From Oceanobacillus senegalensis (GTDB lineage: Bacteria > Bacillota > Bacilli > Bacillales > Amphibacillaceae), in the NCBI RefSeq assembly GCF_900176885.1, contig NZ_LT839648.1:2943008-3007007 (forward strand): a DNA stretch of 64,000 nucleotides, in the 5' to 3' direction. Position numbers and translations under genes: made by a program. Of this stretch, positions 1 to 64,000 are shown in pieces. How positions within the stretch are numbered: position 1 is the stretch's first letter; every line of letters begins with the position of its first letter. The notes beneath the pieces were generated by a model, which was given only the letters and a program-made list of their open reading frames with translations, searched no databases and was not told where the DNA came from.

Positions 1-1089
1 AAAATATGCAACGAATTGACCTGCCGTAAATGCTAAAACAATAAACATTCCCATGGATGCCATTGTGTCTGTCATTTGGCCCGCTACATCTTTATCATTG
101 CGAATGGATTTGGTTACCATCCCATAAACAAGTCCTGGAATAAAAAACAAAATCGCAATAATCGGCACTAAGGAGCTCATGAATGGTGACTGAATAATTT
201 GATCCATCCAGTTCCCTTCCGTACCACGCATCGGTGCATTCTCTGGTAAAATAAGTAAACTCATGAGAATAACAGAGACAATCACAGAAACTCCAGCCCA
301 AACAATCCCTTTTTTCTCGGCAGATGTTAATGTTTCTAATTTTTCACGATATTCTCCTTTATACTCGCCCAAGCGTGGTTCAACCACACGTTCCGTTACC
401 CATGCGCCAATAAAAGTAAGAATAAATGTTGAAACAATAATAAAGTAATAGTTCATCGCAATACTCATATTGTCTGCATATGCAGGATCGATAATTGCCG
501 CACCAGCAGTAGTCAATTCACCTAATAGTGCATCGGTACCTGATAGGAATAAATTTGCACTAAATCCACCAGAAACTCCTGCAAACGCTGCTGCTAAACC
601 AGCAAGCGGGTGACGACCTAATGCTGCAAAGATTAACGCACCAAGTGGAGGTAGAACAACATATCCTGCGTCAGATGCCACACTAGACATAATCCCTGCA
701 AATACTAGTCCTAATGTAATAAATCTCTTAGGAACAGATAATACGAACCCTCTTAGTAGGGCACTAATTAAACCCGAGCGCTCCGCTACACCAATACCAA
801 GCATCGTTAAAAGAACAACTCCTAATGGTGCAAACCCTATGAAATTATCCGTCATGCTCGTAAATATATATTGTATTCCTTCAGCACTTAATAAATTTTT
901 AATTTCAACCATTTCCCCTTCGTTACCAGGGTGTTCTACACGAATTCCTAATGGCTGTAATAATGCTGAAAGGAGAAGAACCGCTAAAGCTAAAATTGCG
1001 AACAATGTAACAGGATGTGGGAGTTTATTACCAACCACCTCAATCCCATCCAGTGAACGCTGAAACAAACCTCTTCTTTTATTACTCAT
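1..1089 (-). CDS. AbgT-family transporter (3'-truncated by window edge)
   Basis: Integral membrane transporter of the AbgT family, which includes the E. coli p-aminobenzoyl-glutamate importer and sulfonamide exporters such as MtrF and YdaH. The 363 visible codons begin MSNKRRGLFQRSLDGIEVVG and show a first membrane segment after GNKLPHPVTLFAIL, then repeated hydrophobic helices and the conserved stretch SSVASDAGYVVLPPLGAL. Family members are about 500 residues, so roughly 140 C-terminal residues lie outside the window. The ATG at 1089 follows GAAAGAAAGGAAG. An amidase gene lies upstream on the same strand across a repeat tract, so cleavage of an imported aminoacyl-glutamate-like amide is possible but only inferred. 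Confidence 0.85.
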   Translation of the reverse strand, partial: MSNKRRGLFQRSLDGIEVVGNKLPHPVTLFAILALAVLLLSALLQPLGIRVEHPGNEGEMVEIKNLLSAEGIQYIFTSMTDNFIGFAPLGVVLLTMLGIGVAERSGLISALLRGFVLSVPKRFITLGLVFAGIMSSVASDAGYVVLPPLGALIFAALGRHPLAGLAAAFAGVSGGFSANLFLSGTDALLGELTTAGAAIIDPAYADNMSIAMNYYFIIVSTFILTFIGAWVTERVVEPRLGEYKGEYREKLETLTSAEKKGIVWAGVSVIVSVILMSLLILPENAPMRGTEGNWMDQIIQSPFMSSLVPIIAILFFIPGLVYGMVTKSIRNDKDVAGQMTDTMASMGMFIVLAFTAGQFVAYF

Positions 1090-1340
1090 AATTACTTCCT
1101 TTCTTTCACCATATGGATAATATTCTGAAAAATACTTCTTATTTTGTACACCAAGCTACATTATAAAATGTGTTATTACTATTGAGAACCCATTTTCCAG
1201 AAGTAAAAATTGCAACATATTTCTCCATATTTCGAGTAATTACTTTAATGACTCTGAACTTCAGTCCTTTTATTGGAGTTAGCACCTATTTATTCAGTGT
1301 TTCTTTTATCAGTAATATTTCAATTTATTGGTGTTCCACT
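1090..1340. other. Leader region of the AbgT gene
   Basis: About 250 AT-rich bases between the AbgT start and the 20-bp repeat tract. It contains the AbgT ribosome binding site. I see no convincing gene, riboswitch or strong promoter match. Confidence 0.4.
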
Positions 1341-1660
1341 CTTTTTATCAGCGGTCCTTTCCTTTTATCAGCTTTTCCTTCACGTTTATCGGCGTTCCTT
1401 CACGTTTATCGGCGTTCCTTCACGTTTATCAGCGTTCCTTCACGTTTATCGGCGTTCCTTCACGTTTATCAGCGTTCCTTCACGTTTATCGGCGTTCCTT
1501 CACGTTTATCGGCGTTCCTTCACGTTTATCGGCGTTCCTTCACGTTTATCGGCGTTCCTTCACGTTTATCGGCGTTCCTTCACGTTTATCAGCGTTCCTT
1601 CACGTTTATCAGCTTTCCTTCACGTTTATCGGCGTTCCTTCACGTTTATCAGCGGGCCAT
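1341..1660. repeat. 20-bp direct tandem repeat array
   Basis: Fourteen head-to-tail copies of CACGTTTATCRGCGTTCCTT run from 1381 to 1660, preceded by two degenerate copies (1341-1380). R is G in nine copies and A in five. The unit at 1601 reads AGCTTTCCTT and the last unit ends AGCGGGCCAT. There are no spacers, so it is not CRISPR. Because 20 is not a multiple of 3 and the unit has no stop codon, all three plus-strand frames stay open; these open frames should not be read as genes. The array separates the amidase 3' end from the AbgT gene. Confidence 0.95.
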
Positions 1661-1742
1661 CCAATTTAGCAGGGTTCGCGCTCATGTTTTCGGATACCTT
1701 CTAGCGCTCTCCACTAATTTGAGTCTTATCCCTCCAAAACCT

Positions 1743-3242
1743 TCATTCAAAATACGAATTCCCCCTCATTCCAACCCATTTATCGGAATTCTCTAATTGA
1801 TAAGCCAGCTGTAATAATTGATCTTCTTCTCCCTTTTGCGCCATTACCTGAACACCTAAAGGAAGACCATCACTCGTCATATGAACCGGTACGGACATGG
1901 CTGGTTGTCCCGTAAGATTTGCTAACTGTGTAAATGGTGAATAGGTTAAGCTAGGTAAAAACATGTCATAAATAACTTGTTGCTGCTCAAAAACATTCCG
2001 AGCTGAATGAATCTCTTCTAGTAGTTTTTCTCTTACCTCTAGATTTGGTGTTAGTTCTCCTACCTTTGGTGCATGATATGCCGTTGTCGGTGTTATGTAA
2101 AAGTCATACATTCGGTGAAAATTCGCCATTAATTCTGCAGCATGATCCCAAGAGGACAGGCTTGCAGAATACATTGCCGCTGATACCGATTTACCCGCAT
2201 GGTGAAGAAGCCAGGACTCAATTTCCATATCATCGGCTGTTAGCTCTCTTCCCAAAGCCTGTTCCAACCCAATGACTGTTGCATTCATCTCTCCACTATT
2301 CATCAAATAATAATCCTTCATAAGTCTTACTCCATCTACCGGGCAATCAGCTTCTTCCACTTGATGTCCATTTGACTTAAGCCATTTTACCGTTTTCTTC
2401 ACTGCCTGAACTGCCTCTTCTGAAACTGGCGAACCAACAGGAGATTTCGTGGAAAAAGCAATATGTAATGGGCGATTAAAATCTTCCACCATCTTTTGTT
2501 TATAACTTCCAGAAAATAATGGGGTTTGAAAAGCAGCCTCTGGTTGGACTACCTGAAGCACATCAAGCATTGCTGCGCTATCCCTTACAGTTCTACTTAA
2601 TACAAAGCTAATCGCTGCACCTTGCCATTGTCTTCCATATCCCGGTCCAACTGGTGTACGACCTCGTGTTGGCTTAAGACCAAAAAGACCAGTAAAAGAT
2701 GCCGGAATTCGAATGGAACCGCCTCCATCACTCGCACCAGCAATAGGGACAACTCCCGAAGCAATGGCAGCTGCTGCCCCTCCACTAGATCCACCAGGTG
2801 AATAATCAGGATTCCACGGGTTTCTAGTTGGACCATATAATTCTGGTTCTGTGATATTTTTCAAACCAAACTCCGGAGAATTGGTATGGCCCATAAAATG
2901 AAACCCAGCTTCACGGAGTTTTTTTACAAAATAGGAATCATGTTTGGAGCGATTTTTTTGAAGGAGTCTGGAGCCTGAGGTCATTAGCTCACCTTCTATA
3001 TTTTGTGAAAGATTTTTTAGTAACAAAGGGACACCATTAAATGGTGCACCTTCCAAGGATAGCTGCTCCACCTCTTTTAAGGCACGTTCCTTTCTTACGT
3101 GTGTAACAATATTCAATGTATCCTGCACATTTTCTAATTGCTCGAATGCAACCGTTAGTAATTCTTTAGAACTAACCTCCTTCCTTCTGATTAAATTAGC
3201 CATCTCTGTCGCATCTAATGATAGATAGGTTTTTATATCCAC
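1743..3242 (-). CDS. Amidase signature family protein
   Basis: Amidase signature enzyme of 499 residues, hydrolysing an amide to a carboxylate and an amine or ammonia, probably in the cytoplasm. The Lys-cisSer-Ser triad is visible: Lys76 in LLLKN, Ser152 in the GGSSGGAAAA motif and Ser176 in DGGGSIRIPA, with the usual 24-residue spacing between the serines. The length matches the family (450-550). Translation starts at GTG 3242 behind AGGGGTGATT. The substrate cannot be told from sequence; the family includes indoleacetamide, acylamino acid and Glu-tRNA amidases. GatCAB is unlikely because no gatB or gatC is adjacent. It follows the FMN protein by 59 bases and could be co-transcribed. Confidence 0.85.
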   Translation of the reverse strand: MDIKTYLSLDATEMANLIRRKEVSSKELLTVAFEQLENVQDTLNIVTHVRKERALKEVEQLSLEGAPFNGVPLLLKNLSQNIEGELMTSGSRLLQKNRSKHDSYFVKKLREAGFHFMGHTNSPEFGLKNITEPELYGPTRNPWNPDYSPGGSSGGAAAAIASGVVPIAGASDGGGSIRIPASFTGLFGLKPTRGRTPVGPGYGRQWQGAAISFVLSRTVRDSAAMLDVLQVVQPEAAFQTPLFSGSYKQKMVEDFNRPLHIAFSTKSPVGSPVSEEAVQAVKKTVKWLKSNGHQVEEADCPVDGVRLMKDYYLMNSGEMNATVIGLEQALGRELTADDMEIESWLLHHAGKSVSAAMYSASLSSWDHAAELMANFHRMYDFYITPTTAYHAPKVGELTPNLEVREKLLEEIHSARNVFEQQQVIYDMFLPSLTYSPFTQLANLTGQPAMSVPVHMTSDGLPLGVQVMAQKGEEDQLLQLAYQLENSDKWVGMRGNSYFE

Positions 3243-3301
3243 GCAATCACCCCTAGCACTTTTTAGGCTAAGTCTAACATCTCTGTAAAATAGTTCCAGT
3301 T

Positions 3302-5107
3302 CTAAGGATTGTCAGAGCTTGAGCCCGTATTTTTGCGAACCTTCCTCACCCTTCTCTTCCTTATTTTCACTTCTTTCTTCCCTTGATTTTGTTGTTGTTC
3401 TCCCTGGATATTATTCTGTTGACCTTTCTGACTTACTTGCACACCAACTGGTTCTGCTTGAGTATTTTCTCCTTGATTTTGCCCTTGCTGACCCTGCTGT
3501 TCACTTTGCGTACCTTGCATTTCTTGAGCTTGTTGGTTTACTTGCATACGTTGCGTACGTTCCATTTCTTGGGCTTGTTGGTTCTCTTGCTTCCCCTTCG
3601 AACTCTCATTTTGCATTTTCCCTTGCTGGCTCTTTTCATTTGAAAGAGGTTGATTTTCGGGCTCTTTCTTTTCTTTCGCTTGTCCACCTCGATTCTGTTT
3701 CTTTCCTTGTTGTTGATTTGCTTTCCAAGGATGAAAAGAAAATGGAACCCCTACCATTTTGGAAACAGTCTCATCATAAGAAACAAGGTCACTTTTCACT
3801 ACTTCACCTAATGAACGTTTTCCCATCGCTCTTATCGCAACTTTCATTTCCTCAATGGAGGCCGTTAAAAATTTCGTAGCAGCTTTTACACCATTTTCTT
3901 TTTTAAATGAATGACTGAATTTCCCCTCGTTCCAAACCACCTGTGTTGGTGGTTCAAAGGGAAGCGCATTCAATGTTTGTTTATGTGCTACAGAGAAAAG
4001 CATAGCAGATCCCACATAGACAGCATCTGCCCCTAATGCTAATACCTTTAAAAATTCGCCTGGTGTAAACAATCCACCAGAAACAATTAAGCTTATCTTT
4101 CCTTTCACTTTCCTTTTTTCTAGATGGTTGCTGGCACGAACGACGGCATGTAGTGTCGGTATTCCAAAATCATCAGATAGTATGGGAGGAGCACCATGAG
4201 TTGCCGCCTGTGCCCCATCTACAGCTATGACGTCTACCCCTAATTCAATCAATCGATCTAACTCCTCTTCCAAATTTCCGCCAGCACCAATTTTTGCACC
4301 AATAGGCACGCCACCTGAAACATTTCTGAGCTCCTTCACTAAATCCTTTAGATCCTTCAGGGTTTGATTTTCAAAAAAGTTATCGAAAATAACGGCATCC
4401 TCGCCCTCCTTAAGACCCATCACCTCTCGTGCTTTCCCCGTTAAGTTCTCGGGTGATATTCTCCCACCTGTTCCAAAAAGCGCACCTTGGCCAAGTTTAA
4501 CTTCAATCATATCTGCACGTTTAAATAAATGATCTTCTTTAGACCATTCCGATTTAGAAAATTGCAGAATATACTTATCAGCTGCCTCCAACTCTTCAGA
4601 TGGAATGCCGCCCTCACCAGAGTTAATTGCCGTCCCAGTATTTTTAGCTGCTTCCGCTAAAGATAATCTTACTTCCTCACTTAAAGCAACCCCATAGGCC
4701 ATTCCACTAATTATTAACGGGATATCAAGTTCCAATGGCTTTTTTGCTTGTGGTCCTATCGTTACACTTACATCGACCTCCTCATCACCATCAACCGGAA
4801 AGGTAGAAACCTGTGCTGGAATAAAGGTAAGACTATCTAAATGTGGCCAATCTTTGGTTGAACCTAATGGCCGGTGTAATAAGTCCCCTGTTTCCGCACG
4901 TAAATTATTTTCAAGAGAGGTTAGTATTCCCATATGCTTAAATCCCGGTATCATTTCAATAATGTTCTCTTGATAGCTATCCGTAAAAATAATTCCTCCC
5001 ATTTTCTTCACCATCTGCTTCAACATCCGGCGCCAACCAATCAAGACAAAAAAAAGGATGGTGCCCATAGACAACAGAATAAGGGATAAATTTATTATTG
5101 GTATCAT
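3302..5107 (-). CDS. FMN-binding glutamate synthase-like protein with Gln-rich tail (YerD-like)
   Basis: 601 residues. An N-terminal membrane segment (about residues 5-25) is followed by a TIM-barrel domain like the FMN domain of glutamate synthase large subunit (about 85-470). Recognisable stretches are INSGEGG, KLGQGALFG, GAKIGAGG, VDGAQAATHGAPP and VSGGLFTPGEFLK. The amidotransferase domain of GltB is absent. So are all cysteines, including those that hold the 3Fe-4S cluster, so it is unlikely to be a normal glutamate synthase. Residues about 470-601 form a low-complexity tail rich in Gln, Asn, Lys and Glu that ends in a basic patch. B. subtilis YerD is the nearest relative I can name. It lies just downstream of the germination operon, so a spore role is possible but unproven. 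Confidence 0.75.
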   Translation of the reverse strand: MIPIINLSLILLSMGTILFFVLIGWRRMLKQMVKKMGGIIFTDSYQENIIEMIPGFKHMGILTSLENNLRAETGDLLHRPLGSTKDWPHLDSLTFIPAQVSTFPVDGDEEVDVSVTIGPQAKKPLELDIPLIISGMAYGVALSEEVRLSLAEAAKNTGTAINSGEGGIPSEELEAADKYILQFSKSEWSKEDHLFKRADMIEVKLGQGALFGTGGRISPENLTGKAREVMGLKEGEDAVIFDNFFENQTLKDLKDLVKELRNVSGGVPIGAKIGAGGNLEEELDRLIELGVDVIAVDGAQAATHGAPPILSDDFGIPTLHAVVRASNHLEKRKVKGKISLIVSGGLFTPGEFLKVLALGADAVYVGSAMLFSVAHKQTLNALPFEPPTQVVWNEGKFSHSFKKENGVKAATKFLTASIEEMKVAIRAMGKRSLGEVVKSDLVSYDETVSKMVGVPFSFHPWKANQQQGKKQNRGGQAKEKKEPENQPLSNEKSQQGKMQNESSKGKQENQQAQEMERTQRMQVNQQAQEMQGTQSEQQGQQGQNQGENTQAEPVGVQVSQKGQQNNIQGEQQQNQGKKEVKIRKRRVRKVRKNTGSSSDNP

Positions 5108-5160
5108 TTCCGTTACTCCCCTCCTCTCAATCTTTAGAATTTATTCACCAAAGGCTATTT

Positions 5161-5322
5161 TCAATTCGATGATTGCTTTTTCTCTTCCTTCTTCCAAGGT
5201 GGATCCATATCTTTATGCAGTTTCTGATTTATTTTATAAGTTACATATGGTACTAAAAAGGCTAAAGCGGTGCAAAACATTCCTAGAGTTGATGGCATTC
5301 TCTCCATTATCATATTCCACAT
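5161..5322 (-). CDS. Small membrane protein at the end of the ger operon
   Basis: 53-residue ORF starting MWNMIMERMPSTLGMFCTAL, with one hydrophobic segment (about residues 9-28), then YKINQKLHKDMDPPWKKEEK and a short polar end. Its ATG at 5322 overlaps the gerC TAA by one base (TAATG). An AAGGGGG ribosome binding site lies 9 bases upstream, inside gerC, so translational coupling is likely. Small extra membrane subunits are known in other Bacillus germinant receptor operons, such as the D-type proteins, but those mostly have two membrane spans and I do not claim homology. It may be a receptor accessory subunit. The overlap and strong binding site make a real gene likely. Confidence 0.7.
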   Translation of the reverse strand: MWNMIMERMPSTLGMFCTALAFLVPYVTYKINQKLHKDMDPPWKKEEKKQSSN

Positions 5323-6506
5323 TAATCTTGTTCCCCCTTTTGTCGCATACGAACAGAGGTACCTGGTTCTGTGACATTTGCCTTCACATTGATTTCTATA
5401 TCAGATTGCGAAAAGTAATTTTCCCCATGATCCCAATCTTCTTTTATTTCCTCCCATAATTTATTATGATGAATTCGCAAATACCTATCGAATTGTAATA
5501 CATCTACCTGTAGGTCATCCTTTACTTTTTCTAACGTCTTTTCTGCCATCGTCTTAATTCTTCTTTGTAATGCTCGTTCAAATTTCCTTAATGACTTATT
5601 TTTATACAGATCCATTGTTCCAAAGTACTCTGTTATTTGTGCCGTTATATTGATATCTACTTGAAAGGTTAGGTTGTTCTTATCATTATTTGTCAGTTTG
5701 TATTTACTGTCCCCTTCGGTTATGACGAACGACGTCTGTTTACCTTCAACCTCCGATATAACACTGCCCCGTTGATTTCTGCCAATTATAAAATGAAGGC
5801 CTTTTGCCTCATCATCTTTCAATGTGTCCACTAATCGACTTGTTTGTCCATGAAATAATGCTACTCCTTCATATTCTATCGTTTTATCCGAAACCATCGA
5901 AAGTAATGGAATAGTGTAACTTTTCCCCATTAATAAATTTTCTTGTATATCACCAAGTCTCGTCGTTTCTGACGTTATCGGAGATTCATTATTTTCCATT
6001 AATTCCGTGATATATTTTGATGGAATTTTTATATGCTCTGGCTCTACATATAGAAGATCCTTTGCCTTTTCATCTGCTATTGCCAGAATGATACCTCTAC
6101 GCATATTTTGTTGACGGACAAAAACATCCAAAATATCTGCAAATAACTCCTTCTTTTTAGCAAGTTCAGAAGAAACAATAATTAGATCTAAATGTTCGAC
6201 ATTTGTTTTTCGATTAAGTTGTCTAGAAATATTTGTATTAATTTCAAAAAGACTTTCACTAGAATCACCTACATTTCGAAATGCTTGGCCTCCTCCAGGC
6301 TGTGTAGTTGTACCTAGACCTCCAGGAACAACAACTTGCTCTGTCATCTCAAAAGTAATTTTTCCTCCATGTTCCTCTGCTAGATCTACCGCAACCCCAG
6401 AAACAAAGGCCCTCTCCTCCAATTCCACCTCATCCCAGCATCCAGTAAGGAGAAGTAACATAACGGAAAATAACGAAATAAGGGCAATCACTTTTTTATT
6501 CCCCAT
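5322..6506 (-). CDS. Spore germination receptor C subunit, Ger(x)C family lipoprotein
   Basis: C subunit of a GerA-type nutrient germinant receptor, tethered by lipid to the outer face of the spore inner membrane. The signal ends in the lipobox LLLLTGC, followed by WDEVELEERAFVSGVAVD, the typical Ger(x)C start. The C-terminal region carries the alternating-charge ALQRRIKTMAEKTLEKVK helix of the family. I chose ATG 6506 (MGNKKVIAL) because AGAGGAGGAAAGCGAC precedes it; the longer frame to 6530 adds only MASEEESD. The start overlaps the end of gerB by 11 bases, and the 3' end overlaps the small ORF. About 394 residues, normal for the family. Confidence 0.93.
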   Translation of the reverse strand: MGNKKVIALISLFSVMLLLLTGCWDEVELEERAFVSGVAVDLAEEHGGKITFEMTEQVVVPGGLGTTTQPGGGQAFRNVGDSSESLFEINTNISRQLNRKTNVEHLDLIIVSSELAKKKELFADILDVFVRQQNMRRGIILAIADEKAKDLLYVEPEHIKIPSKYITELMENNESPITSETTRLGDIQENLLMGKSYTIPLLSMVSDKTIEYEGVALFHGQTSRLVDTLKDDEAKGLHFIIGRNQRGSVISEVEGKQTSFVITEGDSKYKLTNNDKNNLTFQVDINITAQITEYFGTMDLYKNKSLRKFERALQRRIKTMAEKTLEKVKDDLQVDVLQFDRYLRIHHNKLWEEIKEDWDHGENYFSQSDIEINVKANVTEPGTSVRMRQKGEQD

Positions 6507-7605
6507 GTCGCTTTCCTCCTCTGATGCCATACATGACCCATAGTAGAACGGTGACCATTCCGGAAAGCCCCCAACCAGAATAACTCACCCAATCTCCAAA
6601 TTTACTTATTTCTAAAAAATTGTTTGGAATCAGAGAAATAAGGAATATAATCGGTGATAGTATAAAAATAATTTTTACTTTTTTTACCTTTGGAAAAATG
6701 GAATTCAATGCATAGACAGTAACATCGAAAGCCATCATCGTAGTTGTAAAGATGGCCATAATCCAAATAACAAAAAATATTGATTCCATTCTTTCAAAAA
6801 AACCGCCTGGAATCTCAACAGACTTTGTTAATTCAATAAAAGGTAAGCGAATAACTTCTGTTGCAGGCTGACCAAATACCGCAATACAAGTTAAATAAAC
6901 GAACAAATAAAGGCTAACTGCCCAGAACATACCAAAAGCAGCTTTACCTGGAGCTTTTTTGGGTTCCTTCACCAATGCCATATAAAAAAATAGGATACCA
7001 ACCCCCGTGAAGGATAAGGTGCTATTCCACGCCCCTTGTAAATATCCTTTTACATCGGTTGTGAACACCGGTAGAACGTTTCCAACCTTCATATAACCAA
7101 TAGAGAAAAGGATTAATAATCCCGTTGTTATAAATATAATCGGTAAGAACATAGCATTCAGACGGAATAGACCAACACGTTCACCTGACACACTATAAAC
7201 AACTACGAGTAAAAATGTTAGTGCTACAACCTCGACTGGAGTTCTGTCAAACAAATATTGATGAGAAATATTTGTAATCATACGAACCTCAAAAGAGGTT
7301 AACGCTATTCCCTGAATAGCAAACAAAAGGGTTAAACAAATAGCAACAGGCTTTGTAACAAGGGATGAGGAATAGGAAAGAAAGGTTTGGTTAGGAAACT
7401 TAGAGGCTATTTTCGCTATAACCCATGTGAATAAAATAGCTATGATTCCGGATAACATGACAGAAACCCATCCATCGGAGAATTTGGTAGATTCAGCTAA
7501 CGCTCTAGGAAACGTTAAAACACCAACCCCAATAGTCATTGAAGATACTGCAATCATGATATCCCTTGATTTAATCTGTTCATCTGCGTATTTAAAAGTA
7601 AACAT
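6496..7605 (-). CDS. Spore germination receptor B subunit, GerB family permease
   Basis: 369-residue polytopic membrane protein of the spore germination (GerB/YndE-type) permease family, distantly related to amino acid/polyamine/organocation transporters and holding the germinant-binding site in known receptors. Motifs include SMTIGVGVLTFPRALAEST in the first helix region and about ten hydrophobic segments. The start at 7605 has GGAAAGGAAC upstream, 46 bases after gerA stops. The order gerA-gerB-gerC with a gerB/gerC overlap is the classic tricistronic layout. Germinant specificity cannot be read from the sequence. Known orthologous operons are transcribed in the forespore by sigma-G; I did not find a convincing sigma-G promoter here. 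Confidence 0.93.
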   Translation of the reverse strand: MFTFKYADEQIKSRDIMIAVSSMTIGVGVLTFPRALAESTKFSDGWVSVMLSGIIAILFTWVIAKIASKFPNQTFLSYSSSLVTKPVAICLTLLFAIQGIALTSFEVRMITNISHQYLFDRTPVEVVALTFLLVVVYSVSGERVGLFRLNAMFLPIIFITTGLLILFSIGYMKVGNVLPVFTTDVKGYLQGAWNSTLSFTGVGILFFYMALVKEPKKAPGKAAFGMFWAVSLYLFVYLTCIAVFGQPATEVIRLPFIELTKSVEIPGGFFERMESIFFVIWIMAIFTTTMMAFDVTVYALNSIFPKVKKVKIIFILSPIIFLISLIPNNFLEISKFGDWVSYSGWGLSGMVTVLLWVMYGIRGGKRHGE

Positions 7606-7651
7606 GAATTTAGTTCCTTTCCTTCCGAGAGGATATTGTAGCTACATCCAT

Positions 7652-9250
7652 TTATTTCTTTCTTCTTGACAAAATGCCAGTAGACTTTTTCTTTGTTGTC
7701 TTTTCCTCTATTTGAATATCTTTTGACACCTCGTCCTTTGCCTTTAAATAGGCTGGCCTTGTGGTTAGTTTTGTTATTGGAGCACGGATGACAATATCTT
7801 TCAAGTCTTTCCAAAATGTCGGTGCAAATGGAGTTGAATATGGTACACCAATACTTTTTAAATTGACGATATGTATATTCATCATGATATAAACAAGAAT
7901 GACACCATATAATCCTAGAAAGGATGCCGCAAGAATATTAGCAAATCGCAATGCCCGAAAAGCAATTGCCATGCTATAGGATGGGACACTAAAGGAAGAG
8001 ATAGCAGTCAGTGCCGTCACAATAACCATAATGGGACTAACAATTCCTGCACTAACTGCCGCTTCCCCAATCACCAACCCACCAACAATGCCAATCGTTT
8101 GTCCGACAACTTTTGGAAGCCTTACCCCAGCTTCATGTAAAATCTCAAAAGTTAACGCCATTAGAATTGCTTCAACCGGTGCAGGAAAAGGGACCCCTTC
8201 CCTCGTAGCTGCAATCGAATATGCTAAGGTACTTGGAATCATACCAGGATGATAAGAAACAAGTGCAACAAAAAGCCCTGGTAAGAAAACCGCAAAAAAA
8301 GCAGTCAAATAACGTAACAACCTCAATAAACTGGCAGAAATCCATCGTTGGGTATAATCTTCTGTGGAATACATGGCATCCCCAATCGTGACAGGAGCAA
8401 TAAGTGCAAATGGGGTTCCATCAACAATAATTCCTACTTTTCCTTGCATGAGATTGGCGGATACCCTATCTGGCCTTTCTGTATCTAGTATTTGTGGGAA
8501 TGGGGATAAAAAGCTTTCTTCAATCCATTGTTCCACAACTGACGAATCAGGTACATAATCAATATCCATCGTCTCTAGCCTACGGTTAATTTCATCTACT
8601 AATTCAGGATTTGTTATTCCTTCTACATAACACACCACTAATTGTTGTTTCGAACGCTTCCCAACCTCATGTTGTTTAAAACGTAAATTCGGATCCTTAA
8701 TATCCCTACGAATTAATGCTATATTCGTATTAATATTTTCAACAAATCCATCCCTTGGACCGCGGATTAATGTTTCCGATTCCGGCTCAGTAATAGAACG
8801 ACTTTCACCACCAGTGGTCCCCATAATTAATACTTCTTCTAATCCATCCAAATAAAAGGCTGTATTTCCATTTAAAATAGCGAATGAAACATCATCTAAG
8901 TTGTTGGTCCTTTTAATATCCGTAATAGCAATGACTTCTTTATGTATATTGTCTAAAACGTTCGTTTCAAATTCCTTTAGATTAAGCTGTATTGACTGTA
9001 AAATATTCTTATTAATTAGCTCCTCGTCCGTTATTCCACTAATGTAAATAACAGCAGCCCTCTTATCCACCCCACCTATGATTAATTCACGGACAACTAA
9101 ATCACTAGGATTCCCTAGCATTTGTTTAATATTATTTACATTATCATCTAAATTTTTAGTGATTTTATTTTGAAATCCTTGTTTTGATTGCATTTGTCTT
9201 TCTATCTGTTTTTTGCTTTTTAAACGATTAAAAATGGAACCTCTCGCCAT
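7652..9250 (-). CDS. Spore germination receptor A subunit, GerA family
   Basis: 532-residue A subunit of a germinant receptor. The N-terminal soluble half (about 1-290) includes the family stretch LIGGVDKRAAVIYISGITDEE, and ESLLSPFPQ-like sequence reads ESFLSPFPQILDTERPD. About five membrane segments follow, with conserved PGLFVALVSYHPGMIP and GEAAVSAGIVSPIMVIVTA. The C-terminal tail is short and basic (KKKSTGILSRRKK). GAGGGG lies 5 bases before ATG 9250. It is the first gene of the gerA-gerB-gerC operon, which works at the spore inner membrane to sense nutrients and trigger germination. cwlJ, a cortex hydrolase acting later in germination, lies 2.2 kb away. Confidence 0.95.
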   Translation of the reverse strand: MARGSIFNRLKSKKQIERQMQSKQGFQNKITKNLDDNVNNIKQMLGNPSDLVVRELIIGGVDKRAAVIYISGITDEELINKNILQSIQLNLKEFETNVLDNIHKEVIAITDIKRTNNLDDVSFAILNGNTAFYLDGLEEVLIMGTTGGESRSITEPESETLIRGPRDGFVENINTNIALIRRDIKDPNLRFKQHEVGKRSKQQLVVCYVEGITNPELVDEINRRLETMDIDYVPDSSVVEQWIEESFLSPFPQILDTERPDRVSANLMQGKVGIIVDGTPFALIAPVTIGDAMYSTEDYTQRWISASLLRLLRYLTAFFAVFLPGLFVALVSYHPGMIPSTLAYSIAATREGVPFPAPVEAILMALTFEILHEAGVRLPKVVGQTIGIVGGLVIGEAAVSAGIVSPIMVIVTALTAISSFSVPSYSMAIAFRALRFANILAASFLGLYGVILVYIMMNIHIVNLKSIGVPYSTPFAPTFWKDLKDIVIRAPITKLTTRPAYLKAKDEVSKDIQIEEKTTKKKSTGILSRRKK

Positions 9251-9425
9251 TTCATCCCCTCGATTGCAGAAATTTATTCCTCCTTCTTTTTCCCAATCTC
9301 GTCTTTTTTATGCAAATAAATAACGGTAACCAATTTGAATAACAAGCTCTGTAATAGATAAACTAATAAAGCCTGAATTAAGAAAATGGAGGAAACATGA
9401 AGATGGATAGGCGGATATCCTTACA

Positions 9426-9746
9426 TTATCTGATACCCAGCCATTGTGGTTCTCAGTCAATTTAATCAGCAAGCAGAAAATCATGACATACGGAAAAAAT
9501 TAGAGACGGATTAAAAATGCACAAAAAGCAAAAAAGTCAGCTGGAGACATTCTTCCATGAGGAAAGTCGACCACTACCAATTGGATCACCACATGAGTAC
9601 AACCAACCCAAGGAAACGGACTTTGTGAAAAAAGTAAATGGTTGATGAATTACACGAGTGAGGAGATTGCATTATATGCTGAAGATGGGGCAAGTATAAT
9701 GATTAAGAATTGGGTGGTTAGAAGACCACCGAGAATGGTCCATTGA
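9426..9746 (+). pseudogene. Decayed DUF3231 gene
   Basis: Remnants of a DUF3231 gene in separate frames, in the same order as in the intact neighbour. At 9426, LSDTQPLWFS resembles LTAAEIYTLWSQ. At 9470-9507, AENHDIRKKLETD resembles HVDDNEIKALLGD. The piece from 9517 to 9642 carries LETFFHEESRPLPIG, matching LTHFFHKEQYPIPKG. The piece from 9651 to 9746 reads EIALYAEDGASIMIKNW and ends with a PP, matching EIANYADDGTKIMIDHGW. The middle half is deleted and frameshifts join the rest. It lies just upstream of the intact copy at 9784, which suggests an old tandem duplication. The rest of the 9251-9783 gap holds the gerA leader. Confidence 0.75.
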
Positions 9747-9783
9747 GAAGAACTAGCAAAAACGAAAGGCGGGAAGTGAAAAA

Positions 9784-10785
9784 TTGAATAACAATGAAAA
9801 CATGGAACTAACAGCTGCAGAGATTTATACATTATGGTCGCAATACCAAGAAAAAACCTTGGCAATATGTATATTAAAGCATGCGTTAAATCATGTAGAT
9901 GATAATGAGATAAAAGCTCTTCTAGGGGATACTTTAGATATCATGAATTCTCATATAGAAAAATTAACCCATTTTTTTCATAAGGAACAGTATCCAATTC
10001 CAAAAGGGTTTTCTGAAAAGGATGTAAATATCCAAGCCCCAAGGATTTTTTCTGATAACCTTTACCTTCTTTATATTCTAAATTCTTGTTATATAACCCT
10101 TGGTATGTACGCAATGCATCTTGCAAGTGCAGAGCGTGAGGATATTATCGAATATTATAATGAAAGCTTGACACAAGCACAGAAATACCATCAGCGCGCA
10201 AAAATGCTAGCAAAGGAAAAAGCAATATATACTCCATCACCACATATTCCAAAGCCTGACAAGGTGGAATTTGTAGAAAAGAAAAGCTTCCTCAATGGAT
10301 GGTTTGGGCGTCGACCTTTAATGGCTAGTGAAATTGCAAACCTTACATTTAATGCACAACGGAATGCAATAGGTCAAGCTGCTATTACTGCATTCAGTCA
10401 GATCGCATCTTCAAAGGAAGTGCGAAAATATTTTGAAAGAGGAAGAGATATTGCAGGAAAGCATTTTGAGATATTTCATTCCATCTTAAATAATGAATAT
10501 TTATCTGAGGGATCCTCCATCATGACTTCAGAGGTTACCGATTCAACCCAATCTCCCTTTTCGGATAAATTAATGATGTACCTTGTAACCGGTCTCATTT
10601 CAGCTGGAATTACACAATATGGAAAGGCAATTGCCGAAAGCCCTAGACATGATCTAGGTTTGCAGTATTCTCGTCTAACGATGGAAATAGCCAACTATGC
10701 AGATGACGGTACCAAAATCATGATTGATCATGGATGGATGGAGCAACCTCCAATGGCCACCGATCGAAAAAATCTGGCTAAATAG
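9784..10785 (+). CDS. DUF3231 family protein
   Basis: 333-residue member of DUF3231, a Bacillales family of unknown function. It is made of two similar helical halves (about 5-160 and 170-325), each with an LT/M-x-x-EI start followed by a Cys- or Ala-rich helix. I believe the fold is ferritin-like, as in coat-associated CotF-type proteins, but this is recollection, not a test. The start is TTG 9784 behind GGGAAGTG, or ATG 9802 in frame. It has no signal peptide or membrane span. A paralogue lies at 12205 and a decayed copy at 9426, and the group flanks cwlJ and is divergent from the gerA operon. A sporulation role is plausible by context only. Confidence 0.85.
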   Translation: MNNNENMELTAAEIYTLWSQYQEKTLAICILKHALNHVDDNEIKALLGDTLDIMNSHIEKLTHFFHKEQYPIPKGFSEKDVNIQAPRIFSDNLYLLYILNSCYITLGMYAMHLASAEREDIIEYYNESLTQAQKYHQRAKMLAKEKAIYTPSPHIPKPDKVEFVEKKSFLNGWFGRRPLMASEIANLTFNAQRNAIGQAAITAFSQIASSKEVRKYFERGRDIAGKHFEIFHSILNNEYLSEGSSIMTSEVTDSTQSPFSDKLMMYLVTGLISAGITQYGKAIAESPRHDLGLQYSRLTMEIANYADDGTKIMIDHGWMEQPPMATDRKNLAK

Positions 10786-10793
10786 GGACTCTT

Positions 10794-11288
10794 ATGGAAT
10801 CAAACATCAATCAAAAAAGTAAAAAATTAGAAGCAATCCTATGGAGTATTGCTCTTCCTGGTTTTGCTCAATTATTAAATAAAAAATATGTTAAAGGATT
10901 ATTATTAGTTGGCTTAGAATTTATTATTAATGTTATGGGTAATTTTAATACGATTATTCTCCTTAGCTTTAATTTTAAAGTGGAAGAGGCGATTACACAA
11001 ACAAATTATGGTTGGTTAATGTTTTATCCTTGTTTATATTTTTTCGCCATGTGGGATGCATATAAAGATGCTGGCGGCGGACGTGATAAGCCATTTGCCT
11101 ACTTACCATTTGTGTTCTCGGCCTATTTTGTAACCATTGGTGTATTTTACTCTCCTGCACTTAAATTATTCGGTCATTCTATCGGACCAATGTATTCAGG
11201 ATTTCTATTTTTGCCAATCGGTATAAGTATCGGAGCCATTATCAGATGGATCCTAATAAAAATATATACGAAACCCAATACCAGTTAG
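10794..11288 (+). CDS. Conserved small integral membrane protein
   Basis: 164-residue protein with about four hydrophobic segments. The N-terminal part, AILWSIALPGFAQLLNKKY followed by a hydrophobic helix, resembles the PG-x-GQ-x-y-n-k/G start of TM2-like and DUF5683-like small membrane proteins. Asp and Gly residues in WDAYKDAGGG form a cytoplasmic loop. Function is unknown. It starts 8 bases after the DUF3231 stop codon and is probably co-transcribed with it, though its own ribosome binding site is weak (GGGACTCTT). An inverted repeat directly follows the stop. Confidence 0.75.
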   Translation: MESNINQKSKKLEAILWSIALPGFAQLLNKKYVKGLLLVGLEFIINVMGNFNTIILLSFNFKVEEAITQTNYGWLMFYPCLYFFAMWDAYKDAGGGRDKPFAYLPFVFSAYFVTIGVFYSPALKLFGHSIGPMYSGFLFLPIGISIGAIIRWILIKIYTKPNTS

Positions 11289-11342
11289 TCGCTCTCTTGT
11301 ACTTCCTACACTTCGCTGTATTTTTCAACCACGAGAGAGCGA
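11289..11342. terminator. Inverted repeat after the membrane protein gene
   Basis: Twelve-base arms TCGCTCTCTTGT and ACGAGAGAGCGA pair at 11 of 12 positions around a loop of about 30 bases, starting right at the stop codon. No clean T-run follows, so it may be a transcript-stabilising hairpin rather than a strong terminator. Confidence 0.5.
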
Positions 11343-11484
11343 TTAACATTTGGTGTTTGTTATGATAGTAGCTTTTTATGTTACCTGCTATTTCCCTGAG
11401 TTCATCATACATAAACATGATAATAAACCCCCCCATCTTTTTTATAAAGAAAAGAGAGGCTTAAATAAACCCTAAGAATTCAGT

Positions 11485-11913
11485 TTAATACGTGCTATAA
11501 ATAGCTTCACATTCTTCTGCAGTCGGTTCATAAAAACAATGACTTTTATAACGCCCAACAAATGGCTGGTCATACCAGGTTGCAGGGCAATCTTGAGGTG
11601 GCCTAAAATACCATAGACTATATACTGCAGGCCATAACCTTGTTCCTTTAACCGCTTTGCGAGCTAATCTTTTCTCACTTTCTCTTGCCCTTTGGTAAAA
11701 GTAACCATGTGTTACCGCTTCAAAGGCATGTGGTTGAAAAACCATTTGTGGTATCGTACGAATATCTTCAAAGTCAGAACATGGAACTCTTACCCGGTTA
11801 ATACCTACATTTCCAACCATTAGCATCCCCTGCTTCCCCTCACCTTCTGCTTCTGCTCGAAGTAATCTTGCCAATAGATTAATATCCGATTCATTATATT
11901 GAACAACAGCCAT
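11485..11913 (-). CDS. cwlJ: Spore cortex cell wall hydrolase CwlJ
   Basis: 142-residue Hydrolase_2/SleB-type enzyme that degrades cortex peptidoglycan during germination, in response to Ca-dipicolinate in B. subtilis. The sequence is nearly colinear with CwlJ: LLARLLRAEAEGEG (catalytic Glu region), GMLMVGNVGINRV, QPHAFEAVTHGYFYQRAR, LWYFRPPQDCPATW and KSHCFYEPTAEECE. The length equals that of B. subtilis CwlJ. I chose ATG 11913 (MAVVQYNES) because GGGGGGA lies 5 bases upstream; the longer frame to 11940 lacks such a site. There is no signal peptide, as expected for CwlJ, which is laid down from the mother cell. Its usual partner gene gerQ is not adjacent. Confidence 0.96.
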   Translation of the reverse strand: MAVVQYNESDINLLARLLRAEAEGEGKQGMLMVGNVGINRVRVPCSDFEDIRTIPQMVFQPHAFEAVTHGYFYQRARESEKRLARKAVKGTRLWPAVYSLWYFRPPQDCPATWYDQPFVGRYKSHCFYEPTAEECEAIYSTY

Positions 11914-12204
11914 GTATGTCCCCCCGCTATCTTTCTTCAAACTTATATGCTAAAGCCTCGAAAACAATTATATTAAAGGCTAACTGGATAATCATTACTT
12001 AACACAAGTAACATGTGTTATCATCACAATTTACCATATGCAAATCCTACTTAAAAATTGAATAGCGAAAGATGGTGCATGGATGTAGTCATATGTTTTA
12101 TTACCGAGTAGCCTCTACTAATCCCCAAAGCTATATCATTGCTCATAATACATTTAAAATTGGGTAACATAACTCTATACTTAATAATTTATAGGAGGTT
12201 GCCA
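11914..12204. other. Divergent cwlJ / DUF3231 intergenic region
   Basis: About 290 AT-rich bases that must hold the promoters of both divergent genes. TATACT at about 12175-12181, ahead of the DUF3231 start, could be a -10 but has no good -35. No other structure stands out. Confidence 0.4.
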
Positions 12205-13230
12205 ATGAATGAAAAAAAGATACCCCTGACATCTGCTGAGATTGCAGGTCTTTGGACGGGGTATATGAATGATAGTATGTCGATATGTATTCTCAAACAT
12301 ATGCTAAAGCACATACAGCATCCGGAAATAAAAACGATTGTACAGTTTGCCTGTGATATCTCAACTAAACATATAGAACAATTACTTGCCATTTTTAAAG
12401 AAGATCATTTTGCCGTACCAAACGGTTTTACGGAACAGGACGTTAATATGGATGCTCCATGGCTATTTACGGACATGTTCTGCTTAACTTATGTAAATCA
12501 CATGGCTAAAGTAGGAATGATATCCTACAGTGGATTTATCTCTATGAGTACAAGAAAGGATATACGCCATTACTTTACAGGGGCTTTATCTGAAACATCT
12601 AAGCTCTATAACGAATCTACAGATATTGCCAGTTCAATGGGGATAAATGCCAGACATCCAATTATTGAGGTTCCTCATGAAACAGATTATGTGGATAGTA
12701 AGAAATACTTTAGTGGGTTAAATCCTTTTAGTGAAAACAGACCATTAAATGCCATAGAAATCTCCCATCTATACCAGAACATCATGACAAACTCCGTCGG
12801 GATAAAATTATGTCTCGCTTTTGCTCAGACATCACCAACAAATGAGGTACAAGAGTTTATGCTTCGTGCTAAGGATATATCGAAAAAGCATGTAAAACAT
12901 TTTGTTGATACGCTATTAAAAGATGAAATTCAAACACCACATTTACCTGATGTGAGTGTTAGCGACTCGACAAGCCAAACCTTTTCAGATAAGTTAACCA
13001 TGTTTCATATGTCACTCATTATGGCAGCTGGGATTGGAAATTACGCTACAGCTGGAGGAGCAAGCCAGCGAAGTGATTTAATGATTAATTATGAACGCTT
13101 ATCTTTAGAAGTTGCCAGATTAGCCAAAAGCGGTGCCGATATCATGATAACGAACAACTGGCTTGAACAACCACCCGGAATTAAAGATAAGGATAAATTA
13201 GCACGATATAAATTTGATACGAATAATTAA
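12205..13230 (+). CDS. DUF3231 family protein (second copy)
   Basis: 341-residue paralogue of the DUF3231 protein at 9784, with the same two-half structure: LTSAEIAGLWTGYMNDSMSI opens the first half and LNAIEISHLYQNIMTNSVGI the second. It ends GADIMITNNWLEQPPGIKDK, matching the other copy. ATG 12205 (MNEKKIPLT) follows a strong TAGGAGG 6 bases upstream, so the longer frame from 12139 is not used. It is cytoplasmic with no cofactor motif that I recognise. It is divergent from cwlJ. Function is unknown; the spore context is suggestive only. Confidence 0.87.
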   Translation: MNEKKIPLTSAEIAGLWTGYMNDSMSICILKHMLKHIQHPEIKTIVQFACDISTKHIEQLLAIFKEDHFAVPNGFTEQDVNMDAPWLFTDMFCLTYVNHMAKVGMISYSGFISMSTRKDIRHYFTGALSETSKLYNESTDIASSMGINARHPIIEVPHETDYVDSKKYFSGLNPFSENRPLNAIEISHLYQNIMTNSVGIKLCLAFAQTSPTNEVQEFMLRAKDISKKHVKHFVDTLLKDEIQTPHLPDVSVSDSTSQTFSDKLTMFHMSLIMAAGIGNYATAGGASQRSDLMINYERLSLEVARLAKSGADIMITNNWLEQPPGIKDKDKLARYKFDTNN

Positions 13231-13270
13231 TGCCTATGGAACTTCCAGATTATTGTCGAGTACCATTAAA

Positions 13271-13320
13271 ACAAAAGACTAACGTATTCCCTAATCATGG
13301 AGAATACGTTAGTCTTTTGT
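13271..13320. terminator. Strong hairpin terminator after DUF3231
   Basis: Arms ACAAAAGACTAACGTATTC and GAATACGTTAGTCTTTTGT pair perfectly over 19 bases around a loop of about 12. The A/T-rich outer ends supply a T-run in both directions, so it may work bidirectionally. Confidence 0.9.
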
Positions 13321-13325
13321 TAATA

Positions 13326-13474
13326 TGAATCTTCAATCAGTTGGGGATTCTTTCATCCCCAACTGAAACAAAGGAATAAAGGCTAAAGTCGCAATGTCCG
13401 CCCCAACACATCCTAAGATCTATGTCTCTAGACCCGAACGAAGCGGGCCTTTAAGGGCTCTTTTTCCTTTTTGC
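13326..13474 (+). repeat. Dispersed structured element, copy 1
   Basis: Shares with 37993-38148 the blocks AATCTTCAATCAG, AAAGGCTAAAGTCGCAA (17 identical bases), GTCCG, and CCGAACGAA followed by CGGG. This copy carries a hairpin, CAGTTGGGG (13339-13347) pairing with CCCCAACTG (13358-13366), and ends in a T-rich stretch after GGGCCTTTAAGGGCTC. It lies between two plus-strand genes. It may be a small structured RNA or a short mobile repeat. I recall similar tracts in Bacillaceae intergenic regions but cannot name a family. Confidence 0.7.
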
Positions 13475-13545
13475 ATCTATCAAGACATACCTTCTTTACA
13501 TACTATAGTAGTCAAAGGATTATTCATTTAAAGGAGGATGTTATA

Positions 13546-15318
13546 TTGACTAAACAAAAAGATTCATATGACTCACAACTAAAAAAGTACCCTAATATCC
13601 TGGTAATTCTCGTTGATGAAGAACGATTCCCACCTGCCTATGAAAATGATGAAATCAAATCATGGCGTAAAGATAATTTGAAGACACAGGAATTATTACT
13701 GGAGCATGGAATGACCTTTTTAAATCATTATATTGCAAGTACGGCTTGCGCTCCGAGCCGAACCTCTCTGTATACTGGACAATACCCTTCCCTACATGGA
13801 GTGACTCAAACAACAGGTATTGCGAAAGGGGCTTTTGATCCAGATGTCTTCTGGCTAGACCCGAATACTGTTCCAACGTTTGGAGACTATTTTCGTTCTG
13901 CTGGTTACCAGACTTTTTGGAAGGGAAAATGGCATGCCAGTGATGAAGATATATTAATCCCGGGTTCACACGATGCCTTATTAAGCTATTATCCCCATAC
14001 AGGTAAAACAGATACTGAAAAAGAACAACTTTACCTTCATGCCAACCAACTTGATTCTTATGGATTTAGTGGGTGGATTGGTCCCGAACCACACGGAGCG
14101 AGTCCGAGAAATTCAGCTTCCTCAGCAGCCAATGGAATTAGCGGACGTGATGAAATCTATGCGAAAGAAGTAGTTGAATTATTAGAAGACCTTAAAAGTA
14201 AAAAAAGTGACAAGCCTTGGCTCATTGTCTCTTCTTTCGTTAATCCTCATGATATCACCTTATTTGGACTACTCACTCAACTAAATCCATCTTTTAAGTT
14301 TTCCATAGATCCTTCTGTACCTTTCATTCCCCCTGCTCCTACAGCCAACGAGGATTTACTTACCAAACCATCAGCACAAAAGAGCTATAAAGAAGTGTAT
14401 CAAAAAGCGATACAACCAACATATGACACTACTTTTTATCGCAGGCTCTATTATTCCCTTCATAAGCAAGTAGACAAAGAAATGTATAAAATTTTCCAAG
14501 CACTTAAAAATTCCCCGTTTTACGAAGATACTATCGTCGTATTTACAGCAGATCATGGTAGTTTAGTAGGGTCACATGGTGGAATGTTTCAAAAGTGGCA
14601 TAACGCATATGAAGAGTCCCTCCATGTACCATTCATTATTCACAATCCGAAGCTATTTTCAGTATCCAATGAAACAACCATGCTCACCAGTCATGTGGAT
14701 ATTGTACCTACTTTACTAAGTTTAGCGAATATTAACGTACGAGACGTGCAAGAAAAGTTAAAAAAAGACCATACAGAAGTTCACCCTTTTGTTGGCAGAG
14801 ATTTACGTCCTCTAATCCATGGTAAGTCAACATTCTCAAGGGCCAATGAAGCCTTATATTTTATGACAGACGATGAAGTTACGAAAGGACTTAATCAAGT
14901 AAATGTAACAGGTGAGCCATATGAGGCCGTCATTCAGCCAAACCATATAGAATCCATTATTACCAAACTCCCAACAGGCAAAAATCAAATAGAAGAGATT
15001 TGGAAGTTTTCCCGCTACTTCGATAACCCGCAATTCTGGAGTGACCCAAATAATGAAGATAGGGTGACAGAGAAAAATAAGGATAAACCCGTTTCAGAAA
15101 CGAAGTATGCCTCTATATGCATTACTACAACACAATCCCATCCTATTCCAGACCAATTTGAACTCTATAATTTAACAAGAGACCCATTTGAAGAAATCAA
15201 TTTAACTCATCCACAACATGAAACAGCAGAATCAAAAATCATACAACATATCCTTACCAAAATCTTAAAAGAGCAACGTAAACAAAAGCGATTATCCCCG
15301 TTAAATCGAATCCTTTAA
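13546..15318 (+). CDS. Sulfatase / alkaline phosphatase superfamily hydrolase
   Basis: About 590-residue sulfatase-superfamily enzyme. The formylglycine motif C-x-P-x-R is present as CAPSRTSLYTGQYPSLHG, the metal-binding start is VILVDEER, and the C-terminal metal site is TADHGSLVGSHGG. GKWHASDED and KWHNAYEESLHVPF are further conserved parts. It should cleave sulfate esters or phosphonate/phosphate monoesters at a divalent metal. No signal peptide is seen, so it is probably cytoplasmic, and Cys activation would need an anaerobic or FGE-type maturase not seen here. I chose TTG 13546 because AAAGGAGG lies 7 bases upstream; the upstream extension to 13471 lacks a site. The substrate is unknown. 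Confidence 0.85.
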   Translation: MTKQKDSYDSQLKKYPNILVILVDEERFPPAYENDEIKSWRKDNLKTQELLLEHGMTFLNHYIASTACAPSRTSLYTGQYPSLHGVTQTTGIAKGAFDPDVFWLDPNTVPTFGDYFRSAGYQTFWKGKWHASDEDILIPGSHDALLSYYPHTGKTDTEKEQLYLHANQLDSYGFSGWIGPEPHGASPRNSASSAANGISGRDEIYAKEVVELLEDLKSKKSDKPWLIVSSFVNPHDITLFGLLTQLNPSFKFSIDPSVPFIPPAPTANEDLLTKPSAQKSYKEVYQKAIQPTYDTTFYRRLYYSLHKQVDKEMYKIFQALKNSPFYEDTIVVFTADHGSLVGSHGGMFQKWHNAYEESLHVPFIIHNPKLFSVSNETTMLTSHVDIVPTLLSLANINVRDVQEKLKKDHTEVHPFVGRDLRPLIHGKSTFSRANEALYFMTDDEVTKGLNQVNVTGEPYEAVIQPNHIESIITKLPTGKNQIEEIWKFSRYFDNPQFWSDPNNEDRVTEKNKDKPVSETKYASICITTTQSHPIPDQFELYNLTRDPFEEINLTHPQHETAESKIIQHILTKILKEQRKQKRLSPLNRIL

Positions 15319-15536
15319 TGAATAGCCTTTTAAAAGAAATATAAACAAGACTGCTTGAATAGAAGATGGGGAATAATAAAAGTGTTTAACTCCCAAACAA
15401 CGAACCATGCACTACCTTTTTTGTAAATTTCCTCACCGCTTAGAGTAGTAAGCTAACTTAAAATAGCAGCCAACTATTTAAGTATGGTAGAATAGGTCAA
15501 AATCGCACTTAGCAAAATACAAAAAGAGGTGAAAAT

Positions 15537-15770
15537 ATGTTTGATAAAATTAGAAGACAACTGAAGAATATGGCACGCGGAAGCAGTAGTAGAAGGCACC
15601 GTTACTACGGAGGTAGTAGTAGTAACAGGAGACATCGTTATTACAAAGGAAGTAGTAGTAGCAGACGCCATCGCTACTATAGAGGGAGTAGCAGTAGTAA
15701 AAGACATAAATATAATCCTTTAAGTGGTAGTAAACGCTATAAACGCAGAGGATGGGGAAGTAGCAGCTAA
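15537..15770 (+). CDS. Ser/Arg/Tyr-rich repeat protein (possible coat protein)
   Basis: 77-residue, very basic low-complexity protein. After MFDKIRRQLKNMARGSSS it has three 12-residue repeats, RRHRYYGGSSSN, RRHRYYKGSSSS and RRHRYYRGSSSS (residues 19-54). Two degenerate units follow: KRHKYNPLSGS and KRYKRRGWGSSS. AGAGGTG precedes the ATG by 6 bases. The pattern of Ser clusters between Arg/Lys/Tyr recalls spore coat proteins such as CotG, which is phosphorylated on Ser by the kinase CotH in B. subtilis. The stop lies 7 bases from the stop of a convergent protein kinase gene. Function is inferred only; no homology was tested. Confidence 0.7.
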   Translation: MFDKIRRQLKNMARGSSSRRHRYYGGSSSNRRHRYYKGSSSSRRHRYYRGSSSSKRHKYNPLSGSKRYKRRGWGSSS

Positions 15771-15777
15771 GCATCCG

Positions 15778-16566
15778 TTATTGACGATTCTCACAAGCTT
15801 GTACTGCCACATAAAGATCATCCAATATCTGCGGAATAGTAAGGTATGGTTCATCTATTCTTAGTAGTTTTTTTAATAGGAATACGGTCTCTTGTCTTAA
15901 CAAAAGTTCTTCTGTCCACGGGAGGGCTTTTTTATTTTTAGAAGGATAGGTTGTATAAAGCAAATATAAAAGGATATCTCCTAAATCATAGTAGTCTTGA
16001 AGCATCCATTCCTCTTTTTTTATCGGAGGATAATTAGGTTTCACTTGTTTCGCCAAGCCAAAATCGATTAAATAAGGTTCATTGTCCTTTAATAGGATGT
16101 TGGGAATCCGTAAATCAAGATGAAAAATTCCCTTATTATGAAGATAATCAACTAATTTAATTAATTTAGCAATAAAAAGTAAAGACTCTTTTTCATGAAA
16201 TGTTTTCTGATTTAGAAAAATTTCATCCTCCATGTTTACTCCATCAATATAGTCCATTACGTAAAAATAATGACCTCTCTCTGAAAAGGTCCCATAAAAC
16301 TTAGGCATATGATTATGTTTTAGTTTCTCCATGATGGATACTTCGTTATAAAACAGCTTGATTTCATCCATATTTCTGCGCTTACTTGGCCTTAGTTGCT
16401 TTATTACTTTCTTTTCCTCCGTGTGCAAATCATAGCAAAGATAGACCATTCCATAACTTCCAATTCCAATCATATCCAAAATTCGGTAACGGTGATGTAA
16501 AATTGCTGCTTCTTTTAAAGGGGTGTCTACTATAAACTGATAGACTTTTCGAATAGGACGTAGCAT
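15778..16566 (-). CDS. Hanks-type Ser/Thr protein kinase, YbdM-like
   Basis: 262-residue soluble protein kinase. Motifs in order: glycine loop GIGSYGMVYL, Lys in KKVIKQLRPSKRR, catalytic loop HLDLRIPNILL (an HLD variant of HRD) and metal-binding DFGLAKQ. The overall match is closest to B. subtilis YbdM (PrkD). There is no transmembrane or PASTA region, so it acts in the cytoplasm or on mother-cell or spore proteins. ATG 16566 (MLRPIRKVYQF) follows AAAAAAGGAGTCAATC; the longer frame to 16638 lacks a site. It is convergent with the Ser/Arg/Tyr repeat gene, 7 bases between stops, so that protein is a candidate substrate (inference). Confidence 0.88.
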   Translation of the reverse strand: MLRPIRKVYQFIVDTPLKEAAILHHRYRILDMIGIGSYGMVYLCYDLHTEEKKVIKQLRPSKRRNMDEIKLFYNEVSIMEKLKHNHMPKFYGTFSERGHYFYVMDYIDGVNMEDEIFLNQKTFHEKESLLFIAKLIKLVDYLHNKGIFHLDLRIPNILLKDNEPYLIDFGLAKQVKPNYPPIKKEEWMLQDYYDLGDILLYLLYTTYPSKNKKALPWTEELLLRQETVFLLKKLLRIDEPYLTIPQILDDLYVAVQACENRQ

Positions 16567-16689
16567 GATTGACTCCTTTTTTAGATCCAAAGTATAGCAT
16601 TGTATAGCATTTCTCTGTATAGGGTTGATTACCAACATGCTATTATTCTAATTACATATAGTATAGCATGAATACTGCTTCATCATCTT

Positions 16690-16726
16690 AGTAAAAAAAA
16701 CGTTCATCACTAATAAAGTGATGAAC
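16690..16726 (-). terminator. Terminator on minus strand between ctc and kinase
   Basis: GTTCATCAC and GTGATGAAC pair perfectly around a 7-base loop (16702-16726). On the minus strand the stem is followed by eight T residues, the shape of an intrinsic terminator for ctc transcription. Confidence 0.8.
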
Positions 16727-16771
16727 TGAATTTCAAATTATTCTATTGGTAATTCCAAATCATTAGAGACC

Positions 16772-16840
16772 GGGACAAAAGAATTTCCCTGGGCAAAGCC
16801 CGAAAAGCTTCGGTCTATAAACCGCTCCGAAATATGTCCC
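16772..16840. repeat. Structured 69-bp element with GGGACA/TGTCCC ends
   Basis: The ends GGGACA and TGTCCC are complementary. Inside are a GGGC-AAA-GCCC hairpin and a TTCGG...CCGAA arm pair. The element lies downstream of ctc with no reading frame. It looks like a compact folded RNA or mini inverted-repeat element. I saw no second full copy in the window. Confidence 0.55.
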
Positions 16841-16880
16841 AACTTCCTATAATTCATATCAATGAAAGATAAATAAATAT

Positions 16881-16934
16881 TTACTTCAAAAAGTATTGAC
16901 ATAGGTTTTTATTTTAATTATACTTTAAAAAGTA
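16881..16934 (+). promoter_or_regulatory. Orphan sigma-A promoter with two TACTTNAAAAAGTA operators
   Basis: TTGACA (16896-16901) and TATACT (16919-16924) are 17 bases apart on the plus strand. TACTTCAAAAAGTA (16881-16894) lies just upstream of the -35 and TACTTTAAAAAGTA (about 16921-16934) overlaps the -10. This resembles a promoter controlled by a MarR/HxlR-type repressor. The only reading frame after it is a six-codon ATG ATG AAT ATC GCA GTT, then a stop, ahead of the ctc 3' end. The regulated gene seems to be lost. Confidence 0.7.
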
Positions 16935-17015
16935 AAAAGACATATAGTAATAATCTAACTTGATAGATGATACCCCTAAGTATGATGAATATCGCAGTTT
17001 AATAAGCTATAGTGC

Positions 17016-17621
17016 TTATACTCCTGATACTTCCGCTTCACTTGTTTCATCGCTTTCCTCTGTTACAGGATCAGGTTTTACATAATCAATGGTTACGATT
17101 GTTTCTTCATCATCATGATTGAATGTACAGTTACTATATTGTTTTTTAATATCTGCTACTTGAATAGTATGACCGATTTCAAAATTAGTGATATCAATTT
17201 CAATCTCATCAGGGATATCATTCGCTTTTGCTGTTATATCCAATTCGTGAAGGAATTGTTTAGCGATTCCACCTGTTTTCTCACCTTCAGATGTTCCTTT
17301 TAGAATGACACTGACTTTTGTATCAATTTCTGTATTTTCATCAACTTGAAGAAAATCCACATGAAGTATCTTACTATTTATCGGATTAGTTTGATAATCT
17401 CTTAAAACAACATTTTTTGATTTTCCATTAAGATTTAGAGATAAAATTCCATTTCTACCAACATCTCGTATCACTTTTAATAAATCTAAACTTTTAATAG
17501 AAATAGATTGGGTATTAATGTTACTTCCATAAACAATCGCTGGAATCCCCCCATCATTTCTCAATCTCTTCAAAGTAGACTTTCTTAAATCCTTTCTTTC
17601 TTGGGCTACAAGTGCATTCAT
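17016..17621 (-). CDS. ctc: Ribosomal protein L25 / general stress protein Ctc
   Basis: 201-residue L25/Ctc protein that binds 5S rRNA in the large ribosomal subunit. The N-terminal L25 domain (about 1-90) has LRNDGGIPAIVYGSN and VLRDYQTNPINSKILHVDFL; the C-terminal TL5-type beta domain (about 95-185) contains LHELDITAKANDIPDEIEID. The end is acidic, as is common in Ctc. AAGGTGG lies 7 bases before ATG 17621. It seems monocistronic, with a sigma-A promoter at 17709-17737 and a terminator at 16690-16726. I did not find the sigma-B promoter known for B. subtilis ctc. pth and mfd, frequent neighbours of ctc, are not here, so it may be a relocated or second copy. Confidence 0.93.
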   Translation of the reverse strand: MNALVAQERKDLRKSTLKRLRNDGGIPAIVYGSNINTQSISIKSLDLLKVIRDVGRNGILSLNLNGKSKNVVLRDYQTNPINSKILHVDFLQVDENTEIDTKVSVILKGTSEGEKTGGIAKQFLHELDITAKANDIPDEIEIDITNFEIGHTIQVADIKKQYSNCTFNHDDEETIVTIDYVKPDPVTEESDETSEAEVSGV

Positions 17622-17708
17622 TTTACTTCCACCTTTCTAATTATACACATCTTAGACTTTCATTTTACATAGAAATGTCTAATAACTATTAAACTATCTT
17701 CCTATACT

Positions 17709-17737
17709 AGTATAAGTAATCCTGCATTTTATTTCAA
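17709..17737 (-). promoter_or_regulatory. Predicted sigma-A promoter of ctc
   Basis: On the minus strand TTGAAA (17737-17732) is followed after 17 bases by TATACT (17714-17709), each with one mismatch to consensus. The leader to the ctc ATG would be about 80 bases. Confidence 0.6.
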
Positions 17738-17867
17738 ACGCACTTGACGATAGTGGAGTGGTATACCTCTTTTCGTGCCAAATACTTTAAAACACCTTGA
17801 ACTTAACCCACATTTTCCAATTGGAGAATGTGGGTTTTGGTTTACAAAATCAAACTGCCTTAATAGC

Positions 17868-18680
17868 TTACAAATTATTATTTGCACTATCGGCTTCTAT
17901 AATTCGATGGGGGTGCGTATAAATATTTAATCGATTGCCACGTGTAAAGCCTATTACTGTAATACCTAAGTCATCTGCCAATTGTAAAGCAAGATTGGTC
18001 GGTGCTGACTTAGAAACAAGGATTCCCACACCCATCTTAGAAATCTTCAGTAATACTTCAGAAGAAATTCTACCGCTAAAAACGACTAATTTATCTCCAA
18101 GTTTTATTTTATTTTGGATAACATGCCCATATAACTTATCTAACGCATTATGTCTACCAATATCAGAACGGATGGTAATTATCTCATCGTGTGTTGCAAG
18201 TGCAGCATTATGAACTCCACCCGTTTTAATAAATTGTTCTGATTTTGTTTGAAGTGCATTCATTAATGTAAAACATTGGTTCACCGAGATAGAAAGTTGA
18301 CTCATAATTGTTTTTGCTGTTCGAACATCATTTTTAAAATAAAACTGCCGACTTTTTCCACAACAAGAACCGATGAACCGTTTGGAGTGATCCAGCTCGA
18401 AAACGTCTAAATCCTTTTTTAATTGAATGTAGGAAAATCCAAGTTTCTCATCTATCGATATTGATTTTATTTCATCATAGAAACGGATAACCCCTTCAGC
18501 CGCAAGAAAACCTACTATAAGATCTTGAAGATTCGTTGGCGTACATACGATGGTCGCAAACTCCTTCCCATTCAATATAATGGTAAATGGCTTTTCGATT
18601 GCAACCTCTTCTTGTAGGATAGACTTAGAATCTCCATTAAATCGAATTATTTCCCACCCATTCTTCTTCATATCATTCAT
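17868..18680 (-). CDS. fdhD: Formate dehydrogenase accessory sulfurtransferase FdhD
   Basis: 270-residue FdhD, which passes sulfur from a cysteine desulfurase to the molybdenum cofactor of formate dehydrogenase. The conserved cysteine motif is seen as IGSCCGKSR, and TGGVHNAALA, RSDIGRHNALDKLYGH and SGRISSEVLLK are typical family stretches. ATG 18680 follows TTAGGTGAAATGG, 10 bases after the stop of the upstream molybdopterin oxidoreductase gene, so the two are co-transcribed. Pairing with that oxidoreductase supports a formate dehydrogenase role for it. I see no frameshift or missing key residue. Confidence 0.93.
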   Translation of the reverse strand: MNDMKKNGWEIIRFNGDSKSILQEEVAIEKPFTIILNGKEFATIVCTPTNLQDLIVGFLAAEGVIRFYDEIKSISIDEKLGFSYIQLKKDLDVFELDHSKRFIGSCCGKSRQFYFKNDVRTAKTIMSQLSISVNQCFTLMNALQTKSEQFIKTGGVHNAALATHDEIITIRSDIGRHNALDKLYGHVIQNKIKLGDKLVVFSGRISSEVLLKISKMGVGILVSKSAPTNLALQLADDLGITVIGFTRGNRLNIYTHPHRIIEADSANNNL

Positions 18681-18690
18681 TCCATTTCAC

Positions 18691-21042
18691 CTAACCTAAT
18701 TCCATCTCAAGCTCCTCAACTCTCTTTTCCGCATATTTCGTATCTTTATGTGCAAAATATGTTTCCGCCTTTTCCAAGATAACGGCTGTATTATATTCCG
18801 GTATACCTGCATATTTTTCATAAACACCTTTTGGTACAAGTGCATTTCCTTCTGGCCAGTGTACTTCTATATTTCCTTCTTTTATTTTTACAAATTTGGC
18901 ATTACCATGAAATGTACCATATTGATTAAAAGCAACAACAGGATCGCCTTCTTTTATGCCTAGTTGTGTTGCATCTGCTTCATTCAAAAGTAGGTCATAA
19001 CGATCTGCATCATTAAATGGGTCTGTTTCATTATAAATCATCGAATTAAATTGTTTCCCACGTCGTGAGGTTACATAAAAATGTCCTTCTGGCTTACGTA
19101 GTTCTGGTAGTTCCACTGTAATGAGATTCCCTTTTCCATCTGGTGTTGGGCATATCCCATCTTCACATAGCCATGCACCTCCCCATTGAAAGAAATCTCC
19201 CCTATCTTTCAAATGTTGAATTCCATCATAATTTGGTGCCGCCTTTGCTATTTCCTCCCGAATTTCAAATGGATTTTTAAAATCAATTAGATGTTTTTCA
19301 TCCGGTTTTACTCTTTTAGCAAGGTCAACGTAAATTTCCCATTCTGCCCTTGCTTCTTCTATACGTGGTCCCTTTATTTCCGGTGAAAAATATACCATCC
19401 TTTCTGTAGAAGTAGAGGTTCCTCCACCGGGTTGCTCATACCGTGTCATCGCTGGTAGTACAATAACCGCTTCCTTGGCATCTACGAGGGTTGACGTGTT
19501 AAAAATGATATCCTGATGAACACGAATATCTATATTCTCTAAACATTGCTTCACAAAATCAGGATTGGGCATCGTTTCTAGAAAATTACCACCAGATAAA
19601 TAGTAGAGTTTAAGTTTTCGTTCATGATCATCTGGAAGGAGTGCATTCTCTAAGGAAACACCAACAATGTCACCTTGCCATGTTGGAATATCGAACCCCC
19701 AAATCGACTCCACTCTATTTCGATTTGCTTTATCCATACCCCCACCTGGAAGTACAAACGGGTCTGCTCCCATCTCCCCTGAACCTTGAACTCCAGAGTG
19801 CCCACGAATTGGCATTAGGCCACAATGTTCTCTTCCCAAAAAGCCTCTAAGCAAGGCTAGATTTGCTACCTGTGATATATTATCCGTACCAAATCGATGT
19901 TGTGTTAGTCCCATTGACCAAACAAATACCGCAGATTTTGATTGAGCAAGAAGATCTGCTAATTCAATCATCCGTTCTTTCGTTAATCCCGATGATTTTT
20001 CTAACTGCTCCCATTCATAGGCAACAACTTTTTCCCTCAACTCCTCCAACCCATTTACACGCGATGAAACAAATTCATGATCGATTGCAGAACCATAAGC
20101 ACTTTCCTCCATTGTAAACCAATGCTTCATGATTCCATGCATAAAAGCAATATCTCCACCAATATTAACTTGATAGACATCATCTGCTATTTTCGTTCCG
20201 AATAAAGCCGACTCTGGAATGGAAGGAACCCAGTAATTATCCATTGCAGGCTCATGATATGGATTTATAATGATAATTTTTGTACCCTTACGCTTTGCCG
20301 CATACATATATTTCGTGGAGACTGGTTGATTATTTGCTGCAACAGAACCCCAAAAGACAAGGACATCTGTACCGATCCAATCTTTATAGCTACATGTTGA
20401 TGCACCAACACCAACAGAACGATTTAATGCTGTTTTTGATGGGGAATGACAAATACGTGATGCATTATCAACATTGTTCGTACCTAGAAACCTGGATACC
20501 TTCCCTAATGTGTAATATGCTTCATTCGTAATTCCTCTTGACGTAGTATAAAATGCAAATTTCTTCGGATGAAGCATCTTCATTTTAGTTGAAATTTTAT
20601 CCAATGCATCATCCCAACTAATACGACTAAATTTCTTTTCTCCTGGTTTACGAATAAGTGGATACGGAATTCTGCCTAATTTACGCAATTCTGTACTACT
20701 CATTTTGCGTAAATCAGTAATATCAGCATGTAAAAATTTCTCATCCATAGCAGGCATCGTACTTAATCTTAGGACATTTAGACGGGTGGTACATAAATGT
20801 GGACCTGTTAACGTTTGATCCCTAAGTCCCGATACTCCAAGAGCACAACCATCACACACTCCTTGCGTGAGAATTCTCTTTGCATACGGAAGATTATCTT
20901 TATTTTCCCAAAGTACTTTCATTGTATCGCGAATATGATGTGGCTTCACTTTCCCAAGACCGAACGGAACTTTACTTACCCAAAGTGACGAGTCTGGTTT
21001 TCTAGGTAGTTTAACTGGACCAGTATGCTTTGTTTCCCCCAC
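18691..21042 (-). CDS. Molybdopterin oxidoreductase, FdhF/YdeP family (formate dehydrogenase-like)
   Basis: 783-residue cytoplasmic molybdopterin oxidoreductase, probably oxidising formate to CO2. The YdeP-type N-terminal region contains GVCDGCALGVSG. SRICHSPSKTALNRSVGVGA, LVFWGSVAANNQPVSTKYM and LRGFLGREHCGLMPIRGHSGVQG mark the cofactor domains. A molydopterin-dinucleotide binding domain (ELRKPEGHFYVTSRRGKQFN) forms the C-terminus. No in-frame TGA suggests selenocysteine. The start is most likely GTG 21042, 7 bases after GGAGG; ATG 21048 is too close to the site and the frame to 21090 has none. fdhD follows directly. The divergent formaldehyde dehydrogenase would supply formate. YdeP paralogues can have other substrates, so formate is an inference from context. 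Confidence 0.85.
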   Translation of the reverse strand: MGETKHTGPVKLPRKPDSSLWVSKVPFGLGKVKPHHIRDTMKVLWENKDNLPYAKRILTQGVCDGCALGVSGLRDQTLTGPHLCTTRLNVLRLSTMPAMDEKFLHADITDLRKMSSTELRKLGRIPYPLIRKPGEKKFSRISWDDALDKISTKMKMLHPKKFAFYTTSRGITNEAYYTLGKVSRFLGTNNVDNASRICHSPSKTALNRSVGVGASTCSYKDWIGTDVLVFWGSVAANNQPVSTKYMYAAKRKGTKIIIINPYHEPAMDNYWVPSIPESALFGTKIADDVYQVNIGGDIAFMHGIMKHWFTMEESAYGSAIDHEFVSSRVNGLEELREKVVAYEWEQLEKSSGLTKERMIELADLLAQSKSAVFVWSMGLTQHRFGTDNISQVANLALLRGFLGREHCGLMPIRGHSGVQGSGEMGADPFVLPGGGMDKANRNRVESIWGFDIPTWQGDIVGVSLENALLPDDHERKLKLYYLSGGNFLETMPNPDFVKQCLENIDIRVHQDIIFNTSTLVDAKEAVIVLPAMTRYEQPGGGTSTSTERMVYFSPEIKGPRIEEARAEWEIYVDLAKRVKPDEKHLIDFKNPFEIREEIAKAAPNYDGIQHLKDRGDFFQWGGAWLCEDGICPTPDGKGNLITVELPELRKPEGHFYVTSRRGKQFNSMIYNETDPFNDADRYDLLLNEADATQLGIKEGDPVVAFNQYGTFHGNAKFVKIKEGNIEVHWPEGNALVPKGVYEKYAGIPEYNTAVILEKAETYFAHKDTKYAEKRVEELEMELG

Positions 21043-21237
21043 AGACATCCCTCCAATAAAATATATTAACCTTCTATCTACTGAACTCAACTTAAGATTG
21101 TTTAATAATGTAGGAATAAAATGGACTACTAGATATATATATTAATTATAATGAAGGATCTTTATAATAGGCTATGTTCTACCATTATAATAACATACTA
21201 ATAAAAATATTTTAACATTTATAACTTATTTAAATTA

Positions 21238-21266
21238 TTGAAATATTTATTCTAAACTGTTATGAT
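21238..21266 (+). promoter_or_regulatory. Predicted sigma-A promoter of the formaldehyde dehydrogenase gene
   Basis: TTGAAA (21238-21243) and TATGAT (21261-21266) with a 17-base spacer lie about 70 bases before the start codon. Each hexamer has one mismatch to consensus. Confidence 0.65.
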
Positions 21267-21334
21267 TGAGATTAGAGACATATTGCTTATTACAAAGACA
21301 TCTTTAATAACAGATTATTTAAGGAGGTTTTTTG

Positions 21335-22585
21335 GTGAGTAACAAAGCAGTAGTGTATGTTAAACCTGGTGAAGTCGAGGTACGAGATATCGGTTATCCA
21401 GATTTAGTACTTCGTGATGGTCCAGGAGTCAATCCACTTAATGTAGGAAGAAAATGTAATCATGGTGTTATCGTAAAAGTAATTTCCACAAACATTTGTG
21501 GAAGTGACCAACACATGGTTAGAGGACGTACAACAGCACCCAGTGGATTAGTGCTTGGTCATGAAATTACCGGACAGGTTGTTGAAGTTGGTAGTGATGT
21601 TGAATTTATTGAAAAAGGTGACATCGTATCTGTTCCATTCAACATCGCATGCGGTCGTTGTGATAATTGTAGAAAACAGGATACTCATATTTGTACTAAT
21701 GTTAATCCTGATCGTCCAGGTTCTGCATATGGATATGTAGATATGGGTGGTTGGGTTGGTGGACAGTCTGAATATGTGATGGTTCCATATGCAGACTTCC
21801 AATTACTAAAATTCCCTGACAGAGATCAAGCATTAGAAAAAATACTAGATTTAACCATGCTATCAGATATCTTCCCTACTGGATACCATGGAGCAGTCAG
21901 TGCAGGTGTTAAAACTGGTTCAACAGTTTATGTTGCAGGGGCTGGACCGGTCGGATTAGCTGCTGCGCATTCCGCTCAGCTTTTAGGAGCATCTGTTGTT
22001 ATTGTTGGTGATTTAAACGAGGATCGCCTCACTCAAGCAAGAAGTTTCGGCTGTGAAACGGTGAATTTACGTGAACATGATGATCTCGGCGAACAAATTG
22101 AGCAACTATTAGGCACGCCTGAAGTGGATTGTGCAATAGATGCTGTTGGTTTTGAAGCTAGCGGACATGGTAGAGATGCTGGTGAAGCTCCTGCTACTGT
22201 ATTAAACTCCATTATGGACGTAACTAGAGCAGGTGGACGATTAGGTATTCCTGGTTTATATGTAACAGGGGATCCAGGCGCAGCCGACAAGGATGCAAAA
22301 GAAGGTACACTTAAAATCCGCTTCGGTCTAGGATTCGCAAAAGCACATACATTTGTAACAGGGCAAACTCCTGTTATGAGATACAATCGAGACCTAATGA
22401 AAGCCATTTTAAGTGGTAGAGCACAAATAGCAAAAGCCGTTAACGCTACTGTTATCTCACTTGATGAAGCTCCTAATGGCTATAAACAATTTGATGGCGG
22501 TGTATCAAGAAAATTCGTCATCGATCCACATAATATGATTAAAGAAAAAAGTTACTTAACCGCAAGTAAACAAATTTCCAACTAG
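21335..22585 (+). CDS. fdhA: Glutathione-independent formaldehyde dehydrogenase (zinc ADH family)
   Basis: 416-residue zinc-dependent dehydrogenase resembling Pseudomonas putida formaldehyde dehydrogenase (formaldehyde plus NAD to formate, or dismutation). Catalytic zinc ligands lie in TNICGSDQHMVRG and LGHEITGQVVE. Structural zinc cysteines lie in ACGRCDNCRKQDTHIC. The Rossmann motif is VAGAGPVGLAAA. The family-specific insert with VNPDRPGSAYGYVDMGGW and the C-terminal FATGQTP-like VTGQTPVMRYNRDLM are present. The start is GTG 21335, 8 bases after AAGGAGG; TTG 21332 is closer. It is divergent from the formate dehydrogenase-like gene, giving a formaldehyde to formate to CO2 pair. Confidence 0.92.
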   Translation: MSNKAVVYVKPGEVEVRDIGYPDLVLRDGPGVNPLNVGRKCNHGVIVKVISTNICGSDQHMVRGRTTAPSGLVLGHEITGQVVEVGSDVEFIEKGDIVSVPFNIACGRCDNCRKQDTHICTNVNPDRPGSAYGYVDMGGWVGGQSEYVMVPYADFQLLKFPDRDQALEKILDLTMLSDIFPTGYHGAVSAGVKTGSTVYVAGAGPVGLAAAHSAQLLGASVVIVGDLNEDRLTQARSFGCETVNLREHDDLGEQIEQLLGTPEVDCAIDAVGFEASGHGRDAGEAPATVLNSIMDVTRAGGRLGIPGLYVTGDPGAADKDAKEGTLKIRFGLGFAKAHTFVTGQTPVMRYNRDLMKAILSGRAQIAKAVNATVISLDEAPNGYKQFDGGVSRKFVIDPHNMIKEKSYLTASKQISN

Positions 22586-22602
22586 TTTTGGAATGAATTA
22601 TA

Positions 22603-22644
22603 AAAACACCAAGTACGGAGTTTCACCCCATAACTTGGTGTTTT
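22603..22644 (+). terminator. Terminator of the formaldehyde dehydrogenase gene
   Basis: AAAACACCAAGT and ACTTGGTGTTTT form a perfect 12-base stem followed by ATTTTG, 17 bases after the stop codon. Confidence 0.9.
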
Positions 22645-22867
22645 ATTTTGTGAATTTTATATCCTTTTATATCAATAATTGGTTTATAATTGGTGATTCT
22701 CTTTCTGTATAAAAGAATCCTTTTTATCAACATTAAACAACATGGGTATACAACAGGTCTGGAATAGATAGGCGTTTTTATTCAAGAAATTTCTATCATT
22801 AAATGAATACATTCCTAGTTCTAGTAATCTCATGTAGAAAGTTTTTCGTATGCGATAAAAATCCTAA

Positions 22868-22920
22868 TTAGAAAAATAATTCCGTATCGCTTCTATCACG
22901 ATACGGAATTATTTTTCTAA
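22868..22920. terminator. Bidirectional hairpin terminator
   Basis: A 22-base perfect inverted repeat, arms from TTAGAAAAATAATTCCG to its complement, around a 9-base loop. It lies between two convergent genes and has A/T tracts on both sides, fitting termination in both directions. The rest of 22645-22985 shows nothing else. Confidence 0.9.
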
Positions 22921-22985
22921 TTACTCTTCTTAGTTTAATATTGCCACAATTTGATCGTTAAAGATAAATAGGTAGATTGCGCATG

Positions 22986-23414
22986 CTAGCGACCTGCACC
23001 AACATTCAAACTTTCAAAAACGTTAACTGCCGCCTGCGCTACTTGAACATCATGTTCTACACTACTTCCACTCACACCTACAGCCCCAACAACCTTACCA
23101 TCCTGTTTAAGTGGGATACCACCGCCAAATACTACAAGTCTTCCACTATTTGTTGTATTCAACCCATAAAGCTCAGCTTTCGGAACCGTTGCATCGGCTA
23201 AGTTAGAAGTAGGCATTTTCAGTGCAACAGAAGTCCAAGCTTTATTTTGAGCTATTTCTACACTTGCAAGCCAAGCGTCATCCATGCGATGAACAGCAAT
23301 AAGATTTCCACCTTCATCCAAAACAGAAATGACCATATTAACACCAAGTTTTTTTGATTCTTGCTCAGCACCTTCAATTAGTTTTTTCGCTACTTCTAAA
23401 TTTAATTTACTCAT
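22986..23414 (-). CDS. GlcG/HbpS family heme-binding-like protein
   Basis: 142-residue member of the GlcG/HbpS (DUF336) family, small cytoplasmic proteins linked to glycolate, diol and haem metabolism whose role is poorly defined. Visible family motifs: VVISVLDEGGNLIAVHRMDDAW, KAWTSVALKMPT and GGIPLKQDGKVVGAVGVSG. ATG 23414 follows AGGAGG by 8 bases; TTG 23420 gives two more residues. It lies inside the one-carbon island between the formaldehyde dehydrogenase and sarcosine oxidase genes, on the same strand as the latter. A role in handling H2O2 or haem made by sarcosine oxidation is only a guess. Inverted repeats at 23533-23557 lie in its upstream region. Confidence 0.88.
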   Translation of the reverse strand: MSKLNLEVAKKLIEGAEQESKKLGVNMVISVLDEGGNLIAVHRMDDAWLASVEIAQNKAWTSVALKMPTSNLADATVPKAELYGLNTTNSGRLVVFGGGIPLKQDGKVVGAVGVSGSSVEHDVQVAQAAVNVFESLNVGAGR

Positions 23415-23532
23415 TATCAATTCCTCCTATTATCAATCATTTTGCATTCATCCAGTAAAAATGGTTCAGCACTGATAGAACATTATATGATATTATCAGA
23501 TTCCTCCCTTTATGACGTTTAATAGGTTAATT

Positions 23533-23557
23533 CTATGATAAGCTACCTCTATCATAG
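23533..23557. promoter_or_regulatory. Inverted repeat upstream of the GlcG/HbpS gene
   Basis: CTATGATA and TATCATAG are separated by 9 bases, overlapping a second dyad AGCTACC/GGTAGCT. It lies about 120 bases before the start codon and may be a regulator binding site. Confidence 0.4.
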
Positions 23558-23692
23558 GTGGTAGCTGGATTCAGGTAAAATAACTATTATAGATACCTGT
23601 AATCTGTAAAGCTGATATCCCATATCAGACGTTTCTCTATTGACTTTTAAATTAATAAAGGGAACTTTCAATCATCTAGGTTTTCTTTCATA

Positions 23693-23720
23693 GGGGGTAT
23701 TACTGCCCCTTAACCTGCGA
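23693..23720 (-). repeat. CAGTAATA motif, copy 1
   Basis: On the minus strand TTAAGGGGCAGTAATACCCCC lies about 60 bases after the sarcosine oxidase stop codon. GGGG and CCCC can pair around CAGTAATA. Matching copies lie at 35469 and 38162. The rest of 23415-23779 shows only the dyad at 23533. Confidence 0.65.
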
Positions 23721-23779
23721 GAAAACTATATAATAGTAGAATCAACTCCCATCTTTGTTCTTCTTATGCAAGCTTCAAT

Positions 23780-24952
23780 TTAATTTTTTGCTTTCATAGA
23801 TAGACTAGGTCGATTTATACGGAAGAGGGAAATGTCATGGTCGGTTTCACCTGAAATGGCTAGTTGAGATAAAATCTCCCCGACAACACTAGCAAATTTA
23901 AATCCATGACCCGCGAACCCAGCCGCAATAGAAATATGTGAATGTTCCGGATGCTTATCAATAATAAAGTGGTCATCAGGAGTACGTGTGTACATACAAA
24001 TGACACCTTTTTTCAGCTCCCCTGATGCTTCCGGCATGAAGCGATCCAAGAACTCACGGATATGTCCTTCGTCATTTTCGCTAGATCCAAAATTGCGATT
24101 CATGGTATCTGGATCAATCGCATCAATATACTCATGTCTCCCCACTTTTACTCCACACCCTCCAAAAGATGGGAAGCCATAATAAATAGCCCTTGAATGA
24201 CCATTTGGAACTTCTACCATAAACGTTGGGAATGCATTTGCATTAAACAATGCTTCATTTGCTTCAAACCAGGCAACAGGTTGACGAGATGGCACAAGTG
24301 GTAGGTTCAGACCAACGTTGGAAGCCAGCTTTCCATTCCAGGATCCAGCACTAAGTATTAGCTTATCCCCAGTAAAACTGCCCTTTTTGGTAATTACTTT
24401 TACCGAATGATCATACGCCTCAATCGTTTGAACCGGGTCATTCATAGAAAGTTCAGCCCCATGAAATTCAGCTAGTTCTCGATATGCCTGGATACAGTTT
24501 TCACTAAACAAAAATCCTGAATCCGGCTCGTAGAATGCATCATAGTCATCTGGAACAGTTAGCCCAGGGAATCGATCCTTCAACTCTGCACCATTTAATC
24601 GTTCCACATTCAAGTTGTATTCCTTAGCACTTTCGATTGCTTCGTCAATAAATGGAGCATTCCCTTTTTGTCCAAAACCAATGGCACCACTTTGCATAAA
24701 TATTTTGTGATGCGTCTTTTTTTCTAGCTCATTCCACAATACCTGCGAACGAAGTGCCAAAGGAACATATTCTCGTCCTTCCCCATAGGCATGACGAATA
24801 ATTCGGGTCTCACCATAATGACTTCCTTGATCATGTGGCGGATCAAAGGCATCTACTAGTAACACGTTAACTCCTTGTCTAGCTAAATAATACCCAGCTG
24901 CCATTCCCATGGAACCAGCACCAATAACAATAACATCATAATGTTTCGTCAT
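23780..24952 (-). CDS. soxA: Monomeric sarcosine oxidase
   Basis: 390-residue flavoenzyme that oxidises sarcosine to glycine, formaldehyde and H2O2. The FAD-binding dinucleotide motif is VIVIGAGSMGMAAGYYLARQG. The covalent FAD cysteine is Cys319 in GVICMYTRTPDDHFI, and conserved GSHYGETRIIRHAYGEG and AGFAGHGFKFA are present. The length equals that of the Bacillus enzyme. In that enzyme, as I recall, the second residue of the GSHHG pair is His; here it is Tyr46, which may alter the active site. ATG 24952 follows GAGGGGGG; the frame to 24988 lacks a site. Neighbouring genes make sarcosine and consume formaldehyde, which supports the call over N-methyltryptophan oxidase. Confidence 0.92.
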   Translation of the reverse strand: MTKHYDVIVIGAGSMGMAAGYYLARQGVNVLLVDAFDPPHDQGSHYGETRIIRHAYGEGREYVPLALRSQVLWNELEKKTHHKIFMQSGAIGFGQKGNAPFIDEAIESAKEYNLNVERLNGAELKDRFPGLTVPDDYDAFYEPDSGFLFSENCIQAYRELAEFHGAELSMNDPVQTIEAYDHSVKVITKKGSFTGDKLILSAGSWNGKLASNVGLNLPLVPSRQPVAWFEANEALFNANAFPTFMVEVPNGHSRAIYYGFPSFGGCGVKVGRHEYIDAIDPDTMNRNFGSSENDEGHIREFLDRFMPEASGELKKGVICMYTRTPDDHFIIDKHPEHSHISIAAGFAGHGFKFASVVGEILSQLAISGETDHDISLFRINRPSLSMKAKN

Positions 24953-24997
24953 CTTTATCCCCCCTCGTATTTTATGGTTACACTCCAACCAAAGCCA

Positions 24998-25011
24998 GGT
25001 AAACGTTTACA
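24998..25011. promoter_or_regulatory. cre-like site upstream of soxA
   Basis: GGTAAACGTTTACA matches the CcpA consensus TGWNANCGNTNWCA at all but the first base and is almost palindromic. It lies 46 bases before the soxA start. The other bases of 24953-25379 hold the divergent soxA/LysR promoters but no further pattern I can support. Confidence 0.5.
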
Positions 25012-25379
25012 TAATAACCACTATTTTTCTTTCACACCCCCATATACGAAAGATCCTCGTAGGTCAATCAGTAAACTGTAAATAATATAGAACCTACCAT
25101 TATTATACGAACGATTTATCTCCATGTATAATGATGGGTAAAGATGTCTGCTATCTGTCTTACTGATGGTGTATAGAACACGTATTCCATACCATCATTT
25201 CATAACTACGAAGGGATGTTCAATATAGATTTCATCTTCTCGCTCCCTAAGATTTACACTATTGCCAACTTGTTAAATATTCTAAATTATTATAAAATAT
25301 AGTTGAGCTCTTGATCATTAGAAAAGATAGCTTTTATCACTAAATGGATGTCATTGGAATAATTAGTGGAGGGTTGTAA

Positions 25380-26297
25380 ATGGAAATCAAAGACTTGCTT
25401 ATTTTTCAAAGTGTTGCTCGAAATGGCAGTATTAGTAAAGCAGCAGATGAGTTATGTTATGTTCAATCCTATGTAACTGCTCGAATAAAGTCATTAGAAT
25501 CATATTTACAAACACAACTTTTTCATCGTCATAGCCGAGGAACTACATTGAATTCGGAGGGGAAAAAACTTCTAGCCTACACTGAAAAAATTTTATTCAT
25601 GATGGATAATATAACCGCAGCTTTCCAAGATTCGGACAATCCTTCGGGTACCCTTGAAATCGGGACGGTTGAAACGGTTATGAAACTACCAACGGTTTTA
25701 TCAGCCTATCACAGAAATTACTCCAATGTTGATCTATCACTTCGTACTGGTGTCACAGAAGAACTTATCCATCAAGTTTTACGATGTAAGCTTGATGGTG
25801 CATTTGTCACAGAATTTGGGACACATCCTGAAATTGAGCAAGTTAAAGTTTTCCAAGAGAAATTAGTATTAATATCTGATAGCCAAGAAGTTACTGCTGA
25901 CGATTTAAAAAATAAACCCCTTCTGGTCTTCAATTCGGGGTGCATTTATCGGGAACGACTAGAAAATTGGCTTCGTGATGGAGGAGTAGTCAACGCAAAA
26001 ATCATGGAATTCGGTACACTGGAAACCATTTTGGGTAGTGTTATATCTGGTCTAGGGGTTAGCCTTGTTCCGCAGTCAACCGTTAATCATTTAGAATCAA
26101 GGGGGGCAATCCAATGCCACGATATTCCAAAAAAGTACAGTAATATTTCAACTGTGTTTATCCGCCGGAAAGACGCTTATTTAACCAATGCAATGGAAAA
26201 ATTCATGGACACCATACACGAATATAAAAATAAATCCTGCCACCCGATGATTGAATCCATTTTACCATTCTCCCATCGTAAACAATTTCCTGTATAG
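25380..26297 (+). CDS. LysR family transcriptional regulator
   Basis: 305-residue LysR-type regulator. The N-terminal winged helix-turn-helix (about 1-60) reads MEIKDLLIFQSVARNGSISK and AADELCYVQSYVTARIKSLE, and the substrate-binding domain follows (about 90-295). GGAGGGTTGTAA precedes the ATG. It is divergent from soxA across 427 bases, the usual layout for a LysR regulator of its neighbour, so soxA is the likely target and a catabolic intermediate the likely inducer. Neither is shown by the sequence. It is convergent with the symporter operon, which is bounded by a terminator at 26514-26549. Confidence 0.9.
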   Translation: MEIKDLLIFQSVARNGSISKAADELCYVQSYVTARIKSLESYLQTQLFHRHSRGTTLNSEGKKLLAYTEKILFMMDNITAAFQDSDNPSGTLEIGTVETVMKLPTVLSAYHRNYSNVDLSLRTGVTEELIHQVLRCKLDGAFVTEFGTHPEIEQVKVFQEKLVLISDSQEVTADDLKNKPLLVFNSGCIYRERLENWLRDGGVVNAKIMEFGTLETILGSVISGLGVSLVPQSTVNHLESRGAIQCHDIPKKYSNISTVFIRRKDAYLTNAMEKFMDTIHEYKNKSCHPMIESILPFSHRKQFPV

Positions 26298-26513
26298 AGT
26301 ACTCTATAAGAATCAATGAAGAACAGTGTACACATATAGTAGACGGAAATTTTAAAGGATCAACTGAACTTGACACATATAGTCCATTTGCAACCAAACA
26401 TACTTTAGAAACCTTTTTCTCTCGCCTCTAAGCGAATGTGGCCGTTTTTCTTATAATTGGTACTTTTCTATGTTGAATCCTTAACCTCATAGTATTTCAT
26501 GTTTTCCAACGTG
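26298..26513. other. Intergenic stretch with a short protein-like open frame
   Basis: From about 26300 to 26431 the plus strand has an open frame reading NEEQCTHIVDGNFKGSTELD and ending in TAA. It has no start codon with a ribosome binding site. The composition looks protein-like, so it may be the tail of a lost gene, but I do not recognise it. Confidence 0.3.
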
Positions 26514-26549
26514 AAAAAAGGGTAAACCTATTACAGTTTACCCCTTTTT
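26514..26549. terminator. Terminator between LysR and symporter genes
   Basis: AAAAAAGGGTAAAC pairs with GTTTACCCCTTTTT around an 8-base loop, with A and T tracts on either side, between convergent genes. Confidence 0.9.
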
Positions 26550-26614
26550 ATTTGCGAATATAATGAAACTAGACTATAGAACTTTTTCAGAATTCGTTGC
26601 TACTCCTTCATTCA

Positions 26615-28078
26615 TTATATAGCTTTTTTCTCTGCAGTATTAAAATTTTCATGAATCATTTTTAACTTTCTAGACGGCGAACCAAAGATTCTACTAAATA
26701 CGTATGTGCCAATGATTGAAATAACCATACCGATTGATCCAGCAATCCAGACATTAGAATTTAGAAGTAAAATGGAAAAAGCTACAACTCCTAAAAGGGA
26801 AGCAACAATTGCTCCTTCTTTTGTTGCCTTTTTATCAAACACGGCCATAATGATGGGACCTACAACAAGAGACCCCATTCCGCCTAGTGCACCATACACG
26901 AGGATGGAAAGAAATTCAGGCGTTCGAACAAGTGAACCGACGATAGCAATGCTTCCTATGATCAATGTGCTAATCTGTGAGATTCTTAGACTTTGCCTAT
27001 CCGTTAATTTCATACCAAAACACTTTTGGATTAAATCATACCCGACGGTTGTACCCACTGAGTGTAAAATAGATGAAACTGTAGTAAGCACTGCTGATAA
27101 AACGCCTATGACTACCAACGCTCCTATATAAGTCGGAAAATAGGTACTAACAAATACTGGCAATACGGCATCTGCTTGATCTAGGTTAGGAAATAATATT
27201 CTACCCGCATACCCTGCCCACATACCCCCGCTAATGATAACTGTAAATAGAATGACATAAATGACCACTTTCCTAAAGCTCTTTACATCATTTAAGGCAA
27301 AAAGTCTAATACTCATGTATGGTTGACCAATTTGCCATAGGCTATAATAGATTAGCATAAAAATAACGGTTATGGGGGTAAACATCACCGGATCAAAAAT
27401 CCCTGTAAGAGTGGAATCAATAGTAGTTAACCTCTCATTCATCGCTCCCCATCCACCTACCATATATATACTTGCTGGAACGATGAATATCATGAGTACC
27501 GCCATAAAAATACTTTGGGCCGCATCTGTCCAAGCAACAGTTACAAATCCCCCTTTTGAAGAGAATATAATTAAAACGGCACCTAGTACAATAATTGGCC
27601 AGTCAAATGAGGTTCCAAAAAAGGCGCTAAATAACACTCCTACTCCTTTAAATTGGGCGACCATCATTGGTGTGTAAAATATTAATATCCCGAGCGACAT
27701 AATTAACTGTAAAAACCTACTTTCATATATTTCTCCTAAAAAGTCTGGAACAGTTAACGTATTTAATCTCACACTAATCATACGCATCCTTGGTCCAAAG
27801 AATAAAATCGGTATAACGATCCCAATCAGACAGCCTACCCAAATCCATGTCATAGACCAGCCATATTCATATGCAAGTCCAGGGTTTCCTAAAAAACTAC
27901 TTGCACTACCATACGTTGCTATAATCGTAGCAGCAACAATAAGTGGACCCATATTCCTACTAGCCAACGCAAAATCTGCCGTAGATTTCGTTTTCTTTGA
28001 GGATACATATCCAACGATAAGCAGGAATACTAGAAAAAGTGACAAAGATACAATAATCGTGATCATGGTATTGTCCAT
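26615..28078 (-). CDS. Sodium:solute symporter (SSS family)
   Basis: 487-residue SSS-family transporter with about 13 membrane segments. Family features include STADFALASRNMGPLIVAAT near the N-terminus, the sodium-site stretch SSFLGNPGLAYEYGWSMTW and GGMGSLVVGPIIMAVFDKKA. Such carriers import proline, pantothenate, sugars or small carboxylates with Na+. Position in the island makes N-methylhydantoin, creatinine or sarcosine candidate substrates (inference). ATG 28078 shares one base with the TGA of the small upstream ORF (TGATG); a TTG at 28081 is an alternative start. A terminator lies downstream at 26514. Confidence 0.9.
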   Translation of the reverse strand: MDNTMITIIVSLSLFLVFLLIVGYVSSKKTKSTADFALASRNMGPLIVAATIIATYGSASSFLGNPGLAYEYGWSMTWIWVGCLIGIVIPILFFGPRMRMISVRLNTLTVPDFLGEIYESRFLQLIMSLGILIFYTPMMVAQFKGVGVLFSAFFGTSFDWPIIVLGAVLIIFSSKGGFVTVAWTDAAQSIFMAVLMIFIVPASIYMVGGWGAMNERLTTIDSTLTGIFDPVMFTPITVIFMLIYYSLWQIGQPYMSIRLFALNDVKSFRKVVIYVILFTVIISGGMWAGYAGRILFPNLDQADAVLPVFVSTYFPTYIGALVVIGVLSAVLTTVSSILHSVGTTVGYDLIQKCFGMKLTDRQSLRISQISTLIIGSIAIVGSLVRTPEFLSILVYGALGGMGSLVVGPIIMAVFDKKATKEGAIVASLLGVVAFSILLLNSNVWIAGSIGMVISIIGTYVFSRIFGSPSRKLKMIHENFNTAEKKAI

Positions 28079-28203
28079 CAATCCGATTCCCCTTTAATAA
28101 ATCTATCCATCTTTTCTTTTGTCCAATATTTATTCATATATAGTATAGATAAAAATAAGGTTCCCCCTACACAAATGATGTAGTAAAGAAAAGCCATATG
28201 CAT
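28078..28203 (-). CDS. Symporter small accessory protein
   Basis: 41-residue protein starting MHMAFLYYIICVGGTLFLSI, with one membrane segment (about 4-23) and a charged tail NKYWTKEKMDRFIKGESD. AAAAGGAGTGATTAAG precedes ATG 28203. Its stop codon overlaps the symporter start by one base, implying coupled translation and a stoichiometric partnership. Short single-span ORFs directly ahead of SSS symporters are a recognised arrangement in Bacillales. It probably assists assembly or function of the carrier. Confidence 0.8.
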   Translation of the reverse strand: MHMAFLYYIICVGGTLFLSILYMNKYWTKEKMDRFIKGESD

Positions 28204-28441
28204 CTTAATCACTCCTTTTGGAACGTTTGCACTTCTAAAATTACTTCATTAAAAATAACTCTTCTTATATAGATAAGAAACTTCTATAGATAAGAAACTT
28301 CCGTACATGAGAATATGTCTCAATTAATAAGCAATTTTTAAAGTTAACAAACTCCTATTTTACTAAATGGTAAATGCCCTACTTTAGAGCATTACCATGA
28401 TTCTATCTATCCATCGGTATAATGACCCTTTCTAGTATTAC

Positions 28442-30211
28442 TTATTGTGTAAATAATGGTAGCTTCCCTCTCTGTTTGCGCATATCTTCTCTTCTTTCTT
28501 CCGTTTTTTCCATATTGAGATGCCCTTGTTCGATAACAACACCATAATCATTAAATGCAGTTTTAACAGAGACAATCTCGTCAAGGACATCTTCATAGAC
28601 CTTTCTGGCATTCCGTTCTAGTGGATCACCGTAACCACCGGAAGATGGTACCATAATTTTCACAGATTCCCCTGCTTTAAAACGTTTCCCGTTTAATTTG
28701 GAAGGGAGTTCCTCCGGATTGATATCCGGGTTTTTAATTAATGATGCCTCCGTACCTGGTAAACCACCATTGTACCCCCATGGTTTTACGGTGTGTTTAT
28801 CCCCTTCCATGGACATAAATCCATCTGTCAAAAAGCGATTCCAACGTATTATTCCGAGTCCACCTCGTGTTTTACCAGCACCACCAGTATCTTCTCTTAA
28901 TTCATACTGCTCGCAAATCATCGGAGTATGCATATCAAGGTCTTCAATTGGATTGTTTCGCGTATTCCATGAAACATAGTCCATGGCATCCATGCCGTCT
29001 TTTTCAGGACGACCACCATAAGAACCCTCATTAACTTCAATGTACACCCAATAATTACGATCCTGGTCCAAACCGGAATAAGAAGCAAATTGGATATTGG
29101 CGGATCCACCTGCACAAGTTTTCTCCGGTATGACGGATGTTAATGCCTTAATAATTAAATCAGCCGCAGTATTGACCTGGTTTGCTCGACTAAAGGTAGC
29201 CGCCGGTTTTATTGGGTTAAAGATACTTCCCTTCCTCGCTGTTACTTTAATCGGACGAAACACACCATGATTAGCTGGCACAAATTCTTCATGAGTATAG
29301 GTATCAAGAAATATCGAACGTAACGTGCTATACACACTTACACATAGTGCACCAGAATAGGCAGCGTTAAAAGCAGAAGCAACCTGGTCAGCAGATTTAG
29401 AAACATCTATTTCCAGCTCGTCGCCTTTTTTAATTACATTCACATGTACCTTCAATTTTTCATTCAGATTAATACCATCATCATCCAGCCATGACTCTGC
29501 TTCATATTCACCATCAGGAATCTTAGCGATTTCTGTGCGCATCATTCGTTCGGAATAATTCATTAATTCCTCACCAGCAGCTAGTACCGTATCTTTTCCA
29601 AATTTATCAAGAAGTTCTATAAACCTCTTTGTCCCAAGTCGACAAGCAGCTACCTGTGCTTCTAGATCGCCAATAACGATGGAGGATGTGCGCACCTTCT
29701 GTCTGACAATTTCAAACAATGTTTCATTCGGTTTTCCTTTGTCATACAGCTTTACACCGTTTAATACTAAACCCTCTGCATAAACATCAGGGGCATCGAC
29801 GATTAATCCCGGCTGTGCACCACCAATATCAAGGTGATGTGCAGTTGTTCCTGCATAACCAATTAATTCACCTTCATAGAAAATGGGCTGCGTTAGCGAT
29901 ATATCAGGTGAATGGGATGCACCAGCATATGGATCATTATTCCAGATAATATCATCTGGATGCTGATCGTCCCCGAGTACTTCCTGAAACCCTTGAATAT
30001 AACCAGGAAGACATCCTAATTGCATTGGCGTTGAGTCAGACTCAGCCAATGTTTCGCCAAATCTTGTGAATATCCCAGCACCAAGATCCTCCGACTCCCG
30101 GATAAGTGAAGAATAAGCCATCCGTTGCATAAGATGAGACATTTCTTTAGCAATGGTATCCAACGCCCCACCAATGACTTGCACCGTTACTGGATCAACC
30201 TTTTTACTCAT
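28442..30211 (-). CDS. hyuB: Hydantoinase B/oxoprolinase family subunit (N-methylhydantoinase beta)
   Basis: 589-residue HyuB-type subunit of an ATP-dependent cyclic-amide hydrolase. Family sequences: DPVTVQVIGGALDTIAKEM at the start, TSIV- and ESEDLGAGIFT-type residues in LIRESEDLGAGIFTRFGETL, DPYAGASHSPDISLTQPIF, TTAHHLDIGGAQPG and GGYGDPLERNARKVYEDVLD at the end. With HyuA it would open N-methylhydantoin to N-carbamoylsarcosine using ATP. It overlaps hyuA by 8 bases. Oxoprolinase, acetone/acetophenone carboxylase or plain hydantoinase are alternatives in the same family; the amidase and sarcosine oxidase genes nearby favour N-methylhydantoin. Confidence 0.9.
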   Translation of the reverse strand: MSKKVDPVTVQVIGGALDTIAKEMSHLMQRMAYSSLIRESEDLGAGIFTRFGETLAESDSTPMQLGCLPGYIQGFQEVLGDDQHPDDIIWNNDPYAGASHSPDISLTQPIFYEGELIGYAGTTAHHLDIGGAQPGLIVDAPDVYAEGLVLNGVKLYDKGKPNETLFEIVRQKVRTSSIVIGDLEAQVAACRLGTKRFIELLDKFGKDTVLAAGEELMNYSERMMRTEIAKIPDGEYEAESWLDDDGINLNEKLKVHVNVIKKGDELEIDVSKSADQVASAFNAAYSGALCVSVYSTLRSIFLDTYTHEEFVPANHGVFRPIKVTARKGSIFNPIKPAATFSRANQVNTAADLIIKALTSVIPEKTCAGGSANIQFASYSGLDQDRNYWVYIEVNEGSYGGRPEKDGMDAMDYVSWNTRNNPIEDLDMHTPMICEQYELREDTGGAGKTRGGLGIIRWNRFLTDGFMSMEGDKHTVKPWGYNGGLPGTEASLIKNPDINPEELPSKLNGKRFKAGESVKIMVPSSGGYGDPLERNARKVYEDVLDEIVSVKTAFNDYGVVIEQGHLNMEKTEERREDMRKQRGKLPLFTQ

Positions 30212-32348
30212 CCCCTAACACCACCTTTGAAAATTTCTTTTCTCTATCTTTGGAAGTCCCTTCTTTTGGTGTTGCAAGTAATGTGCCATGCGAAGAAACT
30301 ATCACTTGCCAGTCCGGCGGAACAATGGTTGTTGAATCACGTTGAATGATGGAAGCAGGTCCTGTAATCCAATCATTCGCCATCAATTTTTCTCGTTGAT
30401 ATCGCGGTGTTGGCAATCCTTTAAATTCCCCGTCTACTTTAAAATAGGTTTGCCTTTCATACATCTTAGCTTCCTTTGGATTTGTTCGTTTCATTTCCTC
30501 TAATTTTGGCAATCTTAGTGATGGTGTCTTTCCTTTTGCAACAATATCTAAAGAGATTAATTCTACCGTATTCTCTGGAAAGTAATGACCATATTCCTGT
30601 TGATGGATAGAATGGAATCTAGATACAATCTCTTGGATGCTTTGTTTGGTTAATTTTCCTTCTGGAATCGGCACACGCAACTCAAAACCTTGGCCCATAT
30701 AGCGACATTCCGCAATCCGTTCAAACTCAATATTACGCTTACTGATACCGTCCTGAATTAACTGTGATTCGGCTTTCTGCTCTAATTGCTCTAGCTGCTG
30801 TACCAACCTTGTTACAAGATAATATGAAATCGTTTTCATTTTCTCGATATGGGAAGCGTTAAAATGGTATTTTAAGTCACTAACTAATAAACCAGTAGAG
30901 GCTGTAATACCCGGATAATTAGGAACCATTACAAGCTTCGAATCAATCGTTTTGGCTAAATCAATAGAATGGAGTGGCCCTGCACCGCCAGCTGCCAATA
31001 AGGCAAAATCCCTTGGATCAATTCCTTTACGTACAGAATTTTCTCGAATCGAAAGTGCCATATTGTTATTAATGATTTCTAGTATTCCAAAGGCTGCTTC
31101 CTCAACAGTCATATTTAATTTGTCAGCAACCTTCTTTTTAATAGCCTCAGCACTTTTTTCTGGGTAGAGCGGAATATCCCCACCCAAAAACTGTTCTGGA
31201 TCCAACCTTCCTAAAACAACATTGGCATCTGTTACACACGGATCTTCACCGCCTTGCCCGTAACATGCAGGTCCCGGTGTTGAACCAGCACTCTTTGGTC
31301 CTACACGAAATGCTCCACCAGCGTCAACATAGGCAATAGATCCTCCCCCAGCACCAATCGTATCAACTTCTAGCATAGGGGTAACCACCGGATAACTATT
31401 CACTTCCGCATCCCTTGGATTTACCACTCGTGGAGTATTATCCGGGATAATAGAAATATCAGCAGAAGTACCACCAATATCGACACTAATGACATCTTTT
31501 ATACCTTCTAACTGCCCCCACCATGAAGCAGCTAATACGCCTCCTGCAGGTCCAGATTTTAATAGATTCATAGGGGATACCATCGCATTTTGAGATGAGG
31601 CCATTCCACCTGACGATTGCATGATTTGGAGTTTCCCCTTCACATTAGCTTCTTTAAGCGATTGGACTAAATTATTGATATATTGATTAACCTTAGGTGC
31701 AACAAAGGCATTCATTGCTGTCGTGCTGAAACGTTCATATTCACGTATCCGAGGCGCAACCTCGCTGGAGGTGAAACATTGTATTTCCGGCCAAATTTCT
31801 TTCACTATTTCTTTTGCTCTTCTCTCATGGACATCATTAAGAAATGAGAAAAGGAAAGCTACAATAATAACTTCTACCCCTTCCGCTTTCAACTTTCTAA
31901 CCGCATCACGAACCTCTTGTTCATTCATTGGAGTACGGATTTGTCCATTAGGTGCTTGAAGCTTTTCCGTAATTGGAATACGGTGCCTACGCTTTACCAA
32001 TGGATTATCCTGCCAAGGAAGGCTTTGCTGAATAGAAAAGTTTTCACTCTTTTTATGACGAGCTATATGCAGTATGTCGCGATAATTTCTTGTTGTCAGC
32101 ATACCAACCTTCGCACCATTACCTTCTATCGTAATATTGGTTGCAACAGTGGTTCCATGAAGAATGTATTCCACATCCCGCACATCGACACCACTCATTG
32201 TACAAAGTTCTTTAATTCCTTTAATGACACCGACTGATTGGTCATATAGTGTACTTGGTACTTTGTGTACGTTTATTTTATTTACTTTCTCATCTATTAA
32301 TATCAAATCAGTAAACGTACCACCAACATCGACCCCGATACGAACCAT
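30204..32348 (-). CDS. hyuA: Hydantoinase A/oxoprolinase family subunit (N-methylhydantoinase alpha)
   Basis: 714-residue HyuA-type ATPase subunit with ASKHA-like phosphate motifs: RIGVDVGGTFTDLI at the N-terminus, SVDIGGTSADISIIPD in the middle, and VDTIGAGGGSIAYVDAGGAF. AAGGAGPLHSIDLA and VPNYPGITASTGLL are also typical. It would phosphorylate the substrate amide as part of ATP-driven ring opening together with HyuB. ATG 32348 (MVRIGVD) is 7 bases after GGAG; ATG 32354 is too close to the site. hyuA and hyuB form an operon. The 540-base region upstream carries no sigma-54 promoter that I trust. Confidence 0.92.
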   Translation of the reverse strand: MVRIGVDVGGTFTDLILIDEKVNKINVHKVPSTLYDQSVGVIKGIKELCTMSGVDVRDVEYILHGTTVATNITIEGNGAKVGMLTTRNYRDILHIARHKKSENFSIQQSLPWQDNPLVKRRHRIPITEKLQAPNGQIRTPMNEQEVRDAVRKLKAEGVEVIIVAFLFSFLNDVHERRAKEIVKEIWPEIQCFTSSEVAPRIREYERFSTTAMNAFVAPKVNQYINNLVQSLKEANVKGKLQIMQSSGGMASSQNAMVSPMNLLKSGPAGGVLAASWWGQLEGIKDVISVDIGGTSADISIIPDNTPRVVNPRDAEVNSYPVVTPMLEVDTIGAGGGSIAYVDAGGAFRVGPKSAGSTPGPACYGQGGEDPCVTDANVVLGRLDPEQFLGGDIPLYPEKSAEAIKKKVADKLNMTVEEAAFGILEIINNNMALSIRENSVRKGIDPRDFALLAAGGAGPLHSIDLAKTIDSKLVMVPNYPGITASTGLLVSDLKYHFNASHIEKMKTISYYLVTRLVQQLEQLEQKAESQLIQDGISKRNIEFERIAECRYMGQGFELRVPIPEGKLTKQSIQEIVSRFHSIHQQEYGHYFPENTVELISLDIVAKGKTPSLRLPKLEEMKRTNPKEAKMYERQTYFKVDGEFKGLPTPRYQREKLMANDWITGPASIIQRDSTTIVPPDWQVIVSSHGTLLATPKEGTSKDREKKFSKVVLGDE

Positions 32349-32890
32349 ACACATTCTCCTCTCATTTGTGGATTAGTAGTCAAAATTATTTACAACAATC
32401 ATTCCCTATTATTTCTATTAGTTCGATCTATTTTTATAATATTTAAAATTATTATAAAATTAAGTCTCATGTTTGTATAATAACTTGTAAAGATATCTCT
32501 TATCATCCAAACTGATTGCCATAAATACGTATAAAGTAAAGCTTCATTCAGCCGAGGCTCCCCCCACTTCTCCCAAGTTTATTTTTATCATAGGAGAGAG
32601 CAGAATTGAGTTATTAGGAACAATGAAAACCCCACATAAAAATTATGTTATTCTCTCCATTTTGGGGGTGGGGTTTTCACGTAACCTTAGGTCATTACGT
32701 ATTCTTGATAGTCTTCATCTACTATATCCAGTATCTCTTCCAATCATCATTTTAGTAGGAAGTATATTAGACCACCAAGTCACTGTTAGAAGTGGTCTAT
32801 ACTTGCACCTAAGTGATGATTTCAGAACTTACTTTAATATGGTCATACTAAAGGGAATGACACTAGACTACCCCGTGATATTCATATTTA
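32349..32890. other. hyuA leader and intergenic region
   Basis: 542 bases between the amidase gene and hyuA. It holds a hairpin, GAAAACCCCAC (32625-32635) with GTGGGGTTTTC (32668-32678), that could end amidase transcription. The first half must hold the hyuAB promoter. A minus-strand TGGCA-N10-GG match at 32506-32521 is too weak to call sigma-54. Confidence 0.4.
32625..32678. terminator. Hairpin downstream of the amidase gene
   Basis: Eleven-base arms GAAAACCCCAC and GTGGGGTTTTC enclose a loop of about 32 bases. GGGGTTTTC gives a short T-run on each strand. Confidence 0.5.
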
Positions 32891-33625
32891 TTAAGTGAAC
32901 TGTTTTGTCTTGTTGCTGTTGTAAACACTATCATCGATGCTAGTTAAGTAATCAACTACTTCATCAACTGGTAGAACGTCTGCAAATTTTGCATCCATAT
33001 CAAATAGATTCCATTCCACAACTCCTGGCACTCTATCACCGATCGTTCCTTCTGGTACAATGGTTTTAAACCCATATCCAGTAGAATCCATTACGGTATG
33101 ACGTACACATGCACAAGCTGTAGCTCCCATGACGATTAGTGTATCAACCCCTAGTTTAACCAATGTTTGAGCGAGATGTGTTCCAAAAAAGTTACTTGCA
33201 TATTTTTTATGAATAACTGGCTCTTCTGGCCTTGGCTTAAGCTTTGGATCGATTTCCATCCATTCGGAGTCTATTTCTAATGTATGCAATGGAATTTTCT
33301 CATCCCATCTTGGTAAATCCCACTGTTCTTTTCCTACAAAGCCCGTTGTTGTATGAAAAATTGGGACACCAGATTTTCTCCCAGCTTCTAATACCTTTAA
33401 AGCATTTGCACAAATTTCATCGTTGTTATTACACGTAAATGGATGTCCTTCACTCATCCAAGCCTTCGCCATGTCAACGGTAGTAATCGCTGGAGCCTTC
33501 CCAAAGCCCATTCGTTTTTGGAACCCTCTCTCTTTATAAATTTTTCTTGCCTCTGCAAATGCCTTTTCTAATAACTCCTGATCAAATTCATAGTTCCCTT
33601 GATTGTCTGTGTACTTTTTATTCAT
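32891..33625 (-). CDS. N-carbamoylsarcosine amidase (isochorismatase fold)
   Basis: 244-residue cysteine hydrolase that should split N-carbamoylsarcosine into sarcosine, CO2 and ammonia. The Asp-Lys-Cys triad is visible: Asp51 in ITTVDMAKAW, Lys140 or Lys141 in VIHKKYASNFFGT, and Cys173 in GATACACVRHTVMD. These positions and the DPKLKPRPEEPVIHKKYAS stretch match the Arthrobacter N-carbamoylsarcosine amidohydrolase pattern I know better than nicotinamidase or plain isochorismatase. ATG 33625 follows GGGAGGAATTATTC, so the long frame to 33913 is not used. It has its own perfect sigma-54 promoter and seems monocistronic. Confidence 0.85.
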   Translation of the reverse strand: MNKKYTDNQGNYEFDQELLEKAFAEARKIYKERGFQKRMGFGKAPAITTVDMAKAWMSEGHPFTCNNNDEICANALKVLEAGRKSGVPIFHTTTGFVGKEQWDLPRWDEKIPLHTLEIDSEWMEIDPKLKPRPEEPVIHKKYASNFFGTHLAQTLVKLGVDTLIVMGATACACVRHTVMDSTGYGFKTIVPEGTIGDRVPGVVEWNLFDMDAKFADVLPVDEVVDYLTSIDDSVYNSNKTKQFT

Positions 33626-33672
33626 GAATAATTCCTCCCTCATATTTATAAAAATGTTTCTACCTAAATCGT

Positions 33673-33688
33673 TGCAAAATCCGTGCCA
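33673..33688 (-). promoter_or_regulatory. Sigma-54 (-24/-12) promoter of the amidase gene
   Basis: The minus strand reads TGGCACGGATTTTGCA, an exact match to the sigma-54 consensus TGGCAC-N5-TTGCW, about 50 bases before the amidase start codon. A sigma-54 activator gene ends 167 bases upstream. Confidence 0.93.
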
Positions 33689-33739
33689 ACTTTTAAAAGG
33701 TTCATATAATAGGAAATACGGTAATAAAAAATGAATACT

Positions 33740-33759
33740 CTGTTGCTTAAATGCAACAG
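33740..33759. promoter_or_regulatory. Likely activator binding site (UAS) palindrome 1
   Basis: CTGTTGC-N6-GCAACAG is a perfect palindrome about 60 bases upstream of the sigma-54 promoter, the position expected for an enhancer bound by the adjacent activator. Confidence 0.75.
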
Positions 33760-33790
33760 AAATGTATGGAGAGGGCAAAAACACTAGGAG

Positions 33791-33804
33791 TGATAACGTT
33801 TTCA
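33791..33804. promoter_or_regulatory. Consensus cre site
   Basis: TGATAACGTTTTCA fits the CcpA site TGWNANCGNTNWCA at every position and lies between the two enhancer palindromes. Carbon catabolite repression of the amidase is therefore likely. Confidence 0.75.
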
Positions 33805-33824
33805 TTTCTGCAACATTATGACCT

Positions 33825-33844
33825 ATTTTGCAAAAATGCAACAG
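33825..33844. promoter_or_regulatory. Likely activator binding site (UAS) palindrome 2
   Basis: ATTTTGC-N6-GCAACAG keeps one perfect half of the first palindrome with the same spacing, about 135 bases from the promoter. A further half-site CTGCAACA lies at about 33808-33815. Confidence 0.55.
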
Positions 33845-33854
33845 CTTTCTATGT

Positions 33855-35270
33855 TTAAATATCAATATCATATTTTTTAATTTTTCTAGAAAGAGTGGAA
33901 GGGTTAATACCAAGGGTTTTTGCTGCCTTTCTCAAGGAACTATGTTTATTAAGTGCGGATTGCAATATACTTTTTTCATAGACCTCCATCAGGTAATCTA
34001 ACTTACCTTTTTGACCTTCAGCGTGTTTATAGTCGTTCATTAGTACATGTTCATTTAATATCTTATCTGGTAGCTGTTCAAAACTTATTTCTTCTCTTTC
34101 GTTCATAATAAACATGTATTCCACTACATTTTGTAGCTCCCTTACATTTCCTGGCCAGGAGTATTTTACAAGCGCTTCGACAAGGTTTTGGGACATGATG
34201 ACGTTTTTCTGGTATTTTGTGTTAAGTTTTTTTAAAAAGTGATTGATCAACTCTCTTATATCCTCTGGTCTATTTCTGAGGGGAGGAATGGTAATGGGAA
34301 TCACATTCATCCTAAAATATAAATCTTCTCTAAATGTGCCATTTTTAATTTCCTCTAAAAGATTCCTATTAGTTGAAGAAATAATTCTCACATCTAATTT
34401 GATCGGTTTTGTTCCACCAATTCGTAAAACTTCCTGTTCTTGTATGACTCTTAACAACTTAGATTGAATCGGCATGGTGAGTTCTCCAATTTCATCTAAC
34501 AGTATCGTTCCGGTATTGGCTAGTTCAAACAATCCAGCCTTTCCAGAATTAGAAGCTCCTGTAAAAGAACCAGGCATATAACCAAAGAGCTCAGATTCAA
34601 ATAGATCCTTAGGTATCGCTGCACAATTTACTTTTATAAAGGGCTTATCTTTACGATTGCTATGTTGATAAATAAAATTGGCTAAAACTTCCTTTCCCGT
34701 TCCAGATTCTCCAGAGATAAGTATCGTACTATCAAATGCAGCTGCATTTGAGGCAAACCTTAATACTTCCTGCATAGCCATACTTTTATAGATCAGTCCC
34801 TTAGCTGGGAAATGTTCTTTTCGCAAAAGTTCTAATTCTTGAGAATATCGCTGCTTTATTAGATTGACTCTCTCCAGTTCTTTCTTTAGGTTTATTAGAT
34901 CTTCTATGTTTCTCGTATTACATATGACTCCTATCATTTCTTTATCTTTGTCGAATATAGGGGCAGCAGTTGTAAGTGCGGTTCTGCCAGATATATACCT
35001 ATGAATCAATGATATAGATTGCTTGGTTTCCAATACCTTTAAGGTTGCGGATTCATTAAAAGCATTTTCATCTAGAAGTGTTTGCAATTTTTTCCCAAGA
35101 ATTTCACTTCTTTTTAGGCCGGATATATTTTCATAAGCTGGATTAACGTAAAGCGTATTACCATCCATATCAGCTATTAACACACCATCTGAAGAAGATT
35201 CTAACCCTCCAAATATATAGTCTTGTATTTGTTCCATTACCTCTTCTTTCATTTTCATGGAATGCTCCAA
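33855..35270 (-). CDS. Sigma-54-dependent activator (PAS, AAA+, Fis-type HTH)
   Basis: 471-residue enhancer-binding protein. A PAS domain (about residues 10-120; SSDGVLIADMDGNTLYVNPA) is followed by an AAA+ domain with Walker A GESGTGKE, the sigma-54 contact loop as GSFTGA instead of GAFTGA, and Walker B GTILLDEIGEL. A C-terminal Fis-type helix-turn-helix (AAKTLGINPSTLSRKIKKYD) ends the protein. The start is probably TTG 35270, 7 bases after GGAGG; the frame to 35327 has no site. It is directly upstream of the amidase promoter and should activate it when the PAS domain senses a pathway compound. Autoregulation and control of hyuAB are open. Confidence 0.93.
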   Translation of the reverse strand: MEHSMKMKEEVMEQIQDYIFGGLESSSDGVLIADMDGNTLYVNPAYENISGLKRSEILGKKLQTLLDENAFNESATLKVLETKQSISLIHRYISGRTALTTAAPIFDKDKEMIGVICNTRNIEDLINLKKELERVNLIKQRYSQELELLRKEHFPAKGLIYKSMAMQEVLRFASNAAAFDSTILISGESGTGKEVLANFIYQHSNRKDKPFIKVNCAAIPKDLFESELFGYMPGSFTGASNSGKAGLFELANTGTILLDEIGELTMPIQSKLLRVIQEQEVLRIGGTKPIKLDVRIISSTNRNLLEEIKNGTFREDLYFRMNVIPITIPPLRNRPEDIRELINHFLKKLNTKYQKNVIMSQNLVEALVKYSWPGNVRELQNVVEYMFIMNEREEISFEQLPDKILNEHVLMNDYKHAEGQKGKLDYLMEVYEKSILQSALNKHSSLRKAAKTLGINPSTLSRKIKKYDIDI

Positions 35271-35468
35271 TATATCTCCTCCTAGTAACATCCTTTTACG
35301 GACGCCGTAATTATTTATGATAATCATGCATTTTCACCTGGCAAGAAAGGTATTGATTATGCATTAATGGCAAATTATTCTGAATATTACCATCATACAC
35401 TTTTATCAGAATGAATGAAAGTGATTGTTATATAAAAAGATGGAATATACAGTTTCTTCCATTATTAT

Positions 35469-35493
35469 GGTGGAAGTATTACTGCTCCTTAAC
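35469..35493 (-). repeat. CAGTAATA motif, copy 2
   Basis: On the minus strand GTTAAGGAGCAGTAATACTTCC lies 18 bases after the MFS gene stop. GGAG can pair with CTTCC around CAGTAATA, differing from copy 1 in a way that preserves pairing. Confidence 0.6.
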
Positions 35494-35510
35494 ATAGTAA
35501 ATGAGTGGTT

Positions 35511-36719
35511 TTACAAAGTAGCTTCTTCTGCTCTCCTTTGATTGGATGCTCTTTCCTTTTTCCCATGTAGAATGTAGTAAAGAAAAATAGATACTAGAAT
35601 GACAAAGACCATCGATAGAAATATACCACGGTATCCTGTAATTGGAACGAGAAATCCAAGTAAGAAAGGTCCTATACCAAGTCCTAATTCATATAGAATA
35701 AAATAAGTAGAAGTAGCCAATCCTACTCTATTAGGTGGAGTTACCTTTATAGCAATTGCTTGAACAATCGAAACAAAGTTACCATAACCTAAACCAATAA
35801 GTGCAGCGGCTACTAAGAGTATTACTCCATGGTGTGCTTGACTAAATACCAACATGCCAAGAGCAAAAATGATAAGACATGGATATACGACGATATTCGG
35901 CCCTTTTTGATCCATCAATTTCCCTGTAAAAGGTCGTAAAAGTAAAACAAAAGTAGCATAGACTAGAAATAAAAATCCCCCAGCCTCTTCTAATTGAATC
36001 TCCTCCATATAAAAAGACAGAAAAGACATAATGCCAGAATAAGCGAAACCAATGACAAGTGCTACAAAAGAGATGGGTACTGCTCTTGGTTCAATAAAAT
36101 TGGAAAGTTTTAACCCCTTTGCACGCTTTCCTTGACTTTTAGTAGATGTTTGGTGACCAGGGATATTCATAGCAGATACCATCACAAGGCAAATAATAGC
36201 TAAGATTAAATTAAATAAAAAAATACTGATATAGTCGTCATCCCGTGTAAATAGGATTCCGATAAATGGACCAATAGCAGAGCCTAATATAGCAGTCATA
36301 CTAAAATAGCCAATTCCTTCCCCTCGTCGGTTTTTAGGAATGATTTGAGCAACGATCGTCCCAGCTGCGGTACTGGCTACTCCCACAGCAATGCCATGTA
36401 AAAGTCTAATAATAAGTAATAATGATAAATTAATAGCTGCATAGTATAATGCGGTAGTAATAATGAAGAAAGTGAGGCCAACCAGTATCGTTTGCCTGCT
36501 ACCTCTATCCTGAATAGTTCTTCCTGTTATTAATCTCCCAACTAAAGAGCCAATAATAAAAATTCCTGATACAAGTCCAGCAACACTTGTAGGAGCATTG
36601 AATTCTTGGACAGCATAGGGAGCAATGGTTACGATTAATACAAAATATACCATCATAACTATAAAATTAATCAAGGATACGAATATAAATTCCTTTGTCC
36701 AAAGTTTTTCCTTACTCAT
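35511..36719 (-). CDS. MFS transporter
   Basis: 402-residue major facilitator with 12 hydrophobic segments. The signature between helices 2 and 3 reads GRLITGRTIQDRGSR and its second-half counterpart RPFTGKLMDQKGPN. RLLHGIAVGVASTAAGTIVA contains the helix-4/5 sequence common in drug and small-molecule transporters. AGGAGGAAATAGT precedes the ATG. The substrate is unknown. It lies on the same strand as the esterase and FAD monooxygenase genes, 316 bases downstream of the former and behind a terminator, so it is probably transcribed separately. Confidence 0.9.
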   Translation of the reverse strand: MSKEKLWTKEFIFVSLINFIVMMVYFVLIVTIAPYAVQEFNAPTSVAGLVSGIFIIGSLVGRLITGRTIQDRGSRQTILVGLTFFIITTALYYAAINLSLLLIIRLLHGIAVGVASTAAGTIVAQIIPKNRRGEGIGYFSMTAILGSAIGPFIGILFTRDDDYISIFLFNLILAIICLVMVSAMNIPGHQTSTKSQGKRAKGLKLSNFIEPRAVPISFVALVIGFAYSGIMSFLSFYMEEIQLEEAGGFLFLVYATFVLLLRPFTGKLMDQKGPNIVVYPCLIIFALGMLVFSQAHHGVILLVAAALIGLGYGNFVSIVQAIAIKVTPPNRVGLATSTYFILYELGLGIGPFLLGFLVPITGYRGIFLSMVFVILVSIFLYYILHGKKERASNQRRAEEATL

Positions 36720-36987
36720 ACTATTTCCTCCTAAATCTCTTCGAAAAAAGTCAATTCCAACTGGCTTTCTTACTGTTTTTCTCTACCATTTAAATGAAGT
36801 TTTTCTACATCCAAGTTTTGAAAAGATATGTGTTTGTTGCAATTGGTTCAATCCATTAATTATTAGAGAGCAGATGTAAATAATAAATTCGTTGAATACT
36901 CCATTCTGGCTTTCTATCAAGATATTACATAAAAGCTAATGGTTAGGACTTTTCGATTTCAATGAAAGTGTAATTTTGTTTTTAAAA
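36720..36987. other. Upstream region of the MFS gene
   Basis: About 270 AT-rich bases before the MFS start. No gene, repeat or firm promoter match was seen. Confidence 0.35.
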
Positions 36988-37024
36988 ATAAGTGACTGAC
37001 ATGTTGTTCAGCCACTTATTTTTT
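36988..37024. terminator. Terminator of the esterase gene
   Basis: AAATAAGTGACTGA pairs with TCAGCCACTTATTT (one mismatch) around a short loop, with A and T tracts on both sides, 11 bases from the esterase stop codon. Confidence 0.85.
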
Positions 37025-37034
37025 CAGGATATAA

Positions 37035-37964
37035 CTAGATTCCTTTTTTTAAGAAATCACCAGTAAGACGATAAACATCCTTGTATTCATCTAGGTGCGT
37101 CCATTTAGCTAAGAATCCGTGTATGGTACCTTCATACCGTTTCATCATCACTTCGACACCAGCATTCTTCAATTTCTCAGCATAGAGCTCTCCTTCATCA
37201 CGAAGCGGGTCATGTTCCGCTGTGATAACTAATGCTGATGGAAGGTTTTCCAAGCTTTCTGCTTTGATTGGTGAAACAAGTGGATTCGTTGGATCAGCGC
37301 CACCAGATAAATAAAATGAATTATATTCAGGCAGTGCATCTGTTTCTAAACCATTCCCTTTTCTGTTTTCCATTAGTGACAAATAACGGTTCCTGTCAAA
37401 ATCCAGATCTAAGGATGGGTAGTATAATATTTGTTTGGTAATCGTAAATTCTTTTTTCTCCTTTGCCACCAAGGATACCGCAGCAGCTAGGTTGCCACCT
37501 GAGCTATCCCCAGCAACCGCAAGATTCTCCCCGTCCCAATTCAATTCATCTATATGCTCTCTTGCCCATTTTGTCACATTGTAGCAATCTTCCAATGCCG
37601 CCGGAAAAGGATGTTCGGGAGCAAGGCAGTAATCAACAGAAATGACTTTATACCCGGACTCCATCGCAATCGGCCGGACAATCTCATCATGACTTTCTAA
37701 ACTACCTGAGAAAAAGGCTCCACCGTGAAAATACATTAAAATTGGATAAGCGTCTTTTAGTTCTGGTGTATAGATTCGAACATTTACATCTCCTTCTTTA
37801 GTAGGAATGGTTTGCTCTTCAACAGAATGAACCTGTACACGCTCCTCCAGCGGTATTACGGGTGTGTTCATTGCATTCCTATGCTCTTCTGGTATGATTT
37901 TTTGATTAGAATCAGACTGAGGCATTGATTCTAAGAATTGATGAATTGCAGGATGTAACACCAT
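37035..37964 (-). CDS. Alpha/beta hydrolase fold-3 esterase (HSL family)
   Basis: 309-residue hormone-sensitive-lipase family esterase. The oxyanion motif is HGGAFFSGS, the nucleophile motif GDSSGGNLAAA, the acid region ITAEHDPLRDEGE and the histidine HGFLAKW. It should hydrolyse short acyl or aryl esters in the cytoplasm. AAGGAGGAG precedes ATG 37964. It lies downstream of the FAD monooxygenase gene with the dispersed element and a plus-strand terminator between them. A joint aromatic or ester-degrading role under the TetR regulator is plausible but not shown. Confidence 0.9.
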   Translation of the reverse strand: MVLHPAIHQFLESMPQSDSNQKIIPEEHRNAMNTPVIPLEERVQVHSVEEQTIPTKEGDVNVRIYTPELKDAYPILMYFHGGAFFSGSLESHDEIVRPIAMESGYKVISVDYCLAPEHPFPAALEDCYNVTKWAREHIDELNWDGENLAVAGDSSGGNLAAAVSLVAKEKKEFTITKQILYYPSLDLDFDRNRYLSLMENRKGNGLETDALPEYNSFYLSGGADPTNPLVSPIKAESLENLPSALVITAEHDPLRDEGELYAEKLKNAGVEVMMKRYEGTIHGFLAKWTHLDEYKDVYRLTGDFLKKGI

Positions 37965-37992
37965 TTGTAAAACTCCTCCTTATTTTTATAAA

Positions 37993-38148
37993 ATGAATCT
38001 TCAATCAGAGACCCACTGAAAAAAGGAACAAAGGCTAAAGTCGCAACGTCCGTTACAACGCCTCCTGAGACCTACGTCCTGTAGGGCCGAACGAATCGGG
38101 ATTTTAGGGTCAGTCTATACCACAAGGGTATAACTGATTCTTTTTTCC
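37993..38148 (+). repeat. Dispersed structured element, copy 2
   Basis: Second copy of the element at 13326, aligned through AATCTTCAATCAG, AAAGGCTAAAGTCGCAA, GTCCG and CCGAACGAA followed by CGGG. It ends with an intrinsic-terminator shape on the plus strand. It lies antisense to the surrounding minus-strand genes. Confidence 0.7.
38110..38148 (+). terminator. Terminator-like hairpin ending element copy 2
   Basis: CAGT-C-TATACC pairs with GGGTATA-A-CTG around ACAA and is followed by ATTCTTTTTT. It would stop plus-strand transcription of the element itself. Confidence 0.75.
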
Positions 38149-38161
38149 TTTATTTTTAGAT

Positions 38162-38189
38162 GGGGATATTACTGCACCTTACCCTGCGA
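38162..38189 (-). repeat. CAGTAATA motif, copy 3
   Basis: On the minus strand GTAAGGTGCAGTAATATCCCC lies about 10 bases after the FAD monooxygenase stop. It shares the flank TCGCAGG with copy 1. Confidence 0.6.
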
Positions 38190-38198
38190 TACATAGTG

Positions 38199-39308
38199 TC
38201 ATATACCTAATGCTTCTTTTTCTGGAAAAGCCGTCTCAGCCTTTACATTTGGAGACTGGCGTGATAATTCTTGATAATGACGGGTCATCGGCTTTCTGCG
38301 TGATTCATAGATTTTCAGGGCATCTTGTATTGTGTCAGTTTCCTCTATAGATTCTGCTAAAACACCTGCATCTTGTATCGCCATATTCGCACCTTGACCA
38401 CGATGATGGAGCATCGCATGAGCAGCATCCCCAAGTAATCCGATACAATTAGAGGTCCAACAGTTAATCGGATCAATATCAAAAACGGCGCGACAGGTAA
38501 AATCTTCAGCAATCATTGCCATTTCCCGAAATTTAGGATCAAATTCTTTTAAGTGCTGTAATATATCTTCTCTGCTTACCTCTGGATGCCACGAAGCGTC
38601 ATCAGAACGGACGGTAATATCATAAGAAACTTGATTTCGATGGTGCAGCGGCATTAGATAAATATGAGCACCGCTCTCAGCCACAAAGACTCTAAATATG
38701 TCATTGACAACAAAATATGCATCCTTTTCTTTTAAAATGGTCCGATACGCATGCATTCCAGAATAAATCGGCTCTGCATCACTGAAGAATTGTCTCCGTA
38801 TAGTGGATCGTATTCCATCTGCCGCAATGACTAAATCAGCTTCCACCTTCTTGCCATTTTCGAAATAAACTTCCGCATAATCATCATGTTCGGTAATTGA
38901 CTTACATCTGTGCTCTAAGTGGACATTTTGAGGTGGGACATGATTTAAGAGAATATCTATTAAATCTGCCCGGTGAATTAATCTTGCCCATGTTTCCTCC
39001 GGATTGTCAGTTAAAACCGGCCATGCTTCCTTTACTAAGACTTCTCCATGCGCTGTTGCTACATCCATATAGTTACTTACAGAACTCTTCTGTACAATTT
39101 CATCATAAATCCCCCACTTTTTAAAAAAATCTAACGTCGGAGGTCTCATTCCAATCCCAGCACCAACTTCTTTAATGGCTGTTGCTTGTTCGTAAAGATC
39201 TGCTTTTATTCCTTTCCTATGCAGCGCAACTGCCGCCGCTGCTCCACCAATACCTGCCCCAATAATAGCAACCCTTAATTCAGATTTTTGCTTGTCTTTG
39301 AACCGCAT
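38199..39308 (-). CDS. FAD-dependent aromatic monooxygenase (salicylate hydroxylase-like)
   Basis: 369-residue group A flavoprotein monooxygenase. The motifs are AIIGAGIGGAAAAVALHRKG (FAD dinucleotide fold), a DG motif in LVIAADGIRSTIRRQF, and GD in CIGLLGDAAHAMLHHRGQGANMAI. The order and length match salicylate hydroxylase and 3-hydroxybenzoate 6-hydroxylase types, which hydroxylate an aromatic ring with NAD(P)H and O2. GGAGGGAAG precedes ATG 39308. It is divergent from a TetR gene, which probably represses it. No ring-cleavage dioxygenase is nearby, so the pathway is incomplete in this window. Confidence 0.88.
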   Translation of the reverse strand: MRFKDKQKSELRVAIIGAGIGGAAAAVALHRKGIKADLYEQATAIKEVGAGIGMRPPTLDFFKKWGIYDEIVQKSSVSNYMDVATAHGEVLVKEAWPVLTDNPEETWARLIHRADLIDILLNHVPPQNVHLEHRCKSITEHDDYAEVYFENGKKVEADLVIAADGIRSTIRRQFFSDAEPIYSGMHAYRTILKEKDAYFVVNDIFRVFVAESGAHIYLMPLHHRNQVSYDITVRSDDASWHPEVSREDILQHLKEFDPKFREMAMIAEDFTCRAVFDIDPINCWTSNCIGLLGDAAHAMLHHRGQGANMAIQDAGVLAESIEETDTIQDALKIYESRRKPMTRHYQELSRQSPNVKAETAFPEKEALGI

Positions 39309-39601
39309 AAATAACTTCCCTCCAAATTACAAATTTTGTACCCATAGTCCACTTATGCACTTTGGGTAAATAACTGTACCTCGAGTTCATATTACTAATA
39401 TAAAAGCGAAAAAATCAAAGGGGTTTTTTAAATTGATTCAAAATAACTAAATTTTACACCGGTTCTTTATGACCGGTTTCTTGATTTTTCTTTACTCTTC
39501 ATGTAATCTAAATTGAGTAAAAAGTTGTATTGTTTACACAGATAAAACAATAATATTACCCTGAACCATTTACCTAAAAAATAACCATAAGGAATGAGTT
39601 T

Positions 39602-40225
39602 ATGACAGGACCATTTTCTAAAAAACAAGTCCAACATAATCGCGAAGTATACATCCTTCAAGTTGCTGAAGAATTATTAATTGAAAAGGGTTATTTTGAC
39701 ATGTCAATGGATGAAATAGCATCTCGTGTTGGGATTAGTAAGGTAACACTTTATAGACATTTTAAGTCAAAAGAGGATCTTATCTTTTCACTGTTTTTCC
39801 GGGATTTTCCTGATTTTTCTAAGGATCTTGAACAGATAACAATGAAGGACCTTCCTATATTGAAAAAAATAGAAAACATGACTTATTTGAGTCTCTTGAA
39901 CTTTTTGCAAAGAGATTCAGAAATACCCTTATCCCTTATCTCTTTATTAGGTGATCTTCCAATATTCCTAAAAACGAAAGAAAAGGAAATTGAAAAAATC
40001 GAACAGACATTAGCAGATTATTTAATTCCAGTACTTAAGGAAGGACAAACTAAGGGTGTAGTTGATGTGTCAATTCCACCTGAACTTCTATTAAAAACAT
40101 TTTTTGGAATCATTTCCTCATATAGCTTAAAAAACAAAACAATAGAGAATAATTTAGGTAAAAAGGACCTAGCCGAAATGGGTACACGACTTTATATGAA
40201 AGCCATTACTGCTTCCAATCAGTAA
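39602..40225 (+). CDS. TetR family transcriptional regulator
   Basis: 207-residue TetR repressor. The helix-turn-helix (about residues 15-60) reads MSMDEIASRVGISKVTLYRH then FKSKEDLIFS, followed by a variable helical ligand domain. AAGGAATG precedes ATG 39602. It is divergent from the FAD monooxygenase across 293 bases, so that gene and its own promoter are the likely targets. The inducer is unknown. A terminator follows at 40246. Confidence 0.9.
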   Translation: MTGPFSKKQVQHNREVYILQVAEELLIEKGYFDMSMDEIASRVGISKVTLYRHFKSKEDLIFSLFFRDFPDFSKDLEQITMKDLPILKKIENMTYLSLLNFLQRDSEIPLSLISLLGDLPIFLKTKEKEIEKIEQTLADYLIPVLKEGQTKGVVDVSIPPELLLKTFFGIISSYSLKNKTIENNLGKKDLAEMGTRLYMKAITASNQ

Positions 40226-40245
40226 CTATCCTAAATAGAGTACAT

Positions 40246-40276
40246 AACGCCAATTTATTAATAGATTGGCGTTTAT
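40246..40276 (+). terminator. Terminator of the TetR gene
   Basis: AACGCCAAT and ATTGGCGTT pair perfectly around a 10-base loop, followed by TATT, 21 bases after the stop. Confidence 0.85.
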
Positions 40277-40742
40277 TCATACCTGATGCTAGCGGTGAAG
40301 GGTGAGACCATAGCCAAAATGCATCACTAAGAACCACTCCTCTTGCTCCAACATCTAGCTAGGGATATGATATTTATGTTTTAGATCATAGAAATCCAAC
40401 CAATTCATCCATGAAATGATAAGAAAATATATCAATCAAGCAAGTGACTATTTAGTCTTTCTTTATTTTTGTGGTTAATACCTGTATATATTTGGGTTAA
40501 CTATCCATTCACATATAAAAAGATATGGGGTTATTTTATTTTACGAATAAAGGTAAAATTATAATAAATAAGATACATTCATTTTACCTAAGATCCAGAA
40601 TTTGGATGGAAATATGCTACGATAGAGTTATAGAAAAATTAAAACGAAATACCATGTAAATTGAAAATCATTTTGGTTTTATGAAATTAAAATATTTACT
40701 AGAGTGATGGTTATAATAGGGAAATTTTTTTGGATGTAAGCA
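40277..40742. other. Intergenic stretch between TetR gene and repeat element
   Basis: About 470 AT-rich bases with stop codons in every frame. I see no gene or RNA signature. Confidence 0.4.
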
Positions 40743-40930
40743 GAGGGATGGTTCCCTTTGACGCACTCCACTGGAAAAGCGGAACCGTACGGTCATGAGC
40801 TTTCCTACCGTCTTTTCTTTCCTTGGTTACCACGCACGAAAGCCTGTGCATTCGCTGTCCTTTAGCGAATGGCACAGGCCTTATAGTTGTTCCTAACCAA
40901 TCATATAATGCACCACTGAGAACCGTCCCT
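40743..40930. repeat. 188-bp element with inverted GGGACGGTTC ends
   Basis: Starts AGAGGGATGGTTCCCTTTGA and ends GAGAACCGTCCCT, inverted copies of the GGGACGGTTC repeat. Inside, 40842-40879 forms a strong hairpin, GCCTGTGC-ATTCGCT pairing with AGCGAAT-G-GCACAGGC. It has no reading frame. It lies directly downstream of the surface phosphoesterase gene and may end its transcription or be a miniature inverted-repeat element. Confidence 0.6.
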
Positions 40931-40949
40931 ATAATTCATTCTGATCCAC

Positions 40950-43900
40950 TCATTCCACTACGAACTTGTTCTTTACTTCTACTTCGTTCATTTCAAATGT
41001 TTGTTTACTATCACCGTTAATGACGATGAGGGTTGTTTCTTTTTCACTTAGGATGCTGACTTGTTTTTTGGTTAGTAGTAGGCGTCGTTTCTTTTTCTTG
41101 TTGGTGATGTCGATGGTTACGACTGCACCATGCTCGATGGCTCGTAGGTCTTTAGAATGTACGGTTGCTGTTCCGTTATTTTTCTTCGGTTTGATTTCAG
41201 CGACTGGTCGTTCTTCCCCTTCCTCTGAATTTTCATCCTCCTCATCGGAACCTTCGTCGTCCTTACTTCCTTTTACAATGGTCCAAATGTCTGAGGTTGC
41301 TTCACCAGTATATTCATCGGCTGCAACGGCGTACCATGCATAGTTCTCGCCTGCTTCTAATCCGTTCCATTCGACCTCTGCTGTTTCTCCACTAGGTACA
41401 TCTGCAACTTTTCCAATTTCGTTGTCCGTATAAACGTTCACGGAGAAGGAATCGGTTGCGATGCGTTTTTCCTGTACGGTTAAATCTAAATCAATGGTGA
41501 ATTCATCTTTTTCTGGATAGGCATCGGTATCGTAGAAATTGTAATCATCCATGTATGGAGAAAACGTATTGACAATGACTCGATTGTTATCCTGGTCAAA
41601 ATGAAGCAGTCTCATGTAGCCTTGACCACCCTCTGGTCCTGCCTGGTAATCGGCAAGCATTTGATATACGGTGCGGTCAGGGGAACCGTCTCCATCATCA
41701 TCAATTTCATCGATATAGGTTTGGGCTTCATGATAATGTCCGCTTAGTACAGCAATCACATTTTCATTTGGCACAACGATTTCGTTGTATAATTTTTCCC
41801 CAAGTGGGTGTCTTGTTCCAGTTGCTAATAGATATTCATGGAAATTCAAAATTGCTTTTCGATCAGGATGCGCTTCTAGTACGTCATTCACCCAGGCAAT
41901 TCCTTCATCGGTGACATCCCAGCCAAGGTAGACCATGATATAATCGTTTCCACCAACGGAGATTAAATCATAATGTCCACGGTTATTCTTGTAGCTGGCA
42001 CCATAGTATGGCTTATCCTCGAAACGATCCTCACCAAAATATTGATAGTATTGTGTGTAATCATTGGCAATACCACCGACATCATGGTTTCCAGCTAATA
42101 CGCCATATGGAATATTATGCTCATCCAACGTTCCCATGTATTCGTCGGCATGATTCCATTGATATTCCTCAGTCGATACATCCACTAAATCTCCGGTATG
42201 GAACACATATTCAATCTTCAGTTCATCCTTATTTTCCGCAATCCACTGGGTTTGTCGTTCAAAAATATGTGGATAGCTCTCTGCATAATATTGAGTATCG
42301 GACATCCAGACAAAAGTATAGTCATACTCTTCTGGTGAGCTTGGAATTTCATCCTGGACAAGGACTTGAACCTTCGAATCCTGGACAAATTCGCTAACCT
42401 CAACTTCCACACTCAATTCAAAGTCTTCCTTACCTGCAATTTGGTAGGTTACTAATTTCCAATCCTTTTCCACATGGCTCCATGCATACATCGATACCTT
42501 TCTACCTTCGAGGGAATTTCCTTGCCAAACCAGCTCGACGACATCTTTTTCATCCACTTTTTCATCAATGGTTACCTCAAAACGATGATACGGGAACTGT
42601 GTATCCGAATCGGTCGTCAGGTATTTTCCATCGATATCAGAAACGTTTGCGATATCCTCTGGGCTAAAGGCTTCCTCACCCTCGGGTACCATTGTTTGCG
42701 GTGGCTCGGTGTCCGCCGCATTTTCCCAGGCTTGGACATGCTCGGTTTGACTTGGATCATAGTGATAACCCTTATAGAAGGTAACGTCCATTTCATCCTC
42801 TGTTGGATCCGTGACGCGAACTTGAAGCTTCGGATTCCCATCCACAGTCGCCCCAGCTTCCGGCGCGATTAATTCAGGCTGGTCTGGATTTTCCGCAACA
42901 ACGGTAAAGGAAACTACTTCTTCACGCTCATTTCCTACTGCATCCGTTGCTACAACCCTCAGCACATGTTCACCTGGTTCAAGCTCGGAGGATGCTGTTT
43001 CATACGGCACTTCCAATTCCTCGCCATCCAGCGTCACCTTTACCGCTTCGACTCCAGCAGTTTCATCTGTCGCCTCCGCATCAATGGAAAAGGCACCCTT
43101 GTATTCCTCTCCATCCGTAACAGTAGTTTCCACAGCTGGTGCGGTGTTGTCAACCAGTATGGTCGCTTGTTTTTCCTCATCGCTATCCTTTACGGTAATC
43201 ACATGCTCACCATCTGCAACCTGTGTTGTATCCCAATCGTGGGTTTGAGATTCGGCATGCTCGTTGGTAATTTTGAAGCTAAAATCCTCAAATGGATGCC
43301 CATCATTCATTCCCATGGATCTGGTCGGATCGGCGAAATTCGGATCTCTTACAATCGATCCATCTGATAAAACCAAGCGAACATTTCGTATCTCGTAATT
43401 ATCACGGTTTTCCTTGGATTCTAAATCATACGGAGAAGCTTTGTTTCCAGACCGAACCGTTATGGTATTTTCCCCAACGGTTAAATCATCTGGGTTGATC
43501 GGAACACTGAACGTTTTCCACTCGGTGAGCCAGTCCTTATCCATCATGAGAAGAATCTCATCCCCCATCGTGACGGCATTTTTGAAATACGTATTCAGCC
43601 CGTTTACTTCTAGAGCAAAATAAGCAGGGCGCTCCACGGAAGCATATGTGTCCGTTATCTCCTCCCCATCAATCTTTAGGCTCACGTCATCGGTGGCATC
43701 CTCTCTGGAGGTCCCTTTTAAGATGACATTGCCACTTAAAACCTCTTTCTCACTCACGTTTAAACGTAGGCTCTCATTTTTAAAATCACTAGTCACTGCG
43801 ATTTCGAAGGTTTCACTCGTTACCTCATTCATACCATCAGACACGGTAAAATAGTATTCTACCTTTTTGTTTCCAATCAATTCTGGGGAGTAGATGGTAT

Positions 43901-46004
43901 GCTGATACTGACCGCTCTCTTGATCTTTTTGCAAAACGACATCCTTATAGTCTGCTTGATTCGTAGTTTTATAGAATAAACGAACACTGACAACCTCTTT
44001 GTCATCTTCTACATTGGCAGCGATTTGGATATTTTCCTGTTCATCCACCTCAGTCGCCTCGGTTCGATTTTCAACAGTTGGAGGTATGGTATCCTCCTCT
44101 AGCTGTAATGGCTGTTCTGGTACCTGGTAGGATTCCACCTCTCCAGGCGTACCATCCTCTACTCCGGCACTTACTTTCATCGCTTCGATGGACCCATCCT
44201 TTGGAAAAGTAAACACAATCCCCTTGTTCGGCTGGGCATCATCCACATTCGTGTCATTATAGTAGGATCCGGAAATCTCATTCCCCATGTTCGTCTTCAC
44301 CACCAATCCACGGGAGCCACCATTGGCCATTCCCCCAGTGTAAATGCGAACAATTTCCTCATTTTCTACTAAACCCGTACCATAATGCGCATTAAAATCG
44401 GCAACTGTCGCCTCGCCATTATTGGCATTAATGACCCAAAAAACGAGCGTTTCCCCAGCAGGAATCACGACATCCTCTGGGACAGAAGGCCAGACCACAT
44501 CCCGAGATGGATCCCTGTCATAGCGGTAATTTAACTTATAGTCTGAAAAATCAATGGGTTGACCGGTGTTATTATACACTTCGATAAACTCATAGCCATC
44601 AGAACCACCGATATTGGATGTATCTGGCATCACCTCGGTTACCAATAAGGGCGGAACCTCTTGAAAATCAACGTCCGCCGTTTCAACGGATATCGTCATT
44701 TCCTCTGTCGTCGCCTCATTACTTCCGTCCGTTGCTGTTATGTAATAAACAACATCCTCCTGTACCGACTTACTCGGAACTTCTGCTGTATAGATGGACG
44801 AATCCTCTGCACTCGGATTCATCGTTACCGCGGTGAAATTCTCTGCTCCCGCTTCTTTAAAATGAAGTGTTGCTAGCGGGATGGATCGGTTATCCGTAAT
44901 TGTCGCTTCCACCTTCACTGGTGAAAACGAACTGCTTTCCGTAATCGGCGTATGCTCAATGGTTGGTGCCTCTGTGTCATCTGGAACGTCCGGCAATGTC
45001 ACAGGCGTTGCTGGAACTTGTGTGGATTCAAACGTACCAGGTGTTGGAACCGCTGAACCTTGATCCTTCTCCATCACTGTTCCTTCTGACGGGTAACGAT
45101 AATGAATATCCGCTCCACTATTATCATTGTCCTCTCCCAAATAGCTGGCCGAAATAATCTCCGCGCCATCCTTATCCTTCACGGCAATGGCACGATCCCC
45201 ACCATTGCTGAATCCCGGGAAAACGGATGTATATTCCACGACCTGTTCACTCGTCAAGTTTGTCCCAAAATTATCGTTAAAATCCTGCAATGTACGCTCC
45301 CCATTGTTAAACCAGAGAACCAATGCCTCCCCAGGCTCTAATGTGACAGGTGGCACTTGGAATACTAGATCCTCCCCTGTATTGGTATACCGGTAAACAA
45401 AGGAGTAATTCTGTAGCGATAATGGTTGATTCGTATTGTTATAAAGTTCAAAAAACTCATAGTAATCCGTTCCACCACCCTCAGAGTTCGGAGAGATTTC
45501 CGTGATTAATAATGGTGGATACTCATCGAAATTCCCTTCGGATTCCGTATTGGAGCTATCCTGCGATTCTGCTTCCGCTTCTGTTACGGGGTTTTCCTGT
45601 TCTGTGCTTTCTTCCTTCATTTCCGTCTCATTAGTAAGATTTGCTTCTTCGGTTTGGTTACTTTTAGCTTGCTGAGGTGATTCTTGATCCTCTGTTGTTT
45701 CGTTATCCTCAACTTGCGTATTTTCCTTTAAAGGTTTGTTCTCTTTCTCTGTCGTTTCATTTGTTGGCTCTGTTTGAGGAACTTTGTCATTTGTTTCCTG
45801 TGATGTAGTTGCTTTACTAACTTCCTTCTCCTGAAGGGCCTTTTCACTAGTAGGCGTAGCATCCTTCTGCACCTCTACTACCGGAGATACCTCCCCTTGC
45901 TCCTCCGCAAAAGTACGATCACCCGGCAACACCATGGCAATGTCCGTAAATAGAACCGTACCAATCATCAAACTCGATAAAAACTTCCTCCTCTTCCTAT
46001 CCAT
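40950..46004 (-). CDS. Secreted multidomain phosphoesterase with lamin-tail domains
   Basis: 1684-residue secreted protein. A signal peptide (1-33) is followed by an acidic Thr/Glu/Asn-rich region (40-160). Two lamin-tail (LTD) domains lie at about 162-330 and 450-625, both with the YYEFFELYNNT/YEFIEVYNNT pattern. Ig-like or bacterial cadherin-like repeats fill 345-440, 640-740 and 950-1040. A calcineurin-type metallophosphoesterase lies at about 1228-1480, with SDTQ (Asp1236), GDLVD, GNHD (1305-1308) and SGHYHE. An acidic linker (1580-1600) and a basic C-terminus follow. No LPXTG or S-layer motif is present, so attachment is unclear. It may hydrolyse extracellular phosphoesters or nucleotides. 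It appears monocistronic. Confidence 0.88.
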   Translation of the reverse strand: MDRKRRKFLSSLMIGTVLFTDIAMVLPGDRTFAEEQGEVSPVVEVQKDATPTSEKALQEKEVSKATTSQETNDKVPQTEPTNETTEKENKPLKENTQVEDNETTEDQESPQQAKSNQTEEANLTNETEMKEESTEQENPVTEAEAESQDSSNTESEGNFDEYPPLLITEISPNSEGGGTDYYEFFELYNNTNQPLSLQNYSFVYRYTNTGEDLVFQVPPVTLEPGEALVLWFNNGERTLQDFNDNFGTNLTSEQVVEYTSVFPGFSNGGDRAIAVKDKDGAEIISASYLGEDNDNSGADIHYRYPSEGTVMEKDQGSAVPTPGTFESTQVPATPVTLPDVPDDTEAPTIEHTPITESSSFSPVKVEATITDNRSIPLATLHFKEAGAENFTAVTMNPSAEDSSIYTAEVPSKSVQEDVVYYITATDGSNEATTEEMTISVETADVDFQEVPPLLVTEVMPDTSNIGGSDGYEFIEVYNNTGQPIDFSDYKLNYRYDRDPSRDVVWPSVPEDVVIPAGETLVFWVINANNGEATVADFNAHYGTGLVENEEIVRIYTGGMANGGSRGLVVKTNMGNEISGSYYNDTNVDDAQPNKGIVFTFPKDGSIEAMKVSAGVEDGTPGEVESYQVPEQPLQLEEDTIPPTVENRTEATEVDEQENIQIAANVEDDKEVVSVRLFYKTTNQADYKDVVLQKDQESGQYQHTIYSPELIGNKKVEYYFTVSDGMNEVTSETFEIAVTSDFKNESLRLNVSEKEVLSGNVILKGTSREDATDDVSLKIDGEEITDTYASVERPAYFALEVNGLNTYFKNAVTMGDEILLMMDKDWLTEWKTFSVPINPDDLTVGENTITVRSGNKASPYDLESKENRDNYEIRNVRLVLSDGSIVRDPNFADPTRSMGMNDGHPFEDFSFKITNEHAESQTHDWDTTQVADGEHVITVKDSDEEKQATILVDNTAPAVETTVTDGEEYKGAFSIDAEATDETAGVEAVKVTLDGEELEVPYETASSELEPGEHVLRVVATDAVGNEREEVVSFTVVAENPDQPELIAPEAGATVDGNPKLQVRVTDPTEDEMDVTFYKGYHYDPSQTEHVQAWENAADTEPPQTMVPEGEEAFSPEDIANVSDIDGKYLTTDSDTQFPYHRFEVTIDEKVDEKDVVELVWQGNSLEGRKVSMYAWSHVEKDWKLVTYQIAGKEDFELSVEVEVSEFVQDSKVQVLVQDEIPSSPEEYDYTFVWMSDTQYYAESYPHIFERQTQWIAENKDELKIEYVFHTGDLVDVSTEEYQWNHADEYMGTLDEHNIPYGVLAGNHDVGGIANDYTQYYQYFGEDRFEDKPYYGASYKNNRGHYDLISVGGNDYIMVYLGWDVTDEGIAWVNDVLEAHPDRKAILNFHEYLLATGTRHPLGEKLYNEIVVPNENVIAVLSGHYHEAQTYIDEIDDDGDGSPDRTVYQMLADYQAGPEGGQGYMRLLHFDQDNNRVIVNTFSPYMDDYNFYDTDAYPEKDEFTIDLDLTVQEKRIATDSFSVNVYTDNEIGKVADVPSGETAEVEWNGLEAGENYAWYAVAADEYTGEATSDIWTIVKGSKDDEGSDEEDENSEEGEERPVAEIKPKKNNGTATVHSKDLRAIEHGAVVTIDITNKKKKRRLLLTKKQVSILSEKETTLIVINGDSKQTFEMNEVEVKNKFVVE

Positions 46005-46546
46005 GAAATCCTCCTAACGTAATCTACTCTATACTGTCGATTATGAGGGGAATTTGTTGAATAAAGGTTAACCCATCTTAAAGATTCCATGAATTAAAAC
46101 AGGCGAAATGAAATAGGATATTATCCCCATGGAATGGGAGGGACGGTTCTCTCTGACGCACTACTAATCTAATAAAAGAAAATGAAGGATGGTTCTGTCA
46201 TACTATATGATGGAACCTTTTTTGCTCGTAAAGCTTAAAATGGTATGACATATTCTAGTTTAAGAGAATTTCTGATAATATAGGAAGAGACTGGATGGGC
46301 GCACTATAGAAGATTGGGTGTTAGTAAAGAGCGGTAAACTCCCTGAAAAGAAGGCCTCTTTTTCTATGACGAAGTTTTTCCTTGTCCAGTGAGAACAGCA
46401 CTTGTCTGAATCAGTCAACCGCCATTGTAAAAATCAACATAAGAACAGATATCAAGTTTCCACACATCAACCGTCTCTACAACATTAAAAATGTACAAAA
46501 ACAGCCTAAGTAAAGGACTGGCAAAAAACCACAAAGAGGTGACAGC
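46005..46546. other. Intergenic region with repeat remnants
   Basis: 542 bases between divergent genes. A GGGACGGTTC repeat lies at 46137-46165 and a hairpin with a T-run at 46190-46223 (GGTTC...GGAACC then TTTTTT). The remainder should hold the promoters of both genes; nothing further could be supported. Confidence 0.5.
46137..46165 (+). repeat. GGGACGGTTC repeat, single arm
   Basis: GGAGGGACGGTTCTCTCTGA followed by CGCACTACT matches the left end of the 40743 element (GGGATGGTTCCCTTTGACGCAC). No complementary arm in the same form follows within 100 bases. Confidence 0.55.
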
Positions 46547-47221
46547 ATGAGGGGACGAACGCATTTAACAATAGGATTAGGAATAGGAGTCGTGGCATGT
46601 GTTAATCAACCATTTGACATGATGCCTGTCATTTTAGCTGCTTCTGGTGTCGCTTCCCTAGCTCCTGATTTAGATGCCAATAATCTATTAAACAGACGAG
46701 TTACAAGGACAGCCAAATGGATTAAAGAGATTGGCGTTTTTGTTGCAGTGGCAATGATTTTACTTGCTATGCTTACATACATTTTTGATCTGGAATTTCT
46801 TCCATTTCTAGATGAGAGTTGGTTTAACCAGCAAAATAGCCTGCTTCTCTTAGGATGGGGAGCCGTTATACTAGGGATTTCCCTAAGAAATCAGGAAACA
46901 GTGAAAAATATTCTGATGAGCATCATTGGTTTTTTCCTGCTATCTTATGCCGTGAACCATGAGATTGGTTGGCTGATGATGTTTGCCATATACCTGGGGG
47001 GTGTCGGCTGGTTCGCCCATCGAGGACTAACACACACCATCTGGGCATTGACCTATTGGTGGTATATGTCACATTTATTAGAGCTTAGCATGGAAATAGA
47101 CGGTTTAGCGCTGATTTCTACGTTAGCCTATCTTTCACACATTATAGGGGATATGCTAACGAAACAAGGAGTTAAATTTCTTTATCCAATTACCAATAAG
47201 GTATTTCGTATGCGTATGTAA
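46547..47221 (+). CDS. Membrane-bound metal-dependent hydrolase-like protein (DUF457/YdjM)
   Basis: 224-residue integral membrane protein of the DUF457/YdjM type. It has an N-terminal MRGRTHLTIGLGIGV, an acidic LAPDLDANN, several helices, and the His motif WFAHRGLTHTIWALTYWW with a later LAYLSHIIGDMLT; the His and Asp residues may bind metal. E. coli YdjM is SOS-regulated, but the biochemical role of the family is unclear. AAAGAGGTGACAGC precedes the ATG. It is convergent with the RNA methyltransferase gene; a GAGACGGTTC hairpin lies between them. Confidence 0.88.
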   Translation: MRGRTHLTIGLGIGVVACVNQPFDMMPVILAASGVASLAPDLDANNLLNRRVTRTAKWIKEIGVFVAVAMILLAMLTYIFDLEFLPFLDESWFNQQNSLLLLGWGAVILGISLRNQETVKNILMSIIGFFLLSYAVNHEIGWLMMFAIYLGGVGWFAHRGLTHTIWALTYWWYMSHLLELSMEIDGLALISTLAYLSHIIGDMLTKQGVKFLYPITNKVFRMRM

Positions 47222-47265
47222 AAGGCTATGCTTACATATTTCTCCGGTCCAACTGCTAGACAAAA

Positions 47266-47312
47266 AGAGACGGTTCTGATGCAACAGACATTGCATCAAA
47301 TGAACCGTCTCT
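47266..47312. terminator. GACGGTTC-type hairpin between convergent genes
   Basis: AGAGACGGTTC (47266-47276) pairs perfectly with GAACCGTCTCT (47302-47312), with an inner TGATGCAA/TTGCATCA stem. It is a member of the GGGACGGTTC repeat family and probably also terminates both genes. Confidence 0.75.
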
Positions 47313-47349
47313 CCTTGCACAAACAAAGCAAGAACCTCTACCGTTCTGC

Positions 47350-48840
47350 TCATTTCTTCAACACGATTTCGGCTACGCTTTCTACATGTAATGTCTGCGG
47401 AAACATATCCACTGGTTGGATACGTTTCACCTCATATCCATTTTGAACGAGATATTTCATATCCCGGGCCTGGGTGACAGGATTACAGGACACGTAAACG
47501 ACACGCTTTGGCTTTAGTTTTACCACGCTAGACAAGAACGCTTCGTCACTCCCGCTTCGTGGTGGATCCATAATGACTACATCCGCTTTCTCACCATGTG
47601 CTGCCATCTTCACCATGAATTCTCCCGCATCGCCTTGATAGAAGCGAGCATTTTTCACGCCATTGCGCTTGGAATTGTGGATGGCGTCTCGAACCGCATC
47701 TTTGTTCAACTCGACACCAATAACCTTGCCAGCCTTTTGGCTTGCAATCAGACCAATTGTCCCAATCCCGCAGTATGCATCGATCACGGTTTCTTTTCCA
47801 GTCAACTGGGCCATTCCAATCGCCCGTGCATATAACTTTTCCGTTTGGACCGGATTGATCTGATAAAAGGATTTCGCGGATATATCAAACTTCATTCCAC
47901 AAAGGGTATCGGTTATCGTCCCTTTTCCAAACAACACTTTTTCCTGATTACCTAGAACCATGCTCGTATTCCGATTATTCACGTTCATGAGGATGGTCGT
48001 AATCTCTGGGTGGGCCTTCCTGAGTGCTTTCACAAAATGATTCTTCCCTTTAAAAATAGGGGAAGCTACAACCAGCACCACCATGATCTCACCACTAACC
48101 TTGCCGACCTTCACCAGTACGTGACGCAGAAAGCCTCGCCCAGTATCTTCATTATATGGTTGCATTTTAAAGGACTTCATCATGTCCTTCATCGTATTCC
48201 AGATTTCATCCGCTTTTGGGTCGTGAATGAGACACCGATCCATGGAGATAAGCTGGTGACTGTTCTGAGCGTATAGCCCACCAATAATTTGCCGTTCCCG
48301 ATTCAGACCAAATGTTGTATGGCTCTTGTTTCGGTAATCATACGGATGGTCCATGGTTAAAATAAGTTCTGGTTTACCGAATGGTCTCATCAACTTTTGG
48401 ATGGTCTCCTGCTTGAAACGCTTTTGCGCCTGCTCGTTCATATGCTGCAACTGACATCCTCCACAAGCATAATAATATGAACACATTGGCTTCACCCGGT
48501 CTTTAGCCGGGGTGATGATCCGCTTCAATTGCGCGTGAACTACTCGCCCGCTTGTGGACACAGCAATCTCCGCTTTTTCGCCTGGCAACAGATGCTCCAC
48601 CTCTAGCTGCCTTCCTTCCCATTGGACAATCCCTTTCCCCTCATGGGACAGCCCTGCGCAGACCACCTCTACGGTTACTTTTTTCTTATTCCCTCGACGA
48701 TTACTTGTTTTCGACTGCTTTCCATGTAATTTGTTGCTCTCGGTAGCCAATGCGGAACGATTCTTCCCATATGATTTATTTGATTGATGGCGCTTTTTTT
48801 GCGTTTTATATCCATTATTCTTACGCTTATTCATAGGCAC
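47350..48840 (-). CDS. rlmCD: 23S rRNA (uracil-C5)-methyltransferase, RlmCD-like
   Basis: 496-residue TrmA/RlmD family SAM-dependent enzyme that makes 5-methyluridine in 23S rRNA. A TRAM domain (about 52-115) is followed by the iron-sulfur cysteines CSYYYACGGCQLQHMN with a later DRCLIHD. The SAM domain has VIDAYCGIGTIGLIA, VIMDPPRSGSDEAF and the catalytic YVSCNPVTQARD. The first 50 residues are an unusually basic extension (MNKRKNNGYKTQKKRHQ...), longer than in most relatives. B. subtilis has two such proteins, and RlmCD (YefA) is the best-known. The end points to a convergent gene with a shared hairpin. Confidence 0.92.
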   Translation of the reverse strand: MPMNKRKNNGYKTQKKRHQSNKSYGKNRSALATESNKLHGKQSKTSNRRGNKKKVTVEVVCAGLSHEGKGIVQWEGRQLEVEHLLPGEKAEIAVSTSGRVVHAQLKRIITPAKDRVKPMCSYYYACGGCQLQHMNEQAQKRFKQETIQKLMRPFGKPELILTMDHPYDYRNKSHTTFGLNRERQIIGGLYAQNSHQLISMDRCLIHDPKADEIWNTMKDMMKSFKMQPYNEDTGRGFLRHVLVKVGKVSGEIMVVLVVASPIFKGKNHFVKALRKAHPEITTILMNVNNRNTSMVLGNQEKVLFGKGTITDTLCGMKFDISAKSFYQINPVQTEKLYARAIGMAQLTGKETVIDAYCGIGTIGLIASQKAGKVIGVELNKDAVRDAIHNSKRNGVKNARFYQGDAGEFMVKMAAHGEKADVVIMDPPRSGSDEAFLSSVVKLKPKRVVYVSCNPVTQARDMKYLVQNGYEVKRIQPVDMFPQTLHVESVAEIVLKK

Positions 48841-48930
48841 TTCCTATCTATTTTTATTCGGTTTATCATTATATACTATCGAAAGAGACTAGTAAAACCT
48901 CCTAAAGAAAAAGCAATCACCAAATATTGG

Positions 48931-48997
48931 ATGATACAAGAGGGACGGTTCCTTTGCTACAGATTTGCACAGCATCAGAACCGTCCTCTTGTATCAT
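48931..48997. terminator. Long GGGACGGTTC-type hairpin overlapping permease stop
   Basis: ATGATACAAGAGG-GACGGTTC pairs with GAACCGTC-CTCTTGTATCAT over 20 bases around a loop of about 26. It overlaps the stop codon of the permease gene (48994-48996) and is followed by TTTT. It belongs to the same repeat family and serves as the operon terminator. Confidence 0.85.
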
Positions 48998-49698
48998 TTT
49001 ATTTTAATGGGTATATCTCTTACTATTTTGTATACCAATATAGTTGATATCGCTGCTATAACGATAGATCCTACTATGGCGATGGCAACATGGGGTACTG
49101 GAATCGTAAAGTCAACTAATCCCATCATTGGTTTCGGTGTACTAAATGCCCATAAAAGATCATTGAGAGATACGATAACAAAAGCTACCACAATGGAAAC
49201 AAATCCGCCAGCACCCCCATATCGATAAAAGCCTAAGCCAACTAGCCATCCAGATAGAAAATATACCATGACTACAATGATATAAGAGATGGTAGTCCAT
49301 AACCAACTACCTTCCCCAAGAGATGATAACACACCCCCCGTTAAAGCGTTGATGTCCATTACACTTAGGATCCACGTTAGAATGGTTGTAATACCGATAG
49401 TAGTGATTGCTAAACCAATGGATGAATAGAATGCTCCTTGAAAGTATGATTTTCTAGTCACACCATGCTTCACATACATTGGTAGGAATGCCAGGCTTGA
49501 AAGAATCCCGCAGATGAGCAGAAAGATTGTGGCTGTTTGAAAGGTAAAGGTAAGTAACGACATCGACCTTATTTCTGGTTCATCCACGATCCAAAAAACG
49601 GCAACGTAAAAAACATAAACAATTGGCAAGTACCACGCTACCCATTTCATTTGTACTGAGTATAGGTCCATCGTTATTTTCTTAACCGTTTCATTCAT
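48994..49698 (-). CDS. ABC transporter permease-like membrane protein
   Basis: 234-residue membrane protein with six hydrophobic segments and no recognised catalytic motif. It is the permease partner of the ABC ATPase encoded just upstream, in an operon headed by a GntR regulator, as in the B. subtilis ytr and related antibiotic-response operons. ATG 49698 is 9 bases after GGAGG; ATG 49704 is too close. It overlaps the ATPase gene by 8 bases. The transport direction is unknown; many such systems export or sense cell-wall-active peptides. Confidence 0.82.
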   Translation of the reverse strand: MNETVKKITMDLYSVQMKWVAWYLPIVYVFYVAVFWIVDEPEIRSMSLLTFTFQTATIFLLICGILSSLAFLPMYVKHGVTRKSYFQGAFYSSIGLAITTIGITTILTWILSVMDINALTGGVLSSLGEGSWLWTTISYIIVVMVYFLSGWLVGLGFYRYGGAGGFVSIVVAFVIVSLNDLLWAFSTPKPMMGLVDFTIPVPHVAIAIVGSIVIAAISTILVYKIVRDIPIKIK

Positions 49699-50572
49699 TT
49701 TCATTCCCCTCCTTTGTCAACTGAATAAATAAATCATGCAGGGAGACATTTCCTATTTCTAGCCCTTTTCGTTTTATATCGTCTACTTTTTCTCTCGGTA
49801 TTTCTCCGTACACCATCACCGATTTCGTTCCCCCTAGCTGTTGTTCACGTAATACATGTAATCCATCAACTACTTCTTCTACATCTTTAATGGTACCTGT
49901 CAACGAGAATCCTATTTGCAAGAGAACATCCATTTCCTCTTGGATGATTAATTTTCCTTTGTGAATAATAAGAGCTTCATCAAACAAGTATTCCATTTCT
50001 GATACTAAGTGGGTAGATAAGATGAAGATTCTGGGGTTACGTGCTTGCTCTTCTAAAACTTCTTTATAAAAAATCTCTCGAGTAGGTGCATCCATTCCTT
50101 GATATGCCTCATCGAAAATAGTGATTGGCGTTCTATTCGCTAACCCGATGGTTACATTAAAGGCAGATTGCATTCCCGTTGATAATTTCCTCAATGGTTT
50201 ATCTGTTGGCAGCTTGAATAAGTCCACCAATTGTTCCGCATAGTTCCTATCAAAGGTAGGACGATAGCGCTCGGCTAGTTCAATGAATTGACGAATGGTA
50301 TCATATTCGTCTTTATAGTCTGTTTGATGAACGAACGTTACCTGGGCCATTGCTTTCTCATTCTCAAAAATATTTTCCCCATCTAGCATTAATTCCCCAC
50401 TCGTCGCCTTGCGATAGGCAGCTAATAACGACAATAGCGTCGTTTTTCCAGCACCATTTCGACCGATTAGTCCATATATTTTCCCATTATCCAATGTAAA
50501 GTTAATATCACTTAATGCGTTAAATTCTTGATAGGAAACACCGATATTTTTTGCCTCTACTTTCTTAGTCAT
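49691..50572 (-). CDS. ABC transporter ATP-binding protein (YtrB-like)
   Basis: 293-residue ABC ATPase. Walker A GRNGAGKTT, Q-loop VTFVHQTDYKDE, signature LSTGMQS (LSGGQ variant), Walker B TIFDEAYQGMD and switch LSTHLVSEMEYL are all present. The last 70 residues form a small C-terminal domain typical of drug-type ATPases. GGAAGTGTGAAAG precedes ATG 50572, three bases after the GntR stop. It powers the membrane protein encoded next. Confidence 0.93.
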   Translation of the reverse strand: MTKKVEAKNIGVSYQEFNALSDINFTLDNGKIYGLIGRNGAGKTTLLSLLAAYRKATSGELMLDGENIFENEKAMAQVTFVHQTDYKDEYDTIRQFIELAERYRPTFDRNYAEQLVDLFKLPTDKPLRKLSTGMQSAFNVTIGLANRTPITIFDEAYQGMDAPTREIFYKEVLEEQARNPRIFILSTHLVSEMEYLFDEALIIHKGKLIIQEEMDVLLQIGFSLTGTIKDVEEVVDGLHVLREQQLGGTKSVMVYGEIPREKVDDIKRKGLEIGNVSLHDLFIQLTKEGNENE

Positions 50573-50575
50573 CTT

Positions 50576-50947
50576 TCACACTTCCTTTCCTTTCCATTTT
50601 TCTATTATTTTCACGATTTCACTGTCTGACAATCTCAGTTTTCGCGCTTCTTTTAACATCGGTAGAACAAATTCCTCAGCAAAACCTTCTCTTCGCTGTT
50701 GCAGCAATTTTTCCTTCGCACCTTCTGCCACAAACATGCCGACACCTCTCTTTTTATAAATAATTTCCTCTTCCACAAGAAGGTTAATCCCCTTCGAAAC
50801 AGTGAGGTGATTCACCTTATAAAACTGAACGAGCTGGTTCGTCGACGGAATTTGGTCATGCTCTTTTAGTTGCTCATTTATGATCTGGTCTTCAATTACT
50901 TCTTTTATTTGAATGAATATAGGTCGTTTATCATCTAACTTGCTCAA
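50576..50947 (-). CDS. GntR family regulator (YtrA subfamily)
   Basis: 123-residue short GntR regulator. The winged helix (about 5-75) contains RPIFIQIKEVIEDQII, IPSTNQLVQFYKVNHLTVSK and IYKKRGVGMFVAEGAK, followed by a short helical tail with no effector domain, as in YtrA. A TTG at 50947 lies 8 bases after a perfect GGAGGTGA; the frame can be extended to GTG 50965, which overlaps the site. As first gene of the ABC operon it probably represses that operon until drug or envelope stress occurs. Confidence 0.88.
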   Translation of the reverse strand: MSKLDDKRPIFIQIKEVIEDQIINEQLKEHDQIPSTNQLVQFYKVNHLTVSKGINLLVEEEIIYKKRGVGMFVAEGAKEKLLQQRREGFAEEFVLPMLKEARKLRLSDSEIVKIIEKWKGKEV

Positions 50948-51064
50948 TGCTCGCGTCACCTCCACTTATTGTTATAGGGTTATATAGTTATGTATATAAG
51001 TATATGTGCGTGCGCAATTAATGTCAACGGTGAATGGTGCTAACTTATTAGCCTTATATGAAGA

Positions 51065-51092
51065 AAACCGCCAATTATGGCGGTTTTTTCTT
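51065..51092. terminator. Compact hairpin terminator
   Basis: AAAACCGCCA and TGGCGGTTTT pair perfectly around ATTA, with T residues after it and A residues before. It lies upstream of the GntR operon and just after the ABC ATPase remnant, whose transcript it may once have ended. Confidence 0.85.
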
Positions 51093-51104
51093 CTTAGATG
51101 ATTT

Positions 51105-51385
51105 TATTTTTGTATCAATTTTTCCTCATGAATATTCCATTGTACATCTGCTACATTTTGAATTAATTGTTTATCATATGAGGCAAAGAGAATGGTGCCG
51201 ATAACTCATTTACTGGAAGCAACCAAACTTTGCTTTGGTGAAATCGTTAAACTAGAATCATGATTCCCAATATGGTGTAGCAATGTACTTTTACCAGTAC
51301 CGCTGCTCCCCGTGATTGCGATTTTTTGACCAAGTGTTGGTAATAATGCGTAAACAGCAGAGCGAGCTTCATCTTCGTTTATTCC
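51105..51385 (-). pseudogene. Remnant of an ABC ATPase gene
   Basis: One frame reads ALLPTLGQKIAITGSSGTGK STLLHH (Walker A) and stops soon after. A second frame, entering about 40 codons later, reads GTILFASYDKQLIQNVADVQ then WNIHEE and ends in TAA at 51105, like the switch region and tail of an ABC ATPase. The signature and Walker B between them are deleted and the N-terminal part is absent. No other feature was seen in 51386-51516. Confidence 0.7.
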
Positions 51386-51516
51386 CTACCACTAAACTGA
51401 ACCGAGTCATCCCGTACACCTAACTTACCCAGTAATGATGGACAATAATTTGCTACTATTTATATTGCTAATTCCATTACCACATACTTTTAAACCTTAA
51501 AAAGCCAATAAAAATA

Positions 51517-51550
51517 GAGGTACCCATCATTTACGAATGGTACCTCGTTT
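51517..51550. terminator. Terminator of the carnitine operon
   Basis: GAGGTACCCAT pairs with ATGGTACCTC around a short loop, followed by GTTT, about 75 bases after the thioesterase stop. A/T tracts lie on both sides. Confidence 0.75.
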
Positions 51551-51622
51551 CATTACCGTTTTATTTTTTTATGATTCGCAACCTAGCTCTAGACCATGTT
51601 TTCCCACCATCTCAGCTACTAG

Positions 51623-52099
51623 TTAAGCTTTTCTTCTAATTCCGATAATCCGTCCAACTTCACTTGGCTTTTCAGTTGGTGTATGTTTGTTTGCTATCTC
51701 TTCTATATTTGACATGACTTCATCTGGAAAAGGGGCGGGTCTACCACTCGTTTGATCGATTCCCATGACCATTTGTTCACTAGTTGCCGCACGTTTTTGA
51801 TTTTCCCCATACAATTCAAAGAATAAATGGGCTCGTTTGGCGTCATAATCGATGACATAGAGGTGGACTTCAAATGCTTCATCCAGCTTCATTTCATCCA
51901 AATAGCATACATGATTTTCTAACGTAAACATGGTATAATTCTGTTTTTTCCTGAAATCCGCTGTGATGCCAATAAGATCCATGAATTGATCGACACCCGA
52001 ACTGAATGCCCGAACATAATCGGCATCATTCATGTGACCATTATAGTCAATCCAGGCTTGTGGGACCTTGTCTTTGATTAAAACCTTTGACTGTACCAA
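51623..52099 (-). CDS. Hotdog-fold thioesterase (probable betainyl-CoA thioesterase)
   Basis: 158-residue 4HBT-type thioesterase with the family start WIDYNGHMNDADYVRAFSSG, where Asp near DYNGHMN is catalytic in relatives. It is the last gene of the carnitine cluster. In Pseudomonas the thioesterase CdhB releases glycine betaine from betainyl-CoA, and in some bacteria this domain is fused to carnitine dehydrogenase. The 12-base gap to the dehydrogenase gene fits that role. The start is TTG 52099 behind GGAGGGGAAGAG. Confidence 0.82.
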   Translation of the reverse strand: MVQSKVLIKDKVPQAWIDYNGHMNDADYVRAFSSGVDQFMDLIGITADFRKKQNYTMFTLENHVCYLDEMKLDEAFEVHLYVIDYDAKRAHLFFELYGENQKRAATSEQMVMGIDQTSGRPAPFPDEVMSNIEEIANKHTPTEKPSEVGRIIGIRRKA

Positions 52100-52111
52100 C
52101 TCTTCCCCTCC

Positions 52112-53086
52112 TTATAGCCTTCCTGTCAAATTAGCACCTGGCCAATACTTTTCCAATAATTGCTGTAGCTCAATTAAAAATTCGTCACGGCGATTTTCCA
52201 ATTGCTCCATTTCTATATTGCGCGTTTGGTTTTCACATCCGGTAATAACCTTTTCTGCTAATTCATCCGTCAGTTCTGGTGCTTCTAATTTCGTCCAAGG
52301 AAGCTTTAATGCTGGTCCAAATTGGTGAAGAAGGTGGCGCATGCCTTCCTTTCCACCGCCCATATGCAACGTTAGAAACGGCCCCATTAATGCCCATCTG
52401 AGACCCGGTCCATAAATAATGGAAGCATCCACTTCTTCTGTTGTTGCTACCCCATCATTCACAATATGAAGGGATTCACGCCAGATGGCTTCCATTAATC
52501 GATCTGCGATATGACCTTCTATTTCCTGACGCACAACGAGTGGTTTCATGTGAAGCGATTCATAAAACATTCTTGCTTTTTCAATAAAAGCAGACTCCGT
52601 TTTTTCCCCGCCTACCAATTCAACTAAAGGCATTAAATAGACCGGATTAAATGGATGGGCGACGATGACACGCCCAGGATGGTTTGTACAATCTGCCTGC
52701 AATGTGCTTGGTAAAATACCAGATGTACTAGAAGCAATAACTGCTTCTTTTGGTGCATACGCATCGATACTTGCAATGACACTACGCTTTAATTCTTCGC
52801 GTTCTGGAACATTTTCTTGAACAAAATCTGCTTCCTTTAGTGCCTTTTGTAAGTCAGCTTCAAAAAATAGATTATCCTTTGAAGCATTTTCCGCAAGCCC
52901 CATTTTTTCCATCCATGGCCATGCACGTTCCACCGCTTCTCTTGTACGCTCTTCTGCTTTTGGATCAAGATCAGATGCGGTGACGGTATACCCATTCGCT
53001 AGAAAACGTGTAATCCACCCATTCCCAATTACACCGGTTCCTACTACTGTGATTTTTTTTATTGAAGCATCGTTAGACATTGTCAT
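52112..53086 (-). CDS. lcdH: L-carnitine dehydrogenase
   Basis: 324-residue 3-hydroxyacyl-CoA dehydrogenase family protein oxidising L-carnitine to 3-dehydrocarnitine with NAD. The Rossmann motif is ITVVGTGVIGNGWITRFLAN. IASSTSGILPSTLQ, RVIVAHPFNPVYLMPLVELV and GHIADRLMEAIWRESLHIVN are typical, and the acyl-CoA phosphate-binding features are less clear. ATG 53086 follows AAGGAAGG one base after the upstream stop (TAACATG); the longer frame to 53104 overlaps that gene. It lies with BKACE and thioesterase genes, which argues for carnitine rather than hydroxyacyl-CoA as substrate. Confidence 0.88.
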   Translation of the reverse strand: MTMSNDASIKKITVVGTGVIGNGWITRFLANGYTVTASDLDPKAEERTREAVERAWPWMEKMGLAENASKDNLFFEADLQKALKEADFVQENVPEREELKRSVIASIDAYAPKEAVIASSTSGILPSTLQADCTNHPGRVIVAHPFNPVYLMPLVELVGGEKTESAFIEKARMFYESLHMKPLVVRQEIEGHIADRLMEAIWRESLHIVNDGVATTEEVDASIIYGPGLRWALMGPFLTLHMGGGKEGMRHLLHQFGPALKLPWTKLEAPELTDELAEKVITGCENQTRNIEMEQLENRRDEFLIELQQLLEKYWPGANLTGRL

Positions 53087-53087
53087 G

Positions 53088-53981
53088 TTAGCCTTCCTTT
53101 CCATACGGGTTACGTAATCCTAGATGTTTTCTTGCTTCAGCTGGTGTCATTATATCTGAACCTAGGCTGTGAACCATTTGAACCGCTTTGTCAACCAGTT
53201 GTTCATTCGTAGCCAATTGGCCTTTTTTCAGGTAAAGATTGTCCTCTAGACCGACACGAATATTTCCACCTTGAAGAAGGGATTCCATCGCCATTGGTAT
53301 TTGTTTACGACCAATCCCAAAAGCAGCCCATGATGCATTTTCTGGAATGCGACTCTTCATATAGGATACGGTTTCTGCATCTGCATCGGCACCCCATGGA
53401 ATACCTAAACAAAATTGGAAAATCGGATCACCATCAATAAGTCCTTCTTGAATTAATTGATTCGCAAATCGTACATGTCCTGTATCAAAGCACTCTAATT
53501 CCGGCTTAACCCCACTGTCTTGAACCATTTTCGCTTGTTTTCTTAACCAATCAGTAGGACTGACATATAGCATATTGCCAAAGTTCACACTTCCACAATC
53601 AAGTGTACACATTTCCGGTAGGATCTTTCCGATTGGTTCATGACGTTCCTCAGGTGTTTGCATATCCGTTCCTTCTCCACCTGTGGTTGGGTCTTGTTCA
53701 TTCGGTACCCAATCTCCCCCACCACCAGATGTAAGGTTAATGATGACATCTGTTTCTGATTCTCGGATTCTTTCTACTACTTCCTCAAATAAACGCACAT
53801 CATGGCTAAGCTTTCCTGTCTTCGGATCACGAACATGAATATGTGCGATGGTAGCACCTGCTTTTGCTGCTGCGATAGCTGAGTCAGCAATTTCCTTTGG
53901 TGTCACAGGTACATGAGAACTCTTTGAAGTCGTTTCTCCAGCACCTGTTAATGCAGCTGATAGAATAACCTTTTTATTCAT
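53088..53981 (-). CDS. BKACE family enzyme (dehydrocarnitine cleavage)
   Basis: 297-residue beta-keto acid cleavage enzyme (DUF849). KVILSAALTGAGETTSKSSH opens the barrel, HIHVRDPKTG provides the His pair for the metal, and VIINLTSGGGGDW and FGIGRKQIPMAMESLLQGGN follow. In carnitine degradation this enzyme takes 3-dehydrocarnitine and acetyl-CoA to betainyl-CoA and acetoacetate. ATG 53981 (MNKKVIL) is 7 bases after GAGGAG; the GTG at 53990 overlaps the site. It is translated immediately before the dehydrogenase, whose start follows its stop by one base. Confidence 0.9.
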   Translation of the reverse strand: MNKKVILSAALTGAGETTSKSSHVPVTPKEIADSAIAAAKAGATIAHIHVRDPKTGKLSHDVRLFEEVVERIRESETDVIINLTSGGGGDWVPNEQDPTTGGEGTDMQTPEERHEPIGKILPEMCTLDCGSVNFGNMLYVSPTDWLRKQAKMVQDSGVKPELECFDTGHVRFANQLIQEGLIDGDPIFQFCLGIPWGADADAETVSYMKSRIPENASWAAFGIGRKQIPMAMESLLQGGNIRVGLEDNLYLKKGQLATNEQLVDKAVQMVHSLGSDIMTPAEARKHLGLRNPYGKEG

Positions 53982-53997
53982 TTTATCCACTCCTCAT

Positions 53998-54534
53998 TTA
54001 TTTATTTTTTGGAACATGCTTAAAGATTTCTCCACTCTCAAAAAAGTCGGTTACCCGGCGAATCCAATCATAATAATCCATCCATTCTTTTAACTCCGCT
54101 AGTAATTCATTAACAGCTTGCTCATCTTCCGGGCTTAAATCTTTTTCATCTTGTAGCTGATCTAATCGCTTCATGATCTTTTGTTCAAATGAGCGACTTC
54201 GATTAATCGCTTTTTGCCATGTGGAAGTAAAAAGGGAAATAAATGTTTGGTAATAGTCTTCCTCCACTTGGTATAAATCTTTACGAACACCCTTTTTAAA
54301 AACGCGTTCCGCGATATTCAAGTCCTGCATTTCTCGAACAACCTGACTCATTCGTGTTTTACTCATACCCGTTTCTTCGGATAATTCATCAAGCGTCATC
54401 GGCTCACGGTTCATATAGATAATCCCTAACACACGTCCAACACTTGTTGAAACACCAAAAGCATTCATATTGTCCGTTATTTTTTCAATAAATTGCGTTC
54501 TCACATCATCAACGCTGTTATGACGATGCTCCAT
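53998..54534 (-). CDS. gbsR: GbsR-like MarR-type repressor
   Basis: 178-residue winged-helix regulator closely resembling B. subtilis GbsR, a choline-sensing repressor of gbsAB and opuB. Characteristic stretches are NAFGVSTSVGRVLGIIYMNR and LDELSEETGMSKTRMSQVVR, with a Trp/Tyr-rich end (WMDYYDWIRRVTDFFESG). AAGGGGGCAG precedes ATG 54534. Its place between transporter and carnitine genes suggests local control, with carnitine, choline or betaine as effector (inference). The operator is not visible to me. Confidence 0.9.
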   Translation of the reverse strand: MEHRHNSVDDVRTQFIEKITDNMNAFGVSTSVGRVLGIIYMNREPMTLDELSEETGMSKTRMSQVVREMQDLNIAERVFKKGVRKDLYQVEEDYYQTFISLFTSTWQKAINRSRSFEQKIMKRLDQLQDEKDLSPEDEQAVNELLAELKEWMDYYDWIRRVTDFFESGEIFKHVPKNK

Positions 54535-54571
54535 TTTACTGCCCCCTTATTGGTTAAGACTCAGACATCCG

Positions 54572-56248
54572 TTACGACTTCCCAGTTGGCACGAATATAG
54601 CCGAATGCTTATTCCCACCATGGAAAATGGATTCAAATGCTACCTTACCACTTGTATGTGTTTTTGTCGTTTTTCCATTATTTAAGTTAATATCATAGAG
54701 TGGTGCATTACTTGCTGCCATATCCAACCGTAATTGATGACCCTTTTTTAGGGTATATGCAGTTGTCCCAATATCCACTTCCATACAAAATGGCTCACCT
54801 ACTACGTTTAGCTTTTCCCGATGAAAGGAATCTACTATATTATAGGGTCGTCCTTCTGGGTCTACATCCGTTATTCGTAATGCAATATCAACTAATTCCG
54901 TTTGGGCTGACATCCATAGTTGTGCTCGGATGGTACCTCGTATCGGATAATCCTCATCTAGTGGTGCACTTGTGTATACCAGAACATCCTCACGGTCCTG
55001 TATATCACCCATGTCAAACATTCCCGATTCGTTACCAGCAATAAGACTTCCTCCCCCTCGAGTTGGAACAGGGTGCTGGGGGTCCAGCTTCATTTTACTT
55101 TCTGTCTCATTTGCTAGGGAATGCTTCATTAATCTTCCATCACCCTCACGCGTCTGGGATGCCCCTTGACTATGAAGGAACCACTCATCCTCCACTATTC
55201 CATTGTTAACCGGCAACAAGTCATAAGCTTCCCAACGGTTTTCTTCCATCAGATATAAATGAACCGGTTTTTCCATGGACATGGGCTTGTCCTTTAGCCA
55301 TTTATCAAACCATTCGATATGAATTTCAGTCGGATCTTTGACGTGATCCACGCCGATGTTTGTTTTAGCATGTGGAAAGAATCGTTCCCCACATCTACCT
55401 GTCATCTCTTCATGTGTCCACGGACCAATCCATAACATCTTTTCTCCACCATAATGCGCATATACCTCTAAAGTGGTATTTAATAAGGCGTCGAACCATC
55501 CCCCAATAAATAAGGCAGGAATCGTAACGCCTGGGATTTTATCCAGAAGATTTGTTTCCTTCTTCCATTCAGCTGGCAACGTATCATTTATCAAATCAAA
55601 ATAGTAAGAATCTGCATCTAGATCTTTTATTGGCTTCCAATCGTCAGCTGGTGCATGGGATAACCATTCTGCTATATTTTCGTAATATAAATCGAATGCT
55701 TCCTGATTAAAAGTCCCCTTCCGCTTCAACTGATCCTCTAACATGGAGCCCAAAACCCAGGTTTGCAATTTGGAACTGGTGGTTGCTTCATCCTCTTTCC
55801 CTACAAATCCCCCTAATAGATCTCCACTCGTCATCACGGGGGCAATGGCTTTTAGGGATGGGGGTCTTTCTGTTGCTGCTGCCAATTGGGTATATCCGTG
55901 ATAGGACATGCCGAACAATCCAACCTTTCCATTGGAATAGGGTAGGTTTGCTGCCCATTCAACAGATTCATATCCATCCTGTGCTTCATGAATACAAGGA
56001 AAGAATTCACCTTCTGAAGCAAACCTCCCCCGTACATCCTGAAGAATGACAACATATCCTGCTTCTACCATGCGCGGAACCTCTAAATACTCGTCATAAT
56101 ACCGAGGCGTTTCTTTATCATATGGTAACCGAAGCATGAGGACAGGATACTCGGACTCCGTATTAGGACGATATACATCCGCTCGTAAAATTGTTCCATC
56201 TGACAAGGTGCAAGAGATATTCTTTTCGATTATCATGTTCTGTTTCAA
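54572..56248 (-). CDS. CocE/NonD family hydrolase
   Basis: 558-residue alpha/beta hydrolase of the X-Pro dipeptidyl-peptidase S15/CocE family. The nucleophile motif is GLFGMSYHGYTQLA, the acid lies in LFIGGWFDALLNTT, the His in IGPWTHEEMTG, and a C-terminal jelly-roll domain (about 320-555) completes the fold. It hydrolyses esters or amides; an acylcarnitine or choline ester would suit the neighbouring carnitine genes, but this is inference. The start is either TTG 56248, 6 bases after GAGGTG, or GTG 56257. It sits between the opuC genes and gbsR on the same strand. Confidence 0.85.
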   Translation of the reverse strand: MKQNMIIEKNISCTLSDGTILRADVYRPNTESEYPVLMLRLPYDKETPRYYDEYLEVPRMVEAGYVVILQDVRGRFASEGEFFPCIHEAQDGYESVEWAANLPYSNGKVGLFGMSYHGYTQLAAATERPPSLKAIAPVMTSGDLLGGFVGKEDEATTSSKLQTWVLGSMLEDQLKRKGTFNQEAFDLYYENIAEWLSHAPADDWKPIKDLDADSYYFDLINDTLPAEWKKETNLLDKIPGVTIPALFIGGWFDALLNTTLEVYAHYGGEKMLWIGPWTHEEMTGRCGERFFPHAKTNIGVDHVKDPTEIHIEWFDKWLKDKPMSMEKPVHLYLMEENRWEAYDLLPVNNGIVEDEWFLHSQGASQTREGDGRLMKHSLANETESKMKLDPQHPVPTRGGGSLIAGNESGMFDMGDIQDREDVLVYTSAPLDEDYPIRGTIRAQLWMSAQTELVDIALRITDVDPEGRPYNIVDSFHREKLNVVGEPFCMEVDIGTTAYTLKKGHQLRLDMAASNAPLYDINLNNGKTTKTHTSGKVAFESIFHGGNKHSAIFVPTGKS

Positions 56249-56295
56249 CGTCGTCACCTCTATTTATACAATCACTACTGTACGTTATCATGCTG

Positions 56296-56946
56296 TTACT
56301 TCGAAGACTTCACGGGTTGTAGTTTCCGCTCAATCCAACCTAAGACAACATCCGCGATAATCGCCATCAATGCCGTCGGAATCGCCCCTGCTAAAATAAT
56401 CGCCGTTCCATCTGTCGCGTTGGTTCCGGTGAGAATAATGGCACCAAGACCACCTGCACCAACGAATGCACCGATGGCAGCAATACCGATACCGATGACA
56501 AATGCGGTACGGATACCGGCCATAATCACACTAATCGCTAATGGTAATTCAACCATACGTAGTAATTGAAACTTTGTCATGCCAGAAGCATAACCAGCCT
56601 CTATTACCGTTTTATCTACATCCTTCATCCCAACATAGGTATTTTGGGTAATGGGTAGTATTGAGTAAATCATCAGGGTTGCTATTGCCGTATTCGTACC
56701 AAGCCCCAGCACAATCATAATAACTGCCATCGCACCTAACGCTGGAATCGTCTGTGTGATACTTCCAAATGCTAACACCCAGCTACTTAGTTTTCCATAT
56801 TTTGCTATAAGGATACCCAAAGGAATAGAGATAATCGAAGCGAATAGCACACCATAAAAAGACATTAGAAAATGCCTATAAAATTGTTCCCAGATATAAT
56901 CGCCATTTTGGCTTACATACTGAATCAATTGATCCAATGTTTCCAT
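56296..56946 (-). CDS. opuCD: Osmoprotectant ABC transporter permease (OpuCD-like)
   Basis: 216-residue permease with about six membrane segments and the EAA-type loop EAGYASGMTKFQLLRMVELP that contacts the ATPase. IGIAAIGAFVGAGGLGAIIL is the typical glycine betaine/carnitine/choline permease end. ATG 56946 follows AAAGGGGAGAAG and lies one base past the binding protein stop (TGATATG), so the two are translationally coupled. It pairs with the other permease to form the channel. Confidence 0.92.
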   Translation of the reverse strand: METLDQLIQYVSQNGDYIWEQFYRHFLMSFYGVLFASIISIPLGILIAKYGKLSSWVLAFGSITQTIPALGAMAVIMIVLGLGTNTAIATLMIYSILPITQNTYVGMKDVDKTVIEAGYASGMTKFQLLRMVELPLAISVIMAGIRTAFVIGIGIAAIGAFVGAGGLGAIILTGTNATDGTAIILAGAIPTALMAIIADVVLGWIERKLQPVKSSK

Positions 56947-56947
56947 A

Positions 56948-57871
56948 TCACTTCTCCCCTTTCTCCTCAAAGTAATTATTCTCTTCTAGAAAATCTCTTG
57001 CCACTTTTCTAGGACTCATTAATTCTACATCCGCATTATAATTAAGCTCCTGCATTTTATCCGTAGAAATTTGTCCGGATAAACGCTCGGTTATATCTTG
57101 AATGGCAGGGTATTTTTCTAATACTTCATTTGCAATGACAGGAGATGAATCATATGGAGGGAAGAATTGTCTATCATCCTCTAACACCTTCAAATCAAAC
57201 TGTTTAATTCTACCGTCCGAGGAATAGGCGAGGACAACATCCATATGTCCACTTGCAGCCGCCTGGTAAACTAACCCAATATTCATCGGATACACTTCAC
57301 CAAAATCAAAATAAGTCTCCTTGAATCCATCATAGCCATCTCCTTTACGATTAATCCAGGCATTATCCACACCAAATCGTAATTCATCTGCATATGGCTC
57401 CAGGTCTGAGATTGTTTCAATATTATTTTCTTCCGCAAACTCCGATGTCACAGCTACAGAATAACTGTTTTCAAAACCATAGGTCGGTGCCCATGTTTGA
57501 TTAAAGCGTTCCTGAAATTCTCGTTTAACGATGTTTAATGCTTTCACAGGATCGGTTATCGGGTCCATCCCTAGCGCTCCGGATAAATCCGTTCCGGTAT
57601 AACGTGTACTTGATATATCTAGGTCTCCTCTCATCATCCCCTGATGCTGAACAATTGAGGATCCGAGATGGGAAATAATCTCTGTATCTGCGTCCGTTTC
57701 TCTTTCAATCAAAATGGAAAGCATTTCTGCTAATATGTGTGATTCCGATGTTCCTAGTGCACCAATCTTGATTGTTTCTTTTGTCGTCCCTGAAAGTCCT
57801 GGCAAGGAACACCCTACCAACATGGCAAGGGAAACGAAGATGATGACACCCTTTAACATTTTGTTCTTCAC
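56948..57871 (-). CDS. opuCC: Osmoprotectant substrate-binding lipoprotein (OpuCC-like)
   Basis: 307-residue extracytoplasmic binding protein with signal ending SLAMLVGC (lipobox). TIKIGALGTSESHILAEML, RGDLDISSTRYTGTDLSGAL and DSSPVIANEVLEKYP match the OpuAC/OpuCC binding fold that cages trimethylammonium compounds. The start is GTG 57871 (VKNKMLKGV), 6 bases after GGAGG; the frame to TTG 57886 overlaps that site. It begins 18 bases after the first permease stop. The ligand is probably carnitine, glycine betaine or choline. Confidence 0.92.
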   Translation of the reverse strand: MKNKMLKGVIIFVSLAMLVGCSLPGLSGTTKETIKIGALGTSESHILAEMLSILIERETDADTEIISHLGSSIVQHQGMMRGDLDISSTRYTGTDLSGALGMDPITDPVKALNIVKREFQERFNQTWAPTYGFENSYSVAVTSEFAEENNIETISDLEPYADELRFGVDNAWINRKGDGYDGFKETYFDFGEVYPMNIGLVYQAAASGHMDVVLAYSSDGRIKQFDLKVLEDDRQFFPPYDSSPVIANEVLEKYPAIQDITERLSGQISTDKMQELNYNADVELMSPRKVARDFLEENNYFEEKGEK

Positions 57872-57888
57872 ACGTTTCACCTCCAAAA

Positions 57889-58533
57889 TTATACTGTCTT
57901 ATAAGAATCCCGTAGCCCTGTAGGAGTCAATTTATTCTCTAATAATGCAAGCGAGCGATCGGCAATTAAGGCAAGAATCGTTGCTGGTACCGTACCTGCA
58001 ATGATTAATTCTGGTTGATATAAGTTCAATCCATCAAAGATAAAATCACCAAGACCACCGCCACCAATAAATGCGGCTAATGTTGCCCAACCAATTAAAT
58101 AGACGGTTGATAAACGAACCCCCGCCATAATAACCGGCAATGCCATGGGAAATTCGACTTTGACAATCGACTGCCAGCTGCTCATTCCCATCCCTTTTCC
58201 TGCTTCTACGACTCCTTGGTCGACCTCACGAACACCTATATACGTATTACGTAAGATTGGTAGAAGGGAGTAGAAAAATAACGCAAGAATAGCAGGTAAT
58301 TTTCCGACACCTAAAATAGGAATAAAGAATGCTAGAATGGCTAGACTTGGAATCGTTTGTAGGATCCCAACGAATGAAATAAATCGATCGGCAAATTTTG
58401 GCACGCGAGAAAGCATGATGCCTAGTGGGATAGCTACGAGCACACCTAATAGAATCGCAGCAAGAGAAATGTACAAGTGTTCCCACGTTTTAAATAGTAG
58501 TTCATTACCATGTGTCGTAAAGAATTCAATCAT
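57889..58533 (-). CDS. opuCB: Osmoprotectant ABC transporter permease (OpuCB-like)
   Basis: 214-residue permease homologous to the one at 56296. The ATPase-contact loop reads [20 protein letters not shown] and the end [32 protein letters not shown] precedes ATG 58533. It is the second gene of the opuC operon, 12 bases after the ATPase gene. Two different permeases with a binding lipoprotein and CBS-domain ATPase are the OpuB/OpuC layout. Confidence 0.92.
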
Positions 58534-58545
58534 ATTTATCGCCTC

Positions 58546-59697
58546 CTATTCTGCAGCTACTGCTAATTCTTCTAGTTCCATTCCGTCGCCCCAAATCGAG
58601 TCATATACAAGGTTAGCAAGGGTAGCGCGTGTAACAATCCCTACTAAACGTTTATCTCCATCTACGACTGGTACATAAGTGGCTCCACGACGAAGAATTT
58701 TATAAACCGTATCACGTAGTAAGCTATCATGGGATACCGTATAAATCCCTTCCTCCATGATTTCATCTACAACATTTGCTTTCTTATGGTTCAGATTAAT
58801 GGATTCAATATCAATAAATCCCTGTAGGACATTGGCTGAATCAACGACAAGTAAGGAGTCAACATGCTTATCACGCATAACCGAGATTGCATCTCTTAAT
58901 GTTGTCCCAACCTGAACGGTGATTGGTTTCCCTTCCATAATCTGTTCTACCGTCGTAACATCTGGTCGTCCTTGAATAAGACGATCCTTTCCTAAAAATT
59001 CCTCTACAAATTCGTTTGCTGGGTTTCTAAGAATTTCATCTGGCGTGTCCGCTTGAACTACTTCTCCGTTCCTCATAATGACAATGCGGTCACCAAGCTT
59101 CAATGCCTCATCCATATCATGAGTGACGAACACAATCGTTTTTCCTAATTCCTTTTGAAGCTTCTTAAACTCTTCTTGTAAGGAATCTCTCGTAATCGGG
59201 TCAAGCGCACCAAACGGTTCGTCCATTAAAATCAATGGAGGATTTGCTGCTAGCGCGCGTAATACACCGATTCGCTGTTGCTGTCCCCCACTTAATTCGT
59301 GTGGATATTTATCCAAATATTCTTCTGGTAAATCGACTAATTTCAATAATTCACGTGCACGCTTATCTTTTTTCTCCTTCGACCATTTCAGTAACGTACC
59401 GACAAGAACAATGTTTTCCTTAATGGTCATATGTGGTAAGAGTCCGATTTGTTGGATGACATAGCCAATTGATCGACGTAATTCAACTGGGTCCTGGTCT
59501 TGAATATTTTTACCATCTACAAGAATATCTCCTTCCGATATACCGATTAGACGGTTGACCATTTTCATCGTTGTTGTTTTCCCACAACCACTCGGACCTA
59601 TAAAACAAACAAACTCTCCCTTATTTATTTTCAAGTTCAAATTCTTTACTGCGGTTTTTCCATCGTATCGTTTCGTTACATTATTAAACTCTAACAA
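58546..59697 (-). CDS. opuCA: Osmoprotectant ABC transporter ATPase with CBS domains (OpuCA-like)
   Basis: 383-residue ATPase. Walker A GPSGCGKTT, signature LSGGQQQRIGVLRA, Walker B LILMDEPFGALDP and switch FVTHDMDEAL lie in the first 240 residues. Two CBS domains (about 255-375) follow; in OpuA and OpuC these tune transport to ionic strength. The start is probably TTG 59697, 8 bases after GGAGG, giving LLEFNNVTKRYDG; the frame to GTG 59706 overlaps the site. First gene of the opuC operon; expression is expected to rise under salt stress. Confidence 0.92.
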   Translation of the reverse strand: MLEFNNVTKRYDGKTAVKNLNLKINKGEFVCFIGPSGCGKTTTMKMVNRLIGISEGDILVDGKNIQDQDPVELRRSIGYVIQQIGLLPHMTIKENIVLVGTLLKWSKEKKDKRARELLKLVDLPEEYLDKYPHELSGGQQQRIGVLRALAANPPLILMDEPFGALDPITRDSLQEEFKKLQKELGKTIVFVTHDMDEALKLGDRIVIMRNGEVVQADTPDEILRNPANEFVEEFLGKDRLIQGRPDVTTVEQIMEGKPITVQVGTTLRDAISVMRDKHVDSLLVVDSANVLQGFIDIESINLNHKKANVVDEIMEEGIYTVSHDSLLRDTVYKILRRGATYVPVVDGDKRLVGIVTRATLANLVYDSIWGDGMELEELAVAAE

Positions 59698-60156
59698 TGT
59701 ATGCACCTCCGTAAGTAGTCTCTCTCTTGTTGAATCACTGTTTTCTAGTATATAGAAATAAGGAAAGATACAAAAACGGCAAATAACCTCATGCAGTTTT
59801 AAAAATCCGTAAAGTTTTTATTGCATAAAGTTTATAAAGTGTTTTTCTTAGAATTCCTCCAAATTTCGACACCTTTCGTCATATTTAATCGGATTATTTA
59901 TGGGTATATGGGGTATGTATTTCTTCTGTAATGGTGGGTATATCAGGGGTGGAAGCGATTAATACAGAGAGCATTAAATGAGAGGCTTTATATGTAACGT
60001 AATAATTTAAAAAAGCTGATACATATCCAATAAATTATCTTGCTTCAAATCGTAATGTAAAAATGAGTGTTATTTACTTCATTAAAGTAGAGCAATCCCC
60101 TTTGTACCAAGATAAGCAGACGATAAAAAACGTCTGCTAAAATGCTTGCTTCTATT
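59698..60156. other. opuC upstream region
   Basis: About 460 bases holding the opuC leader. ATATACCC occurs twice on the minus strand near 59890-59925, possibly a regulator site. I could not settle on a -35/-10 pair. Confidence 0.4.
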
Positions 60157-60337
60157 AAGATAGAATGCTTTGTTTGTAGTACTTTATAAAACCAACAAAC
60201 ATTAATATGGTACCGATGATATTGTAAGCAACCCGAAATCCGTGTACGAGATAACAATCATAACGACACTAAACAAAATTCAATAACGAGCAGGCTTAAC
60301 TTTCCAGGTTAAATGAACGCTAGAATTCCCGTCATAA
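60157..60337 (-). pseudogene. Possible remnant of a small membrane protein gene
   Basis: One minus-strand frame reads YLVHGFRVAYNIIGTILMFV GFIKYYKQSILS and stops. Upstream pieces in other frames read LFSVVMIVIS and MTGILAFI. The hydrophobic pattern looks like a two-span membrane protein broken by frameshifts and stops. Evidence is weak. Confidence 0.35.
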
Positions 60338-60355
60338 TGCTATCTACTCCTAACT

Positions 60356-60883
60356 TTATTTTTTAAACCGATAGCCTCCCCCCCATATGGTTTGAATATA
60401 GATTGGACTCGAGGGATCTTCTTCTATTTTTTCCCTAAGTTTCCTAATATGAACGGTTACAGTTGTGATATCGCCAACTGAATCGATTCCCCAAATCCGC
60501 TCACATAGTTCTTCCTTCGTAAACACGCGATCTGGATTGGAAGCGAACAGGACGATTAAATCAAATTCTTTCGCACATAGCACTTTTTCCTCACCGTTGA
60601 CATAAATCCTTCGTGAATTCAGGTCGATGTATAGACCTTTTATTTGAATCACATCTGGATCCCTATTTTTCTTAACGAGTCGTTCATATCTAGACATGTG
60701 AGCCTTCACTCTCGAAACAAGCTCATTCGGATTAAAAGGTTTTTGAATGTAATCGTCCGCTCCACGATCAAACCCACGTATTTTATCAATATCTTCTTTT
60801 CTTGCTGTCACCACTAAAATAGGAATATCCAACATATCGCGTAGTTGTCTGCAAATATCAAATCCATCCGCACCAGGTAGCAT
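60356..60883 (-). pseudogene. N-terminally truncated OmpR-type response regulator
   Basis: 175-residue frame covering the second part of a receiver domain and a full winged-helix DNA-binding domain. It starts MLPGADGFDICRQL, exactly where the phosphoacceptor Asp (normally two residues before MLP) should be. ILVVTARKE, GADDYIQKPFNPNEL (receiver Lys) and TTVTVHIRKLREKIEEDPS (DNA recognition helix) are intact. About 52 N-terminal residues, including the acidic pocket, are replaced by the start of a DUF6220 gene. There is no ribosome binding site before the ATG. It may still be translated as a phosphorylation-blind DNA-binding protein, but decay is more likely. The nearby sensor kinase could have been its partner. 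Confidence 0.8.
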
Positions 60884-61046
60884 TAAATAAATGCACGAAG
60901 GTCATATGCTTCATCCAGTTCACTGGACTTATAAAGATTGCCATGCCTGCAGAAAGTATTTGAAAGGTCACACTACATGCAAAAATGATAGCTAGTACTA
61001 AATAAAATAATCTTCCTATACGAACGCGTTGACTTATTTTCCCCAA
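60858..61046 (-). pseudogene. DUF6220-like gene truncated by a deletion
   Basis: 62 codons starting at TTG 61046 behind AAGGAGGAAACCAT. The protein, GKISQRVRIGRLFYLVLAII, then CSVTFQILSAGMAIFISP and HMTFVHLF, resembles the first half of DUF6220 membrane proteins. After FVHLF the frame runs out of phase into the response regulator sequence and stops. The junction at about 60884/60885 marks a deletion that removed its second half and the start of the regulator. Confidence 0.7.
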
Positions 61047-61406
61047 ATGGTTTCCTCCTTTGTTGATCTTGTATCTATCATACAAAGGAGATATAAAATC
61101 ACGCTTAGGTAATTCTTAACTATTTCTTAAATAAAATTGGGTTTCAACTAAAATAACGGTAACCCCTAATGAGCTACCGTTAATATCCATCTGGAAACAT
61201 TACTTTTCTATATTAGGCGCTTACCTTTATCCCTTTTCCTCTTATGTTCCTATTTAGTTAATCTTTAGAACAAAGCACAAGAGGCAACATCGGGAGATAA
61301 TTTTTCTTTTTCTTTTCCTTCACCTTTTCTCCATCTATCAATTAAATATAGTCCTAAAAACCTCCTTAGAGGAAACCCTTTTTCAAGGAAACAACTAACA
61401 ATGATT
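61047..61406. other. Intergenic region with a short inverted repeat
   Basis: About 360 bases. AACGGTA and TACCGTT (61155-61181) can pair and may form a weak terminator. No gene with a start signal was found. Confidence 0.4.
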
Positions 61407-61937
61407 TTATTTACTGAAGGTTTCCCATAGGTTTGTGTGGATGAGCATATCTTCTATTTTATGTTCTTCATTTAGATTAGCTTGGCCTTTTATTCTTCCT
61501 ACCTCAGAGTGTTTACTTCCTTCTTTTCGGTACGCTACTTCTACTGTGAAATTATAAATAATCTGTTCTGAATCTGTTTGTTCGAGTTGGATTTCGTTAA
61601 CCTTTAGTTTATAATTGTTTCTCATTGGTTCTATCCATAATACGGAGCCGTAAGAAGAAACATATTCTTGATAGGATGTATCATTAGCGAAGTAATTTTT
61701 ATATCGGTTTTCCTCGTACTGCCCAAAAGCAATGATTCCCTCTTCCCCTTCCATATCATTCCATATTTGTTCCAGTTCTTCATCTGGACCATTAAGGTTT
61801 TTTTGTAATACCGTTTCTATTGTTCTACGATTTTCATCTTGATTTTCCGATTCTGTGTTTTCTGTACACCCCATCATAAGTAATAGAAAAGAAGTCAATA
61901 AAGCGATTACAATAAATGGATGCTTTTGTTTTTTCAA
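61407..61937 (-). CDS. Putative lipoprotein of unknown function
   Basis: 176-residue secreted lipoprotein. The signal ends in the lipobox LLLMMGC (Cys24), followed by a Glu/Asn-rich linker and a domain of alternating strands with TEVAYRKEGSKHSEVGRIKG-like sequence. I do not recognise a family; the shape recalls NTF2-like lipoproteins of Bacillus. GGGGGAATC precedes ATG 61937. It lies between the sensor kinase gene and the broken regulator on the same strand, separated from the kinase by a terminator, so it might be a target or sensor accessory of that system. Confidence 0.78.
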   Translation of the reverse strand: MKKQKHPFIVIALLTSFLLLMMGCTENTESENQDENRRTIETVLQKNLNGPDEELEQIWNDMEGEEGIIAFGQYEENRYKNYFANDTSYQEYVSSYGSVLWIEPMRNNYKLKVNEIQLEQTDSEQIIYNFTVEVAYRKEGSKHSEVGRIKGQANLNEEHKIEDMLIHTNLWETFSK

Positions 61938-61979
61938 AAAGATTCCCCCTCTATCTATTTATGAGAACAAACGTGTAAC

Positions 61980-62019
61980 AATTTACAAGGTGTAAAGATT
62001 CTTTTACACCTTGTAAATT
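61980..62019. terminator. Hairpin between kinase and lipoprotein genes
   Basis: AATTTACAAGGTGTAAA pairs with TTTACACCTTGTAAATT over 17 bases around GATTCT. It is a strong terminator for the kinase transcript, or an attenuator for the lipoprotein gene if the promoter at 62246 is used. Confidence 0.85.
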
Positions 62020-62245
62020 ATGGTAAAGGGTCTGTCAAATACGATTTCCATCCTCTTTATCCTGAATATCGATTGTTCACTTATTTGTTTCTTGTACTAT
62101 CCTACCTTTCAAGATAAAAAAAGCATGACCGCATGAGTTCGGTTTAGCCTACAAATTAAATATTCCTTCTACTACCCTAATTAAACCGAGTAATCATTAA
62201 TAATTGAATGTCTTTTGTTATAGAATAGCTTCGTTGAAGTAAACG

Positions 62246-62274
62246 ATTATAATAAATACTGTATATTTTGGTAA
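62246..62274 (-). promoter_or_regulatory. Possible sigma-A promoter of the lipoprotein gene
   Basis: On the minus strand TTACCA (62274-62269) and TATAAT (62251-62246) are 17 bases apart. The leader would run about 300 bases and include the hairpin at 61980. No other feature was seen in 62020-62326. Confidence 0.45.
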
Positions 62275-62326
62275 AGTCAATTGTGCTCACCCATCTCACC
62301 TATCCTACTTCTTTTTCCTTTTTCTT

Positions 62327-64000
62327 TTATTCTTGTAAATATAAAGAAATAGTTACTTTAAACAAATCACCATCTGTTGTGATTTCAAGACTTCCTTGAT
62401 GAAGATCGACAATAGATTGTGCGATGGCCAAGCCGAGCCCACTTCCTTCCGTATTACGAGATACGTCACCGCGCTTAAACCGTTCAAATAACTCCTCACT
62501 ATTTTCATTTAATTCATATTTGGACACATTTTTAAACGAAATGATTGCCTTACCATCTTCTGCTGATAGATTAATATAAACACGTGAGTTATCTAGTGAA
62601 TATTTCAAAATATTACCGATTAGATTATCAAAAACTCGCCATAGCTTCTGGCCATCCACGACAGCATTGATTGGTTGAGTATCATTTGATACCCGAAACG
62701 TCAGGTTTGATTCATTAATGATATCATCGTATTCTGCTAAAGCTTGCTGCAATAATTGAACAAGGTCTACCTTTTCCTTTTTCAATTCGATATTTCCACT
62801 TGCCATTTTTGAAACCTCGAATAGATCATCAATTAATACCTTTAATCGTTTGGATTTCCGGTCAATTATTTCTAGATATGCTGTACTATCCTCACTGATG
62901 TCCCGCTGTTTTTTTAATAATTCCGTGTAAGTAATGATTGAAGTCAGAGGTGTGCGTAAATCATGGCTGACATTGGTAATTAACTCCGTTTTCAACCGCT
63001 CACTTTTTGCTTGTTCGTTTTGTGATATTTTTACCCCTTGCTTCAATAAATTAATATTGCTGGCTAGTGTCGCAAATGCTGTTTTCCCAACTACATCTAG
63101 GTCCTTACTTAGGTTCCCAGCAGCTAACTCATTGGTGTTTTCGACAATTCGGTTAAAGTACCCAATCTTATTAATAATAATCATCATAATTGGAATTCCA
63201 ACAACACCAAGCAAAATGATATAGAGAAAAACAAAAATTGGATGTATAACAATGAGAACTGCAGATAAGCCTAAAATAAATATTAATCCAAATACTAGAA
63301 TCAATTGTGTGCCAGTAGTCTGATCTAAAAAAGCTTCCTTTAGGCTATGAATTAATTTAAGTAATAGTTTTTTTGCCATCATATACATTCTATATAAGAG
63401 ACTTTCCTGCCATTGTTGTACAGAATTTTTCCAATCCTTGATTGCTTCCAAGAGGAATACCGCTTGGATGATGGTAAATGCTATACCAGCTGATAAAATC
63501 AGCATCCCTATAGCCAATAAAAACCCATGTGTAACGGGATCTTCCAATAAAAAATAAATTTGCTCCGCTATTAAAAACAATACGACCAACGTAACCATTC
63601 CTGTTATTCCGAGTAACAGAACCCTCACGTCAATCGGAAGTTTGTTATAAAAACGACTCCAACTGCTAACCTCAGCACGCGATTTCTTGGCTCTTTTAAA
63701 AATCAGCAATGACAATAAAAGCGCGATGATACTTAGGGATACAGCACCCCAAAAGATGATCTGCTCCCTTTTGAAGTTTTCATATTTGACCATAAATGGA
63801 TTGGAAGCGGATAGGGATTCAGGAACTCCTATCTTACCTTCCAGCCGCCTATCTGATTTGCTCATAATATCCATTAATTCTCCAGAGCCTGTGATACCAT
63901 ATTGAACCATATTGTCATCGAGAATTGAATATTTAGTGACAAACAACATATTCTTTTCGTTTAGTTGATCTAACGATGCCTCTTCTGGATTATCTAAATT
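62327..64000 (-). CDS. Sensor histidine kinase (5' end outside window)
   Basis: Membrane sensor kinase; 557 codons are visible and the frame stays open to the window edge. About five membrane segments are seen, then a HAMP-like linker, HisKA with NVSHDLRTPLTSIITYTELL (His329 counting from Met at 63949), an N-box DNLIGNILKYS and a G-box EGSGLGLAIAQSIVDLHQGS. The usual G1 box (DxGxG) is replaced by SFKNVSKYELNENSEELFER then FKRGD, as in a subgroup of Firmicutes kinases. Its regulator would normally be adjacent; the only one in the window is the truncated regulator at 60356. Confidence 0.92.
   Translation of the reverse strand, partial: NLDNPEEASLDQLNEKNMLFVTKYSILDDNMVQYGITGSGELMDIMSKSDRRLEGKIGVPESLSASNPFMVKYENFKREQIIFWGAVSLSIIALLLSLLIFKRAKKSRAEVSSWSRFYNKLPIDVRVLLLGITGMVTLVVLFLIAEQIYFLLEDPVTHGFLLAIGMLILSAGIAFTIIQAVFLLEAIKDWKNSVQQWQESLLYRMYMMAKKLLLKLIHSLKEAFLDQTTGTQLILVFGLIFILGLSAVLIVIHPIFVFLYIILLGVVGIPIMMIIINKIGYFNRIVENTNELAAGNLSKDLDVVGKTAFATLASNINLLKQGVKISQNEQAKSERLKTELITNVSHDLRTPLTSIITYTELLKKQRDISEDSTAYLEIIDRKSKRLKVLIDDLFEVSKMASGNIELKKEKVDLVQLLQQALAEYDDIINESNLTFRVSNDTQPINAVVDGQKLWRVFDNLIGNILKYSLDNSRVYINLSAEDGKAIISFKNVSKYELNENSEELFERFKRGDVSRNTEGSGLGLAIAQSIVDLHQGSLEITTDGDLFKVTISLYLQE

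Follow-up and report, generated by a model that had tools for sequence, protein, structure and literature searches.

A predicted N-methylhydantoin and sarcosine catabolic locus of two modules in Oceanobacillus senegalensis

INTRODUCTION

N-Methylhydantoin arises during the degradation of creatinine. Its aerobic pathway is represented by the ATP-dependent N-methylhydantoinase of Pseudomonas putida 77 (PMC8453981, in the portion available) and the Arthrobacter N-carbamoylsarcosine amidase, and by sequence the locus described here appears to encode the same two enzymes. The same portion of PMC8453981 defines the phosphate-site motifs as DxGGTxTD and DxGGT. Tissierella creatinophila and Clostridium FS41 are anaerobic degraders of creatinine or N-methylhydantoin (PMC5364220, PMC4417704). 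In FS41, N-methylhydantoin is reportedly opened without ATP, and of the known two-subunit enzyme the genome holds a gene for subunit B only (PMC4417704); in T. creatinophila a D-hydantoinase-like gene has merely been suggested as the ring-opener (PMC5364220).

Two further systems are among the closest known. Creatininase–creatinase–soxA clusters have a LysR-family regulator, SoxR (PMC4941409, in the part available). For C. glutamicum ATCC 14067, the available part of PMC8864220 gives codA, crnT, hyuB, cshA and soxA as creatinine genes and proposes the same enzyme set as considered here, from N-methylhydantoin to glycine; those genes are AmtR-controlled and come with CodA, whereas the O. senegalensis genome has no CodA match.

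RESULTS

We analysed a 64,000-nt stretch of O. senegalensis DNA (assembly GCF_900176885.1, contig NZ_LT839648.1), here called the window. On gene content and regulatory motifs it likely contains a composite N-methylhydantoin/sarcosine catabolic locus in which two modules are joined, the enzyme activities and regulator binding being predicted from sequence. All the genes that an earlier note on this DNA had named (HyuA/HyuB, amidase, soxA, fdhA, an FdhF-like protein, FdhD, an SSS symporter and two regulators) were found in place (Table 1); the HbpS gene had not been named there. Base composition is unremarkable, with the activator gene (34.5 %) and fdhD (35.2 %) lowest against 38.6 % for the window.

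Table 1. Features of the locus, in window coordinates
Feature	Position	Strand	Evidence or remark
FdhD	17868..18680	-	TIGR00129, 249 bits
FdhF/YdeP-family molybdoenzyme	18691..21090	-	TIGR01701, 855 bits
fdhA, predicted glutathione-independent formaldehyde dehydrogenase	21332..22585	+	TIGR02819, 751.9 bits vs cut-off 636.95
HbpS-like protein	22986..23420	-	PF03928
30-bp putative operator upstream of HbpS gene	23575..23604	-	1 mismatch to pattern, 19.5 bits
soxA, predicted monomeric sarcosine oxidase	23780..24988	-	Probable start 24952; 548 bits to MSOX chains
AGGTAAACGTTTACAT palindrome upstream of soxA	24997..25012		Presumed cre-like, weak
30-bp putative LysR operator upstream of soxA	25126..25155	-	0 mismatches, 35.1 bits
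LysR regulator, sarcosine module	25380..26297	+	PF00126/PF03466
SSS sodium:solute symporter	26615..28081	-	PF00474
hyuB, predicted N-methylhydantoinase small subunit	28442..30211	-	612 bits to 7hk5
hyuA, predicted ATP-dependent N-methylhydantoinase large subunit	30204..32354	-	633 bits to 7hk5
30-bp putative LysR operator upstream of hyuA	32475..32504	-	0 mismatches, 31.5 bits
Predicted N-carbamoylsarcosine amidohydrolase	32891..33625	-	48 % identity, 214 bits to 1NBA
-24/-12 sigma-54 promoter TGGCACGGATTTTGC	33674..33688	-	Strict motif upstream of amidase
Proximal dyad TTGC-N6-GCAA	33743..33756		68 bp from -24 element, start to start
Distal dyad TTGC-N6-GCAA, candidate enhancer	33828..33841		Recurs upstream of amidase in related loci
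Sigma-54 enhancer-binding activator (PAS, AAA+), probable amidase regulator	33855..35327	-	Sigma54_activat, 227 bits, and PAS

The amidase ORF is listed as 32891–33913, and its translation start is almost certainly at 33625 (MNKKYTD..., preceded by GAGGGAGG), not at 33913. Numbered from 33625 and aligned with 1NBA, the product carries the Asp51/Lys140/Cys173 triad much as the earlier note had read it, and D51, K140 and C173 are invariant in all 50 aligned amidase rows (window counted; L074, L075 and L078 left out). The protein is a member of the isochorismatase family (PF00857) and lies far under the cut-offs of the biuret amidohydrolase and RutB models. The earlier note had proposed comparing the amidase and HyuAB with characterised enzymes; for the amidase, 1NBA was nearest in the PDB (214 bits), followed by 26st, which bears the same name (142 bits), and ahead of other isochorismatase-like hydrolases (93 bits for the next), and its predicted activity as an N-carbamoylsarcosine amidohydrolase is well supported.

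The neighbouring activator, which has a GSFTGA motif, falls within a seven-row clade (support 100/100) that includes T. creatinophila and a Tissierella sp.; the T. creatinophila activator and amidase are 75 % and 87 % identical to those of the window. Among 50 amidase loci collected from genome contigs, 18 had an activator match above 45 % identity. A strict -24/-12 motif lay no more than 350 bp upstream of the amidase in 17 of these 18 and in none of 31 loci without the activator, and a TTGC-N6-GCAA dyad no more than 450 bp upstream in 17 of the 18 and one of the 31; 11 of these loci have at least two dyads, spaced 85–87 bp apart in 8 of the 11. Promoter and dyad are likewise present in T. 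creatinophila. Within the O. senegalensis genome the combination of dyad and -24/-12 motif occurs once, with 0 instances of the reversed-pattern control. Activator domain, promoter and upstream dyads are thus all present in the window, and the activator probably regulates the amidase. The amidase–hyuA gap is 536 bp in the window and 62 bp in G418, another amidase carrier of the genus; with 536 bp in between, transcription from the sigma-54 promoter may not extend to hyuAB. No intrinsic terminator was found near this gap, and it holds no trace of a former dihydropyrimidinase gene, tblastn across the whole window having given nothing better than an E value of 1.2. Since a sister relationship of the window and G418 activators was not rejected (p-AU 0.124), one ring-opener swap and two are indistinguishable.

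HyuA and HyuB have Hydantoinase_A/Hydantoinase_B domains and, in translation, the phosphate sites DVGGTFTD and DIGGT. Their nearest solved relative is the N-methylhydantoinase 7hk5 (HyuA 633 bits versus 404 to caprolactamase; HyuB 612 versus 221), and caprolactamase was rejected for both subunits, which reach 598.7 and 283.7 bits against an NCBIfam equivalog cut-off of 1000. In a quick tree without bootstrap, HyuA lies in a 28-row clade (SH-aLRT 100) that also takes in 7hk5 and the 14 further HyuA found beside this amidase type, 12 of the rows coming from elsewhere than such loci. A second hyuAB, on contig C3, is 41 % identical and outside the clade. The prediction that HyuAB is an ATP-dependent N-methylhydantoinase is therefore well supported. 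Alternatively, HyuAB might open some other lactam or imide (5-oxoproline, a 5-substituted hydantoin, caprolactam or an N-methylpyrrolidone-type compound), its position after the amidase being incidental: the family is diverse in substrates, with caprolactam and N-methylpyrrolidone examples in the available parts of PMC8453981 and PMC12866759, HyuA homologues turn up often (at E ≤ 1e-100, in 64 of 397 genomes from the order), and there are the 12 clade rows from other loci. Weighed against the relationship to 7hk5, the caprolactamase scores, the position of all 15 HyuA of this amidase type inside the clade and an operator-like element in common with soxA (see below), such a substrate appears very unlikely.

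HyuA together with an isochorismatase-type amidase is by itself no proof of substrate, since in G205, G309, G330 and G394 a HyuA from outside the clade adjoins a distant amidase (36–40 % identical); conversely, the HyuA of L103 (genome G144) is inside the clade although its neighbouring amidase is only 34 % identical. On a reduced set of 32 rows, with groups named after the tree was seen, p-AU tests rejected a clade uniting the HyuA of the window and G418 with the clostridial ones (0.012) and likewise a single clade for every HyuA of this amidase type (0.002).

Directly downstream of the amidase a dihydropyrimidinase-like gene stands in 24 of the 50 loci and hyuA in 5, and HyuA lies elsewhere in the fetched stretch in 8 more (13/50 overall); a ring-opener of either type went undetected in 7, one of which (L074) has a HyuB-like ORF of 33 % identity. 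Sarcosine-reductase genes were within the fetched stretch at 13 of the 50 loci. Judging from these counts, gene clustering at amidase loci exceeds chance. Within the genus, HyuAB accompanies the amidase in two of its five carriers and the dihydropyrimidinase type in the remaining three. By gene content, the predicted ring-opener beside the amidase is exchangeable, being either HyuAB or dihydropyrimidinase-like. A DUF5058 pair, considered as a third type, was dropped as an enzyme because Pfam identified DUF5058 in one member but returned no hit at 1e-8 for its partner.

SoxA scored 548 bits to MSOX chains versus 288 to N-methyltryptophan oxidase among solved amine oxidases in the PDB. It misses the NCBIfam model soxA_mon (417.4 vs 479.65) and passes that for N-methyl-L-tryptophan oxidase (461.6 vs a cut-off of 257), and owing to this disagreement the label monomeric sarcosine oxidase is held on the PDB comparison and the neighbourhood only; so based, the predicted assignment is well supported. 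At no less than 68 % identity, soxA occurs in 10 of 28 genomes of the genus, including all five amidase carriers and all five creatinase carriers. At nine other soxA loci, LysR was present in six (68–83 % identity), HbpS in four and fdhA, within the fetched stretch, in three, and relatives carry the LysR–soxA–HbpS–fdhA set together with creatininase and creatinase. The formaldehyde dehydrogenase, which the earlier note had made part of the route, also exceeds the TIGR02819 cut-off, and the predicted fdhA is a genuine module partner. Built-in formate disposal could not be upheld: the FdhF-like protein and FdhD are near soxA in 0 of the nine other loci, and the former, which passes the FdhF/YdeP subfamily model TIGR01701, reaches 343.6 bits against 666.25 for formate dehydrogenase alpha (TIGR01591). 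Nor does the SSS symporter look like a conserved part of the module, as it falls under the NCBIfam sss, PanF and PutP cut-offs, with none near soxA in the nine relatives' loci, and neither the 50 amidase loci nor 12 stretches from the genus had a labelled match. The AGGTAAACGTTTACAT palindrome upstream of soxA, which we take to be cre-like, was returned by none of the three cre consensus patterns scanned, and a cre site by consensus was not upheld there.

A 30-bp operator-like element is common to the upstream regions of hyuA, soxA and the HbpS gene (31.5, 35.1 and 19.5 bits, against 16.8 for the best of 20 shuffles), as scored by a matrix trained on sites picked with a pattern that was drawn by eye from sequences including the window's; the scan gave no strong copy at fdhA of the window. 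By BLAST, the hyuA spacer matched the LysR/permease intergenic region of G413 (E 8e-7) and G399 (E 2e-10). We regard the element as a putative LysR operator, assigned to LysR by position only.

Each of the four remaining amidase carriers in the genus (G150, G409, G418 and G420) has its soxA block at a long distance from its amidase block or on another contig; the adjacency of the two in the window may thus be accidental, and we do not hold the window to be one operon or island. The two blocks could then be chance neighbours, the amidase–hyuAB block serving N-methylhydantoin nitrogen and the LysR–soxA block sarcosine from another source, a reading with which soxA in G403 and G404, where amidase and creatinase are absent, would also agree. 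We consider it rather improbable, given that the element upstream of soxA also stands at hyuA, that soxA is found in 5/5 amidase carriers versus 5/23 other genomes of the genus, and that in G409 a LysR copy lies beside the activator–amidase block.

As to the entry compound, the search covered homologues of known creatinine enzymes, and the O. senegalensis genome contains no creatininase (PF02633, E ≤ 0.001), no creatinase (E ≤ 1e-60) and, in the genome search that the earlier note had suggested, no CodA-type creatinine deaminase (E ≤ 1e-30). A deaminase was also sought among its 14 PF07969 matches (seven ORFs compared with NCBIfam, two with the PDB and nine with CodA; two of the matches had no locus), and none of the ORFs so compared proved CodA-like; the best BLAST hit of CodA to the nine amidohydrolases had E 2e-6 across 60 residues. 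A creatinine module would need an unrecognised deaminase elsewhere in the genome to yield N-methylhydantoin. The company that the LysR–soxA set keeps with creatininase and creatinase in relatives, the CodA-like proteins of the other four amidase carriers (23 of the 28 genus genomes have such a match, that of G402 only 28 % identical) and the organism's own amidohydrolases without known substrate would accord with it; considering the three unmatched enzymes and the short CodA alignment, we think it unlikely. N-Methylhydantoin rather than creatinine is the entry compound to which these searches point.

DISCUSSION

The analyses presented here suggest a route in which HyuAB with ATP would open N-methylhydantoin to N-carbamoylsarcosine, the amidase would convert this to sarcosine, CO2 and NH3, and monomeric sarcosine oxidase would yield glycine, formaldehyde and H2O2, the formaldehyde being oxidised by FdhA. 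The identity of the amidase to 1NBA, the 7hk5 clade and the SoxA score all speak for this N-methylhydantoin-to-glycine route. Of the earlier interpretation, the route, the alternative entry compound and fdhA have stood, whereas formate disposal and the symporter as a conserved part have not. Lying outside that interpretation are the division into two modules, each with a regulator of its own, the sigma-54 promoter with its dyads, the shared putative operator and the exchangeable ring-opener.

On comparison of loci, one module is the predicted sigma-54 activator–amidase block, which Tissierella and Clostridia also have, and the other is the LysR–soxA–HbpS–fdhA set, found alongside creatininase/creatinase in relatives. 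The sigma-54 activator, acting on the two dyads, would turn on the amidase promoter, and the LysR protein would act via the 30-bp operator upstream of hyuA, soxA and the HbpS gene. The locus may have arisen when an activator–amidase block with exchangeable ring-opener was joined to a LysR–sarcosine module.

As in the window, HyuA is near the amidase in eight Arthrobacter/Paeniglutamicibacter loci, among which 7hk5 nests; HyuA and HyuB are split in the window, in contrast to the single 1288-residue chain of 7hk5 and a 1391-aa ORF in L072, and, unlike the aerobic pathway described, the window has a sigma-54 activator beside the amidase. T. creatinophila, so similar in amidase, activator, promoter and dyad, has a suggested D-hydantoinase-like ring-opener and sarcosine reductase where the window has predicted HyuAB and sarcosine oxidase. 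As in the creatininase–creatinase–soxA clusters (the one with SoxR being, we presume, from Arthrobacter), LysR adjoins soxA, and five relatives in the genus have creatinase and soxA; unlike them, the window has no creatininase or creatinase match, and hyuAB has the operator-like element instead.

Finally, we tentatively suggest that the ring-opener is a plug-in part. Under the same activator and amidase, ATP-dependent HyuAB may in some Oceanobacillus have taken the place of the anaerobes' dihydropyrimidinase type, which is probably ATP-independent. Here HyuAB may then have come under the LysR regulator of sarcosine use, and the outcome would be an aerobe that lacks known creatinine enzymes and could live on its neighbours' N-methylhydantoin. 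With the same amidase block carrying either ring-opener in sister species, the ring-opener assignment and the cost of the ATP-requiring form would be testable by complementation. Moreover, the recurring promoter and dyads may serve as a marker for N-methylhydantoin operons in Clostridia, Tissierella and Bacillaceae, which would bear on how gut and sewage bacteria degrade creatinine.

Gene identities

Pfam and NCBIfam together confirmed the genes named by the earlier note, which had proposed from sequence alone an island leading from N-methylhydantoin to glycine and CO2; the contig bearing the window measures 4.28 Mb, and the genome as a whole (99.99% complete) 4.30 Mb. The predicted N-carbamoylsarcosine amidohydrolase (the amidase) starts at 33625, not at 33913, and the solved structure closest to it is 1NBA, an N-carbamoylsarcosine amidohydrolase (48% identity, 214 bits). 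The previously proposed triad Asp51, Lys140 and Cys173 aligns between the two and is invariant in 50/50 rows. Against a 7hk5 chain called N-methylhydantoinase, HyuA reaches 633 bits and HyuB 612; the scores are lower (404 and 221 bits) against the caprolactamase 6yra, whose chains bear the titles 5-oxoprolinase and hydantoinase. SoxA scores 548 bits against monomeric sarcosine oxidase versus 288 against N-methyltryptophan oxidase, an identity with which NCBIfam partially disagrees, since SoxA falls below the soxA_mon cut-off and above that of N-methyltryptophan oxidase. FdhA exceeds the cut-off of its equivalog model, and for the FdhF-like protein only the FdhF/YdeP subfamily model passed. Neither the 50 amidase loci nor the 12 genus stretches had a labelled match to the genes that lie beyond the sigma-54 activator gene adjoining the amidase (35511-39308: MFS transporter, esterase-like, FAD monooxygenase-like).

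The pathway and its enzymes are already known. Within the open-licence PMC literature, nothing was found combining Oceanobacillus, creatinine and sarcosine oxidase; for sigma54, sarcosine reductase and creatinine, the matches listed included no title on an amidase sigma-54 circuit, and did include B. thuringiensis sigma-54 work, partly on sarcosine use.

The amidase and its ring-opening partners

Amidase matches at E <= 1e-30 occur in 10 of 397 genomes of the order, and among those 10 only the window's own genome and G150 (93%) carry a close one, the rest being 34-40% identical. A scan of genome contigs yielded 50 loci, most with amidases 75-93% identical, from Oceanobacillus, Tissierella, Clostridia and other mostly anaerobic bacteria; identity is 45-48% in eight Arthrobacter/Paeniglutamicibacter loci and 43% in locus L074. 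By tblastn, counting as downstream a gene starting at most 2.5 kb after the amidase, a dihydropyrimidinase-like gene follows in 24/50 and hyuA in 5/50, a further 8/50, all from Arthrobacter or Paeniglutamicibacter, have HyuA at another place in the stretch, and neither was found in seven, among them L074, which has a HyuB-like ORF; five loci were too short for this census and L078 gave no amidase match. The O. chungangensis ring-opener exceeds the dihydropyrimidinase/D-hydantoinase cut-off (480.7 versus 393.25 bits). T. creatinophila has a dihydropyrimidinase-type ring-opener beside the amidase, whereas the window has HyuAB; the D-hydantoinase-like gene of T. creatinophila was already noted (PMC5364220). 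Sarcosine-reductase genes, assigned through Pfam GRDB in two representatives, lie within the stretch in 13 of the 50 loci.

Four loci (L032, at 10806-12222, L036, L051 and L054) have a DUF5058 protein after the amidase, where the ring-opener would stand, to which L032 adds a 226-aa protein that has no Pfam match. The clostridial amidase-hyuA-hyuB genes are adjoined by an NCS1-type permease (L041:10435-12591, L044:14798-16924), a candidate N-methylhydantoin transporter; in L041, Pfam shows it to be fused to a cytidylate-kinase-like domain.

The amidase is carried by 5 of the 28 genus genomes sampled (L029 and L030 probably duplicate G150 and G409), accompanied by hyuAB in the window's genome and G418 (HyuA 84%, HyuB 93% identical to the window) and by a dihydropyrimidinase-like gene in G150, G420 and G409. 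The activators of these five carriers form a clade of seven with those of T. creatinophila and a Tissierella sp. (100/100). In the amidase tree the five carriers are not resolved; judged by path, T. creatinophila comes closest among the rows from outside the genus.

In a HyuA tree of 63 rows (quick method, SH-aLRT only), the window and G418 fall inside a clade of 28 (100), whose remaining members are 7hk5, 13 further HyuA encoded in loci of this amidase type and 12 rows representing other Bacillales; outside it lie 6yra and the second copy of the window's genome. The easy reading of this clade is weakened because in G205, G309, G330 and G394 (L021, L022, L019, L024) a HyuA outside it directly adjoins an amidase of only 36-40% identity, a pairing that may belong to a sister pathway acting on a different hydantoin or lactam, and because the HyuA of L103 (G144) lies inside although its adjoining amidase is 34% identical. 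Window HyuA is 45-48% identical to five clostridial HyuA whose loci carry amidases 82-84% identical, and a grouping of these five with window and G418 as one clade was rejected (p-AU 0.012); the ring-opener was therefore probably swapped independently of the amidase. Part of this gap may reflect fast divergence, since the dihydropyrimidinase-like proteins, too, have diverged at a much higher rate than the amidases.

In six other-Bacillales loci with HyuA in the same clade (L097-L101, L104), the fetched stretch encodes a sigma-54 activator that shares 40-43% identity with that of the window. The second hyuAB pair (L028:12230-16058, on the 20.8-kb contig C3), whose HyuA is 41% identical to that of the window and outside the N-methylhydantoinase clade, is followed just downstream by an ORF with 25% identity to the SSS gene product of the window; two ORFs there resemble short-chain dehydrogenases by eye.

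Predicted sigma-54 promoter of the amidase

TGGCACGGATTTTGC starts 63 bp upstream of the amidase start. Of 18 loci with an activator match, 17 (all but L049) have a strict -24/-12 motif no more than 350 bp upstream of the amidase, as against 0/31 without such a match; the window, G418 and G420 have it too, and the background is 25 matches in 1.68 Mb. Likewise, 17/18 loci with the activator (all except L036) have TTGC-N6-GCAA dyads no more than 450 bp upstream, as do 1/31 without (background 43 in 0.84 Mb). The window dyads, at 33743 and 33828, are spaced 85 bp apart, and their combination with the -24/-12 motif is the only one found in this genome (reversed-pattern control, 0). The sigma-54-regulated genes listed as enriched in Bacilli in PMC12316311 include the HyuA COG. 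The B. thuringiensis SoxR site, as given in PMC4941409, is A/T-rich and differs from the window dyad sequence.

Sarcosine module and operator-like element

Matches to soxA occur in 20 of the 28 genus genomes at E <= 1e-80 and in 10 at at least 68% identity (that of G403 partial). These 10 include all five amidase carriers and all five creatinase carriers, G150 and G418 being both and G403 and G404 neither; the probability of 5/5 amidase carriers falling within the 10 is 252/98280, about 0.003 (by hand, kinship ignored). Nine other soxA stretches of about 20 kb each contain LysR (six), creatinase (five), HbpS (four) and fdhA (three), and none contains FdhF/FdhD or SSS. LysR-soxA with creatininase and creatinase is a known arrangement (PMC4941409). 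In G409 the genes that come after soxA, in the same orientation, are those for serine hydroxymethyltransferase, gcvT and gcvPA.

The amidase and hyuA are separated by 536 bp (32355-32890), and by 62 bp in G418; this spacer holds the inverted repeat GTGAAAACCCCAC (32668-32680 on -; 32623-32635 on +, one mismatch). In BLAST against the collected loci the spacer had one non-self match, the G413 LysR/permease intergenic region (E 8e-7), and closer comparison added G399 (E 2e-10). From these matches the pattern GATA-N5-YATCT-N7-TYATTWTAC was drawn by eye, with the window copies in view; at three mismatches it gave five matches versus 0.95 expected from dinucleotide shuffles, and 0/100 shuffles reached five. 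In relatives the element lies upstream of soxA, a permease-creatininase operon, creatinase, HbpS and fdhA. A matrix trained on 27 non-window sites with at most three mismatches from eight loci, some possibly chance matches, ranked the window sites tabulated below; the best of 20 single-strand mononucleotide shuffles reached 16.8, and a fourth site (17639, 12.6) is within chance.

Operator-like elements located by the matrix scan of the window
Element	Position	Matrix score (bits)	Rank in window
soxA upstream	25126-25155	35.1	best
hyuA upstream	32475-32504	31.5	second
HbpS upstream	23575-23604	19.5	third

The scan found no strong copy at the window fdhA, and the G418 amidase-hyuA stretch had no element match. 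In G409 a LysR gene copy (75%) stands divergently beside an activator-amidase-dihydropyrimidinase block (L148:10744-13710), with a weak match (three mismatches) between them. By its position, LysR would be the binder of the element, and the simplest reading is that it jointly controls hyuAB and soxA here.

Entry compound

The earlier suggestion that the entry compound could be N-methylhydantoin itself holds up: searches of the whole genome found no creatininase, creatinase or CodA-type deaminase, a CodA-like match being present in 23 of the 28 genus genomes. The amidohydrolases examined in this genome were assigned to other families or to none; a further dihydropyrimidinase (L009, 667.5 bits), located away from the window locus, is 41% identical to the O. 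chungangensis ring-opener. The pathway is likely to be entered by N-methylhydantoin, or by a compound turned into N-methylhydantoin by some other enzyme.
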